Under the pieces are notes generated by a model. It saw only the letters and a list, made by a program, of their open reading frames with translations, did no database searches and was not told the DNA's origin. Source: Pontibacter sp. Tf4 (lineage in GTDB: Bacteria; Bacteroidota; Bacteroidia; Cytophagales; Hymenobacteraceae). From it: a stretch of DNA of 64,000 nucleotides. Numbering within the stretch: the stretch's first letter is position 1; the number at the start of each line of letters is the position of its first letter. Below are positions 1 through 64,000 of the stretch, one piece after another. A program made the translations under genes and the position numbers. Location: the NCBI RefSeq assembly GCF_014212495.1, contig NZ_JACKZC010000002.1:310001-374000 (forward strand), given 5' to 3'.

Positions 1-1391
1 CCGACCTGGATGTGTTCCAGTTCAACAACATTCTTTACAACAAAATTGGCAGCCCGACAGATAGTATTTACAAGCTCAATGCTTTTATCAATGCCATACC
101 ATCCAAACGCTTCCAGGAAACTACAGAACTGGGCTTAAACTATACCGAGCGTACACCCGGGCCATTCTCCAGTATCCGGCTGCGCATGCGCAACGTGTTT
201 GGCGGTGCCGAAAACCTTGATCTGGGTGTTCGTGCCGGTTTTGAAGGACAGATCAGTTTAACGGAACAAAGCGAAACGGTAATGATAAAGGAATTTGGGG
301 GCGACCTGGCCCTCACCTTCCCTACCATTATGGTTCCGGGTGGCGGTAACCTGCTGACCAAGTATAGTCCACGCACCCGTATTTATACTGGCTTTACCAA
401 CGTAGACCGCCAGGAATATAAGCGCTCCAACTACGAGCTTTCCCTGGATTATATCTGGCAGAAATCACGCACGCCATTACAGCCCCCTGTGTTGCAGTAC
501 ATCTTTTCGCCGGTTAACTTAAACATTGTACAGGTCGATACTATTTCAGAGGATTTCAAGCGAAACCTGGAACGCTATAGTCAGGGCAGCCGCTCCCTTA
601 TCGAGAGTTTTAACAGTGCGTTTATCTCCTCCATGTCTTTTAATCTGATCTACAATACCAACGACTTTACGCAGTCGCGCAACGCCCGCTATTTCAGGGG
701 CCTGGTAGAAGTTGGTGGCCTGTCGCAGGAATTGGGGCTGAATGTATCCATTAACAACCTGAATACCTACCAGTTCGTCCGCTTTAACCCCGACTACAGG
801 CGCTACATACCGCTGGGCAACAAGCAGTTCTTTGTGTATAGGGTAAATACTGGTATTGCTGCTCCTATCTTTCAATCGCAGATCCTGCCTTACGATAAAT
901 ACTTTTTTGCCGGTGGTGCATCCAGTGTGCGCGCCTGGCAATCGCGCCGCCTGGGGCCCGGTTCTTTTGCACAACTACAGGAAGTGACCGATGAGAACGG
1001 AGAAACCATACTGGTGCGTGATTTTGAAGCCGAACAGCCTGGTAGCGTGTTGCTGGAGCTAAGTACAGAATACAGGTTCAATATCTTCAGTTTCCTGAAT
1101 GGGGCCTTTTTTGTAGATGCCGGTAACGTATGGACACTGGAACAGGATGCAGCCCGACCGGGTGCCTCGTTTGAGATGAATAATTTTTACAAGGAGTTGG
1201 CAGTAGGTACCGGCTTTGGCCTTCGCTTTGACCTGACGGTATTGGTACTGCGCTTCGATTTTGCTACCAAGGTGTATGATCCGGGTGGCATCAACGGCAA
1301 AAAGTTCGTCCTCGGCGATTTCCGTTTCTCCGAGTTCTTTACCGGCAGTAACCAGAATAACCTGAATATTGGGATCGGCTATCCATTCTAA
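1..1391 (+). CDS. BamA/TamA (Omp85) family outer-membrane barrel protein, 5' truncated
   Basis: The reading frame is open from the window edge, so the gene starts upstream; the first in-window start-like codon (GTG at 12) is not a credible start. About 460 residues of C-terminal barrel are visible, rich in alternating aromatic strands and ending in NLNIGIGYPF, a terminal beta-strand with aromatic last residue as expected of a Bam-assembled protein. The segment GGASSVRAW near visible residue 303 matches the VRG(F/Y)-type loop-6 motif of Omp85 proteins. In Bacteroidetes such proteins are usually TamL or BamA-like and insert or translocate outer-membrane proteins. The POTRA domains, which would decide between TamL and BamA, lie outside the window. 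Family is confident; exact role is inferred. Confidence 0.85.
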   Translation, partial: DLDVFQFNNILYNKIGSPTDSIYKLNAFINAIPSKRFQETTELGLNYTERTPGPFSSIRLRMRNVFGGAENLDLGVRAGFEGQISLTEQSETVMIKEFGGDLALTFPTIMVPGGGNLLTKYSPRTRIYTGFTNVDRQEYKRSNYELSLDYIWQKSRTPLQPPVLQYIFSPVNLNIVQVDTISEDFKRNLERYSQGSRSLIESFNSAFISSMSFNLIYNTNDFTQSRNARYFRGLVEVGGLSQELGLNVSINNLNTYQFVRFNPDYRRYIPLGNKQFFVYRVNTGIAAPIFQSQILPYDKYFFAGGASSVRAWQSRRLGPGSFAQLQEVTDENGETILVRDFEAEQPGSVLLELSTEYRFNIFSFLNGAFFVDAGNVWTLEQDAARPGASFEMNNFYKELAVGTGFGLRFDLTVLVLRFDFATKVYDPGGINGKKFVLGDFRFSEFFTGSNQNNLNIGIGYPF

Positions 1392-1628
1392 GACCAGTGA
1401 TTTCAGAGATTCTTCTGATTTTTATGATTTTCTTTGAATAGCGATTGAAGGCTTTTTTAGATTTCCAGGGCTTGGAGCGTTCTTGGCAGTTCAACTTAAC
1501 CACAAAGGTCACTAAGGTTGCACAATGTTCGCAGAGGCGTAATCAATCTCAAATTTATAACACTACTCGCATTTCAGGGCATCATAAGAATCAGGGCCAC
1601 AAATCATTGGTAGATATTGGGCCAAAGA

Positions 1629-1656
1629 AAAGCCCCGCTATAGTTAGCAGGGCTTT
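1629..1656 (-). terminator. Terminator of the E1 dehydrogenase gene
   Basis: AAAGCCCCGCTA and TAGCAGGGCTTT form a 12-bp stem with one mismatch around a TAGT loop, 25 bp beyond the stop of the minus-strand E1 gene and followed on that strand by a T-rich run. A CTATAGTT motif lies in the loop side. The rest of 1392-1680 holds no convincing gene. Confidence 0.7.
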
Positions 1657-1680
1657 CGGTTTTATAGTTTGCAAACTGTT

Positions 1681-3759
1681 TTAGTAGTTCAACAGTTCTT
1701 TTATAGTTGCAGCTACTTTATCCGGGTTCGGCAACATCATTTTCTCAAGCTCCACATTCAGCGGTATGGCAGGCAGGTTGGCAGCACCTAAGGTATAAAC
1801 CGGCGCATCCAGCTGTTGGAAACAAACTTTTGAGATACGACCCGCCAATGATTCGGCAAAGGAGTTCATCAGAGGCTCTTCTGTCAGCACCAATGCTTTG
1901 CCATGCCGTTTTACCGAAGCCACTACCGCATCAAAATCCAGCGGATTCAGTGTGCGCAGGTCTAAGATCTCTACGCTGCCCGGGAATTGCTTGGAAGCAG
2001 TTTTGGCCCAGTAAACGCCCATGCCGTAGGTAATAACGGTCATGCTGTTGCCCATGCTGATCTCTTCGTCCGATGCATGCTGCACCACATTAGCTTTGCC
2101 CAGCGGCAGGATATAGTTTTCGTCAGGCTCTATAGTTTTGGCATCTTCGGTACCGGCCACTTTAGACCAGTACAGGCCTTTGTGCTCCAGCATGATCACC
2201 GGGTTTGGGTCCAGGAAAGCTGCTTTCATCAAACCTTTCATGTCGGCTGCGTTGCTTGGATATACCACTTTTATGCCGCGTATCGTCAGCAGTGTAGACT
2301 CCACACTACCAGAATGGTACGGACCTCCGCCACCATAAGCGCCGATCGGCACGCGTATAACAGACTGTACCGGAAATTTGCCCATCGACAGGTAACAGCT
2401 TTTAGACAGTTCTTCCACCAGTTGGTTCATGCCGGGCCAGATATAGTCCGCAAACTGGATCTCAACTATAGCCTTCGCTCCTACTGCCGACATCCCTGCC
2501 GTAGAGCCAACAATGTAAGCTTCCTGAATCGGAGTATTGAACACACGGGCATCGCCATACTTTTTAGCCAGCAAAGCCGCTTCGCGGAACACGCCACCCA
2601 GTTCACCGCCCACATCCTGGCCATAGAACAAGGCTTCCGGATAGGTTTTCAGGATGTCATCTACCGCATGCAGGGCTGCATCCACCATAATGGCTTTCTC
2701 AGCGCCGGCTGGTGCACGTTCGCCTTTTTCTTCGGTTACCGGGGTTGGTGCAAACTCATGCTGATCGAATGTGCTTGGGTCAGGAACGGGGGCGTCTAAC
2801 GCTTTCTGATAATCTGCAGCAACTATAGCCTGTGCTTCCTGCTCTAAACTATAGATTTCATCTTCCGTCACATCCAGACTTAGCAATGTCTGCTTCAATC
2901 TCGGGATCGGGTCGTTTACAGAATGCTCCTGCAGGTTATCACCACGATACCACTCGCGACGAACGCCCGAAGTATGGTGGCCCAGCAACGGCACTTTAGC
3001 GTGTACCAGTATCGGCTTACGCACTTCGCGGGCATATTCAAAGGCAATGCGCATGCCCTCAAACGACTCGGCAAAATCAGAACCGTTTACGCGCAGGCGC
3101 TCCATGCCTTTAAAACCGGCGGCATATTCATACGCATCCATGGCCCGCATTTCCTTACCCGTAGCCGAAATGCCCCAGTCATTATCCTGCACCAGGTAAA
3201 CGATTGGTAAACCTTTCAGTACTGCCATCTGGAACGCTTCGGCTACTTCACCTTCCGTAACAGAACCATCGCCCAACGAGCAAAGCACAACCGGCCGTTC
3301 CTCGCTGTTCAAGAGCCCTTGCCCTTCCAGGTATGCAATGCCATGTGCCATGCCGGTTGCCGGAATTGCCTGCATACCTGTAGCTGAGCTTTGATGTGGT
3401 ATAACCGGAAATCCTTCACGCTTTAGAGATGGGTGGCCATAGTAGGTACGACCGCCGGAGAACGGGTCATCCGCTTTCGCCATCAGTTGCAGCATCAGCT
3501 CATAAGGCTGCATGCCAATGCCCAGCAACATCGAATCATCGCGGTAATAGAGCGACGCGTAATCGTAAGGCTTTAACTGAAAAGCTGCTGCCAGTTGTAT
3601 GGCTTCGTGCCCGCGGGAGGTACTATGCACATATTTACTGCAAATGGCTTTGTTCTCTTCGTAAGTATCTGCCATGGTTTTGGCAGTAAGCATTAATCGG
3701 TAGGCTTTCTTCAGGATAGCGACATCCACCCTGAAGTCTTCCAAAGTATCTTTAGACAT
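1681..3759 (-). CDS. Fused alpha/beta E1 subunit of a 2-oxoacid dehydrogenase (thiamine diphosphate-dependent)
   Basis: This 692-residue protein joins both E1 subunits. Residues about 15-315 form the E1-alpha half with the ThDP-binding motif GDGSVTEGEV (from residue 163) closing at QDNDWGIS. Residues about 350-530 are the transketolase-like pyrimidine-binding domain (YGQDVGGELGGVFR), and the rest is the transketolase C-terminal domain. The enzyme decarboxylates a 2-oxoacid and passes the acyl group to an E2 lipoyl domain. The fusion and the 'SSATGMQAIPATGMA' type segment resemble Bacteroidetes branched-chain 2-oxoisovalerate dehydrogenase E1, but substrate cannot be fixed from sequence and no E2 or E3 gene is adjacent. 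Start ATG sits in the AAACTATG context. Confidence 0.9.
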   Translation of the reverse strand: MSKDTLEDFRVDVAILKKAYRLMLTAKTMADTYEENKAICSKYVHSTSRGHEAIQLAAAFQLKPYDYASLYYRDDSMLLGIGMQPYELMLQLMAKADDPFSGGRTYYGHPSLKREGFPVIPHQSSATGMQAIPATGMAHGIAYLEGQGLLNSEERPVVLCSLGDGSVTEGEVAEAFQMAVLKGLPIVYLVQDNDWGISATGKEMRAMDAYEYAAGFKGMERLRVNGSDFAESFEGMRIAFEYAREVRKPILVHAKVPLLGHHTSGVRREWYRGDNLQEHSVNDPIPRLKQTLLSLDVTEDEIYSLEQEAQAIVAADYQKALDAPVPDPSTFDQHEFAPTPVTEEKGERAPAGAEKAIMVDAALHAVDDILKTYPEALFYGQDVGGELGGVFREAALLAKKYGDARVFNTPIQEAYIVGSTAGMSAVGAKAIVEIQFADYIWPGMNQLVEELSKSCYLSMGKFPVQSVIRVPIGAYGGGGPYHSGSVESTLLTIRGIKVVYPSNAADMKGLMKAAFLDPNPVIMLEHKGLYWSKVAGTEDAKTIEPDENYILPLGKANVVQHASDEEISMGNSMTVITYGMGVYWAKTASKQFPGSVEILDLRTLNPLDFDAVVASVKRHGKALVLTEEPLMNSFAESLAGRISKVCFQQLDAPVYTLGAANLPAIPLNVELEKMMLPNPDKVAATIKELLNY

Positions 3760-3848
3760 AGTTTTAGCTTAGTTCTTGCCCGAAGATACTAAAATGAAAC
3801 CTGTTTCTAAAATCTATAGTTTGGCTCGGCAGTACCGGCATATTTAAG

Positions 3849-3856
3849 TACTTTTG
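3849..3856 (+). promoter_or_regulatory. Candidate -7 box upstream of hemF
   Basis: TACTTTTG matches the Bacteroidetes TAnnTTTG element. An upstream TTTG at 3820-3823 is about 25 bp away, longer than the usual spacing near 19, so the assignment is weak. It would give a leader of about 120 nt before the hemF start. Confidence 0.3.
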
Positions 3857-3980
3857 CACAACTTATTGAGACGCTAGATCATAGATTTTAGACAATAGAC
3901 TTAAAATGATCAATTCATTGTTTAGGCTATACTTGTTTAGTTTCTATAATCTAACTTCTAATATCTAACTTCTATAAAAT

Positions 3981-4880
3981 ATGTTCAGAAACGAAGTAGA
4001 AGCCTTTATGCGCCAGTTTCAGCTGGATTTGGTACAGGCCCTGGAAGAATGTGATGGTGGTACCCAATTTCAGAAAGATGAATGGCAGCACGCCGAGCAT
4101 GGCGGCGGTATTACGCGCATTATAGAACATGGTGCTGTGCTGGAAAAAGGCGGCGTAAACTTCTCGGCTGTTGGCGGCCAACTATCGCCTCAGTTTCTGA
4201 AAGCCCTGGAGATGCCGGACCCGAACTTTTTTGCAACAGGTGTGTCGGTGGTGATGCATCCTAAAAGCCCGATGGTTCCGATCTCACACATGAACGTGCG
4301 CTACTTCGAAGCCGGAGACGGCAAAGCCTGGTTTGGTGGTGGCATCGACCTGACGCCTATTTATTTGGATCTGAAACAGGCAAAGGAGTTTCATGAGCAG
4401 ATGAAAGCCGTTTGCGACAAGCACCATCCCAGCTATTACCCGGAGTTTAAAAAGTGGGCCGATGACTATTTCTTTAATGTGCATCGCAACGAAACCCGCG
4501 GCGTAGGCGGTATTTTCTTCGACAGGTTAATGGCTACCGATGAATTTACGTTGCAGCAGCGTTTTGAATTTGTAAAGGATGTTGCCTATGCTTTTGCCCC
4601 TTTCTATACAAGCATCATCAACCAGAACCGCGATTTGCCTTACGGGGAAGAGCAGAAAAAATGGCAACTGATTCGTCGTGGCCGCTACGTGGAGTTTAAC
4701 CTGGTGTACGACCGTGGTACCAAGTTTGGTTTGATGACAGGCGGCCGTATTGAATCTATTCTGATGAGTTTGCCGGAACTGGCCTCATGGGTATATAACC
4801 ATAAACCGGAACCGGGCAGCCCTGAAGAGCAGACACTGAACTACCTTAAGAAAGACATCGACTGGCTAAACGTAGTATAA
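3981..4880 (+). CDS. hemF: Oxygen-dependent coproporphyrinogen III oxidase
   Basis: HemF oxidatively decarboxylates coproporphyrinogen III to protoporphyrinogen IX in haem synthesis, using O2. At 299 residues the protein has normal length and carries the family landmarks: GGGITRIIEHGAVLEKGGVN near residue 41, the substrate-proximal His in PISHMNVRYFE (His103), the WFGGGIDLTP block, and the C-terminal RRGRYVEFNLVYDRGTKFGL followed by GGRIESILMSLP. The ATG at 3981 follows an A/T-rich leader of short quasi-repeats (TCTAACTTCTAATATCTAACTTCT). The next gene begins 4 bp after the stop, so the two are probably co-transcribed. Presence of HemF implies aerobic haem synthesis. Confidence 0.97.
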   Translation: MFRNEVEAFMRQFQLDLVQALEECDGGTQFQKDEWQHAEHGGGITRIIEHGAVLEKGGVNFSAVGGQLSPQFLKALEMPDPNFFATGVSVVMHPKSPMVPISHMNVRYFEAGDGKAWFGGGIDLTPIYLDLKQAKEFHEQMKAVCDKHHPSYYPEFKKWADDYFFNVHRNETRGVGGIFFDRLMATDEFTLQQRFEFVKDVAYAFAPFYTSIINQNRDLPYGEEQKKWQLIRRGRYVEFNLVYDRGTKFGLMTGGRIESILMSLPELASWVYNHKPEPGSPEEQTLNYLKKDIDWLNVV

Positions 4881-4883
4881 GCA

Positions 4884-5465
4884 ATGCTCGAAAAACTTAT
4901 TGCGCTGGACAGGGAACTCTTTACTTACCTGAACGACATGCAGTCGCCATTCTGGGACCCTATTATGGTGTTTGCATCGGATAAGTATGTGTGGGTGCCT
5001 TTTTACCTGGCCCTGATCGGTTATGTGATCTGGAAATATAAACGCCAGAGTATTCCTATGCTTTTACTGGCTGTCCTGACTATAGCCTTAGCGGATGGCA
5101 TTACATCCGGCATTTTTAAACCATACTTTGCCCGCCTTCGCCCCTGCCACGATCCCGGATTATCTGAAACTATAAACATAGTAGCCGGCTGCGGTGGTAA
5201 GTTCGGATTTATGTCGTCGCATGCTGCCAATGCGTTTGGGTTTGCCGTGTTCTTAAACCTGGTCCTCTCCGATCGATACGCCATCTTCAAGTTTATACTG
5301 GTAGCCTGGGCGGTTATCGTTTCCTATAGTCGTATTTACCTGGGCGTGCATTTTCCGGGAGATATAGTTGGAGGCGCTATAGTTGGCAGTTTCGCCGCTT
5401 ACCTGTGCGCGCTTGGGTATGAGATCATCATCCGGAAGTATAGCTGGTTTAAGACCAGTGATTAA
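4884..5465 (+). CDS. PAP2-family membrane phosphatase
   Basis: A 193-residue membrane protein with all three PAP2 signature motifs: KPYFARLRP (residues 79-87, KX6RP), SSH at 111-113 with the catalytic His, and SRIYLGVHFPGD at 149-160 (SRX5HX3D). About five or six hydrophobic segments place the active site at the membrane face. The family dephosphorylates lipid phosphates such as phosphatidylglycerol phosphate, lipid A or undecaprenyl diphosphate; the substrate is not determined here. It lies 4 bp downstream of hemF and is likely transcribed with it. Confidence 0.9.
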   Translation: MLEKLIALDRELFTYLNDMQSPFWDPIMVFASDKYVWVPFYLALIGYVIWKYKRQSIPMLLLAVLTIALADGITSGIFKPYFARLRPCHDPGLSETINIVAGCGGKFGFMSSHAANAFGFAVFLNLVLSDRYAIFKFILVAWAVIVSYSRIYLGVHFPGDIVGGAIVGSFAAYLCALGYEIIIRKYSWFKTSD

Positions 5466-5618
5466 TGGGATTTTGCTGATCTATAGGATTTCTGAACAAT
5501 ACATTGATGTGCATTTTATTGATTAACGCTATTTAGAAAAGCGTTTTTACGATTCAATCCCATCAATCCTTAAATCCTGTAAATCCTTGGGGTAGGGGCT
5601 CTATTTAAAGATTCAGAC

Positions 5619-5658
5619 AAACAAAAAGAGATGCTGTAATAGGCGTCTCTTTTTGTTT
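5619..5658 (-). terminator. Strong terminator for riboflavin synthase gene
   Basis: A 16-bp stem (AAACAAAAAGAGATGC paired with GCGTCTCTTTTTGTTT, one G-T pair) with an 8-nt loop. It sits between the convergent PAP2 and ribE genes and can act in both directions. Confidence 0.85.
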
Positions 5659-5672
5659 AAACTATAGTTTTG

Positions 5673-6257
5673 TTACCGCTTCAACAGCCTTGCCACATAC
5701 TTCCCGATAATATCAAACTCTAAGTTTACTTTGTCGCCGGGCTTTACGCTGTGCAGGTTAGTATGCTCATACGTGAAAGGGATAATAGCCACAGAAAAAC
5801 GATCTGCCTGCGAATTTACCACTGTCAGGCTGATACCATTTACGCAGATAGAGCCTTTCTCCACGGTTACATTCCCTGAAGCAGCATCATACGAAAAGGT
5901 AAAGAGCCAACTGCCGTTCTCGTCGGTCACGCTTTCGCAGGTGCCGGTCTGGTCAACATGGCCTTGTACTACGTGTCCGTCAAAACGGCCGTTAGCTACC
6001 ATGCAGCGCTCCAGGTTTACCACATCGCCTACCTGCAGGTTGTTCAGGTTCGTTTTCTTCAGGGTTTCATCTATAGCAGTTACAGTATAGGTTTCTCCAT
6101 CTATAGCTACCACGGTAAGGCACACGCCGTTATGCGCCACACTCTGGTCTATCTGCAGCTCATGGGTGAAGGCCGATGAAAGAATGAAATGCTTATTCGT
6201 TCCTTCGGTTCTGATGGCTTTTACGCTGCCTAACGTTTCTATAATTCCGGTAAACAT
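5673..6257 (-). CDS. ribE: Riboflavin synthase, alpha subunit
   Basis: Starts with the hallmark MFTGIIETLG and contains the two lumazine-binding repeats of the family: residues about 1-95 (with SVAHNGVCLTV) and 96-190 (with GHVVQGHVDQTG and KGSICVNGISLTV). The enzyme dismutates two 6,7-dimethyl-8-ribityllumazine molecules to riboflavin. Length of 194 residues is typical. It is transcribed alone from a TATCTTTG-type promoter box just upstream and ends at a strong hairpin. CTATAG motifs occur twice within the coding region (around 6070 and 6100). Confidence 0.96.
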   Translation of the reverse strand: MFTGIIETLGSVKAIRTEGTNKHFILSSAFTHELQIDQSVAHNGVCLTVVAIDGETYTVTAIDETLKKTNLNNLQVGDVVNLERCMVANGRFDGHVVQGHVDQTGTCESVTDENGSWLFTFSYDAASGNVTVEKGSICVNGISLTVVNSQADRFSVAIIPFTYEHTNLHSVKPGDKVNLEFDIIGKYVARLLKR

Positions 6258-6276
6258 GGTTTTCAGTTTTGGTATG

Positions 6277-6284
6277 CAAAGATA
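6277..6284 (-). promoter_or_regulatory. Candidate -7 promoter box of ribE
   Basis: On the minus strand this reads TATCTTTG, an exact TAnnTTTG match, placed 20 bp upstream of the ribE start. No exact -33 TTTG was found at the expected distance. Confidence 0.5.
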
Positions 6285-6419
6285 CAGGTTTCTGGGCCTG
6301 CATAGAAAGTAAACCGCATTTTATACTTCAAAATAGGCTTTTGTTCGTTATTTTAGCGGAAATGAACCCCGGCGGTCTGCTGGCAGTAAACATAACTATA
6401 GCCAAACTATAAACCGAAC

Positions 6420-7079
6420 ATGGAAGCTGATCTCTATAAACATAAAGGAATGCGGCGTGCACTTGTACAGCACCTTCGGCAGAAAGGCATACGCGACGAG
6501 CGTGTGTTAGCTGCCATTGATGCCGTGCCCCGCCATTTCTTTTTTGAGAAAGCATTTGTAGAGCAGGCTTACCAGGATAAAGCATTCCCGATCGGAGAAG
6601 GACAGACCATTTCGCAGCCATACACGGTTGCTTTCCAGACAGAATTGCTTCGTTTGCGGCCCACCGATAAAGTGCTGGAGATTGGAACCGGATCGGGCTA
6701 CCAGTGTTGTGTGCTGCTGCAGATAACGCCGCATGTTTATACCATCGAATATAATAAACCACTCTACGACAAGGCCCGCCGTTTTTTTGCAAAGTATGGC
6801 TTAAAGCCGCATACATTCCATGGTGATGGCTCCGAAGGCCTGCCACAGCATGCTCCTTTTAACAAAATTATAGTTACAGCCGGTGCGCCTATAGTGCCAC
6901 GCAGTTTGCTGAAACAACTGGCTGTAGGTGGTATTCTGGTAATCCCTGTCGGTGATGAGAACAGCCAGAAAATGCTTCGGATCACGCGTGTGTCCGAAGA
7001 TGAATTTGAGCGCGAAGAGTTTGACGACTTTAAATTTGTGCCGTTGCTGGGCCGCGAAGGCTGGGGCAGCGAACAATAA
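6420..7079 (+). CDS. pcm: Protein-L-isoaspartate O-methyltransferase
   Basis: PCM transfers a methyl group from S-adenosylmethionine to isoaspartyl residues and starts repair of aged proteins. The 219-residue sequence has the PCMT pattern: FEKAFVEQAYQDKAFPIGEGQTISQPY, the SAM motif I VLEIGTGSGYQCCVL near residue 85, YTIEYNKPLYDKARRFF, and the post-motif FNKIIVTAGAP. It stands alone between divergent ribE and the downstream thioesterase. Start ATG at 6420 follows GAAC. Confidence 0.95.
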   Translation: MEADLYKHKGMRRALVQHLRQKGIRDERVLAAIDAVPRHFFFEKAFVEQAYQDKAFPIGEGQTISQPYTVAFQTELLRLRPTDKVLEIGTGSGYQCCVLLQITPHVYTIEYNKPLYDKARRFFAKYGLKPHTFHGDGSEGLPQHAPFNKIIVTAGAPIVPRSLLKQLAVGGILVIPVGDENSQKMLRITRVSEDEFEREEFDDFKFVPLLGREGWGSEQ

Positions 7080-7139
7080 GCTGCATATCAATTTTTGGTT
7101 AATTGTCCGGTTCGCTTTTTAGTTTGGCGCATCCGGTCC

Positions 7140-7147
7140 TATCTTTG
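7140..7147 (+). promoter_or_regulatory. Candidate -7 box for the thioesterase operon
   Basis: TATCTTTG is an exact TAnnTTTG element 23 bp upstream of the ATG at 7170. The nearest upstream TTTG (7123-7126) is only 13 bp away, so only the -7 element is well supported. Confidence 0.5.
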
Positions 7148-7169
7148 TACAAAGAATTAAAGAACCACT

Positions 7170-7709
7170 ATGCGTAAACAGAAAAAAGTAAGCGAATCTT
7201 ATGTGATCATGACCGAACTGGTGCTGCCCAATGACACCAATACCCTGAATAACCTGATGGGTGGTAAAATGATGCATTGGATGGACATTGTATCGGCTAT
7301 TGCGGCGCAGAAACACTCCAACCGCATCGTGGTAACGGCATCAGTAGACAATGTATCGTTTAAGGAAAGCATAAAACTGGGCAATGTTGTTACCTTAGAA
7401 GCCAAAGTAACGCGTGCTTTCAGTTCCTCTATGGAGGTACACATTGTGGTATACGCCGAAGATATCCCAAGCGGAAAGAAATTCATGTCGAACCAGGCGT
7501 TCTTCACGTTTGTGGCGGTAGACCAGTCTGGCAAGGCCATTGATGTGCCCGAAGCGGTACCTGAAACTGAGGAAGAAATTAAACTATACGATGGTGCTCT
7601 GCGCCGCCGTCAGCTACGTTTGGTATTGGCAGGCCGTATGAAGCCAAGCGAAGCCAACGAGCTAAAATCTATTTTTGATATTAAGGAAAGCAGCGCTGAA
7701 GTAAAATAG
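7170..7709 (+). CDS. Acyl-CoA thioesterase (YciA/BACH-type hotdog protein)
   Basis: A single-hotdog-domain protein of 179 residues. Residues about 15-140 carry the family pattern: N-terminal LPNDTNTLNNLMGGKMMHWMD with the conserved Asn/Gly and acidic residue, VTASVDNVSFKESIKLGNVV, then AKVTRAFSSSMEVHIVVYAED and FFTFVAVD. Such enzymes hydrolyse acyl-CoA to free acid and CoA in the cytosol. The C-terminal 40 residues are charged and helical. The next gene begins 2 bp after the stop, so the two form an operon. Confidence 0.9.
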   Translation: MRKQKKVSESYVIMTELVLPNDTNTLNNLMGGKMMHWMDIVSAIAAQKHSNRIVVTASVDNVSFKESIKLGNVVTLEAKVTRAFSSSMEVHIVVYAEDIPSGKKFMSNQAFFTFVAVDQSGKAIDVPEAVPETEEEIKLYDGALRRRQLRLVLAGRMKPSEANELKSIFDIKESSAEVK

Positions 7710-7711
7710 GT

Positions 7712-8323
7712 ATGACAGGATTACAGGCAGACGAGCTAAGCAACGAGTTTTTAAAGAACTTTTTACCGGAAACGATCTTTCTGGTAGATGGTGACGTGCC
7801 TGTAACTATAGCTCCGGAGGCTGCCCCTATAGTTAGCCCACAACCTGAAACTATAGTTGCTCCTGAACCCAGGCCTGCTGCTACACCTGCGTTGCCAAAA
7901 TTACCTAAAACGGAAGCTCCGGCTGCTCAACCGGCCAAGTTTGAAGTGATTGGTGAGAACCGGAAAGGCGTGGCAGTACTGGTAACTATAGCGGATGCAG
8001 AATTCAGAAAACTGCCGCAACTGGAGTTCCTGAACAAGATATTACTGGCTATTGGATTGCAGCCAACGGATGTGGCCTATGTGAATAATGTATCAGGGGC
8101 AAATACGCTTTTCGAAGATCTGAAACAGGCGCTGCAGGTAAACTATATTCTGAGCTTTGCCAGCCGTGTAGAATCAAACCTTCCGCACGAGAAATTTACG
8201 CTGTACAATCCGGTGCTGCTGGGCAATGTGCCGATCGTTTTCTCGCATGCCCTGTCCGACCTGGAGCATGATCAGGAAAAGAAAAGACTGCTGTGGGCTG
8301 CCCTACAGAAAGTATTCAAGTGA
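7712..8323 (+). CDS. Conserved hypothetical protein with Pro/Ala-rich linker
   Basis: I do not recognise a characterised family. The 203-residue protein has a short N-terminal segment (residues 1-30), a Pro/Ala/Glu linker (about 31-75) and a folded C-terminal part (about 76-203). In the linker the codons for VTIAPE, PIV and ETIVAP come from three CTATAG palindromes (about 7806-7859), and a fourth (VTIAD) starts the folded part. The position and size of the C-terminal domain (ELEFLNKILLAIGL followed by VAYVNNVSG) could suit a small replication accessory subunit, but this is a guess. It is translationally linked to the thioesterase and followed by a terminator. Confidence 0.75.
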   Translation: MTGLQADELSNEFLKNFLPETIFLVDGDVPVTIAPEAAPIVSPQPETIVAPEPRPAATPALPKLPKTEAPAAQPAKFEVIGENRKGVAVLVTIADAEFRKLPQLEFLNKILLAIGLQPTDVAYVNNVSGANTLFEDLKQALQVNYILSFASRVESNLPHEKFTLYNPVLLGNVPIVFSHALSDLEHDQEKKRLLWAALQKVFK

Positions 8324-8330
8324 TTTTTGT

Positions 8331-8357
8331 AGAGGCCCAAAATTTTGGGTCTCTTTT
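8331..8357 (+). terminator. Terminator of the thioesterase operon
   Basis: AGAGGCCCAAAA paired with TTTTGGGTCTCT (one G-T pair) followed by TTTT, 7 bp after the stop codon. Confidence 0.8.
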
Positions 8358-8470
8358 CATTTTACAGAACTATAGAATTGAAAAGTCTGGAAGATCTGTG
8401 AGAATCTGGTTACGACGCACCTATGAAACTCACAGGAGCTGCGCACACTGTGAGGTCCGGGATCATAAAT

Positions 8471-8504
8471 AAAAAAGCTTTTCTTAATTCGGAAAGGCTT
8501 TTTT
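8471..8504 (-). terminator. Terminator of the TlpA-like lipoprotein gene
   Basis: On the minus strand AAAAAAGCCTTTCC and AAAAGCTTTTTT form an A-T-rich stem followed by T residues, about 20 bp after the stop of the 8524-9645 gene. Confidence 0.6.
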
Positions 8505-8523
8505 ATTGAACTATAGTTTCTGC

Positions 8524-9645
8524 TTACTTCAGTATTTCAGCCAGTTTATCTTCCAGCTCTTTGCCACGCAGGTTTTTCGCGATAATGCGGCCTTCTTTAT
8601 CCAGCAGTATAGTTTGCGGGATGGCTGTGATGTTGTATATGCTGGCAGCTGCACTCTCCCATCCTTTCAGGTCTGATACATGTGGCCAGGTCAGTTTATC
8701 ATCCGCAATTGCTTTCAGCCACTTTTCACGGTTCTGGTCCAGCGATACACCGAATATTTCGAAGCCTTTGTCTTTGTATTCGTTGTACATGCGCACCACA
8801 TTCGGGTTCTCTTTGCGGCACGGTCCGCACCAGCTTGCCCAGAAATCAATCAGCACATATTTACCCCGCAGGTCAGATAAGGAAGCTGTTCCGCCATCCG
8901 GAGTTGGTAATGTAATTTCTGGTGCTACCTGGCCTACAGTTGTGCTGCGCATTCCTTTCAGGCGCTCCTCCAGTTCTTTGGTATACTTCGAGTTTGGAAG
9001 GTTCTTGCTCAACATCGTCGACATGCTGTCGGCAAAAGCAAAATCGGTGGCCGGGTCAATAAGGGTAAGTGTTCCGAAAGCAGATACCACAGAGGCCGGA
9101 TGCTTGGCCAGGAAATCTTTTAAGTTCTGCTGCAACGCGTTATATTCTGCTCTGATTGCTTCGGCTTCTTCTGTCTTACCTTCCTCCGTAGCCTGAACAA
9201 AGCGCTGTTCCAGTCCCATTTTCTTCATTTGGGTCTCGTTCACCAGTTTGTTCAGTTCCTGGAACAGTTTGGAGTCTTCCGATCCTTCGATCCTGGAAGT
9301 ACCGTTCAGGTCTTTTGCATCGGCTTCCAGTTTTATGTTGGCCGCTTTGTCCAGCACCAGGATCACGCCATCGCGCTGGTCAAGTGTTACACGGTACAGA
9401 GAGGGTTCTGCTACCTCGCCTTCAAAATTAAAGGTACCGTTGTCGGCTATAGTTGCTGTGTCGCGGGGCACAAACTGCTGCGCTTCCAGCTCAAACAGGT
9501 AGATATCACTGCCTGATGTAGCATTGTTCAGTTTACCCTGTATAGTGTAGCCATTCTCGCCGTTTGTAGCAGACTTATTGCCCTGGCAACCCGCCAGTAA
9601 AACAACCGCAGACGCTACAACCAGGTAATTCTTATAGTTCTTCAT
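8524..9645 (-). CDS. TlpA-family thiol-disulfide oxidoreductase lipoprotein with DUF4369-like N-terminus
   Basis: A 373-residue lipoprotein: signal peptide with lipobox LLAGC (Cys20), a beta-rich DUF4369-like domain (about residues 32-125), a helical linker (130-230) and a thioredoxin fold (about 236-373) with active site WCGPC at 272-276 and cis-Pro in AIPQTI. The protein should reduce disulfides in the periplasm or at the outer membrane, perhaps in cytochrome c maturation or oxidative stress; a partner is not evident nearby. This domain pair is common in Bacteroidetes. Confidence 0.92.
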   Translation of the reverse strand: MKNYKNYLVVASAVVLLAGCQGNKSATNGENGYTIQGKLNNATSGSDIYLFELEAQQFVPRDTATIADNGTFNFEGEVAEPSLYRVTLDQRDGVILVLDKAANIKLEADAKDLNGTSRIEGSEDSKLFQELNKLVNETQMKKMGLEQRFVQATEEGKTEEAEAIRAEYNALQQNLKDFLAKHPASVVSAFGTLTLIDPATDFAFADSMSTMLSKNLPNSKYTKELEERLKGMRSTTVGQVAPEITLPTPDGGTASLSDLRGKYVLIDFWASWCGPCRKENPNVVRMYNEYKDKGFEIFGVSLDQNREKWLKAIADDKLTWPHVSDLKGWESAAASIYNITAIPQTILLDKEGRIIAKNLRGKELEDKLAEILK

Positions 9646-9746
9646 ATCTCTTATTTCGACTCTTTGACAAAAGACTATTTGACATAAGCCTTTAAAACTA
9701 TAGCTCTTTTGTCTCTTTTATCATAAAAATCATTTGTCTAAAAATA

Positions 9747-11204
9747 CTATGCGTTCAACCGCTCTACGAGCAATTTGTTTGCTACTTTAGGGTCGGCTTT
9801 GCCTTTGGTTTTCTTCATTACTTCGCCCATAAACATACCCACCAGGCTTTGCTTACCGGCTTTGTATTCGGCCACTTTCTGCGGATTACCAGCTACCACT
9901 TCTGCTATAATTGCTTCCAGTGCGCCGGCATCCGAATCCTGCAACAGGTTTTGCTCTTCGGCTACCTGGTGTGCCGGTGTGCCCGGGTTCTCGAGCATGT
10001 AAGGGAAGATCTTTTTAGAAGCTACCGAGTGGCTCACTTTGTTCTCATCAACCAGGGCAATCAGTTCGGCAATACTATGCGGCTGCAGCGGAAAATCCTT
10101 CATGTGCAGCTGCAGTTCGTTCAGGTACGATTTAACCGGACCCATCACCCAGTTAGAGGCTGCCTTATAGTTGGTGGTATACTTGCAAAGTTCTGCAAAG
10201 TATAAAGCCACTTCCTTCGCATCAGTCAGTACGTTGGCATCGTATTCCGGCAGGCCATACTCTTCAGTAAAGCGCTTGTATAGTTCCTGCGGCAGGCTTG
10301 GCATGGTTTCCTTAATACGCTCCAGCCACTCCTGCTCAATAACTAATGGCGGGAGATCTGGCTCCGGGAAGTAACGGTAATCGTTCAGGGTTTCCTTTGA
10401 ACGCATGGCCGTAGTTGTGCCAGTATTCGCGTCGAAGTTTCTGGTTTCACCATCTACGGTACCGCCATTTTCCAGCACCATTATCTGACGTTCGATCTCG
10501 TGCTCAATAGCGCGCTGCACGTTACGGAAGGAGTTCATGTTCTTTACCTCCACCTTCGTACCCCACAACGGAGAATCTTTCAGCATTACTGAAATGTTGG
10601 CATCGCAACGCAGCGAGCCTTCTTCCATGTTACCATCGCAAATGTCCAGGTACTTCACCAGGCGTTTGATTTCAGTCAGGTAGTTGTAAGCTTCTACAGA
10701 ATCACGGATATCCGGCTCCGACACGATCTCGATCAGCGGAACACCGGCACGGTTAAAGTCAACCAGCGTTTCGGTCTCACCTGCCAAGTGCATCGACTTA
10801 CCGGCATCTTCCTCCATGTGAATACGGGTAATACCGATCTGCTTGTCGTTGCCTTCGGCGTCCTTCACGATAACATGACCAGCCGTACAAACAGGCGTTT
10901 TATCCTGTGTGATCTGGTAGCCCTTCGGAAGATCGGGATAGAAGTAGTTTTTACGGGCGTAGATGTTGTAGCGCGTAATGTTACAGTTGGTAGCCAGCCC
11001 CATCTTCACGGCCATCTCAACCACTGTTTTATTGATGCGCGGCAATGTACCCGGGTGACCAAGCGTGATGGCACTCAGGTTAGTGTTTGGCAGCATACCG
11101 TACTCCGTAGAGTCAGAACTATAAGCCTTACTCTCTGTCAGCAACTGCGCGTGCACTTCCAAGCCGATGATCGCCTGGTATTTATTTCTGATTGATTCTT
11201 CCAT
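9747..11204 (-). CDS. gatB: Asp/Glu-tRNA amidotransferase subunit B
   Basis: GatB is the kinase/tRNA-binding subunit of GatCAB, which converts Glu-tRNA(Gln) and Asp-tRNA(Asn) to the amidated forms. The 485-residue sequence has GLEVHAQLLTESKAYS at the N-terminus, ALGHPGTLP-like ITLGHPGTLPRIN, FYPDLPKGYQI, the conserved RIHMEEDAGKS and DFNRAGVPLIEIVSEPD, SLRCDANISV, and a C-terminal YqeY-like tail. gatA and gatC are not nearby. It lies 67 bp downstream of alaS on the same strand. Confidence 0.97.
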   Translation of the reverse strand: MEESIRNKYQAIIGLEVHAQLLTESKAYSSDSTEYGMLPNTNLSAITLGHPGTLPRINKTVVEMAVKMGLATNCNITRYNIYARKNYFYPDLPKGYQITQDKTPVCTAGHVIVKDAEGNDKQIGITRIHMEEDAGKSMHLAGETETLVDFNRAGVPLIEIVSEPDIRDSVEAYNYLTEIKRLVKYLDICDGNMEEGSLRCDANISVMLKDSPLWGTKVEVKNMNSFRNVQRAIEHEIERQIMVLENGGTVDGETRNFDANTGTTTAMRSKETLNDYRYFPEPDLPPLVIEQEWLERIKETMPSLPQELYKRFTEEYGLPEYDANVLTDAKEVALYFAELCKYTTNYKAASNWVMGPVKSYLNELQLHMKDFPLQPHSIAELIALVDENKVSHSVASKKIFPYMLENPGTPAHQVAEEQNLLQDSDAGALEAIIAEVVAGNPQKVAEYKAGKQSLVGMFMGEVMKKTKGKADPKVANKLLVERLNA

Positions 11205-11224
11205 TTTTATAATGATTAATGGAT

Positions 11225-11263
11225 AATGAGTAATGACTAATTATAGTTAAGCCATTACTCATT
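11225..11263. repeat. Inverted repeat of ATGAGTAATG type between alaS and gatB
   Basis: AATGAGTAATG (11225-11235) is perfectly complementary to CATTACTCATT (11253-11263). The 3' side continues with further CATTACT repeats. It forms most of the gatB leader; no T-tract follows, so it is not a clear terminator. Confidence 0.6.
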
Positions 11264-11271
11264 ACTCATTA

Positions 11272-13908
11272 CTAATTATTCATTAAAGATTTTACAAGTT
11301 CTACTGCTTTGCCTGGCACAGCCTGTAAGCCTGAGGCATCTTTACCACCGGCAGTTGCATAGAACGGCTGGCCGCCGCCACCGCCTTTGATTTCTTTGGC
11401 AAGTTCGCGTACCATCTGACTGGCATTCAGGTTCTTTTCTGTAACTAGGTTATCAGAAAGCATCACCGCGATCTGTGGTTTGCCGTCTATTTCAGCAGCT
11501 AGTACCAGTATAAGGTTGTCTACAACCTGGCGCATATCAAATGCCAGCTTTTTTAGGTGGTCGGCGTTACTTACTTCTACTTGTTCGGCTACCAGGCTTA
11601 CGCCGTTTAGTTGCTGTGCTTTCTGAGCCAAGGTATCTTTCAGGCCGCTTAATTGCTTCAGTTCGAATTGCTCCAGTTGCTTCTGCAGCGCTTTGTTGTC
11701 GTCCTGTAGTTTCTGCACCGCACCCGATACATTACTTTGCGTATTCAGCACTTCACGTACGGCATGTAACTCATCTAACTGGGCCTGTACAAAGTCTTCA
11801 GCAATTTTAGCTGTTACGGCTTCAATACGACGCACACCGGCTGCTACCGAGCTTTCAGATACGATCTTAAAATAACCGATCTCGCCGGTATTGTACACGT
11901 GTGTACCACCGCAAAGCTCTACCGAATGTTCACGGTCGAAAGCGATCACACGTACAAACTCGCCATACTTCTCACCGAACAGGGCGGTTGCTCCCATTTC
12001 CTTAGCTTCGGCGATTGGCACGTTACGCTGCTCTTCCAATGGTATACTCTGGCGCACGCGCTCGTTCACGATGTGCTCTATCTCTCTTAACTCAGCATCT
12101 TCTACTTTAGAGAAATGCGAGAAGTCGAAACGCAGTACTTTTTCATTTACCAGTGAGCCTTTCTGCTGCACATGCTCACCTAAAACTTTACGTAAAGCGG
12201 CATGCAGTAAGTGTGTAGCAGAGTGGTTCTTACGAATATAGTTACGGCGCTCAAAATCGATCTCGCTACGGAAAGCTGCTTCGATGTTTTGCGGCAACTT
12301 AGAAGTTATATGAAGTATAAGATCGTTCTCTTTTTTGGTGTCCAGTACTTCAATTTGCTCCGAATCAGAAACCAGATATCCGGTATCGCCCACTTGTCCA
12401 CCACTCTCCGCATAGAAAGGAGTTCTGTCGAGCACGATGTGATATTCGCTCTTGTTCTTGGTCTTTACCTGGCGGTAACGCACGATGTGTGAGTCCGAAA
12501 CATTGCAGTCGTAACCCACAAACTCGGTCGTTACGTCCGGCTGAACTATAACCCAGTCGCTTTGCTCCGAAGCTGATGCGTTACGCGAACGGTTCTTCTG
12601 CTGCTCCATCTCCACGCCAAAACCAGCTTCGTCCACTGTCAAACCTTTTTCACGGGCAATCAGTGCGGTCAGGTCCAGTGGGAAACCGAAGGTATCGTAT
12701 AGTTCGAAGGCAGTTTTGCCGTCGATGGTATTATCGTTCTCTTTGAATTTAGACTCCAGCGCATCCAGTCTTTTCAGACCATTCTCTAATGTTCTTAAGA
12801 AAGCATTTTCTTCTTCTTCGATCACGCGTTGCACAAAGCTCAGCTGCTGCTTTAGTTCCGGGAAAACAGATTCCAGCTGGTCGGCTAGCACGGCTGCCAG
12901 TTTGTACAGGAACGGTTTTTTGAAATCAAGGAAAGTGAAACCATAACGCACTGCACGACGCAGGATACGACGGATTACATAACCAGCCTTGTTGTTAGAA
13001 GGAAGCTGTCCGTCGGCTATAGTAAAGGCAATAGCACGGATGTGATCAGAAATTACACGGATGGCAATATCTGTCTTCTCATTTTCGCCATAAACTACAC
13101 CGGCTTCTTTGGCCACAAACTGGATCAGCGGCTGGAAAACATCGGTATCATAGTTGGAACGCTTGCCCTGGATAGCCATGCACAAACGCTCGAAGCCCAT
13201 GCCGGTATCTACGTGCTGTGCAGGCAGTTTTACCAGCGAGCCATCGGCCAGGCGGTTAAACTCCATGAATACGTTGTTCCAGATTTCAACTACCTGCGGG
13301 TGATCGGCATTCACAAGAGTTTTGCCATCCACCTGCGCACGCTCTTCATCGGTACGTAAGTCCACGTGTATCTCAGAGCAAGGACCGCACGGACCGGTAT
13401 CGCCCATCTCCCAGAAGTTGTCCTTTTTGTTACCCATCAGGATACGGTCTTCTGCGATCATGGTCTTCCAGATGTCGTAGGCATCCTGGTCCATAGGCAG
13501 ATTCTCAGATGCATCACCCTGGAAAACGGAAACGTACAGCCTGTCTTTTGGCAATTTGTAAACTTCGGTAAGCAGTTCCCACGACCATTCCAGCGCTTCT
13601 TTTTTAAAGTAATCGCCAAACGACCAGTTGCCGAGCATTTCGAACATGGTGTGGTGGTAGGTGTCGTATCCTACCTCTTCCAGGTCGTTGTGTTTACCGC
13701 TCACGCGAAGGCATTTCTGGGTGTCGGCGATGCGCTTATAAGGCGCAGGCTTGTTGCCCAAAAAGTAGTCTTTAAAGGGAGCCATGCCCGAGTTAATAAA
13801 CATCAGGGTTGGGTCATCTTTAACCACGATCGGAGCCGAAGGCACGATCTGGTGCTGCTTGGAAGCGAAGAAATCCAGGAACTTTTGTCTTATCTCAGCT
13901 GAGTTCAT
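11272..13908 (-). CDS. alaS: Alanyl-tRNA synthetase
   Basis: An 878-residue class II synthetase. Visible landmarks are the N-terminal MNSAEIRQKFLDFFASKQH, motif 1-like region FINSGMAPFKDYFLG, GDTGPCGPCSEIH, the tRNA-recognition GYVIRRILRRAVRYG, the editing-domain zinc site HSATHLLH with CGGTHV, and a C-terminal DHHA1-type domain with the glycine run GGGGGQP. It charges tRNA(Ala) and edits mischarged Ser/Gly. Full length is normal. It faces a divergent MerR gene across a 200-bp spacer. Confidence 0.98.
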   Translation of the reverse strand: MNSAEIRQKFLDFFASKQHQIVPSAPIVVKDDPTLMFINSGMAPFKDYFLGNKPAPYKRIADTQKCLRVSGKHNDLEEVGYDTYHHTMFEMLGNWSFGDYFKKEALEWSWELLTEVYKLPKDRLYVSVFQGDASENLPMDQDAYDIWKTMIAEDRILMGNKKDNFWEMGDTGPCGPCSEIHVDLRTDEERAQVDGKTLVNADHPQVVEIWNNVFMEFNRLADGSLVKLPAQHVDTGMGFERLCMAIQGKRSNYDTDVFQPLIQFVAKEAGVVYGENEKTDIAIRVISDHIRAIAFTIADGQLPSNNKAGYVIRRILRRAVRYGFTFLDFKKPFLYKLAAVLADQLESVFPELKQQLSFVQRVIEEEENAFLRTLENGLKRLDALESKFKENDNTIDGKTAFELYDTFGFPLDLTALIAREKGLTVDEAGFGVEMEQQKNRSRNASASEQSDWVIVQPDVTTEFVGYDCNVSDSHIVRYRQVKTKNKSEYHIVLDRTPFYAESGGQVGDTGYLVSDSEQIEVLDTKKENDLILHITSKLPQNIEAAFRSEIDFERRNYIRKNHSATHLLHAALRKVLGEHVQQKGSLVNEKVLRFDFSHFSKVEDAELREIEHIVNERVRQSIPLEEQRNVPIAEAKEMGATALFGEKYGEFVRVIAFDREHSVELCGGTHVYNTGEIGYFKIVSESSVAAGVRRIEAVTAKIAEDFVQAQLDELHAVREVLNTQSNVSGAVQKLQDDNKALQKQLEQFELKQLSGLKDTLAQKAQQLNGVSLVAEQVEVSNADHLKKLAFDMRQVVDNLILVLAAEIDGKPQIAVMLSDNLVTEKNLNASQMVRELAKEIKGGGGGQPFYATAGGKDASGLQAVPGKAVELVKSLMNN

Positions 13909-14110
13909 CTATGATTATTAAGCCTTTAGATACTATCTGCTATACTTGTTGTTTAAGAACAAAAAATATAGAATTTTTGCCTTTCAGAAGCACGAGCAAT
14001 TTTCGCGTTCCGGTGAGCCAATTACTAGCAAAAGTAGCATATTTTAGCTGTAAACGGTAACATCCGGAGTAAAATTAACTGTGCCCAAACTATAGTTTAG
14101 CCGTAGCCTT

Positions 14111-14458
14111 ATGCCTTATAAAGAAAAAGAAATAGAGAAACAGTACTACACCATTGGCGAAGTAGCCGCTATGTTTGATGTTGCCCCTTCGCTGATCCGT
14201 TTCTGGGAGACAGAATTTGAGCAGCTTCGCCCTAAAAAGAACAAGAAAGGCAACCGCCAGTTTGCCCAGAAAGACATTGAAACGCTTCGTACCGTTTACC
14301 ACCTGGTAAAAGAGCGCGGCTATACCATACAAGGTGCTAAAGATGTACTGAAAAACAAGCCCGTGCAGACCAAGGACAAGATGGAAATCATAGACTCGCT
14401 GGAGAAAGTTCGTGAGTTTCTGGTAGGCATTAAAAGTCAATTGAACACCAAAGCGTAG
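14111..14458 (+). CDS. MerR-family transcriptional regulator
   Basis: A 115-residue DNA-binding protein. Residues 12-50 form the MerR winged helix-turn-helix (YYTIGEVAAMFDVAPSLIRFWE, then EQLRPKKNKKGNRQF), followed by a short helical region. No effector domain or Cys cluster is present, as in the small Bacteroidetes MerR regulators. The target is unknown. It is 22 bp upstream of dprA and probably shares a transcript. An AACTATAGTT palindrome lies at 14089-14098 just before the start and could be read as an operator, but the motif is everywhere in this window. Confidence 0.88.
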   Translation: MPYKEKEIEKQYYTIGEVAAMFDVAPSLIRFWETEFEQLRPKKNKKGNRQFAQKDIETLRTVYHLVKERGYTIQGAKDVLKNKPVQTKDKMEIIDSLEKVREFLVGIKSQLNTKA

Positions 14459-14480
14459 TTGCTGCGTAATCTCTCTAACT

Positions 14481-15602
14481 ATGGGAGATAACCAGAACCT
14501 CTACGAAGTTGCCATTACCCAGATTCCCGGTATCGGGCCACAGCTGACACGCCAACTGGTAAGTTACTGTGGCTCTCCGCATGGGGTGTTTCATGCACCT
14601 CCCGGGAAGCTGCAGAAAATTCCGGGTGTAGGTCCGGTGGCTTATAAAAATCTTACACAAGGTGCAAAACAGGCCTTGCTGCAGGCCGAAGAACTGCTTA
14701 AGAAAGCGGAAGAGCACGACGTGCATTTACTGTTCTATACTTCTCCCCAATACCCCGACCGGCTGAAACAAATTGCCGATGCTCCTACCCTTTTATACTT
14801 CCGGGGCAATGGCAACCTCAACCAGCGGCGCATTATTTCTATAGTTGGCACGCGGCAGGTCAGCAACTATGGGCAGGCCGTTACAGAGAAGATTGTAGCT
14901 GATCTGGCTCCGTATAATGTGCTTGTAGTTAGCGGACTGGCGTATGGGGTTGATATTATTGCACACAGGGCAGCATTGCAGGCAGGTTTGTCAACTATAG
15001 GCGTAATGGCCAGCGGCCCCGAAATAGTTTACCCGGCCGTGCACCGTAAATATGCTGAGCGCATGCTGACCCAGGGCGGCTTACTGACAGAGAACATCTT
15101 CGGCACCAAACCCGATGCCCCACGTTTCCCTGCACGAAACCGCATTATTGCCGGCATGAGCGACTGTACTATAGTTGTGGAAGCTACTATAAAAAGCGGC
15201 ACACTCATCACTGCTGACCTGGCACATGGCTACGACAAAGAAGTAATGGCCGTACCCGGTAATGTGACATCCTCGGTCTCAGAGGGGCCAAATCATCTCA
15301 TCAAAAACCATAAAGCCGCTATTTATACCTCGGTGCAGGATCTGGTGGAACTGTTGAACTGGGATTTAGAAGATGAAGCTGCGGCAAAGAAGCAAAAGTC
15401 ACTCACTTTCTCCCCTGACGATTATTCACAAGAAGAACTGAAGGTGCTGAACCTGCTGGTACAAACCCAGGACGAACACATGGATAACATCAGCTGGAAA
15501 ACCCAAATACCGGTGAGTTTGCTGGCATCGGTGCTGTTGACGCTGGAGTTTAAAGGCATGGTGAAAGCTATGCCGGGCAAGCGATTTGGATTGATTCGGT
15601 GA
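14481..15602 (+). CDS. dprA: DNA-processing protein DprA
   Basis: DprA loads RecA on incoming single-stranded DNA during natural transformation. The 373-residue protein has an N-terminal helix-hairpin-helix (ITQIPGIGPQLTRQLV, IPGVGPVAYKNL), the Rossmann core (about 75-285) with SIVGTRQVSNYGQ, VSGLAYGVDIIAHRAAL, FPARNRIIAGMSD and KSGTLITADLA, and a C-terminal winged-helix region (about 310-373). The start ATG is in TAACTATG. No other competence gene is in the window. Confidence 0.95.
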   Translation: MGDNQNLYEVAITQIPGIGPQLTRQLVSYCGSPHGVFHAPPGKLQKIPGVGPVAYKNLTQGAKQALLQAEELLKKAEEHDVHLLFYTSPQYPDRLKQIADAPTLLYFRGNGNLNQRRIISIVGTRQVSNYGQAVTEKIVADLAPYNVLVVSGLAYGVDIIAHRAALQAGLSTIGVMASGPEIVYPAVHRKYAERMLTQGGLLTENIFGTKPDAPRFPARNRIIAGMSDCTIVVEATIKSGTLITADLAHGYDKEVMAVPGNVTSSVSEGPNHLIKNHKAAIYTSVQDLVELLNWDLEDEAAAKKQKSLTFSPDDYSQEELKVLNLLVQTQDEHMDNISWKTQIPVSLLASVLLTLEFKGMVKAMPGKRFGLIR

Positions 15603-15638
15603 TTGGTTATTAGTTGTTGGCAGATAAAATTATTGCTG

Positions 15639-15830
15639 TTTCGGACATCTGTGTCCGAAACCTCTCTGCTGCGGACGTCCGCGTCCGCGTAAACTATAAC
15701 CGAGAACAAGGCTGCCCCTGGAACAGTGCTTCCGGACCTGGATGTCCGAAAAGCAAATTTGTGAATAGTATCTGAAGTATGAATTAAAGCGGCCAGAGTC
15801 CGCAAGTAACTCACACTCGCGGGACGCGAG
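15639..15830. repeat. Cluster of four small GC-rich hairpins downstream of dprA
   Basis: Within the 306-bp spacer 15603-15908 four inverted repeats occur: TTTCGGACA/TGTCCGAAA (15639-15660), GCGGACG/CGTCCGC (15671-15688), a looser TTCCGGAC/GTCCGAA (about 15730-15750), and CTCGCG/CGCGAG (15816-15830). The first three share a GGAC/GTCC core, so they look like copies of one unit. No gene is seen in this spacer. Confidence 0.6.
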
Positions 15831-15908
15831 CGAGGGCAAGGTTAGCAAAGCTTTTAGAAATACTTTCAAAACTCTTAACTTTCAACTCTAAACTTTTAAC
15901 TAATCTAA

Positions 15909-16724
15909 ATGCTGCTTTTCAACGGCCAGTTTATTCCGGAACAGAAACTACAGCTACCACTTACCAACCGGGCTTTCCAGTTTAATGATGGCTTTTTTGA
16001 GACGGCTATAGTTGCAAATGGAAAGTTACGTTTCTGGGATGACCATGTGGCAAGAATGCAGGCGGCCGCTAAAGTTCTAAAGCTGGAGTTACCCCCAACT
16101 ATAATTTCGGGAGAGTTGGAAGAACAACTATTGCATCTGGCTGGACAGAGTAACGCTACAAACTATGGCCGGATCAAACTTAAACTATGGCGCAGCGGTA
16201 CAGGGCTTTACACGCCCGAAACAAACCAGACCGACTGGCTGGCAACTATAGTCCAGACTACTGCCAGTCTAACTGCTCCCTTACAAATCGGTATTTGCCA
16301 AACTATAACTACCAACTATAGCCCTTTCTCCTTTTTTAAAGGACCGAACGCGCTGCTCTATGTGATGGCAGGTATCGAGAAAAAAGAGAAAGGCTTTGAC
16401 GATATGCTCCTGCTTAATCGTCAGCAACAAGTTTCAGAGTTAATCTCGTCCAACATTTTCTGGCTTAAGAATGATGTGCTCTTTACACCGGCTATAGATA
16501 CTGGCTGCGTGCAGGGCATCTTAAGGCAAAATGTAATGAAGTGGACAAATCAGGTAGGTATTAAAACGAAAGAAGTTTATTTTGATGTAGCCAGTTTACT
16601 GAAAGCTGATTCTGTTTTTAGCTGTAATGTAACCGGCATCAGAACTATAGCCAGTATCAACGGCACAGCTGTAAACTCAGATAAAGATTTTGTGCAAGGA
16701 CTACGCCTGGATTTAGTTATTTAG
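15909..16724 (+). CDS. pabC: Class IV aminotransferase-fold PLP enzyme, probable aminodeoxychorismate lyase
   Basis: A 271-residue fold-type IV PLP protein: N-terminal LFNGQFIPEQ, NRAFQFNDGFFETAIV, the candidate Schiff-base Lys in FFKGPNALLYVMAG, and the cofactor-binding segments ELISSNIFWL and TGCVQGILRQNVM. The family includes PabC (makes p-aminobenzoate from aminodeoxychorismate) and branched-chain or D-amino acid aminotransferases. A PabB homologue is present at 56.3 kb, which favours PabC, so the symbol is tentative. The leader carries the AACTCTTAACTTTCAACTCT repeat also found before thyA. Six or more CTATAG motifs lie inside or near the gene. Confidence 0.75.
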   Translation: MLLFNGQFIPEQKLQLPLTNRAFQFNDGFFETAIVANGKLRFWDDHVARMQAAAKVLKLELPPTIISGELEEQLLHLAGQSNATNYGRIKLKLWRSGTGLYTPETNQTDWLATIVQTTASLTAPLQIGICQTITTNYSPFSFFKGPNALLYVMAGIEKKEKGFDDMLLLNRQQQVSELISSNIFWLKNDVLFTPAIDTGCVQGILRQNVMKWTNQVGIKTKEVYFDVASLLKADSVFSCNVTGIRTIASINGTAVNSDKDFVQGLRLDLVI

Positions 16725-16732
16725 AATTAACC

Positions 16733-16780
16733 ATAAAATCAGAAGGCCCGGAGAATATATGCCGGGCCTTCTGATTTTAT
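16733..16780. terminator. Long bidirectional terminator
   Basis: A perfect 19-bp stem: ATAAAATCAGAAGGCCCGG paired with CCGGGCCTTCTGATTTTAT around a 10-nt loop. It sits between the convergent pabC-like and SusC-like genes and has a T-rich 3' arm in both directions. Confidence 0.9.
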
Positions 16781-16792
16781 AGCTGTTACAAC

Positions 16793-19417
16793 TTATAGTT
16801 CTATCTTCAAACCAACCGAAACTGTAGTTGGATAAGGATACTGGCCGTAATCGAAACCGCTTTGTACTTCGGGGTTCTGACCTTTGTATTTCGTAAATAG
16901 TAAGGCATTCTGCAAGGTAGCCGTCAGGCTCAGATTGGCCCGGTCTTTCCAGATGGTGCCTAACTGGTAGCCAAGTTGCAGGTATTCCAGTTTAACGAAA
17001 TCAGCGACCTGCAGGTAGTAGCTCGAACTTGCCTGGCGTGTGCTGAAACCTGTTTCGTTATAGCTGCCCGAAATGTTTTCCAGGTAATCCGGTCCCCAGA
17101 GCCAACTCAGGTTACCGTAATTTGAATCTATACCGTTAAATACGTTATGGCCCGACGCAGCACGTACTAAAACAGAAGCCGAAAACTTTTTATACGACAC
17201 ATCAGAATGCAGACCAAGCTGTAACTTAGGACTTTTCTGTCCCATTACTTCAAGCTTTGGGTTACCATTCTTATCTACCTCATAAGAGCCCTCTATAGGC
17301 TGCCCCTGTTCGTTATACAATTGCTTATATAAATAAAAAGAATTTAATGGATGCCCGGGGCCCAGCACCATTTTATTATTGCCACCTGCGCTAACGATAT
17401 ACAACTGCTGCTCTCTCATTAACGATGTTACTTCAGAAGTGCCATGCCATACATTAGCTCCCAAGCTCCAAGTAAGGTTGTCGGTAGCCAACAATTTATA
17501 GTTCAGATCAGCTTCCAATCCATTAGTTATAAATTCGCCTACATTTACATATCGGGAATTATAGCCATTGCCATTCCACTGCTGGATCAGCAGGAACATA
17601 TCTGATGTTGTGGTGCTATAGTAGTTTACGTTTCCTGACAAGCGCGAATTAAGCAGGGCAAAGTTTAAACCGGCATTCCATTTCTTTACCGACTCCAGTT
17701 TTACACCGGAAGGTTGCAGCAGGTTATTGTATTGCAGGGAACTATGCTCTGGGTTAAGGAAGCGGCTATAGTTGCTGTATAGTTTAAGCGAGTTAATGAC
17801 CGGACTATTTGCCAAGAAGTTCTCCCGGCCTAACTCCCATGCTACTCCTGCTCCTAAAGATGTAGCTGCATTTTCCAGACCCGGCAAGCTGTATGTTTTC
17901 CAGTTGGAGATGCTGGCGTTTAGCGAGTACCTGTCTAAAACTGTAAGACCTAACTGCCCATAAACCGACTTTTTGCTGCTGCTGTTGGATGAGAAACTAT
18001 AGCCAGTCAGTTGGGTACCCTCTGTGTTAAATGCCGGGTGGTTGTTAATCTCCTGGTCCAGGGTTTGCCAGTTTGCGCCAGCCACCAGCCACAGGGCGCT
18101 TTTCAGGCTGTTCAATTCCTGATCGTATGCCAGGTAAGCTTCCTTAAAGCTATAGTTTAACTTGCCGTCATCTTTCTGTTTCCAGCCTTTATACCAGCTT
18201 ACGCTGGCCATTTCAGCAGGTCGCCACGACGAGTAATTGTTGTCCTGGTTGTGCAGCACGTAACGTGCATTAACCGATAGTTGTGGCAGAAAATGCAGCT
18301 TATAGTTTACATGTGCCTGCCCGTAAAGCGTATTTTTCTTGTCCTGGTCGTGGCGCTGCTCCAGTAAACTCAGCGGGTTAGGCGTAGCGTAATTGTGTGC
18401 TTCTCCGTTCTCGGTTAGGTAAGTAAAATAATTGCCATAGTTGTTATTCGCATGAACCGGCTGTGTAGGATCAAAAGTTAAAGCCGCCAAAATAGCCCTC
18501 TCGTCGGCTACACGGAGTTTCTGGTCTGCTTTGCGCAGGTTTAGCTTTATTTTCAGGTGCTCATCGATCAGGCTCGGCGCAACAGAAAGTGCTACTGAAG
18601 TGCGCTGATGCTGCGATGTTTTTAAGATGCCGTTATGGTTCAGGTAATTAGCTGATACGGCATAAGGCACAAAACCACCAACATTTCCCTTTACCTGCAA
18701 AGTATGGTCCTGACTGAAGGCTTTGCGGTAAATTTCATCCTGCCAGTCGGTGGTGTGGTTGCCAAGCAGATTCACTTTGTCCGGGTACTCCCGTTGCACT
18801 ATCTCCCTGAATTGTCCGGCACTCAGTACATCATGTTTTTCAGGTAAGAACGAAACAGCCCCCGTTGTTGAGAAAGTTACTTTTGGCTTTGCGCTTCCTG
18901 TTCCTGATAGCGTAGTAATATACAGCACACCATTGGCAGCTGCGGCACCAAATACGGAATTAATCGCGGCATCCTTCAGCAGCACCACTGAAGTCATATC
19001 AGACGGATTGATGAAGCTAAGATAACCTGCATGATTAGAAGAAGTCGCATCTAAAAGTGGTACACCATCTATCACTATAAGCGGTGCATTTGACCCGTAG
19101 ATAGTGGTACCATTCCGAAAAACCATTTGCTGTGCTGCACCGGGCTTACCACTGCCCTGTACAACCTGTAGCCCACTATACTTGCCTGTAAGCAGCTGTT
19201 CGGGTGTGGTAATAAAGCCTTTGTTTAAGGCCTTAGTTAATCTGGCATCTGTTATTTCAGATTCGTTTCTGGTACCATAAGGAGTACCTGTAACCTCATC
19301 TGTTTTAACGCCTTGTACCTGTTGGGTTGTCAGGCTGTCAGTAGTTTGGGCTATAGCTGTAAAAGTACACCCTAACAGAACCAGCAAGGTGCCCGCTGTG
19401 CGTAAAGTTTGTTTCAA
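16793..19417 (-). CDS. SusC/RagA-like TonB-dependent outer-membrane receptor (no SusD partner)
   Basis: An 874-residue protein with a signal peptide (cleavage near AIAQ) and a TonB-dependent receptor plug of the SusC type: LLTGKYSGLQVVQGSGKPG, PLIVIDGVPL, DMTSVVLLKDAAINSVFGAAAANGVLYITT. A large beta-barrel follows, ending in TTVSVGLKIEL. It lacks the N-terminal carboxypeptidase-like repeat seen in most SusC proteins, and no SusD gene adjoins it. It should import a bulky ligand with TonB energy; the ligand is unknown. The stop codon TAA is read from AACTATAA, a truncated copy of the window's palindrome. Confidence 0.9.
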   Translation of the reverse strand: MKQTLRTAGTLLVLLGCTFTAIAQTTDSLTTQQVQGVKTDEVTGTPYGTRNESEITDARLTKALNKGFITTPEQLLTGKYSGLQVVQGSGKPGAAQQMVFRNGTTIYGSNAPLIVIDGVPLLDATSSNHAGYLSFINPSDMTSVVLLKDAAINSVFGAAAANGVLYITTLSGTGSAKPKVTFSTTGAVSFLPEKHDVLSAGQFREIVQREYPDKVNLLGNHTTDWQDEIYRKAFSQDHTLQVKGNVGGFVPYAVSANYLNHNGILKTSQHQRTSVALSVAPSLIDEHLKIKLNLRKADQKLRVADERAILAALTFDPTQPVHANNNYGNYFTYLTENGEAHNYATPNPLSLLEQRHDQDKKNTLYGQAHVNYKLHFLPQLSVNARYVLHNQDNNYSSWRPAEMASVSWYKGWKQKDDGKLNYSFKEAYLAYDQELNSLKSALWLVAGANWQTLDQEINNHPAFNTEGTQLTGYSFSSNSSSKKSVYGQLGLTVLDRYSLNASISNWKTYSLPGLENAATSLGAGVAWELGRENFLANSPVINSLKLYSNYSRFLNPEHSSLQYNNLLQPSGVKLESVKKWNAGLNFALLNSRLSGNVNYYSTTTSDMFLLIQQWNGNGYNSRYVNVGEFITNGLEADLNYKLLATDNLTWSLGANVWHGTSEVTSLMREQQLYIVSAGGNNKMVLGPGHPLNSFYLYKQLYNEQGQPIEGSYEVDKNGNPKLEVMGQKSPKLQLGLHSDVSYKKFSASVLVRAASGHNVFNGIDSNYGNLSWLWGPDYLENISGSYNETGFSTRQASSSYYLQVADFVKLEYLQLGYQLGTIWKDRANLSLTATLQNALLFTKYKGQNPEVQSGFDYGQYPYPTTVSVGLKIEL

Positions 19418-19480
19418 GTGGTTGTAAATTAGGTTGAAAGATGAGTTGAAATTACAGAAATTAATACAAAGTACAGATAT

Positions 19481-19516
19481 AAAAAAAGCACAGGCCGCTG
19501 ACCTGTGCTCTCTTTG
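19481..19516 (-). terminator. Terminator of the MBL-fold protein gene
   Basis: AGCACAGG (19488-19495) and CCTGTGCT (19502-19509) form a stem that continues into a run of T on the minus strand. It ends the transcript from 19534-20310. Confidence 0.75.
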
Positions 19517-19533
19517 TAAACTATAGTTTGGAT

Positions 19534-20310
19534 TTATTTCTTCTCTTGCTGCTGATTTGGATACCAGTTTCTGAGCCTTACATCAATGTTTTTATCTTTT
19601 TCGTTAACCATGCGCTTAAATGCTTCCACATCGGCCAGGCCTTCGGTGCCGCGGTAGTGGTAAGGATAAATTACTTTAGGTTTGAACTCAAGAACCGCAC
19701 TAGCAGCCTGGTCAATGTCCATGGTATATGGCAGGTTCATGCTCACAAAAGCCACGTCAATATTCTTTAAAGCCCGCATCTCTGGTATGTCTTCTGTGTC
19801 GCCGGAAATATAGATGCGTTTGCCGCCCATCGTTAAAATGTAGCCATTGCCCCTGCCCTTCGGATGCCGCGAATCTGCTGTTTCTGGTAGGTTATACATC
19901 GGGATGGCTTCTATGGAAATGCCAGCCTGGTTGGTAGTTTCGCCGTTGCCGATAACGATAGCCTGCGCTTTGTACTTCTCCGGTAACTGGTCGGCTACGG
20001 CTTGTGGCACAACCATTTTCGCGCCTTTTAGGTCCAGGCCGTCCAGCGTTTTGGCATCCAGGTGGTCGCCGTGAATGTCAGTTATTAAAACAACATCGGC
20101 TTTGGGTATTGTTTTGTAGCCTTCGGCACCACCATACGGGTCTACGTAAATATTCTTACCGTTCCAGCTTAGCACCAGCGACCCGTGTGTAATGGGTTGT
20201 ACCTTCAGCTGGCCCTGATCAGTTTTGATCATATCGGGTTTCTGCTGCTGGGCTTGTAGCTGTACGATAGCCAGCGCAAAAACAAAGGTTAACAAAGCTT
20301 TTAATTTCAT
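19534..20310 (-). CDS. Exported metallo-beta-lactamase-fold hydrolase
   Basis: A 258-residue protein with a signal peptide (VQLQAQQQ) and a metallo-beta-lactamase-like fold of the UPF0173/UlaG type. The metal site motif reads TDIHGDHLD, with Asp in place of the first His of the classic HxHxDH; later ligands are GDTED and the C-terminal YPYHYRGTE. The substrate is unknown. The start ATG lies in AAACTATG. It is transcribed alone. Confidence 0.85.
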   Translation of the reverse strand: MKLKALLTFVFALAIVQLQAQQQKPDMIKTDQGQLKVQPITHGSLVLSWNGKNIYVDPYGGAEGYKTIPKADVVLITDIHGDHLDAKTLDGLDLKGAKMVVPQAVADQLPEKYKAQAIVIGNGETTNQAGISIEAIPMYNLPETADSRHPKGRGNGYILTMGGKRIYISGDTEDIPEMRALKNIDVAFVSMNLPYTMDIDQAASAVLEFKPKVIYPYHYRGTEGLADVEAFKRMVNEKDKNIDVRLRNWYPNQQQEKK

Positions 20311-20436
20311 AGTTTGGGTAAGTTAGTTTTGCTTATAAACTGGTATTTGGGAGGAATGTTTTATAAGGATTGAGCTAACGGATTTGGCCATAAGGCGGCG
20401 CAGCTGGCTTATGGCTGTGGTTAGGGAATAGTAATT

Positions 20437-20895
20437 TTACTCTACTTCGATTTCTGTAATGTTCCCGTTCTCCCACATTACTGAGATATAACCTAAAGCC
20501 TTATCGTCAAGTTGCTCAAATGTTAACTCAAACCTAGGGTGCCATATATCGGTCGGGTATATGGCTGATAGATATAATTCCTCTTTCCATTCTCCTTGAA
20601 GTACATCTTTGTAAGCTGACTTTTCTGGAAGTTTAGTCATTACATCACAAACTAAATTTTCTAAATTGTCAACTATAAAGTAGATCGCATTCAGCTGCTG
20701 CTTATGTGGTCCAACTGAATTTCCTTCAATGATGAAACAGGTTTCTTTCTTTTGGCTTGCGACTAACTTTGCACTTGTCCATGTATAGTTGATTGAAGGG
20801 TTATCCCGTTTTATCCTTGTCTTTAGTTCACCTATTTTTTTATCCTCAATTTTAATTGATTTACCAAAGAGCAGTTTCAGAAACATATTCATCAA
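20437..20895 (-). CDS. Hypothetical protein of 152 residues
   Basis: I do not recognise this protein. It lacks a signal peptide and membrane segments, is acidic toward the C-terminus (WENGNITEIEVE) and could be a small alpha/beta domain. The coding sequence is visibly AT-richer than its neighbours and the fragment has few CTATAG motifs, which may point to recent acquisition. It lies downstream of thyA on the same strand, separated by a perfect hairpin, and a second hairpin (GCCATAAG/CTTATGGC, 20387-20415) follows its stop. Confidence 0.6.
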   Translation of the reverse strand: MMNMFLKLLFGKSIKIEDKKIGELKTRIKRDNPSINYTWTSAKLVASQKKETCFIIEGNSVGPHKQQLNAIYFIVDNLENLVCDVMTKLPEKSAYKDVLQGEWKEELYLSAIYPTDIWHPRFELTFEQLDDKALGYISVMWENGNITEIEVE

Positions 20896-20917
20896 TTTTA
20901 TTTACCCTAACTATGAT

Positions 20918-20943
20918 ATAACAGGAGTACTTACTCCTGTTAT
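20918..20943 (-). terminator. Hairpin after thyA
   Basis: ATAACAGGAGT and ACTCCTGTTAT form a perfect 11-bp stem with a 4-nt loop in the 69-bp gap after thyA. There is no T-tract, so termination or mRNA 3'-end protection are both possible. Confidence 0.5.
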
Positions 20944-20964
20944 CTGCACTATAACTATAGCTAC

Positions 20965-21759
20965 CTACACCGCCACAGGTGCTTTAATAGCCGGGTGCGG
21001 GTTATAGTTTACCAGTTCAAAGTCTTCAAACTTAAAGTCGAAAATATCTTTCACATCGGGGTTAATGACCATCGTTGGTAACTCACGTGGTTCGCGGGTA
21101 AGCTGTAGTTGCGCCTGCTCCAGGTGGTTGGTATATAAGTGCGTGTCGCCGCCTGTCCAGATAAACTCGCCGGGCTCCAGCCCTGTTACCTGCGCCATCA
21201 TCAATACCAGTAAAGCGTAGGATGCAATGTTGAAGGGCACACCAAGGAACACATCGGCAGAGCGCTGGTATAGCTGGCAGCTCAGTTTGCCTTCAGCAAC
21301 ATAGAACTGGTAAAAGGCGTGGCATGGCGGCAGCTTCATGTTCTCGATCTCGGCTACGTTCCAGGCGCTCACTATAATCCGGCGCGAATCGGGGTTGTTT
21401 TTGAGTTGGTTTACTACCTGCGTGATCTGGTCGATGTGGCGGCCGTCGGGCGTTGGCCAGCTGCGCCACTGCGAGCCGTACACCGGGCCCAGGTTGCCGT
21501 TCTCGTCGGCCCACTCATCCCAGATGCTTACGCCATTTTCTTTCAGGTACGCAATATTGGTATCGCCTTTCAGGAACCACAGCAGTTCGTGTATAATAGA
21601 CTTGAGATGCACTTTTTTAGTGGTAACCAGCGGGAAACCATCGGCCAGGCTAAAGCGCATCTGGTAGCCAAAAACGCTTAAGGTGCCGGTTCCGGTTCTG
21701 TCTTCTTTCTTCACACCGTTATCTAAGATGTGCTGCATCAGGTCTAAATATTGCTTCAT
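20965..21759 (-). CDS. thyA: Thymidylate synthase
   Basis: ThyA methylates dUMP to dTMP with methylene-tetrahydrofolate. The 264-residue protein is full length and near-canonical: [46 protein letters not shown], the active-site Cys in [32 protein letters not shown], and the C-terminal [13 protein letters not shown]. The leader contains the AACTTTCAACTCTTAAC quasi-repeat shared with the pabC-like gene. Confidence 0.98.
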
Positions 21760-21835
21760 GGTATAGGCTATAGTTGGTAGTTAAGAGTTGAAAGTTAAGA
21801 GTTAAAATCTGGGTATCAAACGCAAATTAAAACAA

Positions 21836-21865
21836 AAAAGCCTGCTGCTTGGGCAGTAGGCTTTT
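21836..21865 (-). terminator. Terminator of the Cys-rich exported peptide gene
   Basis: AAAAGCCTGCTGC and GCAGTAGGCTTTT form a 13-bp stem with one wobble, followed by T residues on the minus strand, 26 bp past the stop of 21891-22169. Confidence 0.8.
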
Positions 21866-21890
21866 CAGGTTGGCTAAAAGTTGGGGTAAA

Positions 21891-22169
21891 TTATTTTTGA
21901 GTCTTTGTTTCTTTGGCGTCTTTAGCTGCGTCTGCCTTGGCGGTGTCTTTTTTCATGCAGCAGGCTGGTTTTTCGGCCGGTTTACCATCGGCAGTTGGCT
22001 TAGCCATGTGGCAGCTCTCAGCTGTGGCATCAGCCTTTTTGCCTTTTTTGCTTTTCTTGTCTTTGTCGGAATGCTCCATTTTGCACTTACCGCCTTCGCA
22101 GGCAAACGCTGGGGCAGCACCTGCTCCCATAAAACCGGCCAGGGCCAGCACCATCACTAATTTCTTCAT
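21891..22169 (-). CDS. Small exported Cys/His/Met- and Lys-rich protein
   Basis: A 92-residue protein with a clear signal peptide (MKKLVMVLALAGFMGAGAAP, cut near AFA). The mature part is lysine-rich and carries three thiol clusters: CEGGKCKMEH, ESCHMAK and ACCMKKD. Cys/His/Met sets of this kind suggest metal (copper or zinc) binding, which is inference. Opposite-strand frames of similar length lack signal-peptide logic and are rejected. A well-formed promoter lies upstream and a terminator downstream, so the gene is expressed alone. Confidence 0.75.
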   Translation of the reverse strand: MKKLVMVLALAGFMGAGAAPAFACEGGKCKMEHSDKDKKSKKGKKADATAESCHMAKPTADGKPAEKPACCMKKDTAKADAAKDAKETKTQK

Positions 22170-22204
22170 ATCCTATAGTTTATTTTGTAGCTGATTATCT
22201 GTTG

Positions 22205-22233
22205 CAAATTTAGCCGCATTACGCAATTTGCAA
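22205..22233 (-). promoter_or_regulatory. -33/-7 promoter of the Cys-rich peptide gene
   Basis: On the minus strand a TTTG at 22230-22233 is followed 17 bp later by TAAATTTG (22205-22212), matching the Bacteroidetes TTTG/TAnnTTTG pattern. The start codon is about 36 bp downstream. Confidence 0.6.
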
Positions 22234-22348
22234 AATGATGTTTATCAACTATAAAAGCACCGCCACAGCCATTTTTGACAAAATATTTCAGGCAACATCC
22301 AATATCATTTAGTTAATTGCGTGTATATAGCATAGCAAGTATAAAAAG

Positions 22349-22978
22349 ATGAAGAAAAAGTTAGGAACGCTGTTGGTGCTGCTATGTACCATTTTTACAA
22401 CTGTGCAGGCGCAGGATACGGCCGAAGCAAAGAAACAGGAGCAGCAGGAAAACAAGATTGCCCACCTGATGAGCGAGCGCGAGCAATTGGTGCTCGAATA
22501 CCAGTACCTGAACCAGCAGAACAACAGTTTCTGGGGAAACAAGTCTAAAAAAGACCTCCTCAACATCATCGATACCCTGAAAGAGCTGATTAAAAAAGAT
22601 TCGGAACTGATTGCAGCCGTAAAAGAGGCCAGTATAAAAACGATCGCGAAAAGCACTGTAGAAAACCAGCGGGCTGGCAAACAGATTGTAGTAGATCAGC
22701 GCCAGATAAACGAACGTATCAGAGGACTGCAGAGCCAGATAAATACCCTGCAAAGCCAGCTGAAAAAACGTGAGCGAACGATAGCCGACCTGCAACTACA
22801 GGTAAAGGAAGCGGACGAAAAACGCTATGGAAAAGACAAGGTAATTACGGTGCTGGCTGTGGCGGCGGCTATTTTATTGCTATACGCCATCATTTTACAG
22901 GTGAGCCTCAGCAAAACCAAGGCAAAGCTGAATGCCAAAGCCAAAACAACCCGCCGCAAAGCTGCCAACCAGTTATAA
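22349..22978 (+). CDS. Exported coiled-coil protein with C-terminal membrane anchor
   Basis: A 209-residue protein of unknown function. It has a signal peptide (ending TTVQAQD), a long charged coiled coil (residues about 30-165, with heptad-like RGLQSQINTLQSQLKKRERTI), one hydrophobic span (about 172-190, VLAVAAAILLLYAIIL) and a basic tail. The topology suggests periplasmic coiled coil with the tail at the cytoplasmic face or a tail-anchored orientation. No homologous family is recalled. It is followed by a 137-bp gap with a terminator. Confidence 0.75.
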   Translation: MKKKLGTLLVLLCTIFTTVQAQDTAEAKKQEQQENKIAHLMSEREQLVLEYQYLNQQNNSFWGNKSKKDLLNIIDTLKELIKKDSELIAAVKEASIKTIAKSTVENQRAGKQIVVDQRQINERIRGLQSQINTLQSQLKKRERTIADLQLQVKEADEKRYGKDKVITVLAVAAAILLLYAIILQVSLSKTKAKLNAKAKTTRRKAANQL

Positions 22979-23074
22979 CTTCAGCTTATAAAAACGGAAT
23001 TAATACAGGCATTTTTTTTGTTATAGTTTCCTTGCCAGATGGCAGGAACACGTATACTATAGCTGATACAAGGC

Positions 23075-23109
23075 AAGGGCTGGCGTGAAGATTCCAGCCC
23101 TTATTTTTG
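23075..23109 (+). terminator. Terminator hairpin abutting the helicase start, with a TAnnTTTG box in its T-tract
   Basis: AAGGGCTGG (23075-23083) and CCAGCCCTT (23094-23102) form a perfect 9-bp stem followed by ATTTTTG. The hairpin ends 14 bp before the ATG at 23116. TATTTTTG at 23102-23109 also satisfies TAnnTTTG. It may end the 22349-22978 transcript and double as a promoter. Confidence 0.6.
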
Positions 23110-23115
23110 ATGTAA

Positions 23116-25050
23116 ATGAGAGATATTTTTGAAGAACTGCTGCAGGTACAACACCTGCTGAAAATTGAACAGGAAGAAGACCGCGAACAGTATAAACTTA
23201 AGAGCCTGAAAAGCACCATACAGGAGCGCAAGGAAATGGGCTTTTGCTGGTATCCGGTAACTATAGTTAAAGAAGAGATCGGTTTCGGGAACAAGGTAGT
23301 TATAGAAGTGGAACGCACCTCGGGCCGCGACGACCTGCACCTGTTTCAGACGGGAAAGGCGGCAGCCCTATTCAGCAATTCCGGCGAACGACAAAATTTA
23401 AGTGGTGTTATAGTTGGCCTGAAGCGCAACAAAATACAGCTGGCTACCAACAAAGAGGACCTGCCGGAATGGGTGGATGGTGGTAAGCTGGGCATCGACC
23501 TGACCTTTGATGAGATGAGCTACCGCGAGATGGAGATCGCCATGAAGAAGGTGCTCGAAGCGTACAAATCAAGGTTAGCCGAGCTGCGCGATATTTTGCT
23601 GGGCATCAAAGAGCCCACCTTTACCGATGTGCAGGTAGACGAGATTCCGGTACTGAACGACTCCCAGAACGAAGCGGTACGCAAGGTAGCACAAGCCAGG
23701 GATGTCGCCATCATTCACGGCCCTCCCGGCACTGGTAAAACCACCACATTGGTGCAGGCTATACTACATACTTTAAAAACCCAGAAGCGCCTGCTGGTAA
23801 CGGCTCCCTCCAACACTGCGGTAGACCTGCTTACCGAAAAGCTGGCCAACGAAGGTGTAAACGTAATCCGTATCGGTAATCCGTCGCGCGTGTCGGATGT
23901 ATTGCTGGAGCATACCCTGGATGCGCAGATCATGGACCACAAGGCCTACAAAGACCTGAAAACGGTGCGAAAAACGGCAGAAGAATACAAGCGCATGGCC
24001 TTCCAGTACAAGCGTAAGTTTGGCCACGAAGAGCGTCTGCAGCGCCAGATGTACAAAGCCGAAAGCAACCGCCTGCTGGACGAAGCTGATAACATAGAAC
24101 ATTACATTACCGAAGACCTGCTGGAAAATGTGCAGGTAATTACGTGTACGCTGGTAGGCGCAGCCAACAAAGCCATCCGCCACCTCACCTACGACACTGT
24201 TTTTATAGACGAAGCTGCCCAGGCGCTGGAACCGGCTTGCTGGGTTCCTATTTCCAGAGCAAACAAAGTTGTGCTTGCCGGCGACCATTGTCAGTTGCCA
24301 CCTACGGTTAAGTCCTTTTTTGCAGAGCAGAAAGGATTAGGTAAAACTTTGTTCGAGAAGTGCATCGAACGCCAGCCCAACGTATCGGTGATGTTGAAAA
24401 CGCAGTACCGCATGCACCACCACATCATGCAATTCTCGAACGAGCAGTTCTACAACGGTGAATTAATGGCCCACGAAAGCGTACACAGCAGCGACCTGCA
24501 TGGCTATGACACGTTCTTTAAACCCGGCTTGGCCGTAGAGTTTGTTGATACCGCCGGATGTGGCTATAACGAAGTAGTGAACCCCGAAGCGCAAAGCTCG
24601 GCCAACCCCGAAGAGGCGGACCTGTTGCTGAACCACCTGCAGGCGCTGCTAAAAGATTACGAACAGGACGAAGAAGTGGCGCCGCTGCGCATTGGGGTAA
24701 TAGCGCCTTACCGTGCCCAGATCAATTACCTGCAGGACAAAGTAGAGCACATGCCACTCTTGCACGAACTATACCAGAAACGCGAGCTTTCGATTGGTAC
24801 GGTGGATAGTTTCCAAGGCCAGGAGCGCGACATAATCTACATCAGTATGGTGCGCAGCAACGAGACCGGCGAAATAGGTTTTTTGAGCGATATACGCCGC
24901 ATGAACGTGGGCATGACCCGCGCCAAAAAGAAACTGGTTATAGTTGGCGACAGCGCTACACTATCGCATCATCCGTTCTACGAGGCGTTTCTGAAGTATA
25001 CCGAGCGTATAAACGCTTACCGCAGCGCCTGGGAACTGACCGAACTATAA
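23116..25050 (+). CDS. Superfamily 1 helicase, SMUBP2/UPF1-like
   Basis: A 644-residue SF1B helicase of the IGHMBP2 type. The N-terminal region (about 1-170) forms the OB-like beta-barrel domain; motif I is GPPGTGKT (202-209), motif II is DEAAQALEPA, motif III contains GDHCQLPPTVKS, motif IV/V is GTVDSFQGQERDIIYISMVRSN and motif VI GMTRAKKKL. Bacterial members unwind RNA or DNA; the specific role is unsettled. The stop codon TAA is again read from AACTATAA. Upstream there is a hairpin very near the start. Confidence 0.9.
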   Translation: MRDIFEELLQVQHLLKIEQEEDREQYKLKSLKSTIQERKEMGFCWYPVTIVKEEIGFGNKVVIEVERTSGRDDLHLFQTGKAAALFSNSGERQNLSGVIVGLKRNKIQLATNKEDLPEWVDGGKLGIDLTFDEMSYREMEIAMKKVLEAYKSRLAELRDILLGIKEPTFTDVQVDEIPVLNDSQNEAVRKVAQARDVAIIHGPPGTGKTTTLVQAILHTLKTQKRLLVTAPSNTAVDLLTEKLANEGVNVIRIGNPSRVSDVLLEHTLDAQIMDHKAYKDLKTVRKTAEEYKRMAFQYKRKFGHEERLQRQMYKAESNRLLDEADNIEHYITEDLLENVQVITCTLVGAANKAIRHLTYDTVFIDEAAQALEPACWVPISRANKVVLAGDHCQLPPTVKSFFAEQKGLGKTLFEKCIERQPNVSVMLKTQYRMHHHIMQFSNEQFYNGELMAHESVHSSDLHGYDTFFKPGLAVEFVDTAGCGYNEVVNPEAQSSANPEEADLLLNHLQALLKDYEQDEEVAPLRIGVIAPYRAQINYLQDKVEHMPLLHELYQKRELSIGTVDSFQGQERDIIYISMVRSNETGEIGFLSDIRRMNVGMTRAKKKLVIVGDSATLSHHPFYEAFLKYTERINAYRSAWELTEL

Positions 25051-25121
25051 TTTGAACCGAAGTCTGCGATTGCAAGTATAAATACTTACCTTGCCGACCT
25101 CAAACACATGAACGATACATT

Positions 25122-25637
25122 ATGAAAATTGAAAAAAACAAAGTGGTAACGCTCACTTATGAGTTAAGAATACAGAACGAAAACGGTGAGCAGAGCCTTG
25201 TAGAAGTAGCCAGCGAAGAGCAGCCAATGGCCTTTATCTTCGGCATGAGCGGCCTGCCCGACCAGTTTGAAGATAACCTGAATGGCCTGAGCGAAGGCGA
25301 TAACTTCGAGTTTAAGCTGGATGCAGAAGAAGGCTACGGCGAGTTCGATGATAACGCTGTTGTAGAACTACCAATGAATGTGTTTGAAGTAGAAGGCGCT
25401 GTGCCCGACAACATGCTGGAAGTAGGTAATTTTATACCAATGACAGACAGCGAAGGAAACCAGTTACAGGGTCGTGTTGCCAAAGTAACAGATTTTACCG
25501 TAACGATGGATTTCAACCATCCGTTGTCTGGTAAAGAACTGTATTTTAAAGGTAAAGTTGCCCAGGTTCGTGAAGCTACCAAGGAAGAGTTAGAGCACGG
25601 TCACGTACACGGTCCAGGCGGTCATCACCATCATTAA
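25122..25637 (+). CDS. slyD: SlyD-like FKBP-type peptidyl-prolyl isomerase
   Basis: A 171-residue FKBP-family protein. Residues 1-70 and 130-150 form the FKBP domain (GMSGLPDQFEDNLNGLSEGD) with an inserted IF (chaperone) flap of about 60 residues, and the C-terminus is a His-rich tail (HGHVHGPGGHHHH) typical of SlyD metal-binding tails. It catalyses proline isomerisation, chaperones unfolded chains and can supply nickel. The ATG at 25122 follows an A-rich stretch. A strong terminator follows. Confidence 0.92.
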   Translation: MKIEKNKVVTLTYELRIQNENGEQSLVEVASEEQPMAFIFGMSGLPDQFEDNLNGLSEGDNFEFKLDAEEGYGEFDDNAVVELPMNVFEVEGAVPDNMLEVGNFIPMTDSEGNQLQGRVAKVTDFTVTMDFNHPLSGKELYFKGKVAQVREATKEELEHGHVHGPGGHHHH

Positions 25638-25657
25638 TAGGTACTTAATATTTCTTT

Positions 25658-25694
25658 AAAAAGCAGCACGGGTTAATTCTCATGCTGCTTTTTT
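25658..25694 (+). terminator. Terminator of slyD
   Basis: AAAAAGCAGCA and TGCTGCTTTTTT form an 11-bp stem with a 14-nt loop and a run of T. Confidence 0.85.
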
Positions 25695-25820
25695 GTTGCT
25701 ATGACTTTTCATAAGGGTTGCAAGTTGAGGGTTTTATATGCGCTATAGTTCCGTCTTTGTCATGTCGGGCAAAACCGAGACATCTTATATATCCTATAGT
25801 TGTGGATCAAATCTTTACTG

Positions 25821-25850
25821 TCATTTCGAGTGTAGCGAGAAATCTATCTC
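25821..25850 (+). repeat. Short dispersed repeat, TCATTTCGAG...GAGAAATCTATCTC type
   Basis: A 30-bp sequence with an imperfect hairpin (TTTCGAG/CGAGAAA) recurs as the reverse complement at 38562-38591 (about 80% identity by eye) in the same position relative to the 333-bp repeat. Copies of this unit are common in Bacteroidetes spacers. Confidence 0.7.
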
Positions 25851-25907
25851 AGCCTATAGGTTTAGTAAAGACCTAGCAGCGTGCGCAGCTCCTGCTAGCG
25901 TCTGGTG

Positions 25908-26240
25908 CTATAGTTTGCTTTGCCTACTGCTGGAAACAAGCCTTTTCTTTCATAGCTTCTTTTATTCCTGGGAGCTTTACTAACCCATTGTCTTATAGTT
26001 TGGTTGGCTCCCTCCGGGGCCGGAAGGCCCCGTCTTCGGGCATCGCGCTGCTGCCTTCTTGCTATCCTCGTACCTCGGATTGCCTCACGGCACCGCAACA
26101 AGTCAAAGGCGCTCAACCCAAAGACTGATAACACATTCGATAGCTGCTGCTTAAACTATAGTCTCTTTATTGTCTTTTCGTTAGAGTAGTTCAGTTTTTC
26201 TCCTGGTTGTAATTCCGTGGGGCAGGCTGCGCCTGCCTGC
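25908..26240 (+). repeat. 333-bp dispersed repeat, copy 1
   Basis: This copy matches the reverse complement of 38198-38530 over exactly 333 bp. The central 140 bp (26004-26143) differ at about seven positions (about 95% identity); the left 104 bp show about 85% and the right 97 bp are lower but unbroken in length. CTATAG motifs bound and punctuate it. It ends in the palindromic GGCAGGCTGCGCCTGCCTGC. The spacer 25638-26469 holds no convincing gene; the short frames through it on both strands have no recognisable product. Confidence 0.9.
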
Positions 26241-26292
26241 TCTCGGTCTGTAACTCTGGAACTAATAGTTGTCAACTTTAGCAAGGCAGAGA

Positions 26293-26405
26293 TTGTCCCC
26301 TTTAGGGGACTACAGGGGTGTTTAAGCAGCAACTATAGAACTAAAGCCTAACTATAGCGACTAGAATAGTCTCCCTCTACTGTTTTTAGGAGAGGGCTGG
26401 GGTGA
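26293..26405. repeat. G/C-block hairpins in the spacer
   Basis: GTCCCC/GGGGAC (26297-26312 region) and CCTCT...AGAGG followed by GGGCTGGGGTGAGG (around 26370-26405) are the CCCCTCTCC/GGAGAGG-type dispersed spacer units frequent in Bacteroidetes. Three CTATAG motifs lie between them. Confidence 0.5.
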
Positions 26406-26469
26406 GGTAATCCTGAAAATCCTTATTCAGACAAACTGTTTTTAACAGGAAACTAAGGTAAAGTAACCA

Positions 26470-27063
26470 CTACCGCTTAAACAACTCAGTCTTCACTCCC
26501 TCCACATAATTTACCAGTTCCGGAAAAAAGGATTCGAATTCCTGTTGGTACGAACTATAGTTTAAGGCCAGCTCCTCTCCTGCTGTTTCCATGTTAGATT
26601 CGAAACTGGTGCGGCGGCTGAGGCCGGTTAGGGCGCGGCTTATTCCTTCAATTTCGGCATAGCCCAGGAGCCAGTTCTGTTGCATCATATACGGGAAGAA
26701 ATGCTGTACTTTAGCTGGTAGTGTTGGCAAATGGCTGTTGATCAAATGGTAGGTGCGTTGAGTATAACCGGCCAGGGATTCGGCTGCATAGTGCTCAAAC
26801 TTAACTGCCAAGAAATGGTCATAAAAGAGGTCGGCTACTACCGGGGCGTATTTCTTATACCGCTCCCGCAGTCGGGCTTTGGTTTCTGCAACTATAGGGT
26901 GCGTGTCGGTATAGCTGTCGATGAAACGGTGAAGGTAAATACCCCGTGCTATACCGGTACTATAGTTTGCTGCCTGTTTGCCTTTTACAGCATCAGCTAT
27001 AAAGTTGCCAAGCAGCAGTTCTTCATCGTTTCCGGACAGGTATAAATGGGCGAGATAGTTCAA
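26470..27063 (-). CDS. acpH: Acyl-carrier-protein phosphodiesterase (AcpH, DUF479)
   Basis: AcpH removes the 4'-phosphopantetheine arm from ACP. The 197-residue protein has the DUF479 pattern: MNYLAHLYLSG, LLLGNFIADAVKG, the metal-ligand block YLHRFIDSYTDTHP, and VADLFYDHFLAVKF, all matching HD-related phosphodiesterase geometry. It is all-helical and cytosolic. The 5'-most region carries CTATAG motifs (around 26555 and 26962). The spacer before it contains the first copy of the large repeat. Confidence 0.88.
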   Translation of the reverse strand: MNYLAHLYLSGNDEELLLGNFIADAVKGKQAANYSTGIARGIYLHRFIDSYTDTHPIVAETKARLRERYKKYAPVVADLFYDHFLAVKFEHYAAESLAGYTQRTYHLINSHLPTLPAKVQHFFPYMMQQNWLLGYAEIEGISRALTGLSRRTSFESNMETAGEELALNYSSYQQEFESFFPELVNYVEGVKTELFKR

Positions 27064-27194
27064 ATCAGTAACGTTAGGTACAGCGTTTTAAACAACTTAT
27101 ACTGTGCTTTGTTACAAAGGTATAAACTATGGCTTATAAACCCTTTGTAAGTAAGGCGCGTAAGCAAAACACACAAATCCAACAACATAAAACT

Positions 27195-27689
27195 ATGAGC
27201 AACGACCAGAAAACCGACTTACAGAAACTGATAGATAAGATCAAAGATATAGACACCGCCATGATGACCACTGCCGATGACGACGGCAGTCTGCGAAGTC
27301 GCCCGATGCGCAACATGCAGATAAAAGAAGATGGCGTGATATGGTTCTTTACAGGTTATGAATCGGCTAAAACACACGAGCTGCAGAACGATGCGCATGT
27401 TAACTTAAGTTACGCCAGACCAGATGATCAGCTATATGTTTCGGTGTCGGGCAGGGCAACTATAAGCAGAGACAAAGCCAAGATTGACGAACTATGGAAC
27501 CCGGCCATGAAAGCATGGTTTCCGGAAGGAAAGGATGACCCGAACATCGGCCTGATTAAAGTAACAATTGATAAAGCCGAATACTGGGACTCGCCGAGCA
27601 GTGCTATGGTACATTTATATGGCGTAGTAAAAGCTGCCATTACCGGTGAGCGTGCCGACCCGGGCGAAAACAAAAAGATCAACCTGTAA
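27195..27689 (+). CDS. Pyridoxamine 5'-phosphate oxidase-like protein (general stress protein 26 type)
   Basis: A split-barrel flavin-binding-type protein. From ATG 27195 it has 164 residues beginning MSNDQKTDLQKLIDKIKDIDTAMMTT, then LRSRPMRNMQI, WFFTGYESAKTHEL, NVNLSYARPDDQLYVSVSGRA and an acidic/Trp segment with KAWFPEGKDDPNIGLIKV. This matches the GSP26/PNPOx-like family. An in-frame ATG at 27129 adds 22 residues that do not look conserved; both starts sit in AAACTATG. The function is probably redox-cofactor binding, but a reaction cannot be assigned. Confidence 0.85.
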   Translation: MSNDQKTDLQKLIDKIKDIDTAMMTTADDDGSLRSRPMRNMQIKEDGVIWFFTGYESAKTHELQNDAHVNLSYARPDDQLYVSVSGRATISRDKAKIDELWNPAMKAWFPEGKDDPNIGLIKVTIDKAEYWDSPSSAMVHLYGVVKAAITGERADPGENKKINL

Positions 27690-27718
27690 GTATAAAAGAG
27701 TACCTATAGCTTGAAAGC

Positions 27719-27755
27719 AACACCTGCCCTACTCCCGTTCGGCAGGTGTTTTTTT
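27719..27755 (+). terminator. Terminator of the PNPOx-like gene
   Basis: AACACCTGCC and GGCAGGTGTT form a perfect 10-bp stem with a 12-nt loop and seven T. Confidence 0.88.
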
Positions 27756-27820
27756 GCAGTTCATTTCACAATGATTACCTTACTTTCAATTAACAACCAG
27801 CAACCAACTACTCTAATCCA

Positions 27821-28552
27821 TTGCAGCCAACTATAGCAATTGCCCCGCGCCTTACCACGCTCACCCTGTTTGGCATTAAAAAAGGCCACCTGCGTTGGGG
27901 ACTGGCACAAATGGGAACCTCCGCACCAAAGCTGGCCACCGTTCCGGGCTTATTGTTCTATAAACTACTGGGAAGCGGACATGGCAGAGGCTTCAGCATT
28001 AAACCCAACTTTTACAGGTACGGCCTGCTTTGTACCTGGGAAAATGAAGCGGCGGCAGAGAATTTCTTTTGTAGTTCCGGGTTGATGCAGGAGTACCAAC
28101 AGCACACCTTCGAAAGCTGGACCTGCTACCTGCAGACTTTGCAAAGCCACGGGCAATGGGACAAAAAAGAGCCCTTCACGCCTGCTGAAAGCCTCAACTA
28201 TAGTTCGGGGCCAATTGCGGTGCTCACACGCGCAAGCATCAATCTGCAGGCTCTGCCTAATTTCTGGCGGTTTGTGCCGCAGTCGAGTAAGGCGCTGGAT
28301 GATGCGCAAGGCCTGCTTTGTTCGATCGGCTTAGGCGAATTACCGCTTGTACGGCAGGCAACGTTCAGTATCTGGGAAAGTGCAGAGGCTATGAAAAACT
28401 ATGCTTACCGCAACCCCAGGCACCAGGAAGTGATCAAACGCACCCGCTCCGAAAACTGGTATTCCGAAGAACTCTTTGCGCGGTTCATCCCTCTTAAAAC
28501 AGTCGGTACCTGGAACGGCACTGACCCGGTCCGGAGCTACGTGGCCGGTTAA
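27821..28552 (+). CDS. Spheroidene monooxygenase (CrtA)-like carotenoid oxygenase
   Basis: The 243-residue sequence contains the CrtA pattern: LRWGLAQMG, FYKLLGSGHGRGFSIKPN, VLTRASI, LPNFWRFVP, a GLGELPLVRQATFSIWESAEAMKNYAYRNPRHQEVIKRTR block and NWYSEELFARF. CrtA-type enzymes introduce keto groups into carotenoids, consistent with the pigmentation of many Hymenobacteraceae. No other carotenoid gene is in this window. The best start is TTG at 27821, with no ATG before residue 31; a CTATAG motif encodes part of residues 4-6 (PTIA). Its stop overlaps that of the convergent DUF1003 gene. Confidence 0.8.
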   Translation: MQPTIAIAPRLTTLTLFGIKKGHLRWGLAQMGTSAPKLATVPGLLFYKLLGSGHGRGFSIKPNFYRYGLLCTWENEAAAENFFCSSGLMQEYQQHTFESWTCYLQTLQSHGQWDKKEPFTPAESLNYSSGPIAVLTRASINLQALPNFWRFVPQSSKALDDAQGLLCSIGLGELPLVRQATFSIWESAEAMKNYAYRNPRHQEVIKRTRSENWYSEELFARFIPLKTVGTWNGTDPVRSYVAG

Positions 28553-29268
28553 TGTTTTTTGCTTTTTAAGCCCACCATAATGTCTTCCAGCAGGTCCACC
28601 TGAATTTGCTGGATCTCGATGAGGCGCTGGTTCTGGTTGATGATCAGGTGATCAATTTTTTCGTGCAGCAGGCGTATCTCCAGTTCCGCTTTCAGGTTTA
28701 CCTGGTAATCATATTCTGAGCGCTGGCGGTCTTTTGCCTCTTTGCGGTTCTGGCTCATCATAATAATCGGCGCCTGTATGGCAGCGAGGCACGAAAGGAT
28801 CAGGTTCAAAAGAATAAAAGGATAAGGATCAAAAGGACGGGTAGCTACAAAGTATACATTCACGGCCATCCAAAGGAAAAGGAATGAAAAGAAGAGCAGA
28901 ATAAACGTCCAGCTGCCGCCAAATTCAGCAATTTTATCAGACACCCGCTCCCCTAATGTCAGGTTCTCGGACAGTTCTGTTTCTATGTTAGAAGAGAGCA
29001 CCTCGTGTTCATTTATGCTCTGGATCACTTCTTTTTCCAGCTCCGACAATTCCCCCAGCTCACTTGTCAGCATATTTTCGAGGTACTTGTTGCGGTACTG
29101 GTTCAGCACGGCAACAGACACATACCCTTTCTCATCAAAGGTAGGGTAATCGGCCTTTAGCAGTTTCAGGATGTTCTTGCGTATATCAGCCCCGACTACC
29201 AATTGCTGCATGGGCAAATGTTTTCCGGTAACCTGGCAAAGGCCTGTGCTGTTTCGATGTGCTCTCAT
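28549..29268 (-). CDS. DUF1003 membrane protein
   Basis: A 239-residue protein whose central 120 residues are the DUF1003 domain: LTLGERVSDKIAEFGGSWTFILLFF, VATRPFDPYPFILLNLILSCLAAIQAPIIMMSQNR and AKDRQRSEYDYQVNLKAELEI. Two transmembrane helices (about 115-135 and 148-168) are followed by a long helical tail. The family role is unknown. The gene ends tail-to-tail with the CrtA-like gene, sharing the TTAA at 28549-28552. Confidence 0.88.
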   Translation of the reverse strand: MRAHRNSTGLCQVTGKHLPMQQLVVGADIRKNILKLLKADYPTFDEKGYVSVAVLNQYRNKYLENMLTSELGELSELEKEVIQSINEHEVLSSNIETELSENLTLGERVSDKIAEFGGSWTFILLFFSFLFLWMAVNVYFVATRPFDPYPFILLNLILSCLAAIQAPIIMMSQNRKEAKDRQRSEYDYQVNLKAELEIRLLHEKIDHLIINQNQRLIEIQQIQVDLLEDIMVGLKSKKH

Positions 29269-29330
29269 AAGGTATACTGCTTCACCTTATGTAGCCATAC
29301 GCAGGACAGCTTTAATCGATAAACTATAGT

Positions 29331-29987
29331 TTACTTAAACTGCTGGTTGATCTGCTCCAATGCGTTCTCTATCAGTTTGCTCATGGCCTCATACGTGCGG
29401 TAGCCACGGCTCAGCAGATTTACCTCATGACCATTCAGGATATAGATGCTCGGGAAAGCTACGGCCTGCAGGTGACGCGCGATCACAAAATCCTGCTGCG
29501 TTTTGGCAAGCATATCTTCTGAGCTGAACTTCTCCAGAAAAGCATCTTCTTCAATACCAAAAGTACTCGCTATTTCAGCCAGCACCGCAGCGTTGGTTAC
29601 ATCATTGTTACCGGCATAAAAAGCAGTCTGTACTTTCTCGGCCATTTCCAGTTCAGCTTCCGGCTTCAGGTAACGCATTGTGATGACAGCACGGCAGGTG
29701 GGTTCGGTATTGTAAATAAAGTCGGTTCTGTCGAAGAAACTATAGTCGAATGGCTGGTTGGTAACCTGCTCTACATCCTGCCAGTGCTGTTTAGTTTTAT
29801 CTACATTTTCTGCATCCATCGGCTCTGTATTCGCACGAAGTCCGCCCAGCACCAATTTAAAATTTAGTTTGCCTTTCTGCTCCTGTTTTATGCGGTGCAA
29901 CACCGGCGCAAAACCATAGCACCACGAGCACATCGGGTCCATTACATAAATCAGGTGCGGCACATCCAGCAGATCGTATTTTTCCAT
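29331..29987 (-). CDS. DsbA-family thioredoxin-fold protein
   Basis: A 218-residue protein with a thioredoxin fold interrupted by a helical domain, as in DsbA/FrnE-like proteins. The active-site motif is CSWC in MDPMCSWCYGFAPVLHRI (about residues 18-25), and the cis-Pro is in AFPSIYILNG. No signal peptide is visible, so it is probably cytosolic. The role may be disulfide or glutathione-linked redox chemistry. It stands alone upstream of the leuS region, with a TAACTTTG box at 30012-30019 on its own strand. Confidence 0.85.
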   Translation of the reverse strand: MEKYDLLDVPHLIYVMDPMCSWCYGFAPVLHRIKQEQKGKLNFKLVLGGLRANTEPMDAENVDKTKQHWQDVEQVTNQPFDYSFFDRTDFIYNTEPTCRAVITMRYLKPEAELEMAEKVQTAFYAGNNDVTNAAVLAEIASTFGIEEDAFLEKFSSEDMLAKTQQDFVIARHLQAVAFPSIYILNGHEVNLLSRGYRTYEAMSKLIENALEQINQQFK

Positions 29988-30036
29988 TTCTAAAGTTCAA
30001 TTGTAAAGCTGCAAAGTTACTATTGATTGTTGAATT

Positions 30037-30104
30037 GCTAAATTGTTTAATTGTTGTTTATAGTTAAGAGCACAAAAAGCAATTTAACCATCTAACAATT
30101 TAGC
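30037..30104. repeat. Inverted repeat of AACAATTTAGC type in the leuS leader
   Basis: GCTAAATTGTT (30037-30047) pairs perfectly with AACAATTTAGC (30094-30104), followed by CATTTAGCC quasi-repeats up to 30120. It occupies the spacer between the divergent DsbA-like and leuS genes. Confidence 0.6.
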
Positions 30105-30168
30105 CATTTAGCCTTCCAACAATTAACTTAGCGGTTTAGGAAAGATTAAAGCGAATACACGATAAACT

Positions 30169-32934
30169 ATGTCAGAGTATAATTTCAATCAGATTGAGAA
30201 AAAATGGCAGCGTTACTGGGAAGAGAACCAGACGTTTAAAGCCAACGAAAGCAACGATAAACCAAAGTATTACGCCCTGGATATGTTCCCGTATCCGTCT
30301 GGTGCCGGCCTGCACGTAGGTCACCCGCTTGGTTACATTGCTTCTGATATAGTGAGCCGTTACAAGCGCCTGAAAGGATTTAACGTGCTGCATCCGATGG
30401 GCTTTGACTCATTTGGTCTGCCAGCCGAGCAATATGCCATCCAGACTGGTCAGCACCCGGCCATTACCACAGAGCAGAACATTACCCGCTATGTAGAACA
30501 GCTCAAAAACATCGGTTTCTCTTTTGACTGGGAACGCGAAGTGCGCACCTCTGACCCGAACTACTACAAATGGACGCAGTGGATCTTTAAGCAACTGTTC
30601 AACAGCTACTATAACTATAGCACTGACAAAGCGGAAACGATAGACAAGCTGATTGCTGAGTTTGCAGCCAATGGTAACGCCAACGTAAACGCCGCCTGCG
30701 ACGAAGACACGCCTGCCTTCACAGCCGAAGACTGGAAAGCCATGAACAAGCAGCAGCAGGCAGAAATGCTTCTAAAGTACAGACTGACCTATGTGGCTGA
30801 AGCGGTTGTAAACTGGTGTCCTGCACTGGGTACGGTACTGGCGAATGACGAAGTAGTGGGTGGAGTTTCGGAGCGTGGCGGTTACCCTGTTGAGCGCAAG
30901 AAAATGCGCCAGTGGATGATGCGCATCACGGCTTACGCCGAGCGTTTACTTCAGGGTTTAGAAACTATAGATTGGCCGGAGCCTGTAAAAGAAATGCAAC
31001 GCAACTGGATCGGTAAATCGGTTGGTGCCGAGCTGGATTTTGCCATTGAAGGTGATGGTCATATTAAGGTATTTACAACGCGTATCGACACCATTTTCGG
31101 GGCATCGTTTGTAGTGCTGGCGCCGGAGCATGACCTGGTTGCCCAGATTACCACAGACGAGCAGCGCGCAGCTGTAGAAGCATATGTGCAGGTAGCCAAG
31201 AACCGCTCGGAGCGCGAGCGTATGACGGATGTAAAAACTGTGAGCGGTGTGTTTACAGGTGCTTACGCCATTAACCCGATCTCAGAAGAGCGCGTGCCGA
31301 TCTGGATTGCCGATTATGTTTTGGCTGGTTACGGTACTGGTGCGGTAATGGCTGTACCAGGTCATGATAGCCGTGACTATGCGTTTGCTAAGCACTTTAA
31401 CTTGCCTATAAAAGAAGTGGTTGCTGGTGGTAACTTAGCAGAAGAAGCTTATGCAGCCAAAGAAGGTAAGATCATCAACTCCGGTTTCCTGGATGGGCTG
31501 GATGTGAAAGATGCTATAAAAGCTGGTATTGCCAAGGCCGAAGAACTGGGCGTGGGCAAAGGCCGCGTGCAGTACCGTATGCGCGATGCCGTGTTCAGCC
31601 GCCAGCGTTATTGGGGCGAGCCGGTTCCGGTTTACTTTAAAGATGGCATTCCGCACTTGCTGACAGACGATGAATTGCCATTAGAATTGCCAAAGATTGA
31701 TGCCTACCTGCCAACAGAAACCGGTGAGCCGCCACTTGGCCGCGCCGTGGACTGGAAGTATGAAAACCAGTATGAGTATGAACTGAGTACCATGCCGGGT
31801 TGGGCAGGCAGCAGCTGGTACTGGTACCGCTACATGGACCCACAGAACAACACCGAATTTGCAGCAAAAGACAAGATCGACTACTGGCGCAATGTAGACC
31901 TGTACATCGGTGGTTCAGAGCACGCAACCGGTCACCTGCTTTACTCCCGCTTCTGGAACAAGTTTATGTTTGACCTGGGCTTAGTGGTAGAAGAAGAGCC
32001 ATTCAAAAAGCTGATCAACCAGGGCATGATCCAGGGCCGTTCAAATTTTGTGTACCGCATTAACGGCACTAACAAGTATGTTTCTTATGGTCTTAAAGAT
32101 CAGTACGAAACAACGCAGCTGCACGTCGATGTAAATATAGTTGAGAACGATGTGCTGGACCTTGAAGCTTTCAAGGCATGGAGACCTGAAAATGCTGATG
32201 CGGAATTTATACTGGAAGACGGTAAGTATAACGTTGGCGTTGAAATTGAGAAGATGTCGAAGTCGAAGTACAACGTAGTGAACCCGGATGACCTGGTGGA
32301 CAGAATGGGTGCCGATACGCTGCGTATGTACGAGATGTTCCTGGGTCCGCTGGAGCAATTCAAACCCTGGAATACCAATGGCATGGACGGCGTACACAAG
32401 TTCCTGAAAAAGTACTGGAAGCTCTTCCATGACAAGGATGGCAACTTTATAGTTAGCGACGAGACACCGACTGCCGCAGAAATGAAGTTGCTGCACAAAA
32501 CCATCCAGAAGGTGGAAGAAGATATCGAGCGTTTCTCGTTCAATACATCGGTGCCGGCATTTATGATCTGTGTAAATGAGCTTAGCCAGCTGAAGACGAA
32601 CAAACGTTCCATACTGGAGCCGTTAACTATACTTCTGTCGTCTTACGCCCCGCACATTACCGAAGAGATCTGGCAGAAACTGGGCCACTCTGAAAGTATT
32701 AGCTATGCCAGCTTCCCGGAATTTAACGCAGCGTACCTGGTTGAGAATACGTTTGAGTACCCGGTTTCAGTAAACGGCAAGACCCGTGCGAAGATGACTT
32801 TTGCATTGGACACGCCGCGCGAGGCCATGGAGAAAGCTGTACTGGCAGACGAACAGGTAACCAAGTTTTTTGAAGGAAAAGCACCAAAGAAAATCATTAT
32901 AGTACCTAACAAAATCATCAATGTGGTAGTATAA
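30169..32934 (+). CDS. leuS: Leucyl-tRNA synthetase
   Basis: A 921-residue class I synthetase. The HIGH signature is in [12 protein letters not shown] (about residue 45), the catalytic core continues with [17 protein letters not shown], the CP1 editing domain carries the Thr-rich and Asp-containing pocket ([21 protein letters not shown]), and the KMSKS loop is [10 protein letters not shown] (near 700). It charges tRNA(Leu) and edits norvaline and other errors. A segment near 620-680 ([21 protein letters not shown]) is an insertion typical of Bacteroidetes LeuS. The start ATG is in AAACTATG. Confidence 0.98.
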
Positions 32935-32963
32935 TAAAGCTCCATTTTACCAACTAACTTTCT

Positions 32964-32997
32964 AAAAGCCGTCAGCAACCCATCCTGGCGGCTTTTT
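32964..32997 (+). terminator. Terminator of leuS
   Basis: AAAAGCCGTCAG and CTGGCGGCTTTTT form a stem with one wobble, 30 bp after the leuS stop. Confidence 0.85.
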
Positions 32998-33036
32998 CAT
33001 TTCCGGGAGCTATAGTTATAGTTTGCAGCATCAAAA

Positions 33037-33065
33037 AAAGGTGACCTGTTGCCAGTGCCACCTTT
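33037..33065 (-). terminator. Terminator of the MarR gene
   Basis: AAAGGTG and CACCTTT pair, with inner CTG/CAG pairing, and a run of T on the minus strand. It lies 29 bp past the MarR stop. Confidence 0.65.
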
Positions 33066-33093
33066 ATAAGATCTATAGTTCTTTCAGAACGGT

Positions 33094-33594
33094 TTAGTTC
33101 GTTTCTATGGGAGCTGCTGCCCGTATGCGCCGTGATGCAGTTTTAATGGATGCACGTACTTTGTTTAGCAGCTGACTTAACTGTACGGCTTCCTCTTCGC
33201 TAAGGCCTTGCATCAGGCTGTCGAGCAGGGTAAGCTCAGGGTCTATTGTTTCCATCAGGGTGTGCCCCTTCTCCGAAAGCACGATGTTCACCAGTCGCTT
33301 GTCATGCGGGTTCTGTTTTACTTCCACAAACCCTTTTCCGTTCAGTCTGCTAACCAGGCGCGAGGTATCCGACATCTTATCCAGCATTTTCTCACGAAGA
33401 CCTGAGGTAGAGATCGGTCGTGGGTAATGGTCCCTTAGAATGCGCAGCGCATTGTACTGCTGTGTGGTAAGGCTGAAGCGTTTAAAAAAGCTCTCATAGC
33501 CATTAAAAAGGAATCCGGATGTATAAAGCAGGTTTAAACCCGCCTTCTGCCAGTCGTTCCGGATCTTAACCCCAACTTCATTTTCGAAATGCAT
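33094..33594 (-). CDS. MarR-family transcriptional regulator
   Basis: A 166-residue regulator with the winged helix-turn-helix of the MarR family: FSLTTQQYNALRILRDHYPRPISTSGLREKMLDKMSDTSRLVSRLNGKGFVEVKQNPHDKRLVNIVLSEKGHTLM, including the recognition helix and the beta-wing Asp/Arg pair (DKR). The C-terminal helices form the dimer interface. The target is unknown: neither neighbour is a typical efflux gene. Confidence 0.92.
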   Translation of the reverse strand: MHFENEVGVKIRNDWQKAGLNLLYTSGFLFNGYESFFKRFSLTTQQYNALRILRDHYPRPISTSGLREKMLDKMSDTSRLVSRLNGKGFVEVKQNPHDKRLVNIVLSEKGHTLMETIDPELTLLDSLMQGLSEEEAVQLSQLLNKVRASIKTASRRIRAAAPIETN

Positions 33595-33777
33595 AAATTA
33601 ATCTAAGGTGTGGTGTCAATTATAATTAAAAAAACTGAATTTATAAGATAAGCGAACCAAAATTTAGTGCGAAATGCATGTTTTTCACTACGAACTACAT
33701 CAGTGCGCTTTCCTTCAGGAACTGAGTAAGCAGTTTTTACGGTCCCGGACAACTTATGTTAAAGTCCGGTGCTGCAA

Positions 33778-34131
33778 TCAGGAACCCAGTTGCATTTTCT
33801 GTGCTTTCGTCAGCTTGGCTACCACCAAGTTGTACGAGGCATCAATCATCTGCAACAGCAATTGTTCTGGTAAACCCGCTTCCGGTAAAACCGTGTTCCA
33901 GTGCTTTTTGCTCATGTGGTAGCCGGGCTTTACCTGCGGGTACTTTTCCCGCAACTCCACTGCTTCATCCGGGTTGCATTTCAGGGCGATGCCGTTCTCA
34001 AACTCTGATATGCTGCAAAGTGCAAACATCTTTCCGCACACTTTAAATACCAGCGTATCTTCGTCAAATGGCAGTTCTTCGGTGGTGCCAGGCTTGGCAA
34101 GACAATACTCTCTGAGGGCTTCAATGTGCAT
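33778..34131 (-). CDS. MmcQ/YjbR-family protein
   Basis: A 117-residue single-domain protein with the YjbR pattern: LREYCLAKPGTTEELPFDEDTLVFKVCGKMFALCS, LKCNPDEAVELREKYPQVKPGYHMSKKHWNTV. The family has a 'double wing' DNA-binding-like fold but no established function. It ends 48 bp before a terminator-bearing gap and lies on the same strand as the small DUF6728 gene upstream. Confidence 0.92.
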   Translation of the reverse strand: MHIEALREYCLAKPGTTEELPFDEDTLVFKVCGKMFALCSISEFENGIALKCNPDEAVELREKYPQVKPGYHMSKKHWNTVLPEAGLPEQLLLQMIDASYNLVVAKLTKAQKMQLGS

Positions 34132-34175
34132 GGGTTTGGTGCTTCTTTTTTAAAGCGGGATACAATGTAATAAAA

Positions 34176-34201
34176 AAAGGAGAACCATAAGATTCTCCTT
34201 T
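34176..34201 (-). terminator. Terminator of the DUF6728 gene
   Basis: AAAGGAGAA (34176-34184) and TTCTCCTTT (34193-34201) form a perfect 9-bp stem with an 8-nt loop, followed by a run of T on the minus strand. Confidence 0.82.
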
Positions 34202-34223
34202 CAACTATTTTATTTTTTGGATG

Positions 34224-34388
34224 TTAAAGATGCGTTATGATAAAGTAAATGATGGCAGCCAGAAACATCAGGATCGAAATCTTATTGATGGTATGCATGG
34301 CGCGCAGGTTAAAATTACTCTTACGCTTCGGGTCCTTTTTACGAAAAAAGTAAGTCGCTACTTCCGTGAAGTCAAATAGTCCCTTCAT
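34224..34388 (-). CDS. Small DUF6728-like membrane protein, 54 residues
   Basis: A short frame read by hand on the minus strand: M-K-G-L-F-D-F-T-E-V-A-T-Y-F-F-R-K-K then DPKRKSNFNLRAMHTINK and one transmembrane helix (ISILMFLAAIIYFIIT). The sequence resembles the DUF6728 family that I recall from Bacteroidetes, where MKGLFDFTEVATYFFRKKDP is nearly invariant, so the call rests on memory of that signature. It has its own terminator. It lies upstream of the YjbR gene and downstream of the acyltransferase, all minus. Confidence 0.8.
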   Translation of the reverse strand: MKGLFDFTEVATYFFRKKDPKRKSNFNLRAMHTINKISILMFLAAIIYFIITHL

Positions 34389-34442
34389 ATAGATACAGGT
34401 TATAGTTTAAATACGGGTTTACTCTGGTTAAGAACATCAGTA

Positions 34443-35489
34443 TCAGTAAGTAAATTTCCCTAAAGGCAACTTACCAAGCAAATAAGCCATAGCGCTTGCC
34501 ATACAAAAGCAAAGTACCGCTGCTATGGGTATACCAATCACGGGCACTTCAAAATTCAGGGATATTCCCATTCTGGCTACCAGTATATGGTCTATTACCA
34601 GCGGGTGCATCAAAAATACAGCAAAAGTAAATTTACTCAATCTTGTAATGACTTTTATAACAGACGCTGAAAAATAGCGGATAACCCTGAAAGCAATGAA
34701 CCAGATGCCAATAGATCTGAATATGATCTGCAGCCCGACACTCTCGTAGAACAGCTCGCCTTCGGTGCCGACCGTAACTGCATAACAATAAGCGCCGGCC
34801 AGCGTACCTATAAAACCAATTACAATAAACAGCAGGCTTACCGTTCTTTTGCCGAGCCAATCGTGCTCCTTAACTGTTGTGAGCAGATATCCCAGCACCA
34901 CATACTCTACATAAATGATGTACCGCAGCACTGTTTCAGCGGCAGGTGCCAACAGCTGCACCCCATACCAGCCTATACTGGTCAGGCATATTAGTAATAT
35001 TGCTCCGCTGGCTGTGAGGCCGCTTTTCTGCAGTATTATTCTGAGAAGGGGCATACAACTATAGATTCCGATGATCAGGTACACATACCAGAAGTAGCCG
35101 GTTGCTCCCTTAAGTAATCCTATACTATAGTCTGCGAAGGTGATGTCAGCCAGTTTGTGACGGGCAACTATAAAAACGAGCGTCCAGAATGCGAAAGGAA
35201 AGAAAACACGCAGTACCCTATTTTTGATGAAGGTAAGCCCCGTGGCCTTGGGCAATAATAACGCTCCGGAAAGCATCAGAAAAAGCGGTACACCGGACCT
35301 GAAAAGTGCTTCGTACACATTGCCCGACCACCATAGCAAAGTATCCGGGGCATTGCTTCTTACTACCGGAGTAGCTACATGTACTACTATAACAGAAAAA
35401 GCAGCAAATACACGAATGAGATCAAATGCGGCTACACGCTTAGTTGCAGCCGTATTTGCATCTATAGTTGTACCCAGCACCGGCTGCAT
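34443..35489 (-). CDS. Acyltransferase-3 family membrane protein
   Basis: A 348-residue polytopic protein with about ten hydrophobic segments. The N-terminal FDLIRVFAAFSVIVVHVATPV has the conserved Arg and His of the acyltransferase-3 family, and RSGVPLFLMLSGALLLP is a second conserved patch. Members O-acetylate cell-envelope glycans such as O-antigen. It begins 9 bp after the ispG stop on the same strand, so the two may be co-transcribed, although no functional link is evident. Confidence 0.88.
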   Translation of the reverse strand: MQPVLGTTIDANTAATKRVAAFDLIRVFAAFSVIVVHVATPVVRSNAPDTLLWWSGNVYEALFRSGVPLFLMLSGALLLPKATGLTFIKNRVLRVFFPFAFWTLVFIVARHKLADITFADYSIGLLKGATGYFWYVYLIIGIYSCMPLLRIILQKSGLTASGAILLICLTSIGWYGVQLLAPAAETVLRYIIYVEYVVLGYLLTTVKEHDWLGKRTVSLLFIVIGFIGTLAGAYCYAVTVGTEGELFYESVGLQIIFRSIGIWFIAFRVIRYFSASVIKVITRLSKFTFAVFLMHPLVIDHILVARMGISLNFEVPVIGIPIAAVLCFCMASAMAYLLGKLPLGKFTY

Positions 35490-35498
35490 AAAGCAGGC

Positions 35499-37502
35499 TT
35501 ACGCTTCCAGGTTTACAGGTTCAATCCAGCGGTCGTCTTCGCGTATCAGTTCTATTAGTTCATCAACGGCGCGGTCGGCAGGCACTGATTTTTTGATGAC
35601 TGTCTGACCGCGGTACAGGGCTATTTTGTCTTTTCCGACACCAACATAGCCATAGTCTGCATCAGCCATCTCGCCGGGCCCGTTTACAATGCAGCCCATA
35701 ATGCCAATCTTTACGCCTTTCAGGTGGTCTGTGCGCTTACGGATCATGGCAGTGGTTTCCTGCAGGTCGAACAGGGTACGGCCGCAGCTCGGGCAGCTAA
35801 TGTATTCTGTTTTGCTCATGCGCGTACGGGCCGCCTGCAGTATGCCGAAGCTCAGTTTATTCAGCGTATCTATCGTTTGCAGCTCAGCAGATTTTTCTTG
35901 TTCCGGCAGTAATTCTGTACTCAGAAGCACGCCGTCTCCTAAACCGTCGATCAGCAGGCCACCTATATCTGTTGAGGCGTATAGTTGAATCTGGTCTGCT
36001 GTGAGCTCGCCATAAGCACGTTTAATGATACACGGTACCTGAATCCCATTGTTCATCAGCCTGAAAAAGCACTTGCGCAGCTCCGGCATGGCGTGTTCGT
36101 TGGTAGTATGCAGCATTAGTACAGCAGCACCATCGGTCTTCACCTGTTCTATAAATTCTGCTGTGAGATCGTGAATGGTAGCAAGTATAAAGTTAAGTTT
36201 GGCGTCGCGCTCTGAATTAGCCAGGTACTCTGTAGCCGTTAGCAACGGGTGTCGGTGCTCGCTCCTCTCCGACTGCAGCCACGAACTATAGTTTACGATC
36301 TCTTTCAGGCCATTTGGCAACATGAACGAGATCGGATTATCGCCGGTATAGATATAGTCTGCACCCTGGTCGTTCATGTTAAACTTATCAAGCAACATGG
36401 AATACAGGTGTCCCACACATTTCAGATCGGCGTACTGCACATCGGTCAGACGGCTCAGGTCAGCTATAACACGGGGTACATTCTGCGCACCGATATTTTC
36501 AACTTCAATGGTTTCCCGGCGGTGGTACTGGAACGGATCTATCGGAACATTACAGATCGGCTTGATCGGGTCAGCTTTTTCGGCACGGTGCGTATAGCGG
36601 TCAATCAGGGCCTGCGCAACAGGGGCTTCGGCTTCCGGCGCTTCTGTCAACGACACACGTACCGTATCGCCCAGCCCGTCTTCCAGCAAGGTACCAATCC
36701 CGACTGCGGATTTGATACGTCCATCCTCAGCTTCGCCGGCTTCGGTTACGCCCAGGTGCAGCGGGTAAGGCTGTAGCCCTTCTTCATCGAGCTTCTGTAC
36801 CAGCAAACGATACGCCTGTACCATTACCTGCGTGTTCGATGCCTTCATCGAGATGACGATGTCATAATATTCTTCGGCCTCGCAGATGCGGATAAACTCC
36901 AGTGCACTCTCCACCATACCCAGCGGCGTATCGCCATAACGGCTCAGAATACGGTCTGAAAGTGAACCGTGGTTGGTACCAATACGCATAGCAGTACCGT
37001 GTTCTTTGCAGATGCGCACCAGCGGTACAAATCGCTCGCGAATACGGTTCAGTTCAGCCTTGTAGGTTTCGTCGTTATACTCTATAACTTCAAATTTCTT
37101 CTTATCAGCATAGTTGCCCGGGTTCACACGTACTTTCTCTACAATACGCGCCGCCACTTCGGCAGCATTCGGGGTAAAATGGATGTCCGCAACAAGAGGT
37201 ACATTGTAGCCGCGTCTGCGTAATTCCTCTTTGATGTTTTTCAGGTTTTCAGCTTCCTTAATACTTGGCGCCGTAATGCGTATGTACTCGCACCCCGCCT
37301 CAATCATCCGGATACACTGTTCTACAGAGCCAACTGTGTCCATGGTATCTACCGTGGTCATCGACTGCACCCTGATCGGGTAATCGCCGCCCATCGGTAT
37401 GCCACCAATGTTGACTACACGTGTTTTCCGGCGCTTATATTCTGTCAGGCTCGGGCTATAGTTCTTGTTCATCTGATCGATCTGGCAATTCATCTCACTC
37501 AT
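35499..37502 (-). CDS. ispG: 4-hydroxy-3-methylbut-2-enyl-diphosphate synthase, long form
   Basis: IspG (GcpE) reduces MEcPP to HMBPP in the methylerythritol phosphate pathway. This is the long form with a TIM-barrel start (VNIGGIPMGGDYPIRVQSM), a large middle insert (about residues 290-530) and the 4Fe-4S domain with CPSCGRTLFDL and GCIVNGPGEMADADYGYVG. The long form occurs in Bacteroidetes, Chlamydiae and plants. I chose ATG 37502 (MSEMNCQ...); a GTG at 37541 adds 13 residues and further ATGs lie downstream. The acyltransferase follows 9 bp later. Confidence 0.95.
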   Translation of the reverse strand: MSEMNCQIDQMNKNYSPSLTEYKRRKTRVVNIGGIPMGGDYPIRVQSMTTVDTMDTVGSVEQCIRMIEAGCEYIRITAPSIKEAENLKNIKEELRRRGYNVPLVADIHFTPNAAEVAARIVEKVRVNPGNYADKKKFEVIEYNDETYKAELNRIRERFVPLVRICKEHGTAMRIGTNHGSLSDRILSRYGDTPLGMVESALEFIRICEAEEYYDIVISMKASNTQVMVQAYRLLVQKLDEEGLQPYPLHLGVTEAGEAEDGRIKSAVGIGTLLEDGLGDTVRVSLTEAPEAEAPVAQALIDRYTHRAEKADPIKPICNVPIDPFQYHRRETIEVENIGAQNVPRVIADLSRLTDVQYADLKCVGHLYSMLLDKFNMNDQGADYIYTGDNPISFMLPNGLKEIVNYSSWLQSERSEHRHPLLTATEYLANSERDAKLNFILATIHDLTAEFIEQVKTDGAAVLMLHTTNEHAMPELRKCFFRLMNNGIQVPCIIKRAYGELTADQIQLYASTDIGGLLIDGLGDGVLLSTELLPEQEKSAELQTIDTLNKLSFGILQAARTRMSKTEYISCPSCGRTLFDLQETTAMIRKRTDHLKGVKIGIMGCIVNGPGEMADADYGYVGVGKDKIALYRGQTVIKKSVPADRAVDELIELIREDDRWIEPVNLEA

Positions 37503-37621
37503 AACTAAAGTTATGTCTGCTTTGTTCAAAGGGTACTTCACGTAAAATTAGCTTTTATTCGGGACAAGTAAACGCGCCATAGTTTTAAAAATACGTATAC
37601 CTGTATATATGGAGTAAAATC

Positions 37622-37993
37622 ATGATACACATGGGCGCTTTTTTACCCGGCAATACCCAGCAGCAACTACGGGGGCTGTTACAATGGGAAAAGGTTCGGC
37701 ACGACCAGCTCAGCCAGGCTATTCTGGTCACGAAAGATGCTGTGCTGGGTTACCTGAAACGCCAGCTCGAAAAAGGCAATTACAGTGCGGTGCTCGATGT
37801 GCTGGAAGGGAAACCCATGACCGTCTCCGGAAAGCTGCTCCTCCACGATCTCCAGGACCGAATCGCTACTAACCTGATTCTGCAACTACACATCCGTAAA
37901 GTACTGGCCATCAGCATGGCTATTATTATTCTCCCACTGATACTCGCTAAACTCAGCAACCTGGTGATAGATAAATTCAGGGATAATGGATAA
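37622..37993 (+). CDS. Hypothetical protein with C-terminal membrane helix
   Basis: A 123-residue protein I do not recognise. Residues 15-85 are helical and charged, and residues about 93-112 (VLAISMAIIILPLILAKL) form one hydrophobic segment near the C-terminus. It could be tail-anchored. Divergent from ispG with a 120-bp spacer. A start at the second Met (MGAFLPGN) would also be plausible. Confidence 0.55.
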   Translation: MIHMGAFLPGNTQQQLRGLLQWEKVRHDQLSQAILVTKDAVLGYLKRQLEKGNYSAVLDVLEGKPMTVSGKLLLHDLQDRIATNLILQLHIRKVLAISMAIIILPLILAKLSNLVIDKFRDNG

Positions 37994-38045
37994 GGTTGGT
38001 CGTTTGTTTAGTCACTTAGCTGTAGTTATGGAAAACACGCCCCTT

Positions 38046-38151
38046 CCCCTCTCAAGAGGGGATTTTCTGCTATAATTATAGTTGAAGCTATAGTTCTATA
38101 GTTGGTGGAATCAAACCACCCCTGCCCCTCCTTATCCAAGGAGGGGAACTC
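38046..38151. repeat. G/C-block hairpins in the second repeat region
   Basis: CCCCTCTC-AA-GAGGGG (near 38046-38064) and CCCCTCCTT-ATCC-AAGGAGGGG (near 38128-38150) are compact hairpins in the 758-bp spacer 37994-38751. Two CTATAGTT motifs lie between them (38098-38112 region). No gene is supported in this spacer. Confidence 0.55.
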
Positions 38152-38197
38152 TGATACCACTATAGTTTGACTATAGTTTTATAGTTAAAGCCCACGT

Positions 38198-38530
38198 GCA
38201 GGCAGGCGCAGCCTGACACAAGGAATTACAACCACGAGAAAAACCGATCTGCTTCAACCAAGAGACATAAAGCAAACTATAGCTAAGGCATCAACTATCG
38301 AATGTGATTTCAGTCTTTGGGTTGAGCGCCTTTGACTTGTTGCGGTGCCGATAGGCAATCCGAGGTACGAGGATAGGAAGAAGGCAGCAGCGCGATGCCC
38401 GAAGACGGGGCCTCCCGGCCCGGGAGGGAGCCAAGCAAGCTATAGCACGGTAGGTAAGTAGAGCTCCCAGGAATGAAAGTGGCTATGAAAGAAACGGCTT
38501 GTTTCAAGTAGTAGGCAAAGTAAACTATAG
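38198..38530 (-). repeat. 333-bp dispersed repeat, copy 2 (inverted)
   Basis: This is the reverse complement of 25908-26240 at identical length with no gap. Its core is 38295-38434. An 80-codon frame (38310-38552, minus) runs through most of it; its last 40 codons give nearly the same peptide as a frame in copy 1. Confidence 0.9.
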
Positions 38531-38561
38531 AACGATAGACCTTGAGCTTCAACTAGAATCC

Positions 38562-38591
38562 GAGATAGATTTCTCACTTTGTTCGAAATGA
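38562..38591 (-). repeat. Short dispersed repeat, second copy
   Basis: Reverse complement of 25821-25850 (TCATTTCGA...GAGAAATCTATCTC), adjoining the large repeat as in copy 1. Confidence 0.65.
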
Positions 38592-38702
38592 AAAAAGTTG
38601 AAATGAACTTTAGGATAAAAGAGATCCCTCGCTACTATGCTGGCTCCTTTCAACTCGCATCTCAAGAATACTCTGAACGACAACAGCCAACTATAAAATA
38701 AA

Positions 38703-38730
38703 AAAAGGACGTTCTTACGAACGCCCCTTT
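38703..38730 (-). terminator. Terminator of the type III glutamine synthetase gene
   Basis: AAAGG-AC-GTTC and GAAC-GC-CCTTT form an interrupted stem with a 4-nt loop, followed on the minus strand by a T-run, 22 bp past the stop. Confidence 0.7.
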
Positions 38731-38751
38731 CCAAGATAAAACTCAATATTT

Positions 38752-40944
38752 TTAGTTACGGAACATCAGTTCACGATATTTCACTAACGGCCAGTCTTCG
38801 TCATCCACCATGAGTTCCAGTTTATCAACGCTGGTGCGGATAGCATCAAAATAACTGAAGATCTGCTCGCGGTACATGATGGCTTTCTCACGCACATCAT
38901 CCAGCTGATTTGCTACCTTACGCGCTTTGATCATATCTACCACATTGCGCTGTATTGTCGAAATATGGCGGGAAATACGCTTGATGCTTTCCAGGGTAGT
39001 TTCCATGTACTCGTCTTCCAGGCCAAGGTCTTTCAGGCCACGGATGTTCTGGATAAGCTTATTCTGATAAGCTACAGCCGTCGGGATAACGTGGTTCATG
39101 GCCAGGTCACCCATCACACGCGACTCGATCTGTATCTTTTTGATGTAGTCTTCCAGCAGGATCTCGTGGCGGGCTTCCACTTCTTTTTCAGTGAAAATGC
39201 CGTGTTTCGAGAACAGCTCTTTTACTTCATCGCGGTGGTAAACATCCAGAGCCAGCGGTGTCGATTTAATGTTAGACAGACCACGGCGTTCGGCTTCCTC
39301 TTCCCATTCTTTGGAGTAACCATTTCCTTCGAAACGGATCGCTTTAGAGGCTACCACGTACTCGCGTAGTACCTGAATAATCGCCAGCTCCTTTTTCATA
39401 CCTTTCTGCTCGATCAGCTCATCCACCACTTTGCGGAACTCTATCAGTTGGTCGGCAACAATTGTATTCAGGACGGTAACTGCTGAAGAACTGTTAGCAG
39501 ATGAACCAACAGCGCGGAACTCAAATTTATTACCGGTAAAGGCGAACGGAGATGTACGGTTGCGGTCAGTGTTATCGCGGAGTACTTCCGGAATGCGGTC
39601 GATGCGCAGTTTCAGGTACATGTTGTCTCCTTTTTCGATCGGCACTTTAGAGGTGCGCTCCAGTTCATCTAACACTGCAGACAGTTGCTGGCCCACAAAA
39701 ACCGACATAATAGCCGGTGGTGCTTCGTTGGCACCCAGGCGGTGGTCGTTGCTGGCAGAGGCAATGCTGGCGCGCAGCAGATCGGCGTGCTTGTAAACAG
39801 CCATTACCGTGTTAATGAAAAAGGTAAGGAACTGCAGGTTTTCTTTTGGTTTCTTGCCCGGGCTCAGCAGGTTTACACCAGTATTGGTGCTCAGGGCCCA
39901 GTTGTTGTGTTTGCCGCTGCCGTTTACGCCTTTGTAAGGTTTTTCGTGCAGCAATACTTTAAAATTATGACGCTCTGCCACGCGGCCCATAATGTCCATC
40001 AGCAGTTGGTTGTGGTCTACGGCCAGGTTGGCATCTTCGTAGGTAGGGGCACACTCAAACTGGTTTGGCGCTACTTCGTTGTGACGGGTGCGCAGCGGTA
40101 TACCCAGCTTCCAGGCCGACTTTTCGAAATCAACCATAAACGCATGCACACGGCTTGGGATAGAACCAAAATAATGATCTTCCAGCTGCTGGCCTTTGGC
40201 GGGGGCATGACCAAACAAGGTGCGGCCAGTCAGTACTAAGTCCGGGCGGGCTTCGTACAGGGCGCGGTCTACCAGAAAATACTCCTGTTCTATACCAAGT
40301 GTGGTGTTCACTTTGGCAACATCCTTATCAAAATACTGGCAAACAGGCAGCGCGGCATCCGCCAGCAGGTTCAGCGACTTCAGCAACGGCGTTTTATAGT
40401 CCAGGGCTTCGCCGGTGTATGACACAAATATAGTTGGGATACAAAGCGTTTTGGTGCCGGCATTTTCGATCAGGAAAGCCGGAGAAGACGGATCCCAGGC
40501 ACTATAGCCACGGGCTTCGAAGGTATTACGGATACCGCCGCTTGGGAACGACGAAGCATCCGGTTCCTGCTGCACCAACGCACTGCCTTTAAAGCTTTCA
40601 ATGGCTTCTCCATCAGAGGTCAGGTCAAAAAAGGAGTCGTGCTTTTCGGCGGTAGAGCCGGTCAGGGGCTGGAACCAGTGAGTATAGTGGGTAGCTCCCT
40701 TGCTCATGGCCCAGGTCTTCATGGCAGCAGCAACAGCATCAGCCAGGTTGCGGTCTACCTGTTCGCCGGCATCTATGGTGCGGAGCAGTCTTTTATAAAA
40801 CTCCGACGACAACGTGGCGCGCATTGCCTGCAGGCCAAAAACATTCTCACCAAAGTAGTCTGAAATAATGTGCGACGGTAAATTTACTTCACCGGGTTTA
40901 CGCTGACTCACAAGTTCGAGCGCTTTAAAACGAAGGATAGCCAT
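38752..40944 (-). CDS. glnN: Glutamine synthetase type III
   Basis: A 730-residue GSIII, the large dodecameric class common in Bacteroidetes. N-terminal FGENVFGLQAMRATL, then TGSTAEKHDSFFDL, the active-site GIEQEYFLVD, LRTRHNEVAPNQFECAPTYEDANLAVDHNQ, HEKPYKGVNGSGKHNNWAL and the C-terminal long helices. It makes glutamine from glutamate, ammonium and ATP. It is monocistronic, with a plausible promoter and terminator. No PII or other nitrogen regulator is adjacent. Confidence 0.97.
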   Translation of the reverse strand: MAILRFKALELVSQRKPGEVNLPSHIISDYFGENVFGLQAMRATLSSEFYKRLLRTIDAGEQVDRNLADAVAAAMKTWAMSKGATHYTHWFQPLTGSTAEKHDSFFDLTSDGEAIESFKGSALVQQEPDASSFPSGGIRNTFEARGYSAWDPSSPAFLIENAGTKTLCIPTIFVSYTGEALDYKTPLLKSLNLLADAALPVCQYFDKDVAKVNTTLGIEQEYFLVDRALYEARPDLVLTGRTLFGHAPAKGQQLEDHYFGSIPSRVHAFMVDFEKSAWKLGIPLRTRHNEVAPNQFECAPTYEDANLAVDHNQLLMDIMGRVAERHNFKVLLHEKPYKGVNGSGKHNNWALSTNTGVNLLSPGKKPKENLQFLTFFINTVMAVYKHADLLRASIASASNDHRLGANEAPPAIMSVFVGQQLSAVLDELERTSKVPIEKGDNMYLKLRIDRIPEVLRDNTDRNRTSPFAFTGNKFEFRAVGSSANSSSAVTVLNTIVADQLIEFRKVVDELIEQKGMKKELAIIQVLREYVVASKAIRFEGNGYSKEWEEEAERRGLSNIKSTPLALDVYHRDEVKELFSKHGIFTEKEVEARHEILLEDYIKKIQIESRVMGDLAMNHVIPTAVAYQNKLIQNIRGLKDLGLEDEYMETTLESIKRISRHISTIQRNVVDMIKARKVANQLDDVREKAIMYREQIFSYFDAIRTSVDKLELMVDDEDWPLVKYRELMFRN

Positions 40945-40976
40945 GGGTGTGGGTTGAGATGTTTTAAATGATGACG

Positions 40977-41005
40977 CAAATTTATATAGAAAATCAAAAT
41001 CACAA
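40977..41005 (-). promoter_or_regulatory. -33/-7 promoter of glnN
   Basis: On the minus strand TTG (41003-41005) is followed 18 bp later by TAAATTTG (40977-40984), an exact TAnnTTTG. The start codon is about 33 bp downstream. A CTATAG motif lies just upstream. Confidence 0.55.
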
Positions 41006-41058
41006 CTATAGGGGTCTTATTTTTTACAGGCATTTTTGGAAAAAATATGTTTCATCCA

Positions 41059-41142
41059 CAAACACCCCTGTAATTTTAAGGGGTAGCAAGAGAACACAAC
41101 TATAGTTTTATGGAATACCCCTTGTTTTTAAAGGGGTGTTTG
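41059..41142. repeat. 84-bp nested near-palindrome centred on AACTATAGTT
   Basis: Outer arms CAAACACCCCT (41059-41069) and AGGGGTGTTTG (41132-41142) are perfectly complementary. Inner arms AAGGGGTA and TACCCCTT are also complementary, and each half can fold alone as ACCCCT/AGGGGT. The palindrome AACTATAGTT (41098-41107) lies at the centre. It sits between glnN and the LtaS-like gene. Confidence 0.75.
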
Positions 41143-41202
41143 TTTTACCGGTGTCTGGAATTAACTTCTGCTTTGAGATGTTTTATCAGGCTGGTAAGTG
41201 AT

Positions 41203-41210
41203 TATCTTTG
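41203..41210 (+). promoter_or_regulatory. -7 promoter box just before the LtaS-like start
   Basis: TATCTTTG is an exact TAnnTTTG 4 bp before GTG 41215. This implies a leaderless or near-leaderless transcript, or an internal box if translation starts upstream. No good -33 element was found. Confidence 0.45.
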
Positions 41211-41214
41211 CTCC

Positions 41215-43059
41215 GTGAAAAAGCCTTTATACTTTCAACCCTTCTATTTCCTGTTCTGGGTACTGTTTTTTATAGTTTCCCGGGCAGCTTTTCTGCTCTA
41301 CCACCTCGACAATACCGCCCAGCTCAGCAGCAGCGACATTGCAGGCACCTTCTGGCATGGTTCCAAACTCGACCTGTCTTTTGCCTCTTACCTGAGCGCC
41401 ATTCCGTTTATAGTAGCATTTGTGGGTTTGTTATGGAAGAAACTGCCGGCTGCGGCCATCATTCGCTGGTATACGTTTGTACTGCTGGGCATCCTTTCGG
41501 TTATACTGGCCGCCGACCTGGAACTATACACGCACTGGGGATTCCGGATGGATGCTACTCCCCTACAATACCTGAACACACCAGCCGAAATGGCGGCTTC
41601 GGCCGGCTCGGCTCCTATCCTGCTGCTGGCTTTTGTGGCGCTGGCTTTAACAGGAGTATTTATAGTTGTATACCGGCTGTATTTTGATCTGAAGACATTC
41701 AAACAAACGCGTGTTACCTGGCTTACAGCATTTGTCGCTTTGTTTATGGTTGCCCTACTGATTCTGCCGATGCGCGGCGGTGTACAGCAGATCCCGATAA
41801 ACCAGAGCATCGCCTATTTTTCGGACAGACCGTTTACCAACCATGCCAGCCTGAATCTGCCCTGGAACATGATGCATTCGATGCTTAAGTATGGCGAGAC
41901 CAGCGAAAACCCTTACCTCTATTTACCCGCTGATTCCGCCGAACTGAAAGTGAAGCAACTATACGCAGCCGCAGCGCCGGATTCTATGCAGCAACAGGTT
42001 GTGAAGCCGGGTAAGCCAAATGTGGTGTTCATTATACTGGAGAGCTACACGGCAAAACTGGTAGAGCATTTAGGAGGCGAAAAAGGCATTACATCAAACC
42101 TGGACAGATTGGCAAAAGAAGGCATTACGTTCACAAACTTTTATGCCAGCGGCGACCGCAGCCAGAAAGGCATGGTCTCTATCCTGAGCGGTTACCCGGT
42201 GCAGCCGGCCACCTCTATTGTGAAAGTACCTAAAAAATCGGAGAAGTTGCCGCAACTGAGCCGCACGTTTGAACAACAGAACTATAGCACCAGCTTTTAT
42301 TATGGCGGTGAGCTGGAATTTGCCAACCTGAAATCTTACTTCGTAAATGGCGGTTACGATAAACTGATTGATAAATATGCTTTTCCGGAAGAGAGCTATA
42401 ACAGCAAATGGGGTGCCCACGACCACGTACTTTTCGACCGCGTGCTGCAGGACCTGAACGCTGAAAAGCAGCCATTCTTTAGTACGGTGTATACCCTGAG
42501 CAGCCACGAGCCGTTTGAAATTCCGATCAAGCCGAAATTCACCGGAGATGATGTGCCAAACAAGTTCCGCAACAGTGTATACTATACCGACTGGGCCCTT
42601 GGCCGTTTTATAGATGCAGCCAAAAAGCAGCCCTGGTGGCAAAACACGCTGGTAGTTATAGTTGCTGACCACGGCCACCCGCTACCTGCCGAAGACCCGA
42701 ACCACGTTCCAAGTAAATTTCATATTCCGTTTGTACTGACCGGTGGCGCTGTTTCGCAGCACGGACTAAGGATAGAGGCGCTTGGCTCGCAGACGGATAT
42801 AGCTGCTACGCTACTGGCACAACTGAATATGCCGCACCAGGAATACAACTGGAGCCGCAACCTGCTGACACCAACAACTCAGCCATTTGCCTTTTATGCT
42901 TTTCAGGATGGCTTCGGCTACCTGACACCTAATGGCGAAGTGACCTTTGACAATACATCGAAAAAAGTGATCACAAGAGACAAAGCTGTTACAGACGAGC
43001 AGCTGGAAGCAGGAAAAGCGTATCTGCAGTACTCGTTCACTGATTTTCTGGAAAAATAG
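41215..43059 (+). CDS. LtaS/MdoB-type sulfatase-fold phosphoglycerol transferase-like membrane protein
   Basis: Starts at GTG 41215 (MKKPLYFQPFYFLFW). An ATG at 41110 extends it by 35 residues but those codons fall in the 84-bp palindrome and before the promoter box, so I reject it. The 614-residue protein has five transmembrane helices in the first 200 residues and an extracytoplasmic sulfatase-fold domain: VVFIILESYTAKLVEHLGG, the nucleophile region SGDRSQKGMVSILSGYP (Ser/Thr site in RSQKG), FYYGGELEFANLKSYFVNGG, and the metal-binding ADHGHPLPAEDPNH. Family members transfer phosphoglycerol or phosphoethanolamine to lipids or glycans. The substrate here is unknown. Confidence 0.88.
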   Translation: MKKPLYFQPFYFLFWVLFFIVSRAAFLLYHLDNTAQLSSSDIAGTFWHGSKLDLSFASYLSAIPFIVAFVGLLWKKLPAAAIIRWYTFVLLGILSVILAADLELYTHWGFRMDATPLQYLNTPAEMAASAGSAPILLLAFVALALTGVFIVVYRLYFDLKTFKQTRVTWLTAFVALFMVALLILPMRGGVQQIPINQSIAYFSDRPFTNHASLNLPWNMMHSMLKYGETSENPYLYLPADSAELKVKQLYAAAAPDSMQQQVVKPGKPNVVFIILESYTAKLVEHLGGEKGITSNLDRLAKEGITFTNFYASGDRSQKGMVSILSGYPVQPATSIVKVPKKSEKLPQLSRTFEQQNYSTSFYYGGELEFANLKSYFVNGGYDKLIDKYAFPEESYNSKWGAHDHVLFDRVLQDLNAEKQPFFSTVYTLSSHEPFEIPIKPKFTGDDVPNKFRNSVYYTDWALGRFIDAAKKQPWWQNTLVVIVADHGHPLPAEDPNHVPSKFHIPFVLTGGAVSQHGLRIEALGSQTDIAATLLAQLNMPHQEYNWSRNLLTPTTQPFAFYAFQDGFGYLTPNGEVTFDNTSKKVITRDKAVTDEQLEAGKAYLQYSFTDFLEK

Positions 43060-43063
43060 AATT

Positions 43064-43138
43064 AATGGCTACATTGTTTAATGGCTAAATTGTTGTTTTT
43101 CAGTATTAAACAATCAATAATTTAACAATGTAGCCATT
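43064..43138. repeat. Inverted repeat of AATGGCTACATTGTT type before mtaB
   Basis: AATGGCTACATTGTT (43064-43078) and AACAATGTAGCCATT (43124-43138) are perfectly complementary over 15 bp, with quasi-repeats of GCTAAATTGTT and CCATTTAGCC between and beyond. No T-tract follows. It resembles the leuS leader repeat. Confidence 0.65.
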
Positions 43139-43161
43139 AAACCATTTAGCCTTAATTTTTG

Positions 43162-43169
43162 TACCTTTG
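43162..43169 (+). promoter_or_regulatory. -7 promoter box just before mtaB
   Basis: TACCTTTG, an exact TAnnTTTG, 9 bp before the ATG at 43179. The leader would be only a few bases. Confidence 0.5.
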
Positions 43170-43178
43170 CAACCTATT

Positions 43179-44498
43179 ATGAAAAAGGTAGCTTTTTATA
43201 CATTGGGTTGTAAACTCAACTATTCCGAGACCAGTACTATTGGCCGTATTTTCCAGGAGCGTGGTTTTGAGAAAGTGGAGTTTACCGATACGCCCGATAT
43301 TTATGTGATAAATACCTGCTCTGTAACCGATAATGCGGACAAAAAATGCAGGAAAATAGTGAAGGAAGCGCAGAAGTACTCACCAAATGCTTTCATTACT
43401 ATTCTGGGTTGCTATGCGCAGCTGAAGCCGAAAGAAATTGCGGAAATACCTGGGGTTGATGCTGTTCTGGGGGCCGCCGAGAAGTTTCAGTTAGTAGATA
43501 TACTGGAAGGCTTTACCAAAAAGGACAAGGCCGAAGTATATGCCAGCCCCATTTCGGAAGCCAATACGTTTCATAACTCCTACTCGTTCGGAGATCGTAC
43601 CCGTACCTTCCTGAAAGTGCAGGATGGCTGCGATTATTCCTGCTCATTCTGTACTATTCCACTTGCCCGTGGCAACAGCCGTTCCGATACCATTGCAAAT
43701 GTGGTGCGCGCTGCCAACGAGATAGCCGAATCCGGGGTGAAGGAAATTGTGCTGACAGGCGTGAACACCGGCGATTTTGGATTGCAGGATGGCAAGCGTG
43801 TAGAGACCTTTTTTGACCTGGTAAAAGAACTGGATAATGTAGAGGGCATCGAGCGTTTCCGAATATCCTCCATCGAACCAAACTTACTAAAAGACGAGAT
43901 CATGGAGTTTGTGGCTGGCAGCAAGCGTTTTATGCCACATTTTCATATTCCGCTACAGTCGGGCTCCAATAAAATTCTGAAACTGATGCGCCGCCGCTAC
44001 AAGCGCGAACTATATGCTGAGCGAGTTGCTAAAATAAAGGAGCTGATGCCGCATTGCTGTATTGGTGTGGATGTGATTGTTGGCTTCCCTGGCGAAACGG
44101 AAGAAGACTTTTTAGAGACCTATAACTTCATAAACGGCCTGGATGTAAGCTACCTGCACGTATTCCCTTATTCTGAGCGCGAAAATACACTGGCTCCTGA
44201 AATGCCGGGTAAGGTAAGCATTAAAGAGCGTAACCGCCGTGCCGATATGCTGCGCATCCTTTCAGAAAAAAAGAAGCGTTATTTTTATGAGCAGAACATT
44301 GGCCGCGAGTTTACCGTGCTGTTCGAGGATGATGTAAAAGATGGTGTAATGGAGGGCTGGACAGAGAACTATGTGCGTGTGGCAGCCAAATACGACCCGG
44401 TACTAGTTAATGAGCTGAAGCATGTACGCCTGACAGGTATAAACGCCGCCGGACTTATGGAAGCCGAAGAAACCTATGTTGAAGTTCTAAAACATTAA
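43179..44498 (+). CDS. mtaB: tRNA t6A37 methylthiotransferase
   Basis: Radical-SAM methylthiotransferase that converts t6A37 to ms2t6A37 in tRNAs reading ANN codons. ATG 43179 gives MKKVAFYTLGCKLNYSET; an upstream TTG lies in the promoter box and is rejected. The N-terminal UPF0004 domain has Cys in TLGCKLN, NTCSVTD and ILGCYAQ; the radical-SAM cluster is CDYSCSFCTIPLARG (Cys at x3-x2 spacing). A TRAM-like tail follows (FEDDVKDGVMEGWTENYV). Length of 439 residues is typical. It is distinct from miaB at 58.4 kb, which acts on i6A. Confidence 0.95.
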   Translation: MKKVAFYTLGCKLNYSETSTIGRIFQERGFEKVEFTDTPDIYVINTCSVTDNADKKCRKIVKEAQKYSPNAFITILGCYAQLKPKEIAEIPGVDAVLGAAEKFQLVDILEGFTKKDKAEVYASPISEANTFHNSYSFGDRTRTFLKVQDGCDYSCSFCTIPLARGNSRSDTIANVVRAANEIAESGVKEIVLTGVNTGDFGLQDGKRVETFFDLVKELDNVEGIERFRISSIEPNLLKDEIMEFVAGSKRFMPHFHIPLQSGSNKILKLMRRRYKRELYAERVAKIKELMPHCCIGVDVIVGFPGETEEDFLETYNFINGLDVSYLHVFPYSERENTLAPEMPGKVSIKERNRRADMLRILSEKKKRYFYEQNIGREFTVLFEDDVKDGVMEGWTENYVRVAAKYDPVLVNELKHVRLTGINAAGLMEAEETYVEVLKH

Positions 44499-44545
44499 CT
44501 ATATTTACCCCACTAACAACCTTTTTAACTTTAATTGACCAACCT

Positions 44546-45181
44546 GTGAAATTAACAAAGCTTGCCCTTGGCGTAACGGTAGCCTCTCTCTCCCTGGCTG
44601 CCTGCAAGCAGGAAGCGGCCAAAAACAATGGCGCTGCTGCAACTACCACTACCACCGAAACGACGGATAAAATTGGAGAAGTGGTTTATGTAAATGCCGA
44701 CACCCTGCTGGCCAACTATAACCTGTTTAAGGATGTAAAAACACGCCTCGAGACAAAAGCAAAGAAAGCTGAAGGCGACTTGAAATCTAAAGCCAGCGCA
44801 TTCCAGAATGAGGTTGGCCAATACCAGCAGCGTGCAGCCAACATGAGCGAAGAGCAGCGCGCCGTAACAGAGCAGCGCCTGGCCCGCAAGCAGCAGGAAC
44901 TTGCCAACCTGAACCAGTCTGAAAGCAACCGCTTGATGACAGAAGAGCAGGAAGAGCAGAAAAAGATCTACGACAAAGTGGAAGCTTTCCTGAAAGACTA
45001 TAGCAAAGAGAAAGGCTATAAAATGGTGCTTTCTTACTCACGCGGCAACAGCGCCATCCTGTACAGCGATGAATCATTGGATATTACGCAGGACGTGTTG
45101 AAGGGCCTGAATGAAGCCTACGACAAAGAAGTAGCTGCTGAAAGCAAAACAGAGACTAAAACTGAAGCGAAGAAGAAATAA
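44546..45181 (+). CDS. OmpH/Skp-family periplasmic chaperone-like lipoprotein
   Basis: A 211-residue protein starting at GTG 44546 (MKLTKLALGVTVASLSLAAC). The signal peptide ends at the lipobox LAAC (Cys20), followed by a Thr/Ala spacer, then a long charged coiled coil (residues about 55-170, rich in EQRAVTEQRLARKQQELANL) and a C-terminal beta-strand region, as in Skp/OmpH. Skp-type proteins hold unfolded outer-membrane proteins in the periplasm. The lipid anchor is typical of Bacteroidetes variants. It begins 47 bp after mtaB. Confidence 0.82.
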   Translation: MKLTKLALGVTVASLSLAACKQEAAKNNGAAATTTTTETTDKIGEVVYVNADTLLANYNLFKDVKTRLETKAKKAEGDLKSKASAFQNEVGQYQQRAANMSEEQRAVTEQRLARKQQELANLNQSESNRLMTEEQEEQKKIYDKVEAFLKDYSKEKGYKMVLSYSRGNSAILYSDESLDITQDVLKGLNEAYDKEVAAESKTETKTEAKKK

Positions 45182-45203
45182 TCTTCCCGGTTAAACTATA
45201 GTT

Positions 45204-45232
45204 AAAAGGCAGGCCACAAACCTGCCTTTTTT
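45204..45232 (+). terminator. Terminator of the OmpH-like gene
   Basis: AAAAGGCAGG and CCTGCCTTTT form a perfect 10-bp stem with a 7-nt loop and further T. The remaining spacer to 45491 contains only AACTATA-type motifs and A-rich sequence; I see no gene there. Confidence 0.88.
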
Positions 45233-45491
45233 GTTTTCGCAAACTATAGAAGTTATTGAGTTTAAGAGTTTGTGTGTTTAGGAGTTAAAGAAATGTACAA
45301 ATGCAGTACGTGATGACTTTGCTGTGAAACTATAATTCAGCTTAGTTTGACGCTCCTACTATAAAAAAGCAGTTGGTTATAAGAAAGATGAAGATGAAAC
45401 TATAAGTTAGAACAAGCAGACCAAATCTCAAACTATGGACTTAAGATGATACCCAAACCGAGAAGGCCTTTTCGAAACTCACAAACTATAG

Positions 45492-46736
45492 TTACTCGTA
45501 GCGAAGAGCTTCTATTGGGTCTAATTTTGATGCGCGATAAGCTGGGTAAGAGCCGGAGATAACGCCAACTATAACACAGATCGATAAGCCGACAATTACC
45601 CAAAGCCAGGGAACTATAAAACCGCCACCGCCAATGAGCGCTGCAATGCCGTTTCCCATCAGGATGCCCAGGAAAACACCGGCCAGTCCGCCAAGCGCAC
45701 AGATCACAATCGACTCGATCAAAAACTGCTGACGTATCTGAAAAGCAGTTGCACCCAGCGCTTTTCTCACACCAATCTCTCGGGTACGCTCGTTCACCGA
45801 TACCATCATAATGTTCATCAGGCCCACCGATGCGCCCAACAGCGTAATAAAACCGATCACAAAGCCACCTATCTTTAAATATCCCGATATTTCATTCAGG
45901 CTCTCTAGTAAGGAGTCGCTACGCTCTATTTCAAAGGATTCTTCCTGGCCCAGGGCATCCTGGCGTACGGCACGCATAACACCGGTTGCTTCACCCATCG
46001 TATAGGTCAGCTCTTCGGCTCTCGGAATCATGGTTTTTATATCATAGGTCAGGGCCGAATTTCCGGCTCTCGGTATCTGGCGGCCTGTTTCCAGCGGAAT
46101 AATTATGGTTCTGTCGCCGGCATTGCCTCCCATCGAGCTGCCTTTTTCTTCCAGCATGCCAACGATCTTAAACCTGCGCCCCAGAAAAGAAACGTACTCC
46201 CCGAGCGGGTCAGACTTCGGGAAAAGGTTTTTCCTGATCTCGCTGCCGATAATGGCCACATTTACCCCGTATTCCTGCTCAAAATTAGAGAAGTCGCGGC
46301 CCTGCGCCAGGTTCAGGTTGTGGCTCTGGATGTAGAACTCATCGCCGGCAACAATATTGATGTTTGGGTTTGTTTTATCGGTCTCGCTTTTAACTACCGT
46401 AGCCCCCGACACGTACGCCGATAAACTGACCGTAGCCTGCTCGCTCATCAGTTCTTTATATTGCTGCGCCTGATCGTAGGTAATTTCCGGGTAAACTTTC
46501 TGGGCACGACCGCCCCGGTTACCGCGGTTGTTCTGGCCTTTCCGTTCTATGTCAAAAGAGTTGGCGCCAAGGCTTGAGAAGGTCTGGTCCAGCGAATATT
46601 TTATACCGTCTACCGCCGTCAGGATTCCAACCAGCGACATGATACCAAACGCGATAATAAGGCCGGTAAGTACCGTACGAAGCAGGTTGCCCTGTATGGC
46701 CCGCAGGCCTTCGCGAATATTTTCGATCAGGTTCAT
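45492..46736 (-). CDS. ABC transporter permease, MacB/FtsX type
   Basis: A 414-residue protein with the MacB architecture: N-terminal cytosolic segment and first helix (RTVLTGLIIAFGIMSLVGIL), a periplasmic MacB-PCD domain (about 45-280), then the FtsX domain with three helices (VIGFITLLGASVGLMNIMMVSVNERTREIGVRKALGA). The last segment contains ISGSYPAYRASKLDPIEALRYE. No ATPase gene adjoins, so a remote LolD/MacB-like ATPase must be assumed. The start ATG is in AACTATG. Confidence 0.9.
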   Translation of the reverse strand: MNLIENIREGLRAIQGNLLRTVLTGLIIAFGIMSLVGILTAVDGIKYSLDQTFSSLGANSFDIERKGQNNRGNRGGRAQKVYPEITYDQAQQYKELMSEQATVSLSAYVSGATVVKSETDKTNPNINIVAGDEFYIQSHNLNLAQGRDFSNFEQEYGVNVAIIGSEIRKNLFPKSDPLGEYVSFLGRRFKIVGMLEEKGSSMGGNAGDRTIIIPLETGRQIPRAGNSALTYDIKTMIPRAEELTYTMGEATGVMRAVRQDALGQEESFEIERSDSLLESLNEISGYLKIGGFVIGFITLLGASVGLMNIMMVSVNERTREIGVRKALGATAFQIRQQFLIESIVICALGGLAGVFLGILMGNGIAALIGGGGFIVPWLWVIVGLSICVIVGVISGSYPAYRASKLDPIEALRYE

Positions 46737-46832
46737 AGTTCAGGTTGTGCGCTTTTGTGGTTTTTCTCGTTATAGCTAATAACAGGCTGGCTTCTAAGTT
46801 AGCTTCTTTTCTTCAAAAAGATTTGTAATTTA

Positions 46833-46840
46833 TACTTTTG
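46833..46840 (+). promoter_or_regulatory. -7 promoter box of the 46864 gene
   Basis: TACTTTTG, an exact TAnnTTTG, 23 bp before the ATG at 46864. Confidence 0.4.
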
Positions 46841-46863
46841 ATAAGATTTTAACGGTAAACCCG

Positions 46864-48129
46864 ATGATTTTAAGGACTATCCTGACTATAGTTGGTGCAT
46901 TTATAGTTTGCAGTGCGGCGTTTGCCAGTACGGTGGTCATCCCGATGGACGAGACACAGAAAGACCACCTGAAATCGTATGGGGCGGCTTACTGGGTGCT
47001 TTCCAAAAATGTTTCTGTCGACTGGCTGCTGAATTACCGGGGTGGAAGCTTTGCCTTTACCCATGCTCCGCAACTTGAGAACGAACTTATTGTGCGGGGT
47101 ATCTCCTACCAGGTTATCTCGGATGCACAATACAATAGCATCCTGAACCAGATCGCCGATCCGGAAGCAAACATGGATATCATGAAGCTGGAGAAAGTAC
47201 CTAAAGTAGCTGTTTACTCCCCGAAATCGAAAATGCCCTGGGATGATGCCGTTACCCTGGTCCTGACCTATGCCGAAATACCATACGAAGTGGTGTACGA
47301 CGACGAAATAATGAATGGTGACCTGCCTAAATACGATTGGCTGCACCTGCACCACGAAGACTTTACCGGCCAGTACGGTAAGTTTTATGCCAGCTACCGC
47401 CACTACCCCTGGTACCAGGAGCAGCAACGCGAAGCCGATGAAGCAGCAGCCCGCCATGGCTTTAAAAAAGTATCGCAGTTAAAAATGGCAGTCGTGAACA
47501 AGATAAAGGATTTTTGTGCCGGCGGTGGTTTCCTGTTTGCCATGTGTTCTGCTACCGACACTTACGACATTGCCCTGGCAGCCGAAGGCATAGATTTTAT
47601 TGAAAGTATGTACGACGGCGACGGCGCCGACCCGAATGCGCAGCAGAAACTGAACTATAGCAACACCTTTGCCTTCCGTGATTTTACGCTGGTACGCAAC
47701 CCGTTGGAGTACGAATACTCCAACATAGACATGCAGCCACAGGAACGCCCGGTAACCGAAGCCAACGATTACTTTCAGTTGTTCACCTTCTCTGCCAAAT
47801 GGGACCCCATCCCGACCATGCTGACGCAGAACCACGCTAAAACTATAAAAGGCTTTATGGGACAGACCACGGCCTTCAGAAAAGGACTTGTAAAACCGGA
47901 AGTGGTTGTGATGGGCGAAAACAAAGAACTGGGTGAAATCAGGTACATGCACGGCACTTACGCCAAAGGCACCTGGACTTTTTACGGTGGCCACGACCCC
48001 GAAGACTATCAGCACCTGGTAGGCGAAGACCCGACCGACCTGGCCCTGCACCCAAACTCACCAGGGTACCGGCTGATCCTGAACAACATCCTGTTTCCGG
48101 CGGCTAAAAAGAAAAAGCAGAAAACGTGA
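46864..48129 (+). CDS. Exported Bacteroidetes protein often labelled 'asparagine synthetase B'
   Basis: A 421-residue protein with a signal peptide (FIVCSAAFAS). From memory it matches a Bacteroidetes family auto-annotated as asparagine synthetase B, with MDETQKDHLKSYGAAYWVL, VDWLLNYRGGSF, LHHEDFTGQYGKFYASYR, GGGFLFAMCSATDTYDIALAAEGIDFIESMYDGDGADPNAQ and YGGHDPEDYQH. It has neither the N-terminal Cys of a glutamine amidotransferase nor an ATP-pyrophosphatase SGGxDS loop, so that label is not supported here. Several Asp/His/Trp-rich motifs suggest an exported hydrolase or binding protein, but the function is unknown. Confidence 0.85.
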   Translation: MILRTILTIVGAFIVCSAAFASTVVIPMDETQKDHLKSYGAAYWVLSKNVSVDWLLNYRGGSFAFTHAPQLENELIVRGISYQVISDAQYNSILNQIADPEANMDIMKLEKVPKVAVYSPKSKMPWDDAVTLVLTYAEIPYEVVYDDEIMNGDLPKYDWLHLHHEDFTGQYGKFYASYRHYPWYQEQQREADEAAARHGFKKVSQLKMAVVNKIKDFCAGGGFLFAMCSATDTYDIALAAEGIDFIESMYDGDGADPNAQQKLNYSNTFAFRDFTLVRNPLEYEYSNIDMQPQERPVTEANDYFQLFTFSAKWDPIPTMLTQNHAKTIKGFMGQTTAFRKGLVKPEVVVMGENKELGEIRYMHGTYAKGTWTFYGGHDPEDYQHLVGEDPTDLALHPNSPGYRLILNNILFPAAKKKKQKT

Positions 48130-48147
48130 TGTGGTGTTATCGCTGAT

Positions 48148-48933
48148 TTACTTCCGCTTGTTGATTCGCTCAAGGGCTGCTTTCAGGCCAGACCGGAAAC
48201 GTTTAACCTGGCCGGAAATGCCCTCTGTGTTTACAAAAATGGTGTTATGCTCCGGCGCCTGCTCAGCCACCGGCCTTGTCAGGGTATAGTAGTAAGTCGC
48301 CAGCGATTTGCGGGTAACACCATCCGGTACGTTCAGTTTTTTAGGATGCCCGTGATACGATATTTCGTTTGTTTCGAAGATCACACAACGGTTAAAGGAC
48401 GGGGCAATGCTGGTCATTAAACGGTTGTGTCCTTCTGTCAGAGCCCATAGTTCGAGGTAGCCGCCATAGTTCTCCTCCCAGTTTTTGTTCAGGTAAACCA
48501 GCACGTTCAGTCTGCGGTAATACTTTGTAGCCGGGTGTACATTATAGTCTACATGCACATTCAGGAAAGCCCCGTTTGTGGATTGGTGCAGCCCGCCGCC
48601 AAATAATGATTCATCGGCTATCAGTGGCTCTTCTATGCCCGTCAGTTGTTGCAGCCAATCCAGAAATGTTTCAGAGTTCAGTTCACCAAACACCTGGTCA
48701 AAAACATCTCCTTTCTCAAACCTGGTTTTCTGAAATTTATTTTGCTGATCAATATAGGTAGTGTTGTCCCAGACACCGTCGGTAGTTGCAGGATAAGCTT
48801 CCAGTAAAGTCGCAGCTGCATCAGGCTTCAGAAATCCATCTATTACCACAAACCGGAAAGGCTGCTGCGCCCTGTACTTCTCTGTCAGTGCACTGAGCTG
48901 TTGTTTCAGAAAATCCAGGTTGATGTAATGCAT
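48148..48933 (-). CDS. 2-oxoglutarate/Fe(II)-dependent oxygenase
   Basis: A 261-residue protein with a prolyl-hydroxylase-like jelly roll. The Fe ligands are His and Asp in FLNVHVDYNVHPAT (HxD) and a distal His in SYHGHPKKL; the 2OG-anchoring Arg is in GVTRKSLATYYYT. A long N-terminal helical part precedes the core (FVVIDGFLKPDAAATLLEAYP). Substrate is unknown; members hydroxylate proteins or small molecules. It converges with the 46864 gene 18 bp away. Confidence 0.85.
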   Translation of the reverse strand: MHYINLDFLKQQLSALTEKYRAQQPFRFVVIDGFLKPDAAATLLEAYPATTDGVWDNTTYIDQQNKFQKTRFEKGDVFDQVFGELNSETFLDWLQQLTGIEEPLIADESLFGGGLHQSTNGAFLNVHVDYNVHPATKYYRRLNVLVYLNKNWEENYGGYLELWALTEGHNRLMTSIAPSFNRCVIFETNEISYHGHPKKLNVPDGVTRKSLATYYYTLTRPVAEQAPEHNTIFVNTEGISGQVKRFRSGLKAALERINKRK

Positions 48934-49094
48934 AGTAGATTGCTGAAATGAAGTTGCCTATAGTTTATAGTGTGCTATAGTTTGATTAGCCCGCCTGTAC
49001 TTAAATTAACTTAAGCGTTGCTATAGTTGGCTTGCTATACCTGAACTATAGTTTGGAACAGAAATGCTACAGGTCTTAACTTTATTTCCTTCTC

Positions 49095-49706
49095 TTAATG
49101 CATTCTGTCCGGGCGGGGCTCCAGACTGCGAATGATGTTGGCCTCTATTTCGAGTAATTCGTTTAGGCGGGCATCTACTTCTGCGGCGGGCATGTACTCT
49201 TTGGCCAGTTTCACAAAGCTCACGTAATGCCCTGCCTCCGATACCATCAGCTCGTAATAAAATTTCTGTAGTTCCTCGTCCTGTATGTTTTTCCAGAGCA
49301 ATTTAAAACGCTCGCAGCTACGGGCTTCGATCAGGGCGTTCACCAGCAGGTGGTCCATGAGTTGGCGCTCGCGTTTGTTTCCTTTCCGGATGTGTTTGGA
49401 CAGCTCTACCACGTATTCGTCCGGCCGGTTTCTGCCCAGGCCGTAGCCACGCTTTTTCAACTGTTCCAGCACCCGTTCAAAGTGGCTCCACTCCTCGGCC
49501 ACCAGGTCCGTCATTTCCTCTACCAGCCGTGTTTTGTCCGGGTACTTTACGATAAGCGAGATGGCTGATGTGGCCGCTTTCTGCTCGCAATAGGCATGGT
49601 CTACCAGTATATCTTCTATATTTTTCTCGGCAATGTTTACCCAACGCGGATCGGTTGGCAGGTGCAGGCGAAGTATAGTTTTAGTAGGCTGTTGCGTGGT
49701 AGACAT
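49095..49706 (-). CDS. miaE: tRNA-(ms2io6A37) hydroxylase
   Basis: MiaE hydroxylates the isopentenyl side chain of ms2i6A37 in tRNA. The 203-residue ferritin-like di-iron protein has the pattern LVDHAYCEQKAATSAISLI, VAEEWSHFERVLEQLKKRGYGLGRNRPDEYV and LVNALIEARSCERFKLL, with Glu/His residues spaced to bind two irons. Its substrate is made by MiaB, encoded at 58.4 kb. The gene ends close to the porin gene and has a cluster of CTATAG motifs after its stop. Confidence 0.92.
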   Translation of the reverse strand: MSTTQQPTKTILRLHLPTDPRWVNIAEKNIEDILVDHAYCEQKAATSAISLIVKYPDKTRLVEEMTDLVAEEWSHFERVLEQLKKRGYGLGRNRPDEYVVELSKHIRKGNKRERQLMDHLLVNALIEARSCERFKLLWKNIQDEELQKFYYELMVSEAGHYVSFVKLAKEYMPAAEVDARLNELLEIEANIIRSLEPRPDRMH

Positions 49707-49747
49707 AGAAATCAGAAAACAACAATTAAAAAAATAACACTTATAGT

Positions 49748-51787
49748 TTAATCAAAGAACATCCACTTCAGACCGAAGGTAAAGCTGCGGCGAAGTCCCG
49801 GATAACCAGGTGTTTCGAAATAACCCGGCTCCCAGATATTGAAATTAACATGGGCTACTTTTAGGAATACGTTCAGTGTTTTTATATCCGCATTGATAAA
49901 CACATCAAACACCGGGTAATCTATAGTTGTCAGGTCGTTTTGCAGGTAAAACTGCTGCGTAACCGGCATGTAGGCATCCGGCTTGTAAGCCGATGGCATC
50001 GTCATTTCGACACCTACCTGCGTGAAAAGTGCCTTTTTGAACAGGAAACCCTGGTAGTATAGTTTGGAATTTACCAGCCACTCCGGAATACGGATAGCAG
50101 GTGCTTCATCGGTGTTGGTGTAATGCACAAAATTCTCGAAGTGGAAACTGCCGAACCGCAGATGATGCGCCAGTTCTGCTTCCAGCAATTGCTGATTGCC
50201 ACTGAACTGCGTAGGCTCTGCATCAAAACCATAGGTTACGTACCGGCTGATGTGTGTATAGGCACCCATCAGGCGCAGGTGCAGCCGGTTGCCGAACTGA
50301 TGGCGTAAGCTGGCCTGACTCCTGTCGGTTATGGTTGCATCCAGGTCGGTGTTCCAGTTAAAATGGTTGCTGATAATGCGCTGCTGCATGAGCGTAGGCG
50401 ACTGGCGTACGCGGGCCTGCGAAAACTCAAGTCCTTTTAACCGGGCCGAGGCATACAATCTATAGTTGTCGGCCAGTTGGTACTCGCCTTCACCGTACAA
50501 AAGATACTTGTCCTGGTAATGCAGTTGAAATTCGCCGCCTAACAGTACCTGGTTCTCAGCTTCTACGCCCGTTACCAGGCCACGGATGGCAGTTGTGTCG
50601 GGGTTAAGTGGCTCTACAGCGCTATAGTTTACTTTGCTGTTACGCAGTTTTGCATACGCTTTAAAATACGAAATGCTGGATCTGCCCGTCAGGCCAAACT
50701 CATTCTCAAACTCACGGTATTGGGTCTCGTCGTCTGTAAACCGGTTGCTGTAAATAGTGCGTGGGTAAAAGACAAGCTCGTTGTTCTTGTTAAACGGAAT
50801 TGCGTTATCCTGGTAATTGGTATTCTGGCTGCGCCAGTCCATGCGGTGGTACGCTTTCAGGTTATCACCTACCACCTTAAACATGTGCAGCAGGTGGTAG
50901 TTGTGGCGCATTTCCTGGGTGCTGGCCTGTGTCAGGTAAACCACTGCATTCTCGTACAGGAACAGGCTGTCCTGTCCGAAATTCTCGGTGGGGTTAATGC
51001 CGCCGCTTTCGATCTGCTCGTGGTTGAGGTGCGTATAGTTGGCAAACAGGGCATATTTCTGGTTCTTTGACTGAAAGTGTGTAAACACCTTCACCGCCTG
51101 GTTATCGATCAAGCCATCGCCAAGCAAACTTGTGGAACCGATCTGCTTGTTGGCCGAAATGATCCGGTAGGCTACCCCGAAGTTCATTTGTTTGGTAATG
51201 TTCCGGGCATAGATCCCTTCAAAAACGGTCTCACCGCGGGCACCCTGCACATAATATAAATGCGAGTAAGGCGAGCGGGTATCAAAGTAATTTATAGTTG
51301 CCGGGTCGTAGGCATACCTGTCGAAGGCATTTTTACCGAAGCGCACGCCAATACGGGTAGGTAACTGGTACAGGATGGGCTTAGATGCCGTACCTACATT
51401 GCCCAGTTGCTGGTAAAATGTAGTGTCCTGAAGCCAGTAGCGCTGGTTGTGCATGTTCTGGAGGGTGGTGTCAATGCGCTGCTCACGGTAGCGGCCTTCC
51501 AGTACATCGTTCTCGTATAGTTGCAGGGTTGTTTTAGGGCCGTACAGGTTGCGGGTCGTATCATCCAGTATGGCACCGGGACGGCCAAGCTTTACAGAAT
51601 CCTGCAGGGTGGCATTATTGGGTTGCTGGCCCTGTTGCTGTTGCTGGGTATTGTTATTCTGTGGGCGCTGCTGTCCGGGCCGGGAGCCTGAACGCGTAGG
51701 TTGCCGCTGTCTTACCTGCCCGATGGCGTCGGTAACGAACAGTAACGAAAGCACAAACAGAAGTATGGATAGGCTTTTGAGTCTCAC
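49748..51787 (-). CDS. Putative porin (Bacteroidetes outer-membrane barrel)
   Basis: From GTG 51787 the protein has 679 residues starting MRLKSLSILLFVLSLLFVTDAIG, a clear signal peptide; an ATG at 51817 adds ten residues (MLDKNTNFAP). I prefer 51787 because a TAnnTTTG box at 51793-51800 lies between the two. A Gln/Asn/Arg-rich low-complexity stretch (residues about 25-60) precedes a long barrel with many aromatic strands ending in FGLKWMFFD, as in the Bacteroidetes 'putative porin' family. The transported solutes are unknown. Confidence 0.85.
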   Translation of the reverse strand: MRLKSLSILLFVLSLLFVTDAIGQVRQRQPTRSGSRPGQQRPQNNNTQQQQQGQQPNNATLQDSVKLGRPGAILDDTTRNLYGPKTTLQLYENDVLEGRYREQRIDTTLQNMHNQRYWLQDTTFYQQLGNVGTASKPILYQLPTRIGVRFGKNAFDRYAYDPATINYFDTRSPYSHLYYVQGARGETVFEGIYARNITKQMNFGVAYRIISANKQIGSTSLLGDGLIDNQAVKVFTHFQSKNQKYALFANYTHLNHEQIESGGINPTENFGQDSLFLYENAVVYLTQASTQEMRHNYHLLHMFKVVGDNLKAYHRMDWRSQNTNYQDNAIPFNKNNELVFYPRTIYSNRFTDDETQYREFENEFGLTGRSSISYFKAYAKLRNSKVNYSAVEPLNPDTTAIRGLVTGVEAENQVLLGGEFQLHYQDKYLLYGEGEYQLADNYRLYASARLKGLEFSQARVRQSPTLMQQRIISNHFNWNTDLDATITDRSQASLRHQFGNRLHLRLMGAYTHISRYVTYGFDAEPTQFSGNQQLLEAELAHHLRFGSFHFENFVHYTNTDEAPAIRIPEWLVNSKLYYQGFLFKKALFTQVGVEMTMPSAYKPDAYMPVTQQFYLQNDLTTIDYPVFDVFINADIKTLNVFLKVAHVNFNIWEPGYFETPGYPGLRRSFTFGLKWMFFD

Positions 51788-51792
51788 AGGAG

Positions 51793-51800
51793 CAAAATTA
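51793..51800 (-). promoter_or_regulatory. -7 promoter box near the porin start
   Basis: On the minus strand TAATTTTG, an exact TAnnTTTG, 5 bp before GTG 51787. Confidence 0.4.
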
Positions 51801-51840
51801 GTGTTTTTATCCAACATACAGCAGGCAAAGCCATACAGGT

Positions 51841-52887
51841 TTATAGTTTATAGTAACTTCTGACGTGTTGCAGGATCAGCTCGTTAAACGTATCGCCGCC
51901 TTCCAGAAAGTATACTTCTATCGGAACCGAAAAGACAGGCAGCGGGCTGACAAGTTCCTGCAGGCCGGCATCGAGCAGTTTTACAGCATCTTTTCGCGTG
52001 GTCAGCACCACTGTTTCAGGTGGGTATTCCTGTAGTTGCTGTTTCAGCGCGGCCAGGTCTGCGGGTTTGTAACTATAGTGGTCGGGGTATTGCAGATGCT
52101 TGTGTATCTTAAAGTTATGTTTCTGCAGATGAGCTTTGAGCGGAGCCGGGTTGGCAATGCCTGTGAGCAATACCACATGTGTCCCGATATGCGCCGGGCG
52201 CCCAACCTGTACAAACTGCCCGTACCGGAAACCTGTAAAGAAAACCGGAGCACTGCGGCGGCTATAGGTATGTATCATACGGGCAATGTGCTGCATTTCG
52301 CCTTCATGCAGCGAGGCAGGGCATTTAGTAACAAGAACAGCATCGGCACGCCGGGCTCCTTTCCGCGATTCGCGAAGCAGGCCGGCAGGCAGAATACGGT
52401 CTTTATAAAATAAGCGGTTATAGTCTGTCAGCAGCAGGTTTAAGGATGGCTGTATGGCCCGGTGCTGCATGGCATCATCCAGCACAATTACTTCAGGCGG
52501 CATCGGCAGTTGTAACAGCTGCTCAACGCCTGCCACTCTCTTCTCGCTTACGGCCACCTGCACATCCGGGAAGTCTTTGTGATACTGATACGGTTCGTCG
52601 CCTATAGTAGCAGCAGTGGCTGTTTCATCAGCTAAAATGTAGCCTTTGGTAGTGCGTTTGTACCCGCGGCTCAGGGCGGCCACCTTATAGTTACGAAGCA
52701 GGCGCAGCAGGTACTCTACGTGAGGAGTTTTGCCAGTTCCGCCAACGGTTAAATTACCTACGGCAATTATTGGCAGCTCAAACTTACGCGATGCGAACCA
52801 GCCTTTGTTGTACGCCGTATTCCGCAGCGCAGTAACCCCGCCATACAGGGCAGCAAAAGGCCAGAGCAACAGTTTCAGTTTATCCAT
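51841..52887 (-). CDS. lpxK: Tetraacyldisaccharide 4'-kinase
   Basis: LpxK phosphorylates the 4' position of the lipid A disaccharide at the inner membrane. ATG 52887 (MDKLKLLLWPFAALYGGVTALRN) gives 348 residues; an upstream frame start at 53052 overlaps the divergent gene and is rejected. The P-loop is VGNLTVGGTGKT (Walker A), followed by RGYKRTTKGYI, GDEPYQYHKDFPDVQVAVSEKR and DDAMQHRAI. The stop codon TAA is read from AACTATAA. It diverges from the Nif3-like gene. Confidence 0.95.
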   Translation of the reverse strand: MDKLKLLLWPFAALYGGVTALRNTAYNKGWFASRKFELPIIAVGNLTVGGTGKTPHVEYLLRLLRNYKVAALSRGYKRTTKGYILADETATAATIGDEPYQYHKDFPDVQVAVSEKRVAGVEQLLQLPMPPEVIVLDDAMQHRAIQPSLNLLLTDYNRLFYKDRILPAGLLRESRKGARRADAVLVTKCPASLHEGEMQHIARMIHTYSRRSAPVFFTGFRYGQFVQVGRPAHIGTHVVLLTGIANPAPLKAHLQKHNFKIHKHLQYPDHYSYKPADLAALKQQLQEYPPETVVLTTRKDAVKLLDAGLQELVSPLPVFSVPIEVYFLEGGDTFNELILQHVRSYYKL

Positions 52888-52905
52888 GTAAGTTTGTATC
52901 AGAAG

Positions 52906-52913
52906 CAAATTTA
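52906..52913 (-). promoter_or_regulatory. -7 promoter box of lpxK
   Basis: On the minus strand TAAATTTG, an exact TAnnTTTG, 18 bp before ATG 52887. Confidence 0.4.
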
Positions 52914-52965
52914 AAATTAATTTTAACCTCCTTACGTAAGGCAGTAAAATTATACCCGATAAACG

Positions 52966-54066
52966 ATGCCACAGATAAAAGATATTGTACAGGTGCTGGA
53001 GCAATACGCACCACCCGCTTACCAGGAAAGCTACGACAATGCCGGCCTGCAAACCGGAAACCCGACTGATGAGGTAACCGGCGTGCTGATAGCCCTGGAC
53101 TGCACCGAAGCTGTATTAGACGAGGCCCTTGAGAAAGGCTGCAACATGGTGGTGGTCCATCACCCGGTCATTTTTAAAGGGGTCAAATCCCTGACGGGCA
53201 AAAGCTATGTGGAGCGCACTATTATAAAGGCCATTCAAAACAACATCGCCATTTATGCCTCGCATACCAACCTCGATAGTGTACACAACGGCGTAAATGC
53301 CAAAATTGCCGAGAAACTGGAACTGCAGCACGTAAAAATGCTCAGCAGCAAACCACATACGCTTATGCAGCTGGCTTTCTTTGTGCCAGTTGATAATACA
53401 ACTGCAGTGCTGGATGCCATCCACAAGGCCGGTGCCGGTCAGATAGGCGAATACAGCAACTGCAGCTTCCAGGTAACAGGCACAGGCCGCTTCACTCCTT
53501 CCGAAAATGCCGACCCAACTATAGGCGAGCCCTGCAAACCCGAGCAGGTACAGGAAAACCGCGTGGAAGTGATCTTTCCGGCTTTTCTCAAAAATAAAAT
53601 AATGACGGCGTTGCTGGCTGCACATCCATACGAAGAAGTAGCCCATTATTTAACCCTGCTCGAAAATCAGAACCAGGAAGTAGGCATTGGCATGATCGGC
53701 GAACTGAAAGAGGCGCTGTATGAGGACCAGTTTTTAGCGTATCTGAAAGATAAAATGAACCTGCAGGGACTTCGTTACACCTCTATTGGTGGGAAGCAGA
53801 TAAAAAAAGTGGCGGTTTGTGGCGGAGCCGGTAGTTTTCTGACAAAAGATGCAATGCGCTCAGGGGCTGATGCTTTTGTGACCGGCGACGTAAAATACCA
53901 CGAGTTTTTTGATGCAGAAGGTCAGCTGATGATTGCCGATATAGGCCACTACGAGAGCGAAGTCTATACAAAGGAGATTTTTTATGATACTATATCAAAA
54001 AACTTTCCTAATTTTGCAGTCTATTTATCAAATGTAAACACAAACCCTATCAGATACACTTTTTAA
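52966..54066 (+). CDS. Nif3-like dinuclear metal-centre protein with CutA-like insert
   Basis: A 366-residue Nif3/YqfO-type protein. The N-terminal half has NAGLQTGNP and the metal-ligand motif VVHHPVIFKGVKSL, then IYASHTNLDSVHNGVN; a middle insert (about 125-235) carries the HPYEEVAH CutA/PII-like segment; the C-terminal half contains GGAGSFLTKDAMRSGADAFVTGDVKYHEF and DIGHYESE. These proteins form hexamers with a two-metal site; the reaction is unsettled. The zinc-ribbon gene starts 3 bp after the stop, so the two are an operon. Confidence 0.92.
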   Translation: MPQIKDIVQVLEQYAPPAYQESYDNAGLQTGNPTDEVTGVLIALDCTEAVLDEALEKGCNMVVVHHPVIFKGVKSLTGKSYVERTIIKAIQNNIAIYASHTNLDSVHNGVNAKIAEKLELQHVKMLSSKPHTLMQLAFFVPVDNTTAVLDAIHKAGAGQIGEYSNCSFQVTGTGRFTPSENADPTIGEPCKPEQVQENRVEVIFPAFLKNKIMTALLAAHPYEEVAHYLTLLENQNQEVGIGMIGELKEALYEDQFLAYLKDKMNLQGLRYTSIGGKQIKKVAVCGGAGSFLTKDAMRSGADAFVTGDVKYHEFFDAEGQLMIADIGHYESEVYTKEIFYDTISKNFPNFAVYLSNVNTNPIRYTF

Positions 54067-54069
54067 TAC

Positions 54070-54801
54070 ATGGAAAGTACGGTAGCCAGTAAATTAGAAG
54101 CACTGCTAAAGCTTCAGAGCATCGATTCGCAGCTTGATGAAATTAGACGCGTGAGAGGAGACTTACCTGAAGAGGTTCGTGACCTGGAAGATGAGATAGA
54201 AGGCTATGAGGTACGTGTTCGTAAGTTTGATGATGAAGTTGCAGCCCTGAACGATTCTATCGCGCAGCGCAAGCAGTCAATCAAAGACTCCGAGTCGCTG
54301 ATCCGCAAATACGAAGACCAGCAGCAGAACGTACGCAACAACCGCGAGTACGACGCTATCACAAAAGAGATAGAACTGCAGAAACTGGACATCCAGGTTG
54401 CAGAGAAAAAGATCAGAGAAGCACACTACCAGATCGAGCAGAAGATCGCTGAGATCGAAGGCACAAAGAACCGCCTGGAAGAGCGCAGAAAAGACCTTGA
54501 CAACAAAAAGCACGAACTGGATCAGATCGTTTCGGAGAGCGAAGAAGAAGAAAACAAGTTAACGCAGGAAAGAGAAACCGCTTCTCATGACATTGAAGAG
54601 CGCCTGCTTTCTGCTTACAACCGTATCCGCAAAAACGTACGTAACGGCCTTGCTGTTGTGCAGGTGAAGCGTGATGCCTGCGGTGGTTGCTTCAACACGG
54701 TTCCTCCTCAGCGTCAGGCTGATATTGCAGCTCAGAAAAAAGTTATCGTTTGCGAACATTGCGGCCGTATTCTGGCTGGTGTTGAGCAGCGTGTATTCTA
54801 A
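54070..54801 (+). CDS. Coiled-coil protein with C-terminal C4 zinc ribbon
   Basis: A 243-residue protein: residues 8-190 form a long coiled coil (LQSIDSQLDEIRRVRGDLPEEV, ENKLTQERETASHDIEERL), and the C-terminal 40 residues have a zf-RING_7-like ribbon, CGGCFNTVPPQ followed by CEHCGRIL. This corresponds to the C4-type zinc-ribbon family often adjacent to Nif3 genes. Its function is not established. It is cotranscribed with the Nif3-like gene and followed by a terminator overlapping the next start. Confidence 0.92.
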   Translation: MESTVASKLEALLKLQSIDSQLDEIRRVRGDLPEEVRDLEDEIEGYEVRVRKFDDEVAALNDSIAQRKQSIKDSESLIRKYEDQQQNVRNNREYDAITKEIELQKLDIQVAEKKIREAHYQIEQKIAEIEGTKNRLEERRKDLDNKKHELDQIVSESEEEENKLTQERETASHDIEERLLSAYNRIRKNVRNGLAVVQVKRDACGGCFNTVPPQRQADIAAQKKVIVCEHCGRILAGVEQRVF

Positions 54802-54839
54802 TTCAGAAAGTTGCGCGTAGATCGCTTACATATTATCTT

Positions 54840-54872
54840 AAAAAGGATGGCTCAACCCCATCCTTTTTTTTT
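54840..54872 (+). terminator. Terminator overlapping the start codon and signal peptide of the TPR gene
   Basis: AAAAAGGATGG (54840-54850) and CCATCCTTTTT (54858-54868) form a perfect 11-bp stem with a 7-nt loop and nine T. The ATG of the next gene is at 54847, inside the stem, and the T-tract is read as Phe-Phe-Leu. Confidence 0.8.
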
Positions 54873-56313
54873 ATGGCTGGCCCTCCTCTGCCTGTCCCTG
54901 CCCTCTTTTGCCAGCCCGCACCTGAACAAGCAGCTAACTATAGCCTATACCGAAGCGCTTAAACTAAGGCTCAGCAAGGCTAAATCTATAGTTGAAGCCC
55001 AAAGCCAGCAGAATGCAGTAACTATCCTGTTAAGCAACTATACTGATTTTCTGACCATCTGCACCGAACAAAACCAGGGGGAGATTCCGGCGTTGCTGAA
55101 GCGACAGGAAAAAAGACTGGAGAAGCTGGATGATGTAGCCGAAAAATCAGCTTGGGTGGCTTACGCGAAGGCCGAGATCAGAGCCCAGTTAGCCATGAGT
55201 GAGTTACTGTTCGGCAACCGTGTGGCTGCTGCCTGGCATTTCCGGAAAGCCTACCACCAGTTTCAGGACAACACTGAAAAATACCCGGACTTTATCCCAA
55301 ACTATAAGACGCTGGGTGTATTGCAGGTGCTGTTAGGCTCGGTGCCAGATCAGTATAAATGGTTTCTGAATATCATGGGCATGGGCGGCAACACCGAAAC
55401 CGGTCTGAAAAATCTGCGGCTGGCAGCTAACTCGCCTAACCTTTTCCAGAACGAAGCCAAAGTCTTGCACGCCCTGCTCCTTCAGCTGCTCGACGAAGAC
55501 AATGCCCAATCGACTTTAAAAGAAATAACTACGCTTACCAAAGCCCAACCCGATAACCTGCTGTTCAGTTTTGTGGCGGTGTTGCTGCACAAAAAAGCCA
55601 AGCAAGGCGACATGGCCCTGCAACTTTACCAGGTCCGGCCGACCGGCCCTACTTATAGTTCGTTTCCCTACCTGCATCACCTGGCCGCCGACCTGTACCT
55701 GTTCCGCGGCGACTATGAAGCATCGGTTAAAGAGAACCGCCTTTTCCTGCAGCAGCACAAGGGGATACATTATGTGAAGGCCGCCAATTTTAAACTATAC
55801 CTCGCTTACCTTTTAGGCGATCATAGCCCACAGGCAAAATGGCATTACCAGCAGGTGCGCCAGGTTGGCAAAGCCCTGACCGAAGAAGATAAATATGCTG
55901 AGAGCTTTGTGAGCCGAAACGAGCAACCCAACCGGCAACTGCTGCTCGCACGGCTCCATTCTGATGGGGGCTATTTTGAAAAAGCCCTAAAAGAAGTATC
56001 GAAGCTGGAAATTACCCGCGATACGCCAGTGCCGGTACAAGCTGAATATTATTACCGCAAAGCGCGCATTTACCATGGTACCAACCAACCAGAGCAGGCG
56101 CTGAAGTACTATGAGTCCACAATAACCGCCAGCGGCGATGCACCTTTATACTTTGCGCCAAATGCCGCACTGCAAAGTGGTTACCTTTACCAGCAGCAAA
56201 AGCAATACAATAAAGCCCGTGCCTGTTACCAGCAAGCCCTGAACTATAGCGGATATGTCTACAGCAACAGCATACAAGCCAAAGCAAAATTAGCACTTAC
56301 CACACTCCCGTAA
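54847..56313 (+). CDS. Exported TPR protein
   Basis: From ATG 54847 the protein has 488 residues (MAQPHPFFLWLALLCLSLPSFAS), a signal peptide cut near FAS. A TTG at 54811 extends it by 12 residues with no better signal. The mature part is helical with TPR-like repeats, clearest near residues 380-480 (YYRKARIYHGTNQPEQALKYYESTI, YLYQQQKQYNKARACYQQALNYS). Such proteins scaffold envelope complexes; no partner is proven. The T-rich part of the signal peptide is encoded by the terminator of the gene upstream. The pabB gene follows 3 bp after the stop. Confidence 0.85.
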   Translation: MAQPHPFFLWLALLCLSLPSFASPHLNKQLTIAYTEALKLRLSKAKSIVEAQSQQNAVTILLSNYTDFLTICTEQNQGEIPALLKRQEKRLEKLDDVAEKSAWVAYAKAEIRAQLAMSELLFGNRVAAAWHFRKAYHQFQDNTEKYPDFIPNYKTLGVLQVLLGSVPDQYKWFLNIMGMGGNTETGLKNLRLAANSPNLFQNEAKVLHALLLQLLDEDNAQSTLKEITTLTKAQPDNLLFSFVAVLLHKKAKQGDMALQLYQVRPTGPTYSSFPYLHHLAADLYLFRGDYEASVKENRLFLQQHKGIHYVKAANFKLYLAYLLGDHSPQAKWHYQQVRQVGKALTEEDKYAESFVSRNEQPNRQLLLARLHSDGGYFEKALKEVSKLEITRDTPVPVQAEYYYRKARIYHGTNQPEQALKYYESTITASGDAPLYFAPNAALQSGYLYQQQKQYNKARACYQQALNYSGYVYSNSIQAKAKLALTTLP

Positions 56314-56316
56314 CTT

Positions 56317-57603
56317 ATGCCAACTATAGACATAAACTATAGCGACCTGCCTGTTTCCCCGGAAGCGTTACGCCTGAAAGTTCTGGCCTGGGCTGATACA
56401 TTTCCATTAGTGGCTTATTATTACGATCATCAGTTACCTTACCCGCACCAGGGTTTCCGGCACATGCTTGCCGTTTCAGCTGGAAAGCCGCTGACTATAG
56501 ATCATAACAACCCTTTCGAAAGCCTGCGCGCCCAACTACAGCAAAAGCAACTGCTCTGTGGCTACCTGGGCTACGACCTGAAGAACAGCATCGAAAAACT
56601 ACACAGCTCCCACCCTGATGGACTTGGCTTTCCAGAACTGTTTTTCTTTGTTCCTGATGTTATCCTGCACTTTAATGAGAGTGGTGTAACTATAGAATAC
56701 ACAGATGCTTATAGTGAAAGTGTTCTGCAAACTATAGTTGCTACCCCTGTACCTGAACCTGTTAAGCCGGAAGGCATTATCATACAGCAAAGGGTTGCCC
56801 GGCAGGACTATATCCGGAACGTGGAGAAGGTGAAGCAGCACATTCTGGAAGGCGATGTGTATGAGCTGAATTATTGCATGGAGTTCTTTGCAGAACAAGC
56901 CGATGTTGCACCGCTTCCCCTGTACCTGGCATTGTCCGAAGCATCTCCCACCCCTTTTTCCGGTTACCTGAAATGCAACGATAAGTACCTGCTGTGCGCC
57001 TCACCGGAGCGTTTTCTGAAAAAAGAAGGCACAACTATAGTTTCGCAACCTATAAAAGGAACTATAAAACGCGGCAAAACCGAAGAGGAAGATGAGCAGC
57101 TGCGCCACCAATTGCGCCACGACGAAAAGGAACTGGCTGAGAACATGATGATCGTGGACCTGGTGCGCAATGATCTGAGTCGTTCCTGTGCTACCGGCTC
57201 TGTTAACGTAGAAGAAATGTTCGGGATCTATGGTTTCAGGCAGGTGTGGCAGATGATCTCTACAATAACCGGAAGCATAAAACCCGCTAACGACCTTGTG
57301 GATGTGTTATTGGGTGCCTTCCCGATGGGCAGCATGACCGGCGCACCCAAGATCAGTACAATGCAACTCATCGAAGAACTGGAAGTGACAAAACGTGGCC
57401 TCTACTCCGGCGCCTTCGGCTATATCACCCCTGTCCAGGACTGCGATTTTAATGTTGTTATCCGGAGCATACAATATAATGCCAGCAAAAAATACCTGTC
57501 CTTCATGGTTGGCAGCGCCATCACCTACGACTCCGTACCTGAAAAAGAGTATGAAGAATGTTTGTTGAAAGCACAGGGAATTTTAAAAGTGTTGCAGATA
57601 TAG
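56317..57603 (+). CDS. pabB: Aminodeoxychorismate synthase component I (PabB)
   Basis: A 428-residue chorismate-binding enzyme. The N-terminal half is weakly conserved, and the C-terminal chorismate-binding domain (about 150-425) has VYELNYCMEFF, CASPERFLKKEG, QPIKGTIKRG, AENMMIVDLVRNDLSRSC, and FPMGSMTGAPKISTMQLIEELE. It aminates chorismate for p-aminobenzoate; anthranilate synthase (TrpE) is the alternative. The PabC-like protein at 15.9 kb supports PabB. Two CTATAG copies occur in the first 40 bp of the gene (TID and NYS codons), and the stop codon TAG overlaps another TATAGTTT. Confidence 0.88.
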   Translation: MPTIDINYSDLPVSPEALRLKVLAWADTFPLVAYYYDHQLPYPHQGFRHMLAVSAGKPLTIDHNNPFESLRAQLQQKQLLCGYLGYDLKNSIEKLHSSHPDGLGFPELFFFVPDVILHFNESGVTIEYTDAYSESVLQTIVATPVPEPVKPEGIIIQQRVARQDYIRNVEKVKQHILEGDVYELNYCMEFFAEQADVAPLPLYLALSEASPTPFSGYLKCNDKYLLCASPERFLKKEGTTIVSQPIKGTIKRGKTEEEDEQLRHQLRHDEKELAENMMIVDLVRNDLSRSCATGSVNVEEMFGIYGFRQVWQMISTITGSIKPANDLVDVLLGAFPMGSMTGAPKISTMQLIEELEVTKRGLYSGAFGYITPVQDCDFNVVIRSIQYNASKKYLSFMVGSAITYDSVPEKEYEECLLKAQGILKVLQI

Positions 57604-57651
57604 TTTATTGTCTATATATTTTACGATTATTCCAACCTTTTTTAATTTAAT

Positions 57652-58299
57652 ATGAAAACCTTTACAAAATTAGGTTTTGGTGTTTTAGCCATAGCCTCCC
57701 TGTCGCTGAGTAGCTGCGCCTCTACCTACAAACCGTTAGATCCGCCAACTGCGCCTTACACCTTTTCTGAAAAAACAGACGGCCTGGTATATTCTTACCA
57801 ATATGATCTTCTGCAGAATAAAAGAAATAAGAAGTACGCCAAGCGGGAGACCAAGCATTTAATGCGGGTAGTTGCTGTTAAAATTACCAACACCACCGAT
57901 TCTACTATTTCAATAGCCAATGACTATAAGTTTATGCTCGGAAATGCTGATGTGGTACCTGTTCCTCCTGCTATTGCAGCCAATAAGCTAAAGCAAGGGG
58001 TGCCTATTTACCTGCTGTATTTATTACTTAACGTAAGGATTACTACTGAAGAAAACGGTAAAGAAACAAGCAGTACTTTTATTCCTACAGGCCCTCCTAT
58101 TGCAGGTTTGAACATGATAATTGCCGCCAACGCCAACAGAAAGTTTAAAGAGGAACTTATCGCCTTCGACATTTCAAATAAGACTGTGGCACCGGGCGAG
58201 ACAGTATATGGCCTTTTGACACTGCAAACTATAGCTCCCGCCCCGATACGCATTGCAAGACGTAATCCGGTGGGCAATGCACAGCTTAGCACGCAATAA
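57652..58299 (+). CDS. Hypothetical lipoprotein
   Basis: A 215-residue lipoprotein with lipobox LSSC (Cys22) in MKTFTKLGFGVLAIASLSLSSC. The mature part is beta-rich with a VVAVKITNTTDSTISI strand pattern and a hydrophobic segment YLLYLLLNV near residue 123. No known family is recalled. A terminator follows. Confidence 0.7.
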   Translation: MKTFTKLGFGVLAIASLSLSSCASTYKPLDPPTAPYTFSEKTDGLVYSYQYDLLQNKRNKKYAKRETKHLMRVVAVKITNTTDSTISIANDYKFMLGNADVVPVPPAIAANKLKQGVPIYLLYLLLNVRITTEENGKETSSTFIPTGPPIAGLNMIIAANANRKFKEELIAFDISNKTVAPGETVYGLLTLQTIAPAPIRIARRNPVGNAQLSTQ

Positions 58300-58326
58300 G
58301 CAGATTGATTTACAGCCTCTTCATAG

Positions 58327-58358
58327 AAAACCCCGGTGCCTGCTGCATCGGGGTTTTT
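58327..58358 (+). terminator. Terminator of the lipoprotein gene
   Basis: AAAACCCCG and CGGGGTTTTT form a 9-bp stem with a 13-nt loop and a T-run, 28 bp after the stop. Confidence 0.85.
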
Positions 58359-58401
58359 AATTTCCTCTGCCATTCTGTCACTTTATTAAACCGGAATGTA
58401 G

Positions 58402-58409
58402 TATATTTG
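58402..58409 (+). promoter_or_regulatory. -7 promoter box of miaB
   Basis: TATATTTG, an exact TAnnTTTG, 25 bp before the ATG at 58434. Confidence 0.5.
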
Positions 58410-58433
58410 TAGCTCTTAAGCGTTTTAATACCC

Positions 58434-59873
58434 ATGAAGCCAATACTTGATCTTGATTTTATAGATAACCGCACGCCTGAACAGGCTGCTGCCACGCCAT
58501 CCTGCGACACCCATATTACCAAAGACTCTAACACGGGCCGCGCCCGCAAACTATACATCGAAAGCTACGGCTGCGCCATGAACTTCTCGGATAGCGAGAT
58601 CGTGTCTTCGATCATGTTTGAGCAGGGTTTTGATACGACAGCAGACATTGCGCAGGCAGACCTGGTGTTTCTGAACACCTGCTCTATCCGCGAAAAGGCG
58701 GAACAGACCGTGCGTAACCGTTTAGGTCAGATCAATTATCATAAAAAGCGCAAGCCGGGCATGGTGATCGGTATTCTTGGCTGCATGGCTGAGCGCCTGA
58801 AGAAATCGTTGCTGGAAGAAGAAAAGATCGTTGACCTGGTGGTGGGCCCGGATGCATACCGCGACCTGCCGAACCTGATCAGTGAAGTAGACGGCGGCCA
58901 GAAAGCCGTGAACGTGCTGCTCTCCCGCGAAGAAACCTATGCCGACATCAACCCGATCCGTCTGAACAGTAACGGTGTGAGTGCCTTTATCTCGATCATG
59001 CGTGGTTGCGATAATATGTGCTCTTTCTGCGTGGTGCCGTTTACCCGCGGCCGTGAGCGCTCCAGAGATGCCCATTCCATAGTTAGGGAAGCAAAGGCTT
59101 TGGTGGAGCAGGGCTATAAAGAAGTAACACTGCTTGGCCAGAACGTAGACTCTTACAAGTGGGCCTCCGAAGATGGAACAGAAAGCGTGAATTTTGCACA
59201 GTTGCTGGAAATGGTGGCTTTGCTGTCACCGGACCTGCGTGTGCGCTTCTCCACCTCGCATCCGAAAGACATTACAGATGAAGTGCTTTATACCATGAAA
59301 AAGTACGACAACATCTGCAAATACATACACCTGCCTGCCCAGAGCGGTAACTCGCGCGTGCTGGAACTGATGAACCGCACCTATGACCGTGAGTGGTACA
59401 TTAACCGCGTAGATGCCATTCGTGCTATATTGGGCGAAGATTGCGGTATTTCTTCTGATATGATCGCCGGTTTCTGCACCGAAACCGAAGAAGAGCACCA
59501 GGATACGCTAAGCCTGATGGATTATGTGCAGTACGACTACTCCTATATGTTCTTTTACTCCGAGCGCCCTGGTACGCTGGCAGCCCGCAAACTGGAAGAT
59601 GACATCCCGCTGGAAGTGAAGAAACGTCGCCTGGACGAGATCATTAACAAGCAGCGCGAAACATCCCTGGCCCGCAACAAACGCGACATCGGCAAAGTGC
59701 ACAAAGTACTGGTAGAAGGTCCTTCCAAGAAATCAGAAGAGCAGCTGAGCGGCCGCAACGACCAGAACAAAGTGGTGATCTTCGACAAAAAACACTACAA
59801 AAAAGGCGATTACGTGAACGTGCTGGTAACAGACTGCAGCGTAGGCACCCTGTTCGGCGAAGCGGTGGATTAG
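58434..59873 (+). CDS. miaB: tRNA i6A37 methylthiotransferase
   Basis: Radical-SAM enzyme that methylthiolates i6A37 to ms2i6A37 in tRNA. The 479-residue protein has [14 protein letters not shown] (N-terminal Cys), [27 protein letters not shown], the radical-SAM cluster [20 protein letters not shown], and a TRAM domain at the C-terminus ([24 protein letters not shown]). The downstream hydroxylase MiaE is at 49.1 kb and the related MtaB at 43.2 kb, so this window encodes two 37-position methylthiotransferases. Confidence 0.97.
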
Positions 59874-59946
59874 ATTTGGAAATTTGAAGATGAGAAAATT
59901 TGAAAATTATCTTTTAAAGCATCTTCAAATCTCCACATTTCCAAAT
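59874..59946. repeat. A/T-rich inverted repeat in the sigma-54 activator leader
   Basis: ATTTGAAGATG (59882-59892) and CATCTTCAAAT (59920-59930) are perfectly complementary, with outer ATTTGG and CCAAAT arms. It spans nearly all of the miaB to 59962 spacer. Confidence 0.6.
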
Positions 59947-59961
59947 CTTCAAATTTAAAAC

Positions 59962-61245
59962 ATGCGCAACATCGATATTCAAAGTATAAAACAGCGGTTT
60001 GGCATTATCGGCAACTCGCCGCAGCTAAACTATGCCATACAGGTAGCGGTGCAGGTTGCCCCTACCGACATGACCGTGCTCATAACCGGTGAAAGCGGTA
60101 GTGGTAAAGAATCCTTTTCCAAGATCATTCATCAGCTGAGCCCGCGCAAACATGGCCAGTTTATAGCTATTAACTGCGGTGCAATACCCGAAGGAACGAT
60201 AGATTCTGAGCTATTTGGTCACGAAAAAGGCTCGTTTACCGGCGCCCACGACACCCGAAAAGGTTATTTTGAAGTAACCGATGGCGGTACTATTTTCCTG
60301 GATGAGATCGGTGAAATGCCGCTGGGTACGCAAGCCCGCCTGCTGCGCGTGCTTGAGAACGGTGAGTTTATTAAAGTAGGTTCGTCAAAGGTACAGAAAA
60401 CCGATGTGCGCGTGGTAGCTGCTACCAACGTAAACCTGCTGAATGCGGTAGAGAAAGGCCGCTTTAGAGAAGACTTATACTATAGATTAAATACCGTTCC
60501 GATCACGGTTCCGCCTCTGCGTGAGCGTGGCGATGATGTATATTTGCTGTTCCGTAAATTTGCCAGCGATTTTGCCGAAAAATACCGCGTTAAATCTATT
60601 ACCCTAATGCCGGATGCCATTCCGGTGCTGCTGGATTTCCGCTGGCCGGGCAACATCCGTCAGTTAAAGAATATTGTGGAGCAGATATCTGTGCTGGAAT
60701 ATGAGCGGGAAATAGATGCCGAGACCTTGAAGCGCTACCTGCCACGCGAGCAGGCCAGCCATGTACCGGCGCTCCTTAACGCTGAAAAGTCATCAGATCA
60801 AAGCTTCTCGGAACGCGACATCCTGTATAAGGTATTGTTTGATATGCGCCGCGACGTGTCGGATCTGAAGAAGCTGGTTTTTGAGATGCTGACACACCAG
60901 CCCGCTGAAACAGACCTGCTGAAAGAACATGGCCATTTGTTTGAGAATATCGGGCACTACGATACGCCACATTTCGGTAACCGTCCGTTTCAGACGCAGG
61001 AGCAGCACGATGCGTTTTACCTGCCCATGAAACAGGCTCAGCCACACGAGTACGACGATCAAAAAATAGAAGACATTCAGCACGAAAATGCCGAAGAAAG
61101 TCTATCTTTAGAAGATAAGGAAAAAGAACTGATCGTGAAAGCGCTGAAGAAACATAACAACAAGCGCAAATACGCCGCCCAGGACCTCGGAATCTCGGAA
61201 CGAACGCTGTACAGAAAACTGAAACAGTATGAAATTGAAGAATAA
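59962..61245 (+). CDS. Sigma-54-dependent transcriptional activator without receiver domain
   Basis: A 427-residue AAA+ activator. Walker A is GESGSGKES (near residue 43), the sigma-54-contacting GAFTGA motif reads GSFTGA in HEKGSFTGAHD, Walker B is GGTIFLDEIGEM, and the sensor region has VRVVAATN and RWPGNIRQLKNIVE. The C-terminus ends in a Fis-type HTH (NKRKYAAQDLGISERTLYRKLKQYE). There is no N-terminal receiver or sensor domain, so activity must be controlled by level or a separate partner. The Gly-Ser variant is a common one. lptE overlaps its 3' end by 17 bp. Confidence 0.93.
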   Translation: MRNIDIQSIKQRFGIIGNSPQLNYAIQVAVQVAPTDMTVLITGESGSGKESFSKIIHQLSPRKHGQFIAINCGAIPEGTIDSELFGHEKGSFTGAHDTRKGYFEVTDGGTIFLDEIGEMPLGTQARLLRVLENGEFIKVGSSKVQKTDVRVVAATNVNLLNAVEKGRFREDLYYRLNTVPITVPPLRERGDDVYLLFRKFASDFAEKYRVKSITLMPDAIPVLLDFRWPGNIRQLKNIVEQISVLEYEREIDAETLKRYLPREQASHVPALLNAEKSSDQSFSERDILYKVLFDMRRDVSDLKKLVFEMLTHQPAETDLLKEHGHLFENIGHYDTPHFGNRPFQTQEQHDAFYLPMKQAQPHEYDDQKIEDIQHENAEESLSLEDKEKELIVKALKKHNNKRKYAAQDLGISERTLYRKLKQYEIEE

Positions 61246-61759
61246 GCCGCTTAAAATCTATAGTTTACCCCTGTTCCTGCTGACGCTGCTCTGCAGTGGC
61301 TGTGGCGTTTATTCGTTTACCGGTACCACCATTTCCCCGGATATCAAAACTATTTCGATCCAGAACTTTGAGAACCCGACCGGTGAGGGCCCGGCCAACC
61401 TGACACAGCTTGTTACCAATAACTTTAAGAACTACTACCGCCGCAATACCAACCTTACCCTGCAACAGCAGGAAGGCGACCTGCAGATTGAAGGCCAGAT
61501 CGTGAGCTTTACGGTTACACCGGCTGCCATACAGCGCGATGGCGAAATAGACCGTGCCACCCTGAACAGATTGACCTTAGGCGTGCAGGTGCGTTTTACC
61601 AACACCGTGAACCCGGATGAAAGCTTCGACCAGCTATTTTCTATCTCGCAGGATTTTGCAGAAGACCGCGACGTAACGCAATTGACCCCTGCCGAAATAG
61701 AAAACATGACAGAGCAACTGGTAACGCAGGTATTTAACAGAACAGTAGCCAACTGGTAA
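61229..61759 (+). CDS. lptE: LPS-assembly lipoprotein LptE
   Basis: A 176-residue lipoprotein with lipobox near LCSGC in MKLKNKPLKIYSLPLFLLTLLCSGC, then GVYSFTGTTISPDIKTISIQNFENPT, a beta-rich LptE/RlpB fold and a C-terminal helix with TEQLVTQVFNRTVANW. It would plug LptD in the outer membrane for LPS insertion. It starts inside the end of the activator gene (17-bp overlap), so the two are translationally coupled. The TIV-repeat gene begins 30 bp after the stop. Confidence 0.88.
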   Translation: MKLKNKPLKIYSLPLFLLTLLCSGCGVYSFTGTTISPDIKTISIQNFENPTGEGPANLTQLVTNNFKNYYRRNTNLTLQQQEGDLQIEGQIVSFTVTPAAIQRDGEIDRATLNRLTLGVQVRFTNTVNPDESFDQLFSISQDFAEDRDVTQLTPAEIENMTEQLVTQVFNRTVANW

Positions 61760-61788
61760 CCATACATAACAAAGTACAGCATACCCTA

Positions 61789-63150
61789 ATGAACAGATCA
61801 GCTTTTCTTGAACTGATACAGAAGGCTTCGGGCATTACAGACCAGCAGACAGCAGAGTTGGAAAAGGTAGCAAGTGCCTTTCCCTACTGCCAGACCGCGC
61901 ACCTGCTGCTCGCCAAATCTGCCTATGATAAGGGAAGTATGCTCTCTACGCAGCGCCTGCGCCGTGCGGCCTCCTATGCCACCGATCGGCAGTTACTAAA
62001 GCGCATTATTTACACATCGCCGGTTACAGCCCCTGCTTTTGATGAAACAGCTGTAGCCACGCAGCCAACTATAGTTACAGAGACTACAGCACCGCTTACC
62101 ACACAGCCAACTATAGCTGAACCTGAAACTATAGAAAGTGAAGCGCAACCTATAGTTGCAGACACTGATGAAACTATAGTTGAACAAACACAGGCTATAG
62201 TTGGAGATGCAGAAGAAACTATAGTTGAGGAAAGTGTTGAGGAGCAAACTATAGTTGCTCCGGCTGACACTATAGAGGAAACTATAGTTGCGGAAGAAGA
62301 GATAGAAACACTGGCAGAGGAAGTATATGCTGGTTTTGAAACAGAACAGTCTTTCTCAGAACCGGAAGCTACCCTGCCATCGACTGACATGGTGGAACTG
62401 GCCGACCTGCTGAGCATCAGTAGCCTAAGCACCACTTTTACTGACCTGCTGGCGCAACAGCCCGACCTCGAAGCAGCCGATGAAAACTATAGCATTGAGC
62501 ACAACCAGCACCTGCAAGACACAGAAGAAGCCCTTTATGAGCTGAATACTGATCCAGAGGAGGAATCTATAGTTGAACAAGAGACCATTACTGCAGAGGT
62601 TCCGGTCGCTATAGTTGAAGAAGAACCCGCAACTATAGTTACCGATATGCACCCTGAGGACGCAGAAGTAACTTACAATTTCAGTGAGATAGACCGGATG
62701 TATGCGGAAGATGCACTGGGTTACTGGATGGGCTCCAGCCGTATGGGCGAAGTGCTGCAGCTGAAAAATGACTATACACGGCCAAAACCTTTCGCGTTCC
62801 ACCCGGAAATGATCCTGGAGTATAACAAGACACACGAACTGGAAAAAGCCATTCAGCCTGCAACCAACATCCTGAGTGAGCAGCTGGACATTATAGACCA
62901 GTTCCTGAAACTGAACCCGCGCCTGAAAACCATGGCCAACCTGAAGCTGAAAGCGGAACCGCAGGAAGACCTTTCACTTAAAAGCTCCAAGATCAAGAAA
63001 GGAATGGCCTCCGAAAATCTGGCAAATATCTTTTTAAAACAGGGCAAAGTTAAAAAGGCCATTAAAATATATGAGCTGCTCATTTTGAAAAATCCGGAAA
63101 AAAAGAGTTACTTTGCCGAACAGATAGAAAAATTACAAAACCTAAACTAA
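61789..63150 (+). CDS. TIV-repeat acidic protein with helical ends
   Basis: A 453-residue protein of unknown function. Residues 1-75 form a helical N-terminal domain (MNRSAFLELIQKASGITDQQTAELEKVASAFPYCQTAHLLLAK), residues about 80-290 are an acidic low-complexity linker rich in Glu, Thr, Ile and Val with repeated TIVE, TIVA and TIAE words, and residues about 380-453 include a TPR-like helix pair (ENLANIFLKQGKVKKAIKIYELLILKNPEKK). The TIV words are encoded by ACT-ATA-GTT, the centre of the AACTATAGTT palindrome. The gene probably belongs to the lptE-secG transcript. Confidence 0.8.
   Translation: MNRSAFLELIQKASGITDQQTAELEKVASAFPYCQTAHLLLAKSAYDKGSMLSTQRLRRAASYATDRQLLKRIIYTSPVTAPAFDETAVATQPTIVTETTAPLTTQPTIAEPETIESEAQPIVADTDETIVEQTQAIVGDAEETIVEESVEEQTIVAPADTIEETIVAEEEIETLAEEVYAGFETEQSFSEPEATLPSTDMVELADLLSISSLSTTFTDLLAQQPDLEAADENYSIEHNQHLQDTEEALYELNTDPEEESIVEQETITAEVPVAIVEEEPATIVTDMHPEDAEVTYNFSEIDRMYAEDALGYWMGSSRMGEVLQLKNDYTRPKPFAFHPEMILEYNKTHELEKAIQPATNILSEQLDIIDQFLKLNPRLKTMANLKLKAEPQEDLSLKSSKIKKGMASENLANIFLKQGKVKKAIKIYELLILKNPEKKSYFAEQIEKLQNLN
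62067..62640. repeat. Cluster of 14 CTATAG motifs in the TIV-repeat gene
   Basis: Six full AACTATAGTT copies start at 62067, 62172, 62217, 62247, 62280 and 62631. Eight more CTATAG cores start at 62111, 62129, 62150, 62195, 62270, 62487, 62567 and 62609. Most are in one reading frame, giving Thr-Ile-Val. Spacings are irregular, so this is not a tandem repeat. Confidence 0.95.
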
Positions 63151-63151
63151 G

Positions 63152-63538
63152 ATGTACATCGCCCTTATCAGTATTATCGTTTTCATTTGCGTGTTGCTAA
63201 TCCTGGTTGTGCTTGCACAAAACCCTAAAGGAGGCGGACTTTCCAGCCAGTTCGGAGGCAGCACCAGCCAGCTAATGGGTGTAAAACGTACTGGTGACCT
63301 TCTGGAGAAATTGACCTGGGGTTTTGCCATTGCATTAGTTGTTCTGACGCTTGGTACACACATGATGCTGAACTCAGCCAACAACTCATCAACAGGTACA
63401 AGCATTAACGAAGAGCGTGCACGCCAGTCGGCATTGCCGGGTGCTCCTGCCGCCGCGCCAGCTGCTGCTGATACAATTACTGCTATCCCTGATGCTGGTG
63501 ATATTCCGGCTATGATCGATACAGCTAACAACCAATAA
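63152..63538 (+). CDS. secG: Preprotein translocase subunit SecG
   Basis: A 128-residue SecG: ALISIIVFICVLLILVVLAQNPKGGGLSSQFGGS is the family signature, followed by the second membrane helix (GFAIALVVLTLGTHMML). It assists SecYE in protein export. The Bacteroidetes C-terminal extension is Ala/Asp-rich and unstructured. It begins 1 bp after the TIV-repeat gene stop. Confidence 0.95.
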   Translation: MYIALISIIVFICVLLILVVLAQNPKGGGLSSQFGGSTSQLMGVKRTGDLLEKLTWGFAIALVVLTLGTHMMLNSANNSSTGTSINEERARQSALPGAPAAAPAAADTITAIPDAGDIPAMIDTANNQ

Positions 63539-63564
63539 GCAAAACACAAACATACTATAACAAG

Positions 63565-63592
63565 AAGCCAGCCTGTAACAGGTTGGCTTTTT
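63565..63592 (+). terminator. Terminator of secG
   Basis: AAGCCAGCCTG and CAGGTTGGCTT form an 11-bp stem (one wobble) with a 3-nt loop and a T-run. Confidence 0.85.
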
Positions 63593-63801
63593 TGTTTGCT
63601 ACCTCTGCCATTCCTGTCCTGCTGTTCACCACAAAAGTTCCCTTATCTGGCAGAAAATGACAAAATTGTCAGGCTTGGCAGTGGCCGAGGCTGCAAAATT
63701 GGCTTAAACTATCGCTAAAACCGGCTTGGCACAGGAAATGATAAGTACTTGTCGGTTCAAATTTCATTTTTAACCATAAAACCTAATAACAATAACAAAC
63801 T

Positions 63802-64000
63802 ATGTCAATCAGCATTAAACCATTAGCAGACAGAGTAATTGTAGCTCCTGCTGCAGCAGAAGAAAAAACGAAGTCTGGTATCATCATTCCGGACACTGCT
63901 AAAGAAAAACCACAGCGTGGCGAGGTAGTAGCCGTTGGCGAAGGCAAAGTGTCTGAGCAAGGTACCTTAATGCAGCCACAGGTTAAAGTTGGCGACCAGG
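63802..64000 (+). CDS. groES: Co-chaperonin GroES, 3' truncated
   Basis: The first 66 codons of Gro[52 protein letters not shown]; the mobile loop is the [10 protein letters not shown] region. The gene runs past the window edge and would be followed by groEL. The start ATG is in AAACTATG. The 200-bp leader upstream shows no CIRCE-type inverted repeat that I can recognise. Confidence 0.97.

Follow-up and report, generated by a model that had tools for sequence, protein, structure and literature searches.

A short one-way DNA word with dialects in Pontibacter that resembles a DNA uptake sequence

Introduction

The 64-kb stretch of Pontibacter DNA analysed here (the window) raises the question of what a short, A/T-rich word is, and what could have written it into the chromosome so many times. 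A first-pass annotation of the window described it as a highly iterated palindrome comparable to cyanobacterial HIP1, and proposed a protein-binding or methylation site, a mobile-repeat product, or a replication or segregation mark as its possible role. Here, the word is examined in the window, in its genome, and in a sample of 50 Pontibacter genomes, in which G000 is the genome of the window.

Results

The enriched unit is a one-way heptamer

The copy numbers given for the window were accurate. About 120 copies of CTATAG had been claimed and 124 were counted, against 17.1 expected from base composition, and the roughly 22 copies of the 10-mer AACTATAGTT are exactly 22, against 0.08 expected. 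A genome-wide count, which the annotation had called for, retrieved 1477 copies of AACTATAGTT in 4.45 Mb and 4 of a reversed control, showing that the 10-mer is not confined to the window.

The palindrome, however, is not the unit of enrichment. The strongest long word is TATAGTT, seven bases read in one direction, with 200 sites on the two strands of the window against 8.8 expected from a second-order Markov model; its reversal, with 8 copies, shows no enrichment. The preceding base is C at 122 of these 200 sites, T at 50, G at 19, and A at 9, and the hexamer CTATAG is favoured in the TATAGTT dialect because of this preference. The commonest form of the word thereby contains CTATAG, a palindromic hexamer. 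Over the two strands of the 4.45-Mb genome, CTATAGTT occurs 4160 and 4048 times and its reversed control 65 and 95 times. This corresponds to approximately 1800 copies per Mb, and the available part of PMC4390886 puts HIPs at 1000 to 2000 per Mb, a range that includes this value.

Among 534 CTATAG cores from the five TATAGTT-dialect genomes, AA stands on the left of 272 and TT on the right of 286, but both occur on the same core in 119 cases, against 145.7 under independence. Within the window, the 22 copies of AACTATAGTT compare with 21.94 expected from its sub-words under a maximal-order model. It follows that most copies of AACTATAGTT are two one-way words overlapping on TATA; a single TATAGTT arm is enough, and the palindromes are overlaps of two such arms. 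The sub-word model, the one-way enrichment of TATAGTT, and the mutual avoidance of the arms thus rule out the palindrome as the unit. What stands of the HIP-like description is an iterated word of HIP1 scale present throughout the genome, whereas its palindromic nature does not stand, since the unit and the dialects of related species are one-way.

Layout of the word in the window

The features of the window are collected in Table 1. TATAGTT is evenly spread at 21 to 32 sites per 8 kb, with a slightly clustered spacing (coefficient of variation of 1.17, against 0.99 with a standard deviation of 0.07 for random placement) in which no clear period was found. Neighbouring sites within 80 bases point in the same direction 233 times, against 82 plus 68 opposed arrangements, an excess that perhaps comes from the repetitive linker gene. 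Sites inside the genes of the window are antisense in 88 cases and sense in 50, and the sense frame that would introduce the stop codon TAG is not used.

The densest kilobase starts at position 62051, inside the linker-protein gene, whose product shows one TPR match below the Pfam cut-off and no NCBIfam match. ACTATAGTT translates as T-I-V, and the linker consists of repeats of TIV or ETIVE; here the word is written into a tolerant stretch of protein. The presence of dprA within the window is probably coincidental. For alaS, the identity to Pontibacter silvestris and P. pamirensis amounts to 86 to 87%.

Table 1. Coordinates of the word and of the genes discussed, in window positions
Feature	Position	Strand	Remarks
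TATAGTT	1..64000	105 +, 95 -	200 copies, of which 122 are CTATAGTT; 177 separate places; mean gap 355 bases
AACTATAGTT, 22 copies	first 5660..5669; other starts 7849, 8509, 14088, 19519, 23259, 26553, 28196, 29322, 36284, 41098, 45194, 45484, 49044, 56730, 57033, 62067, 62172, 62217, 62247, 62280, 62631		
alaS	11272..13908	-	basis of the genus assignment and of the genus tree
dprA	14481..15602	+	natural-transformation DNA-processing protein; open over 373 codons
IGHMBP2-family helicase gene	23116..25050		carries the PF00437 match of the window's genome
Longest gap between neighbouring TATAGTT sites	58549..61265		2.7 kb
Linker-protein gene	61789..63150	+	453 aa; 19 TATAGTT sites in a low-complexity acidic linker

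Dialects across the genus

Surveying 20 to 64 kb per genome (14.8 kb for G037 and 5.6 kb for G025) revealed a dialect of the word in 41 of the 50 genomes, as follows: TATAGTT in 5, TATACTT in 21, TATACCT in 13, and two dialects at once in 2. The three dialects share TATA and the last T, and differ in their preferred flanks (GCTATACCTG, TTTATACTT, and CTATAGTT). None of the three words stands out in the remaining nine genomes (G008, G014, G028, G030, G034, G036, G037, G038, and G047), and G041 is a weak positive, with 17 copies against 3.0 expected. Per 10 kb, the mixed genome G013 has 22.0 copies of TATACTT and 16.8 of TATAGTT, and G045, the other mixed genome, has 21.2 and 18.8. G015, which is counted among the five TATAGTT genomes, has 12.0 TATACTT beside 31.3 TATAGTT per 10 kb.

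The 10-mer AACTATAGTT is abundant in seven genomes, namely G000 (1477 copies), G009 (1300), G029 (1164), G018 (1124), G015 (1087), G045 (330), and G013 (232), which are the window's genome and its six nearest relatives by alaS. Beyond these, G049 has 104 copies and the remaining 42 genomes have 0 to 28. No enrichment of CTATAGTT was found in 154 genomes from five other genera of the family. The degenerate octamer YTATACYT was counted in 390 genomes of the order, including 19 of Pontibacter, and is strongly enriched in 15 of these 19; G000 shows a moderate excess (993 and 1074, against 232 and 227) and G028 a weak one, whereas G008 and G036 show none. Among the counts listed for the 371 genomes outside Pontibacter, none exceeds the reversed word more than about twofold.

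Relationships among the 50 genomes were taken from a tree of alaS proteins with 3 outgroups, a single-gene tree in which 20 of 50 inner branches are weakly supported. The TATACCT genomes, apart from G041, form one clade of 12, and the TATAGTT genomes fall inside one clade of 7 that includes the two mixed genomes, with the TATACTT genomes spread over the rest of the tree. The dialects require 8 changes on this tree, against a mean of 25.3 and a minimum of 20 in 300 shuffles. The dialects are therefore congruent with phylogeny, around an invariant core.

Genes, spacers, strands, and acquired regions

The placement of the word in genes and in spacers, on both strands, is as the annotation had described it. 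With open frames of at least 100 codons taken as genes, TATAGTT in the five genomes of its dialect is least dense in genes (24.1 per 10 kb) and becomes denser from divergent (55.8) through tandem (78.5) to convergent spacers (116.0). The same extremes, convergent spacers first and genes last, are found in 12 of 13 TATACCT and 19 of 21 TATACTT genomes (G041, G017, and G025 being left out). The two strands are nearly balanced over 60 to 64 kb of one orthologous region in each of seven genomes: the counts are 105/95 in the window, 96/90, 95/92, 102/93, and 96/92 in its four relatives, and 49/52 and 51/62 in the mixed pair. This balance gives no support to a replication or segregation mark.

The word is nearly absent from three of five regions picked by their methylase genes. 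In the window's genome, a BREX region identified by Pfam matches to BrxC, PglZ, and a methylase contains 2 sites over 13 kb (1.5 per 10 kb); the other two regions have 4 in 12 kb (3.3 per 10 kb, in G015) and 0 in 14 kb (0.0, in G039), compared with 31 and 21 per 10 kb in the same genomes. The remaining two regions are normal or high, with 74 sites in 13 kb (56.9 per 10 kb) and 27 in 12 kb (22.5). The Eco57I-type methylase genes of these two regions, in G000 and G015, carry 15 and 12 sites, and this density indicates that they are long resident.

Conservation and turnover of sites

Over 48 to 55 kb, the window shares 78 to 81% identity with the other four genomes of its dialect and with the two mixed genomes. 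Within the dialect, TATAGTT sites are kept at 80 of 145 positions in G009, 70 of 138 in G029, 67 of 147 in G018, and 58 of 138 in G015. In the comparison with G009, flanking 7-mers are kept in 525 of 2515 cases and 7-mers of the same composition in 202 of 717; across the TATAGTT genomes these controls are kept at 18 to 21% and 28 to 31%, respectively. The reversed words, a small control, are not kept clearly less often than the sites, with 7 of 13 between G000 and G009 and 35 of 90 summed over 11 overlapping pairs. Words of the same composition, a larger control, are kept clearly less often. TATAGTT is not kept above its flanks in genomes of other dialects (0 of 22 in G039, 0 of 24 in G019, 7 of 43 in G049, and 1 of 29 in G033).

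The mixed genome G013 keeps 39 of 126 TATAGTT sites of the window and has TATACTT at 16 of them. When 113 TATACTT sites of G013 are aligned to G029, 23 are TATACTT and 18 are TATAGTT, with no other variant exceeding 5; conversely, only 1 of 35 TATACTT sites of G029 is TATAGTT in G013. These exchanges show that the words replace each other in place, for this pair mostly in one direction.

One mismatch is the state of 8 to 21% of sites, compared with 31 to 36% of flanks; for three or more mismatches, the shares are 15 to 25% of sites and 18 to 22% of flanks. Turnover is thus close to all-or-none, as a site is usually found intact or else several changes off. A similar turnover of the DUS (DNA uptake sequence) of Neisseria is interpreted as birth by recombination in the available part of PMC2397512; loss within fast-evolving spacers could also produce the pattern. 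Recent single-step gains from one-mismatch ancestors numbered 0 against 2.7 expected, among relatives that, at about 80% identity, are too distant for clean polarity.

Aligned sites with an insertion or deletion are few (15 of 145 in G009, and 9 of 142 in a second comparison), and the majority of site differences among relatives are substitutions, which leaves the mobile-repeat product of the annotation unsupported.

Competence genes and candidate receptors

Matches to the type IV pilus motor family PF00437 were retrieved from all 50 genomes at an E value of 0.001, but each covers at most 66 of 370 positions, with 3 just over the cut-off. Judged by the length of the open frame, the matches in the other genomes appear to lie in the same helicase gene as that of the window. 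No convincing pilus motor was thus found in these genomes, and an uptake tag would therefore need a different receptor. For the same reason, the pilus route having been tested and not found, the word is not assigned to the DUS of known families.

A match to comEC was found in 50 of 50 genomes, and one to dprA likewise (G025 being seen in part). Both genes are broken in G021 and G040, and comEC of the window's genome runs over two frames, with the break near residue 541 of a relative, which reflects either a real interruption or a misassembly. This genome, with its split comEC, has the highest count of the word. As the nine genomes without the word have comEC and dprA too, the core competence genes do not track it.

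Three leads on a receptor were considered and rejected. The first, a DUF5689 protein as in Riemerella, is present in 22 of 50 genomes. It is not required, because its short form (413 to 450 aa) occurs in 12 of 41 word-positive genomes (and in 0 of 9 negatives) and its long form (1099 to 1299 aa) in positives and negatives alike. In the window's genome, the short DUF5689 gene follows a gene that looks SusD-like. The second, a choice-of-anchor-J protein, exceeds the cut-off in 31 of 41 positives and 1 of 9 negatives (Fisher p of 0.0006, with kinship ignored). A tree-aware test has no power, because there are only 4 independent pairs. Of 20 loci, 18 lie in one neighbourhood, including that of the negative genome G047, and the predicted protein looks like a secreted nuclease. 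The third was the neighbourhood of comEC (compared in 12 of 41 positives and 8 of 9 negatives), where nothing receptor-like among the 16 sequences inspected tracks the word.

Discussion

An uptake tag and the alternatives

We consider that the chances are about even that the word is a self tag of Pontibacter akin to a DNA uptake sequence, a role that is not on the list of the first-pass annotation and that fits best among the readings considered. A receptor at the cell surface would recognise free DNA by TATAGTT or by the dialect of the lineage and favour its import; imported DNA would then recombine into the chromosome, word-bearing alleles would displace word-less ones, and the word would accumulate wherever gene function tolerates it. 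Drift in the specificity of the receptor would carry a lineage through a mixed stage into a new dialect, site by site, and loss of specificity would leave the word to decay. As far as sequence can tell, the features match those of DUS: a one-way word in thousands of copies, phylogeny-bound dialects with a mixed stage, conservation, permissive locations, and scarcity in some acquired DNA. Against uptake, one site per 320 bases would be more than the import of kilobase fragments needs.

The even spread, the balanced strands, the preference for spacers, and the retention of sites above their flanks would also be met by an abundant intracellular protein that organises or surveys the chromosome, with selection acting on each site and dialects arising through changes in its specificity. 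We nevertheless regard such a protein as unlikely. Selection on thousands of sites would have to suffice to write TIV repeats into a protein, nine species lack the word, and all-or-none turnover is not a specific prediction of this explanation. We know of no protein acting in this way at one site per 320 bases.

A methylation mark of the HIP kind, by which a methylase would recognise the word and methyl-directed repair or regulation would lead to its accumulation, is quite unlikely. The copies per Mb equal the abundance of HIPs, which track methylases in cyanobacteria according to the available part of PMC4390886, and G000 and G015 each hold a long-resident Eco57I-type methylase gene dense in sites (15 and 12). 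The methylase survey covered two families, PF01555 and PF07669; for the latter, 46 of 50 genomes have at least a weak match over the cut-off, all five of the TATAGTT dialect among them. However, the word is one-way and not a palindrome, and a mark of this kind calls for a methylase that the TATAGTT genomes share, so that the absence of PF01555 from four of these five (G000, G009, G018, and G029) counts against it. This family occurs in 27 of the 41 word-positive genomes and in 4 of the 9 negative ones. Strong PF07669 matches (E < 1e-20) are restricted, among the five, to G000 and G015; those of G009, G018, and G029 are weak (29 to 42 bits, with a cut-off of 25.3) and could be methylases or other enzymes. 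The methylation role proposed in the annotation is weakened by these gaps in both families.

A Chi-like recombination hotspot for AddAB or RecBCD, whose dialects would follow the enzyme, agrees with a one-way octamer that is over-represented in core DNA and scarce in three of the five methylase regions. It seems distinctly improbable, as the leading-strand polarity expected of Chi in the available part of PMC8022716 is replaced by a ratio near 1:1 in seven genomes over one orthologous region. The density is also far above that of E. coli Chi.

Mutation bias, or a mobile element leaving the word behind, would account for abundance alone and is hardly credible, being largely refuted by the few indels at aligned sites (15 of 145 and 9 of 142), the lack of enrichment of the reversed word (8 copies), the lower conservation of words of the same composition, and dialects specific to a single base.

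Occurrence beyond Pontibacter and significance

Among 80 named loci, that of Rhabdobacter roseus stood out, with 72 copies of AAGTACC in 22.7 kb against 8.4 expected. Its genome contains 6947 and 6675 copies of AAGTACCY on the two strands (13622), against 280 and 278 (558) of the reversed word, and no such excess was seen in the six other genomes searched alongside (at most 551 against 214). The phylum therefore has a second, unrelated word of like kind in a genus other than Pontibacter.

The known uptake sequences belong to two proteobacterial families, both of which use type IV pili. The open-licence literature, in the part surveyed, contains no report of the word in Pontibacter and no established uptake sequence of Bacteroidota. 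It is conceivable, though we lean somewhat against it, that Bacteroidota have uptake sequences of their own, of an origin independent of the pilus-borne DUS and USS. Pontibacter would then read its TATA-based words through a putative pilus-free outer-membrane receptor, some of its species would be in the course of switching dialect, and Rhabdobacter roseus would carry an unrelated word of like kind.

A dialect-bearing word in genomes with no convincing pilus motor would mean either that uptake specificity re-evolved with a different receptor or that another process writes the word. At 7 bases and 31 sites per 10 kb, it occupies about 2% of the chromosome. The genomes with two dialects would catch a switch of specificity in progress, making its spread over thousands of sites testable, and the word may separate long-resident from newly acquired DNA in Pontibacter.

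Comparison with known systems

The word shares with Chi a one-way sequence, over-representation, and lineage specificity, but it lacks strand polarity and is much denser than Chi of E. coli. It resembles HIP1 and the alternative HIPs of cyanobacteria in copies per Mb and in lineage-specific replacement, as described in the available part of PMC4390886. HIPs are, however, palindromic, mostly GC-rich, and tied to methylases, whereas the Pontibacter word is AT-rich, runs in one direction, and is not clearly tracked by either of the two methylase families surveyed.

With the USS of Pasteurellaceae the word has in common its single direction and its hundreds to thousands of copies per genome, although the sequences are unrelated. 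USS uptake works through type IV pili.

Within the same phylum, Riemerella is transformed without a pilus, shares comEC and dprA with Pontibacter, and, in R. columbina, favours its own DNA (PMC7965970, available part). For competence, R. anatipestifer depends on ComEC and DprA together with a ComF-family protein and unfamiliar proteins of the cell surface, and competence in Bacteroidota is possible without detectable pilus genes (PMC8459023, available part). No uptake word is established for Riemerella in the available part of PMC7965970, in which the top k-mers are A/T-rich runs.

The closest likeness is to the DUS of Neisseriaceae. The Pontibacter word is shorter (7 to 8 bases, against 10 to 12) and belongs to a different phylum, and with no convincing pilus motor in 50 genomes there is no sign of a ComP-type route. 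Both are nevertheless short words in thousands of copies, with phylogeny-congruent dialects around an invariant core, and as far as the available parts of PMC3630211 and PMC2397512 describe, DUS are likewise conserved and have many copies in spacers and other permissive places; they are rare in acquired DNA, as the Pontibacter word is in three of the five methylase regions. Simonsiella carries two DUS dialects in one genome (PMC3630211, available part), as G013, G045, and G015 carry two dialects of the Pontibacter word.

Genes and regions considered alongside the word

A choice-of-anchor-J protein scored above the cut-off in 31 of the 41 Pontibacter genomes that carry the word, versus one of the nine that do not. 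These proteins (loci L227 to L256) are mostly about 1000 to 1640 amino acids long, and we read them, from their sequences, as putative extracellular nucleases. Within the genome that contains the window, the word is almost absent from the BREX defence region (locus L298).

Location and content of the word-poor region
Feature	Coordinates	Content
BREX region	G000:C17:15001-28000	PglZ, Eco57I-type methylase, BrxC

The competence genes dprA and comEC are both broken in each of two Pontibacter genomes, G021 and G040, where the word is still present; this looks as if competence had been lost. The comEC gene of the window's own genome (locus L277, contig G000:C23) is divided into two reading frames, with the split near the position of residue 541 of its relative in G009, and this split is either real or an assembly error.

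Other enriched words

Two of the Pontibacter genomes in which none of the three words stands out show enrichments. TATATAT is enriched in G036 (35 observed versus 8.3 expected in 20 kb of locus L144), as either another dialect or a local repeat. A weak genome-wide excess of YTATACYT in G028 (1113/1076 on the two strands versus 418/418 for the reversed word) is perhaps a relic in decay.

Weaker enriched words, each counted in about 20 kb of a single locus, were seen in Solirubrum puertoriconensis (L010; CCTAGGT, 24 versus 1.7 expected), Larkinella rosea (L038; CGGTTTT, 64 versus 18.3), a Saprospiraceae MAG (L068; GGTTTAG, 21 versus 2.4), and Cognataquiflexum nitidum (L019; TCAGGGC, 18 versus 2.7).

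The 6.9-Mb genome of Rhabdobacter roseus (G515; locus L032) contains 13622 copies of AAGTACCY versus 558 of the reversed word. This one-way sequence is a second iterated word, unrelated to that of Pontibacter.
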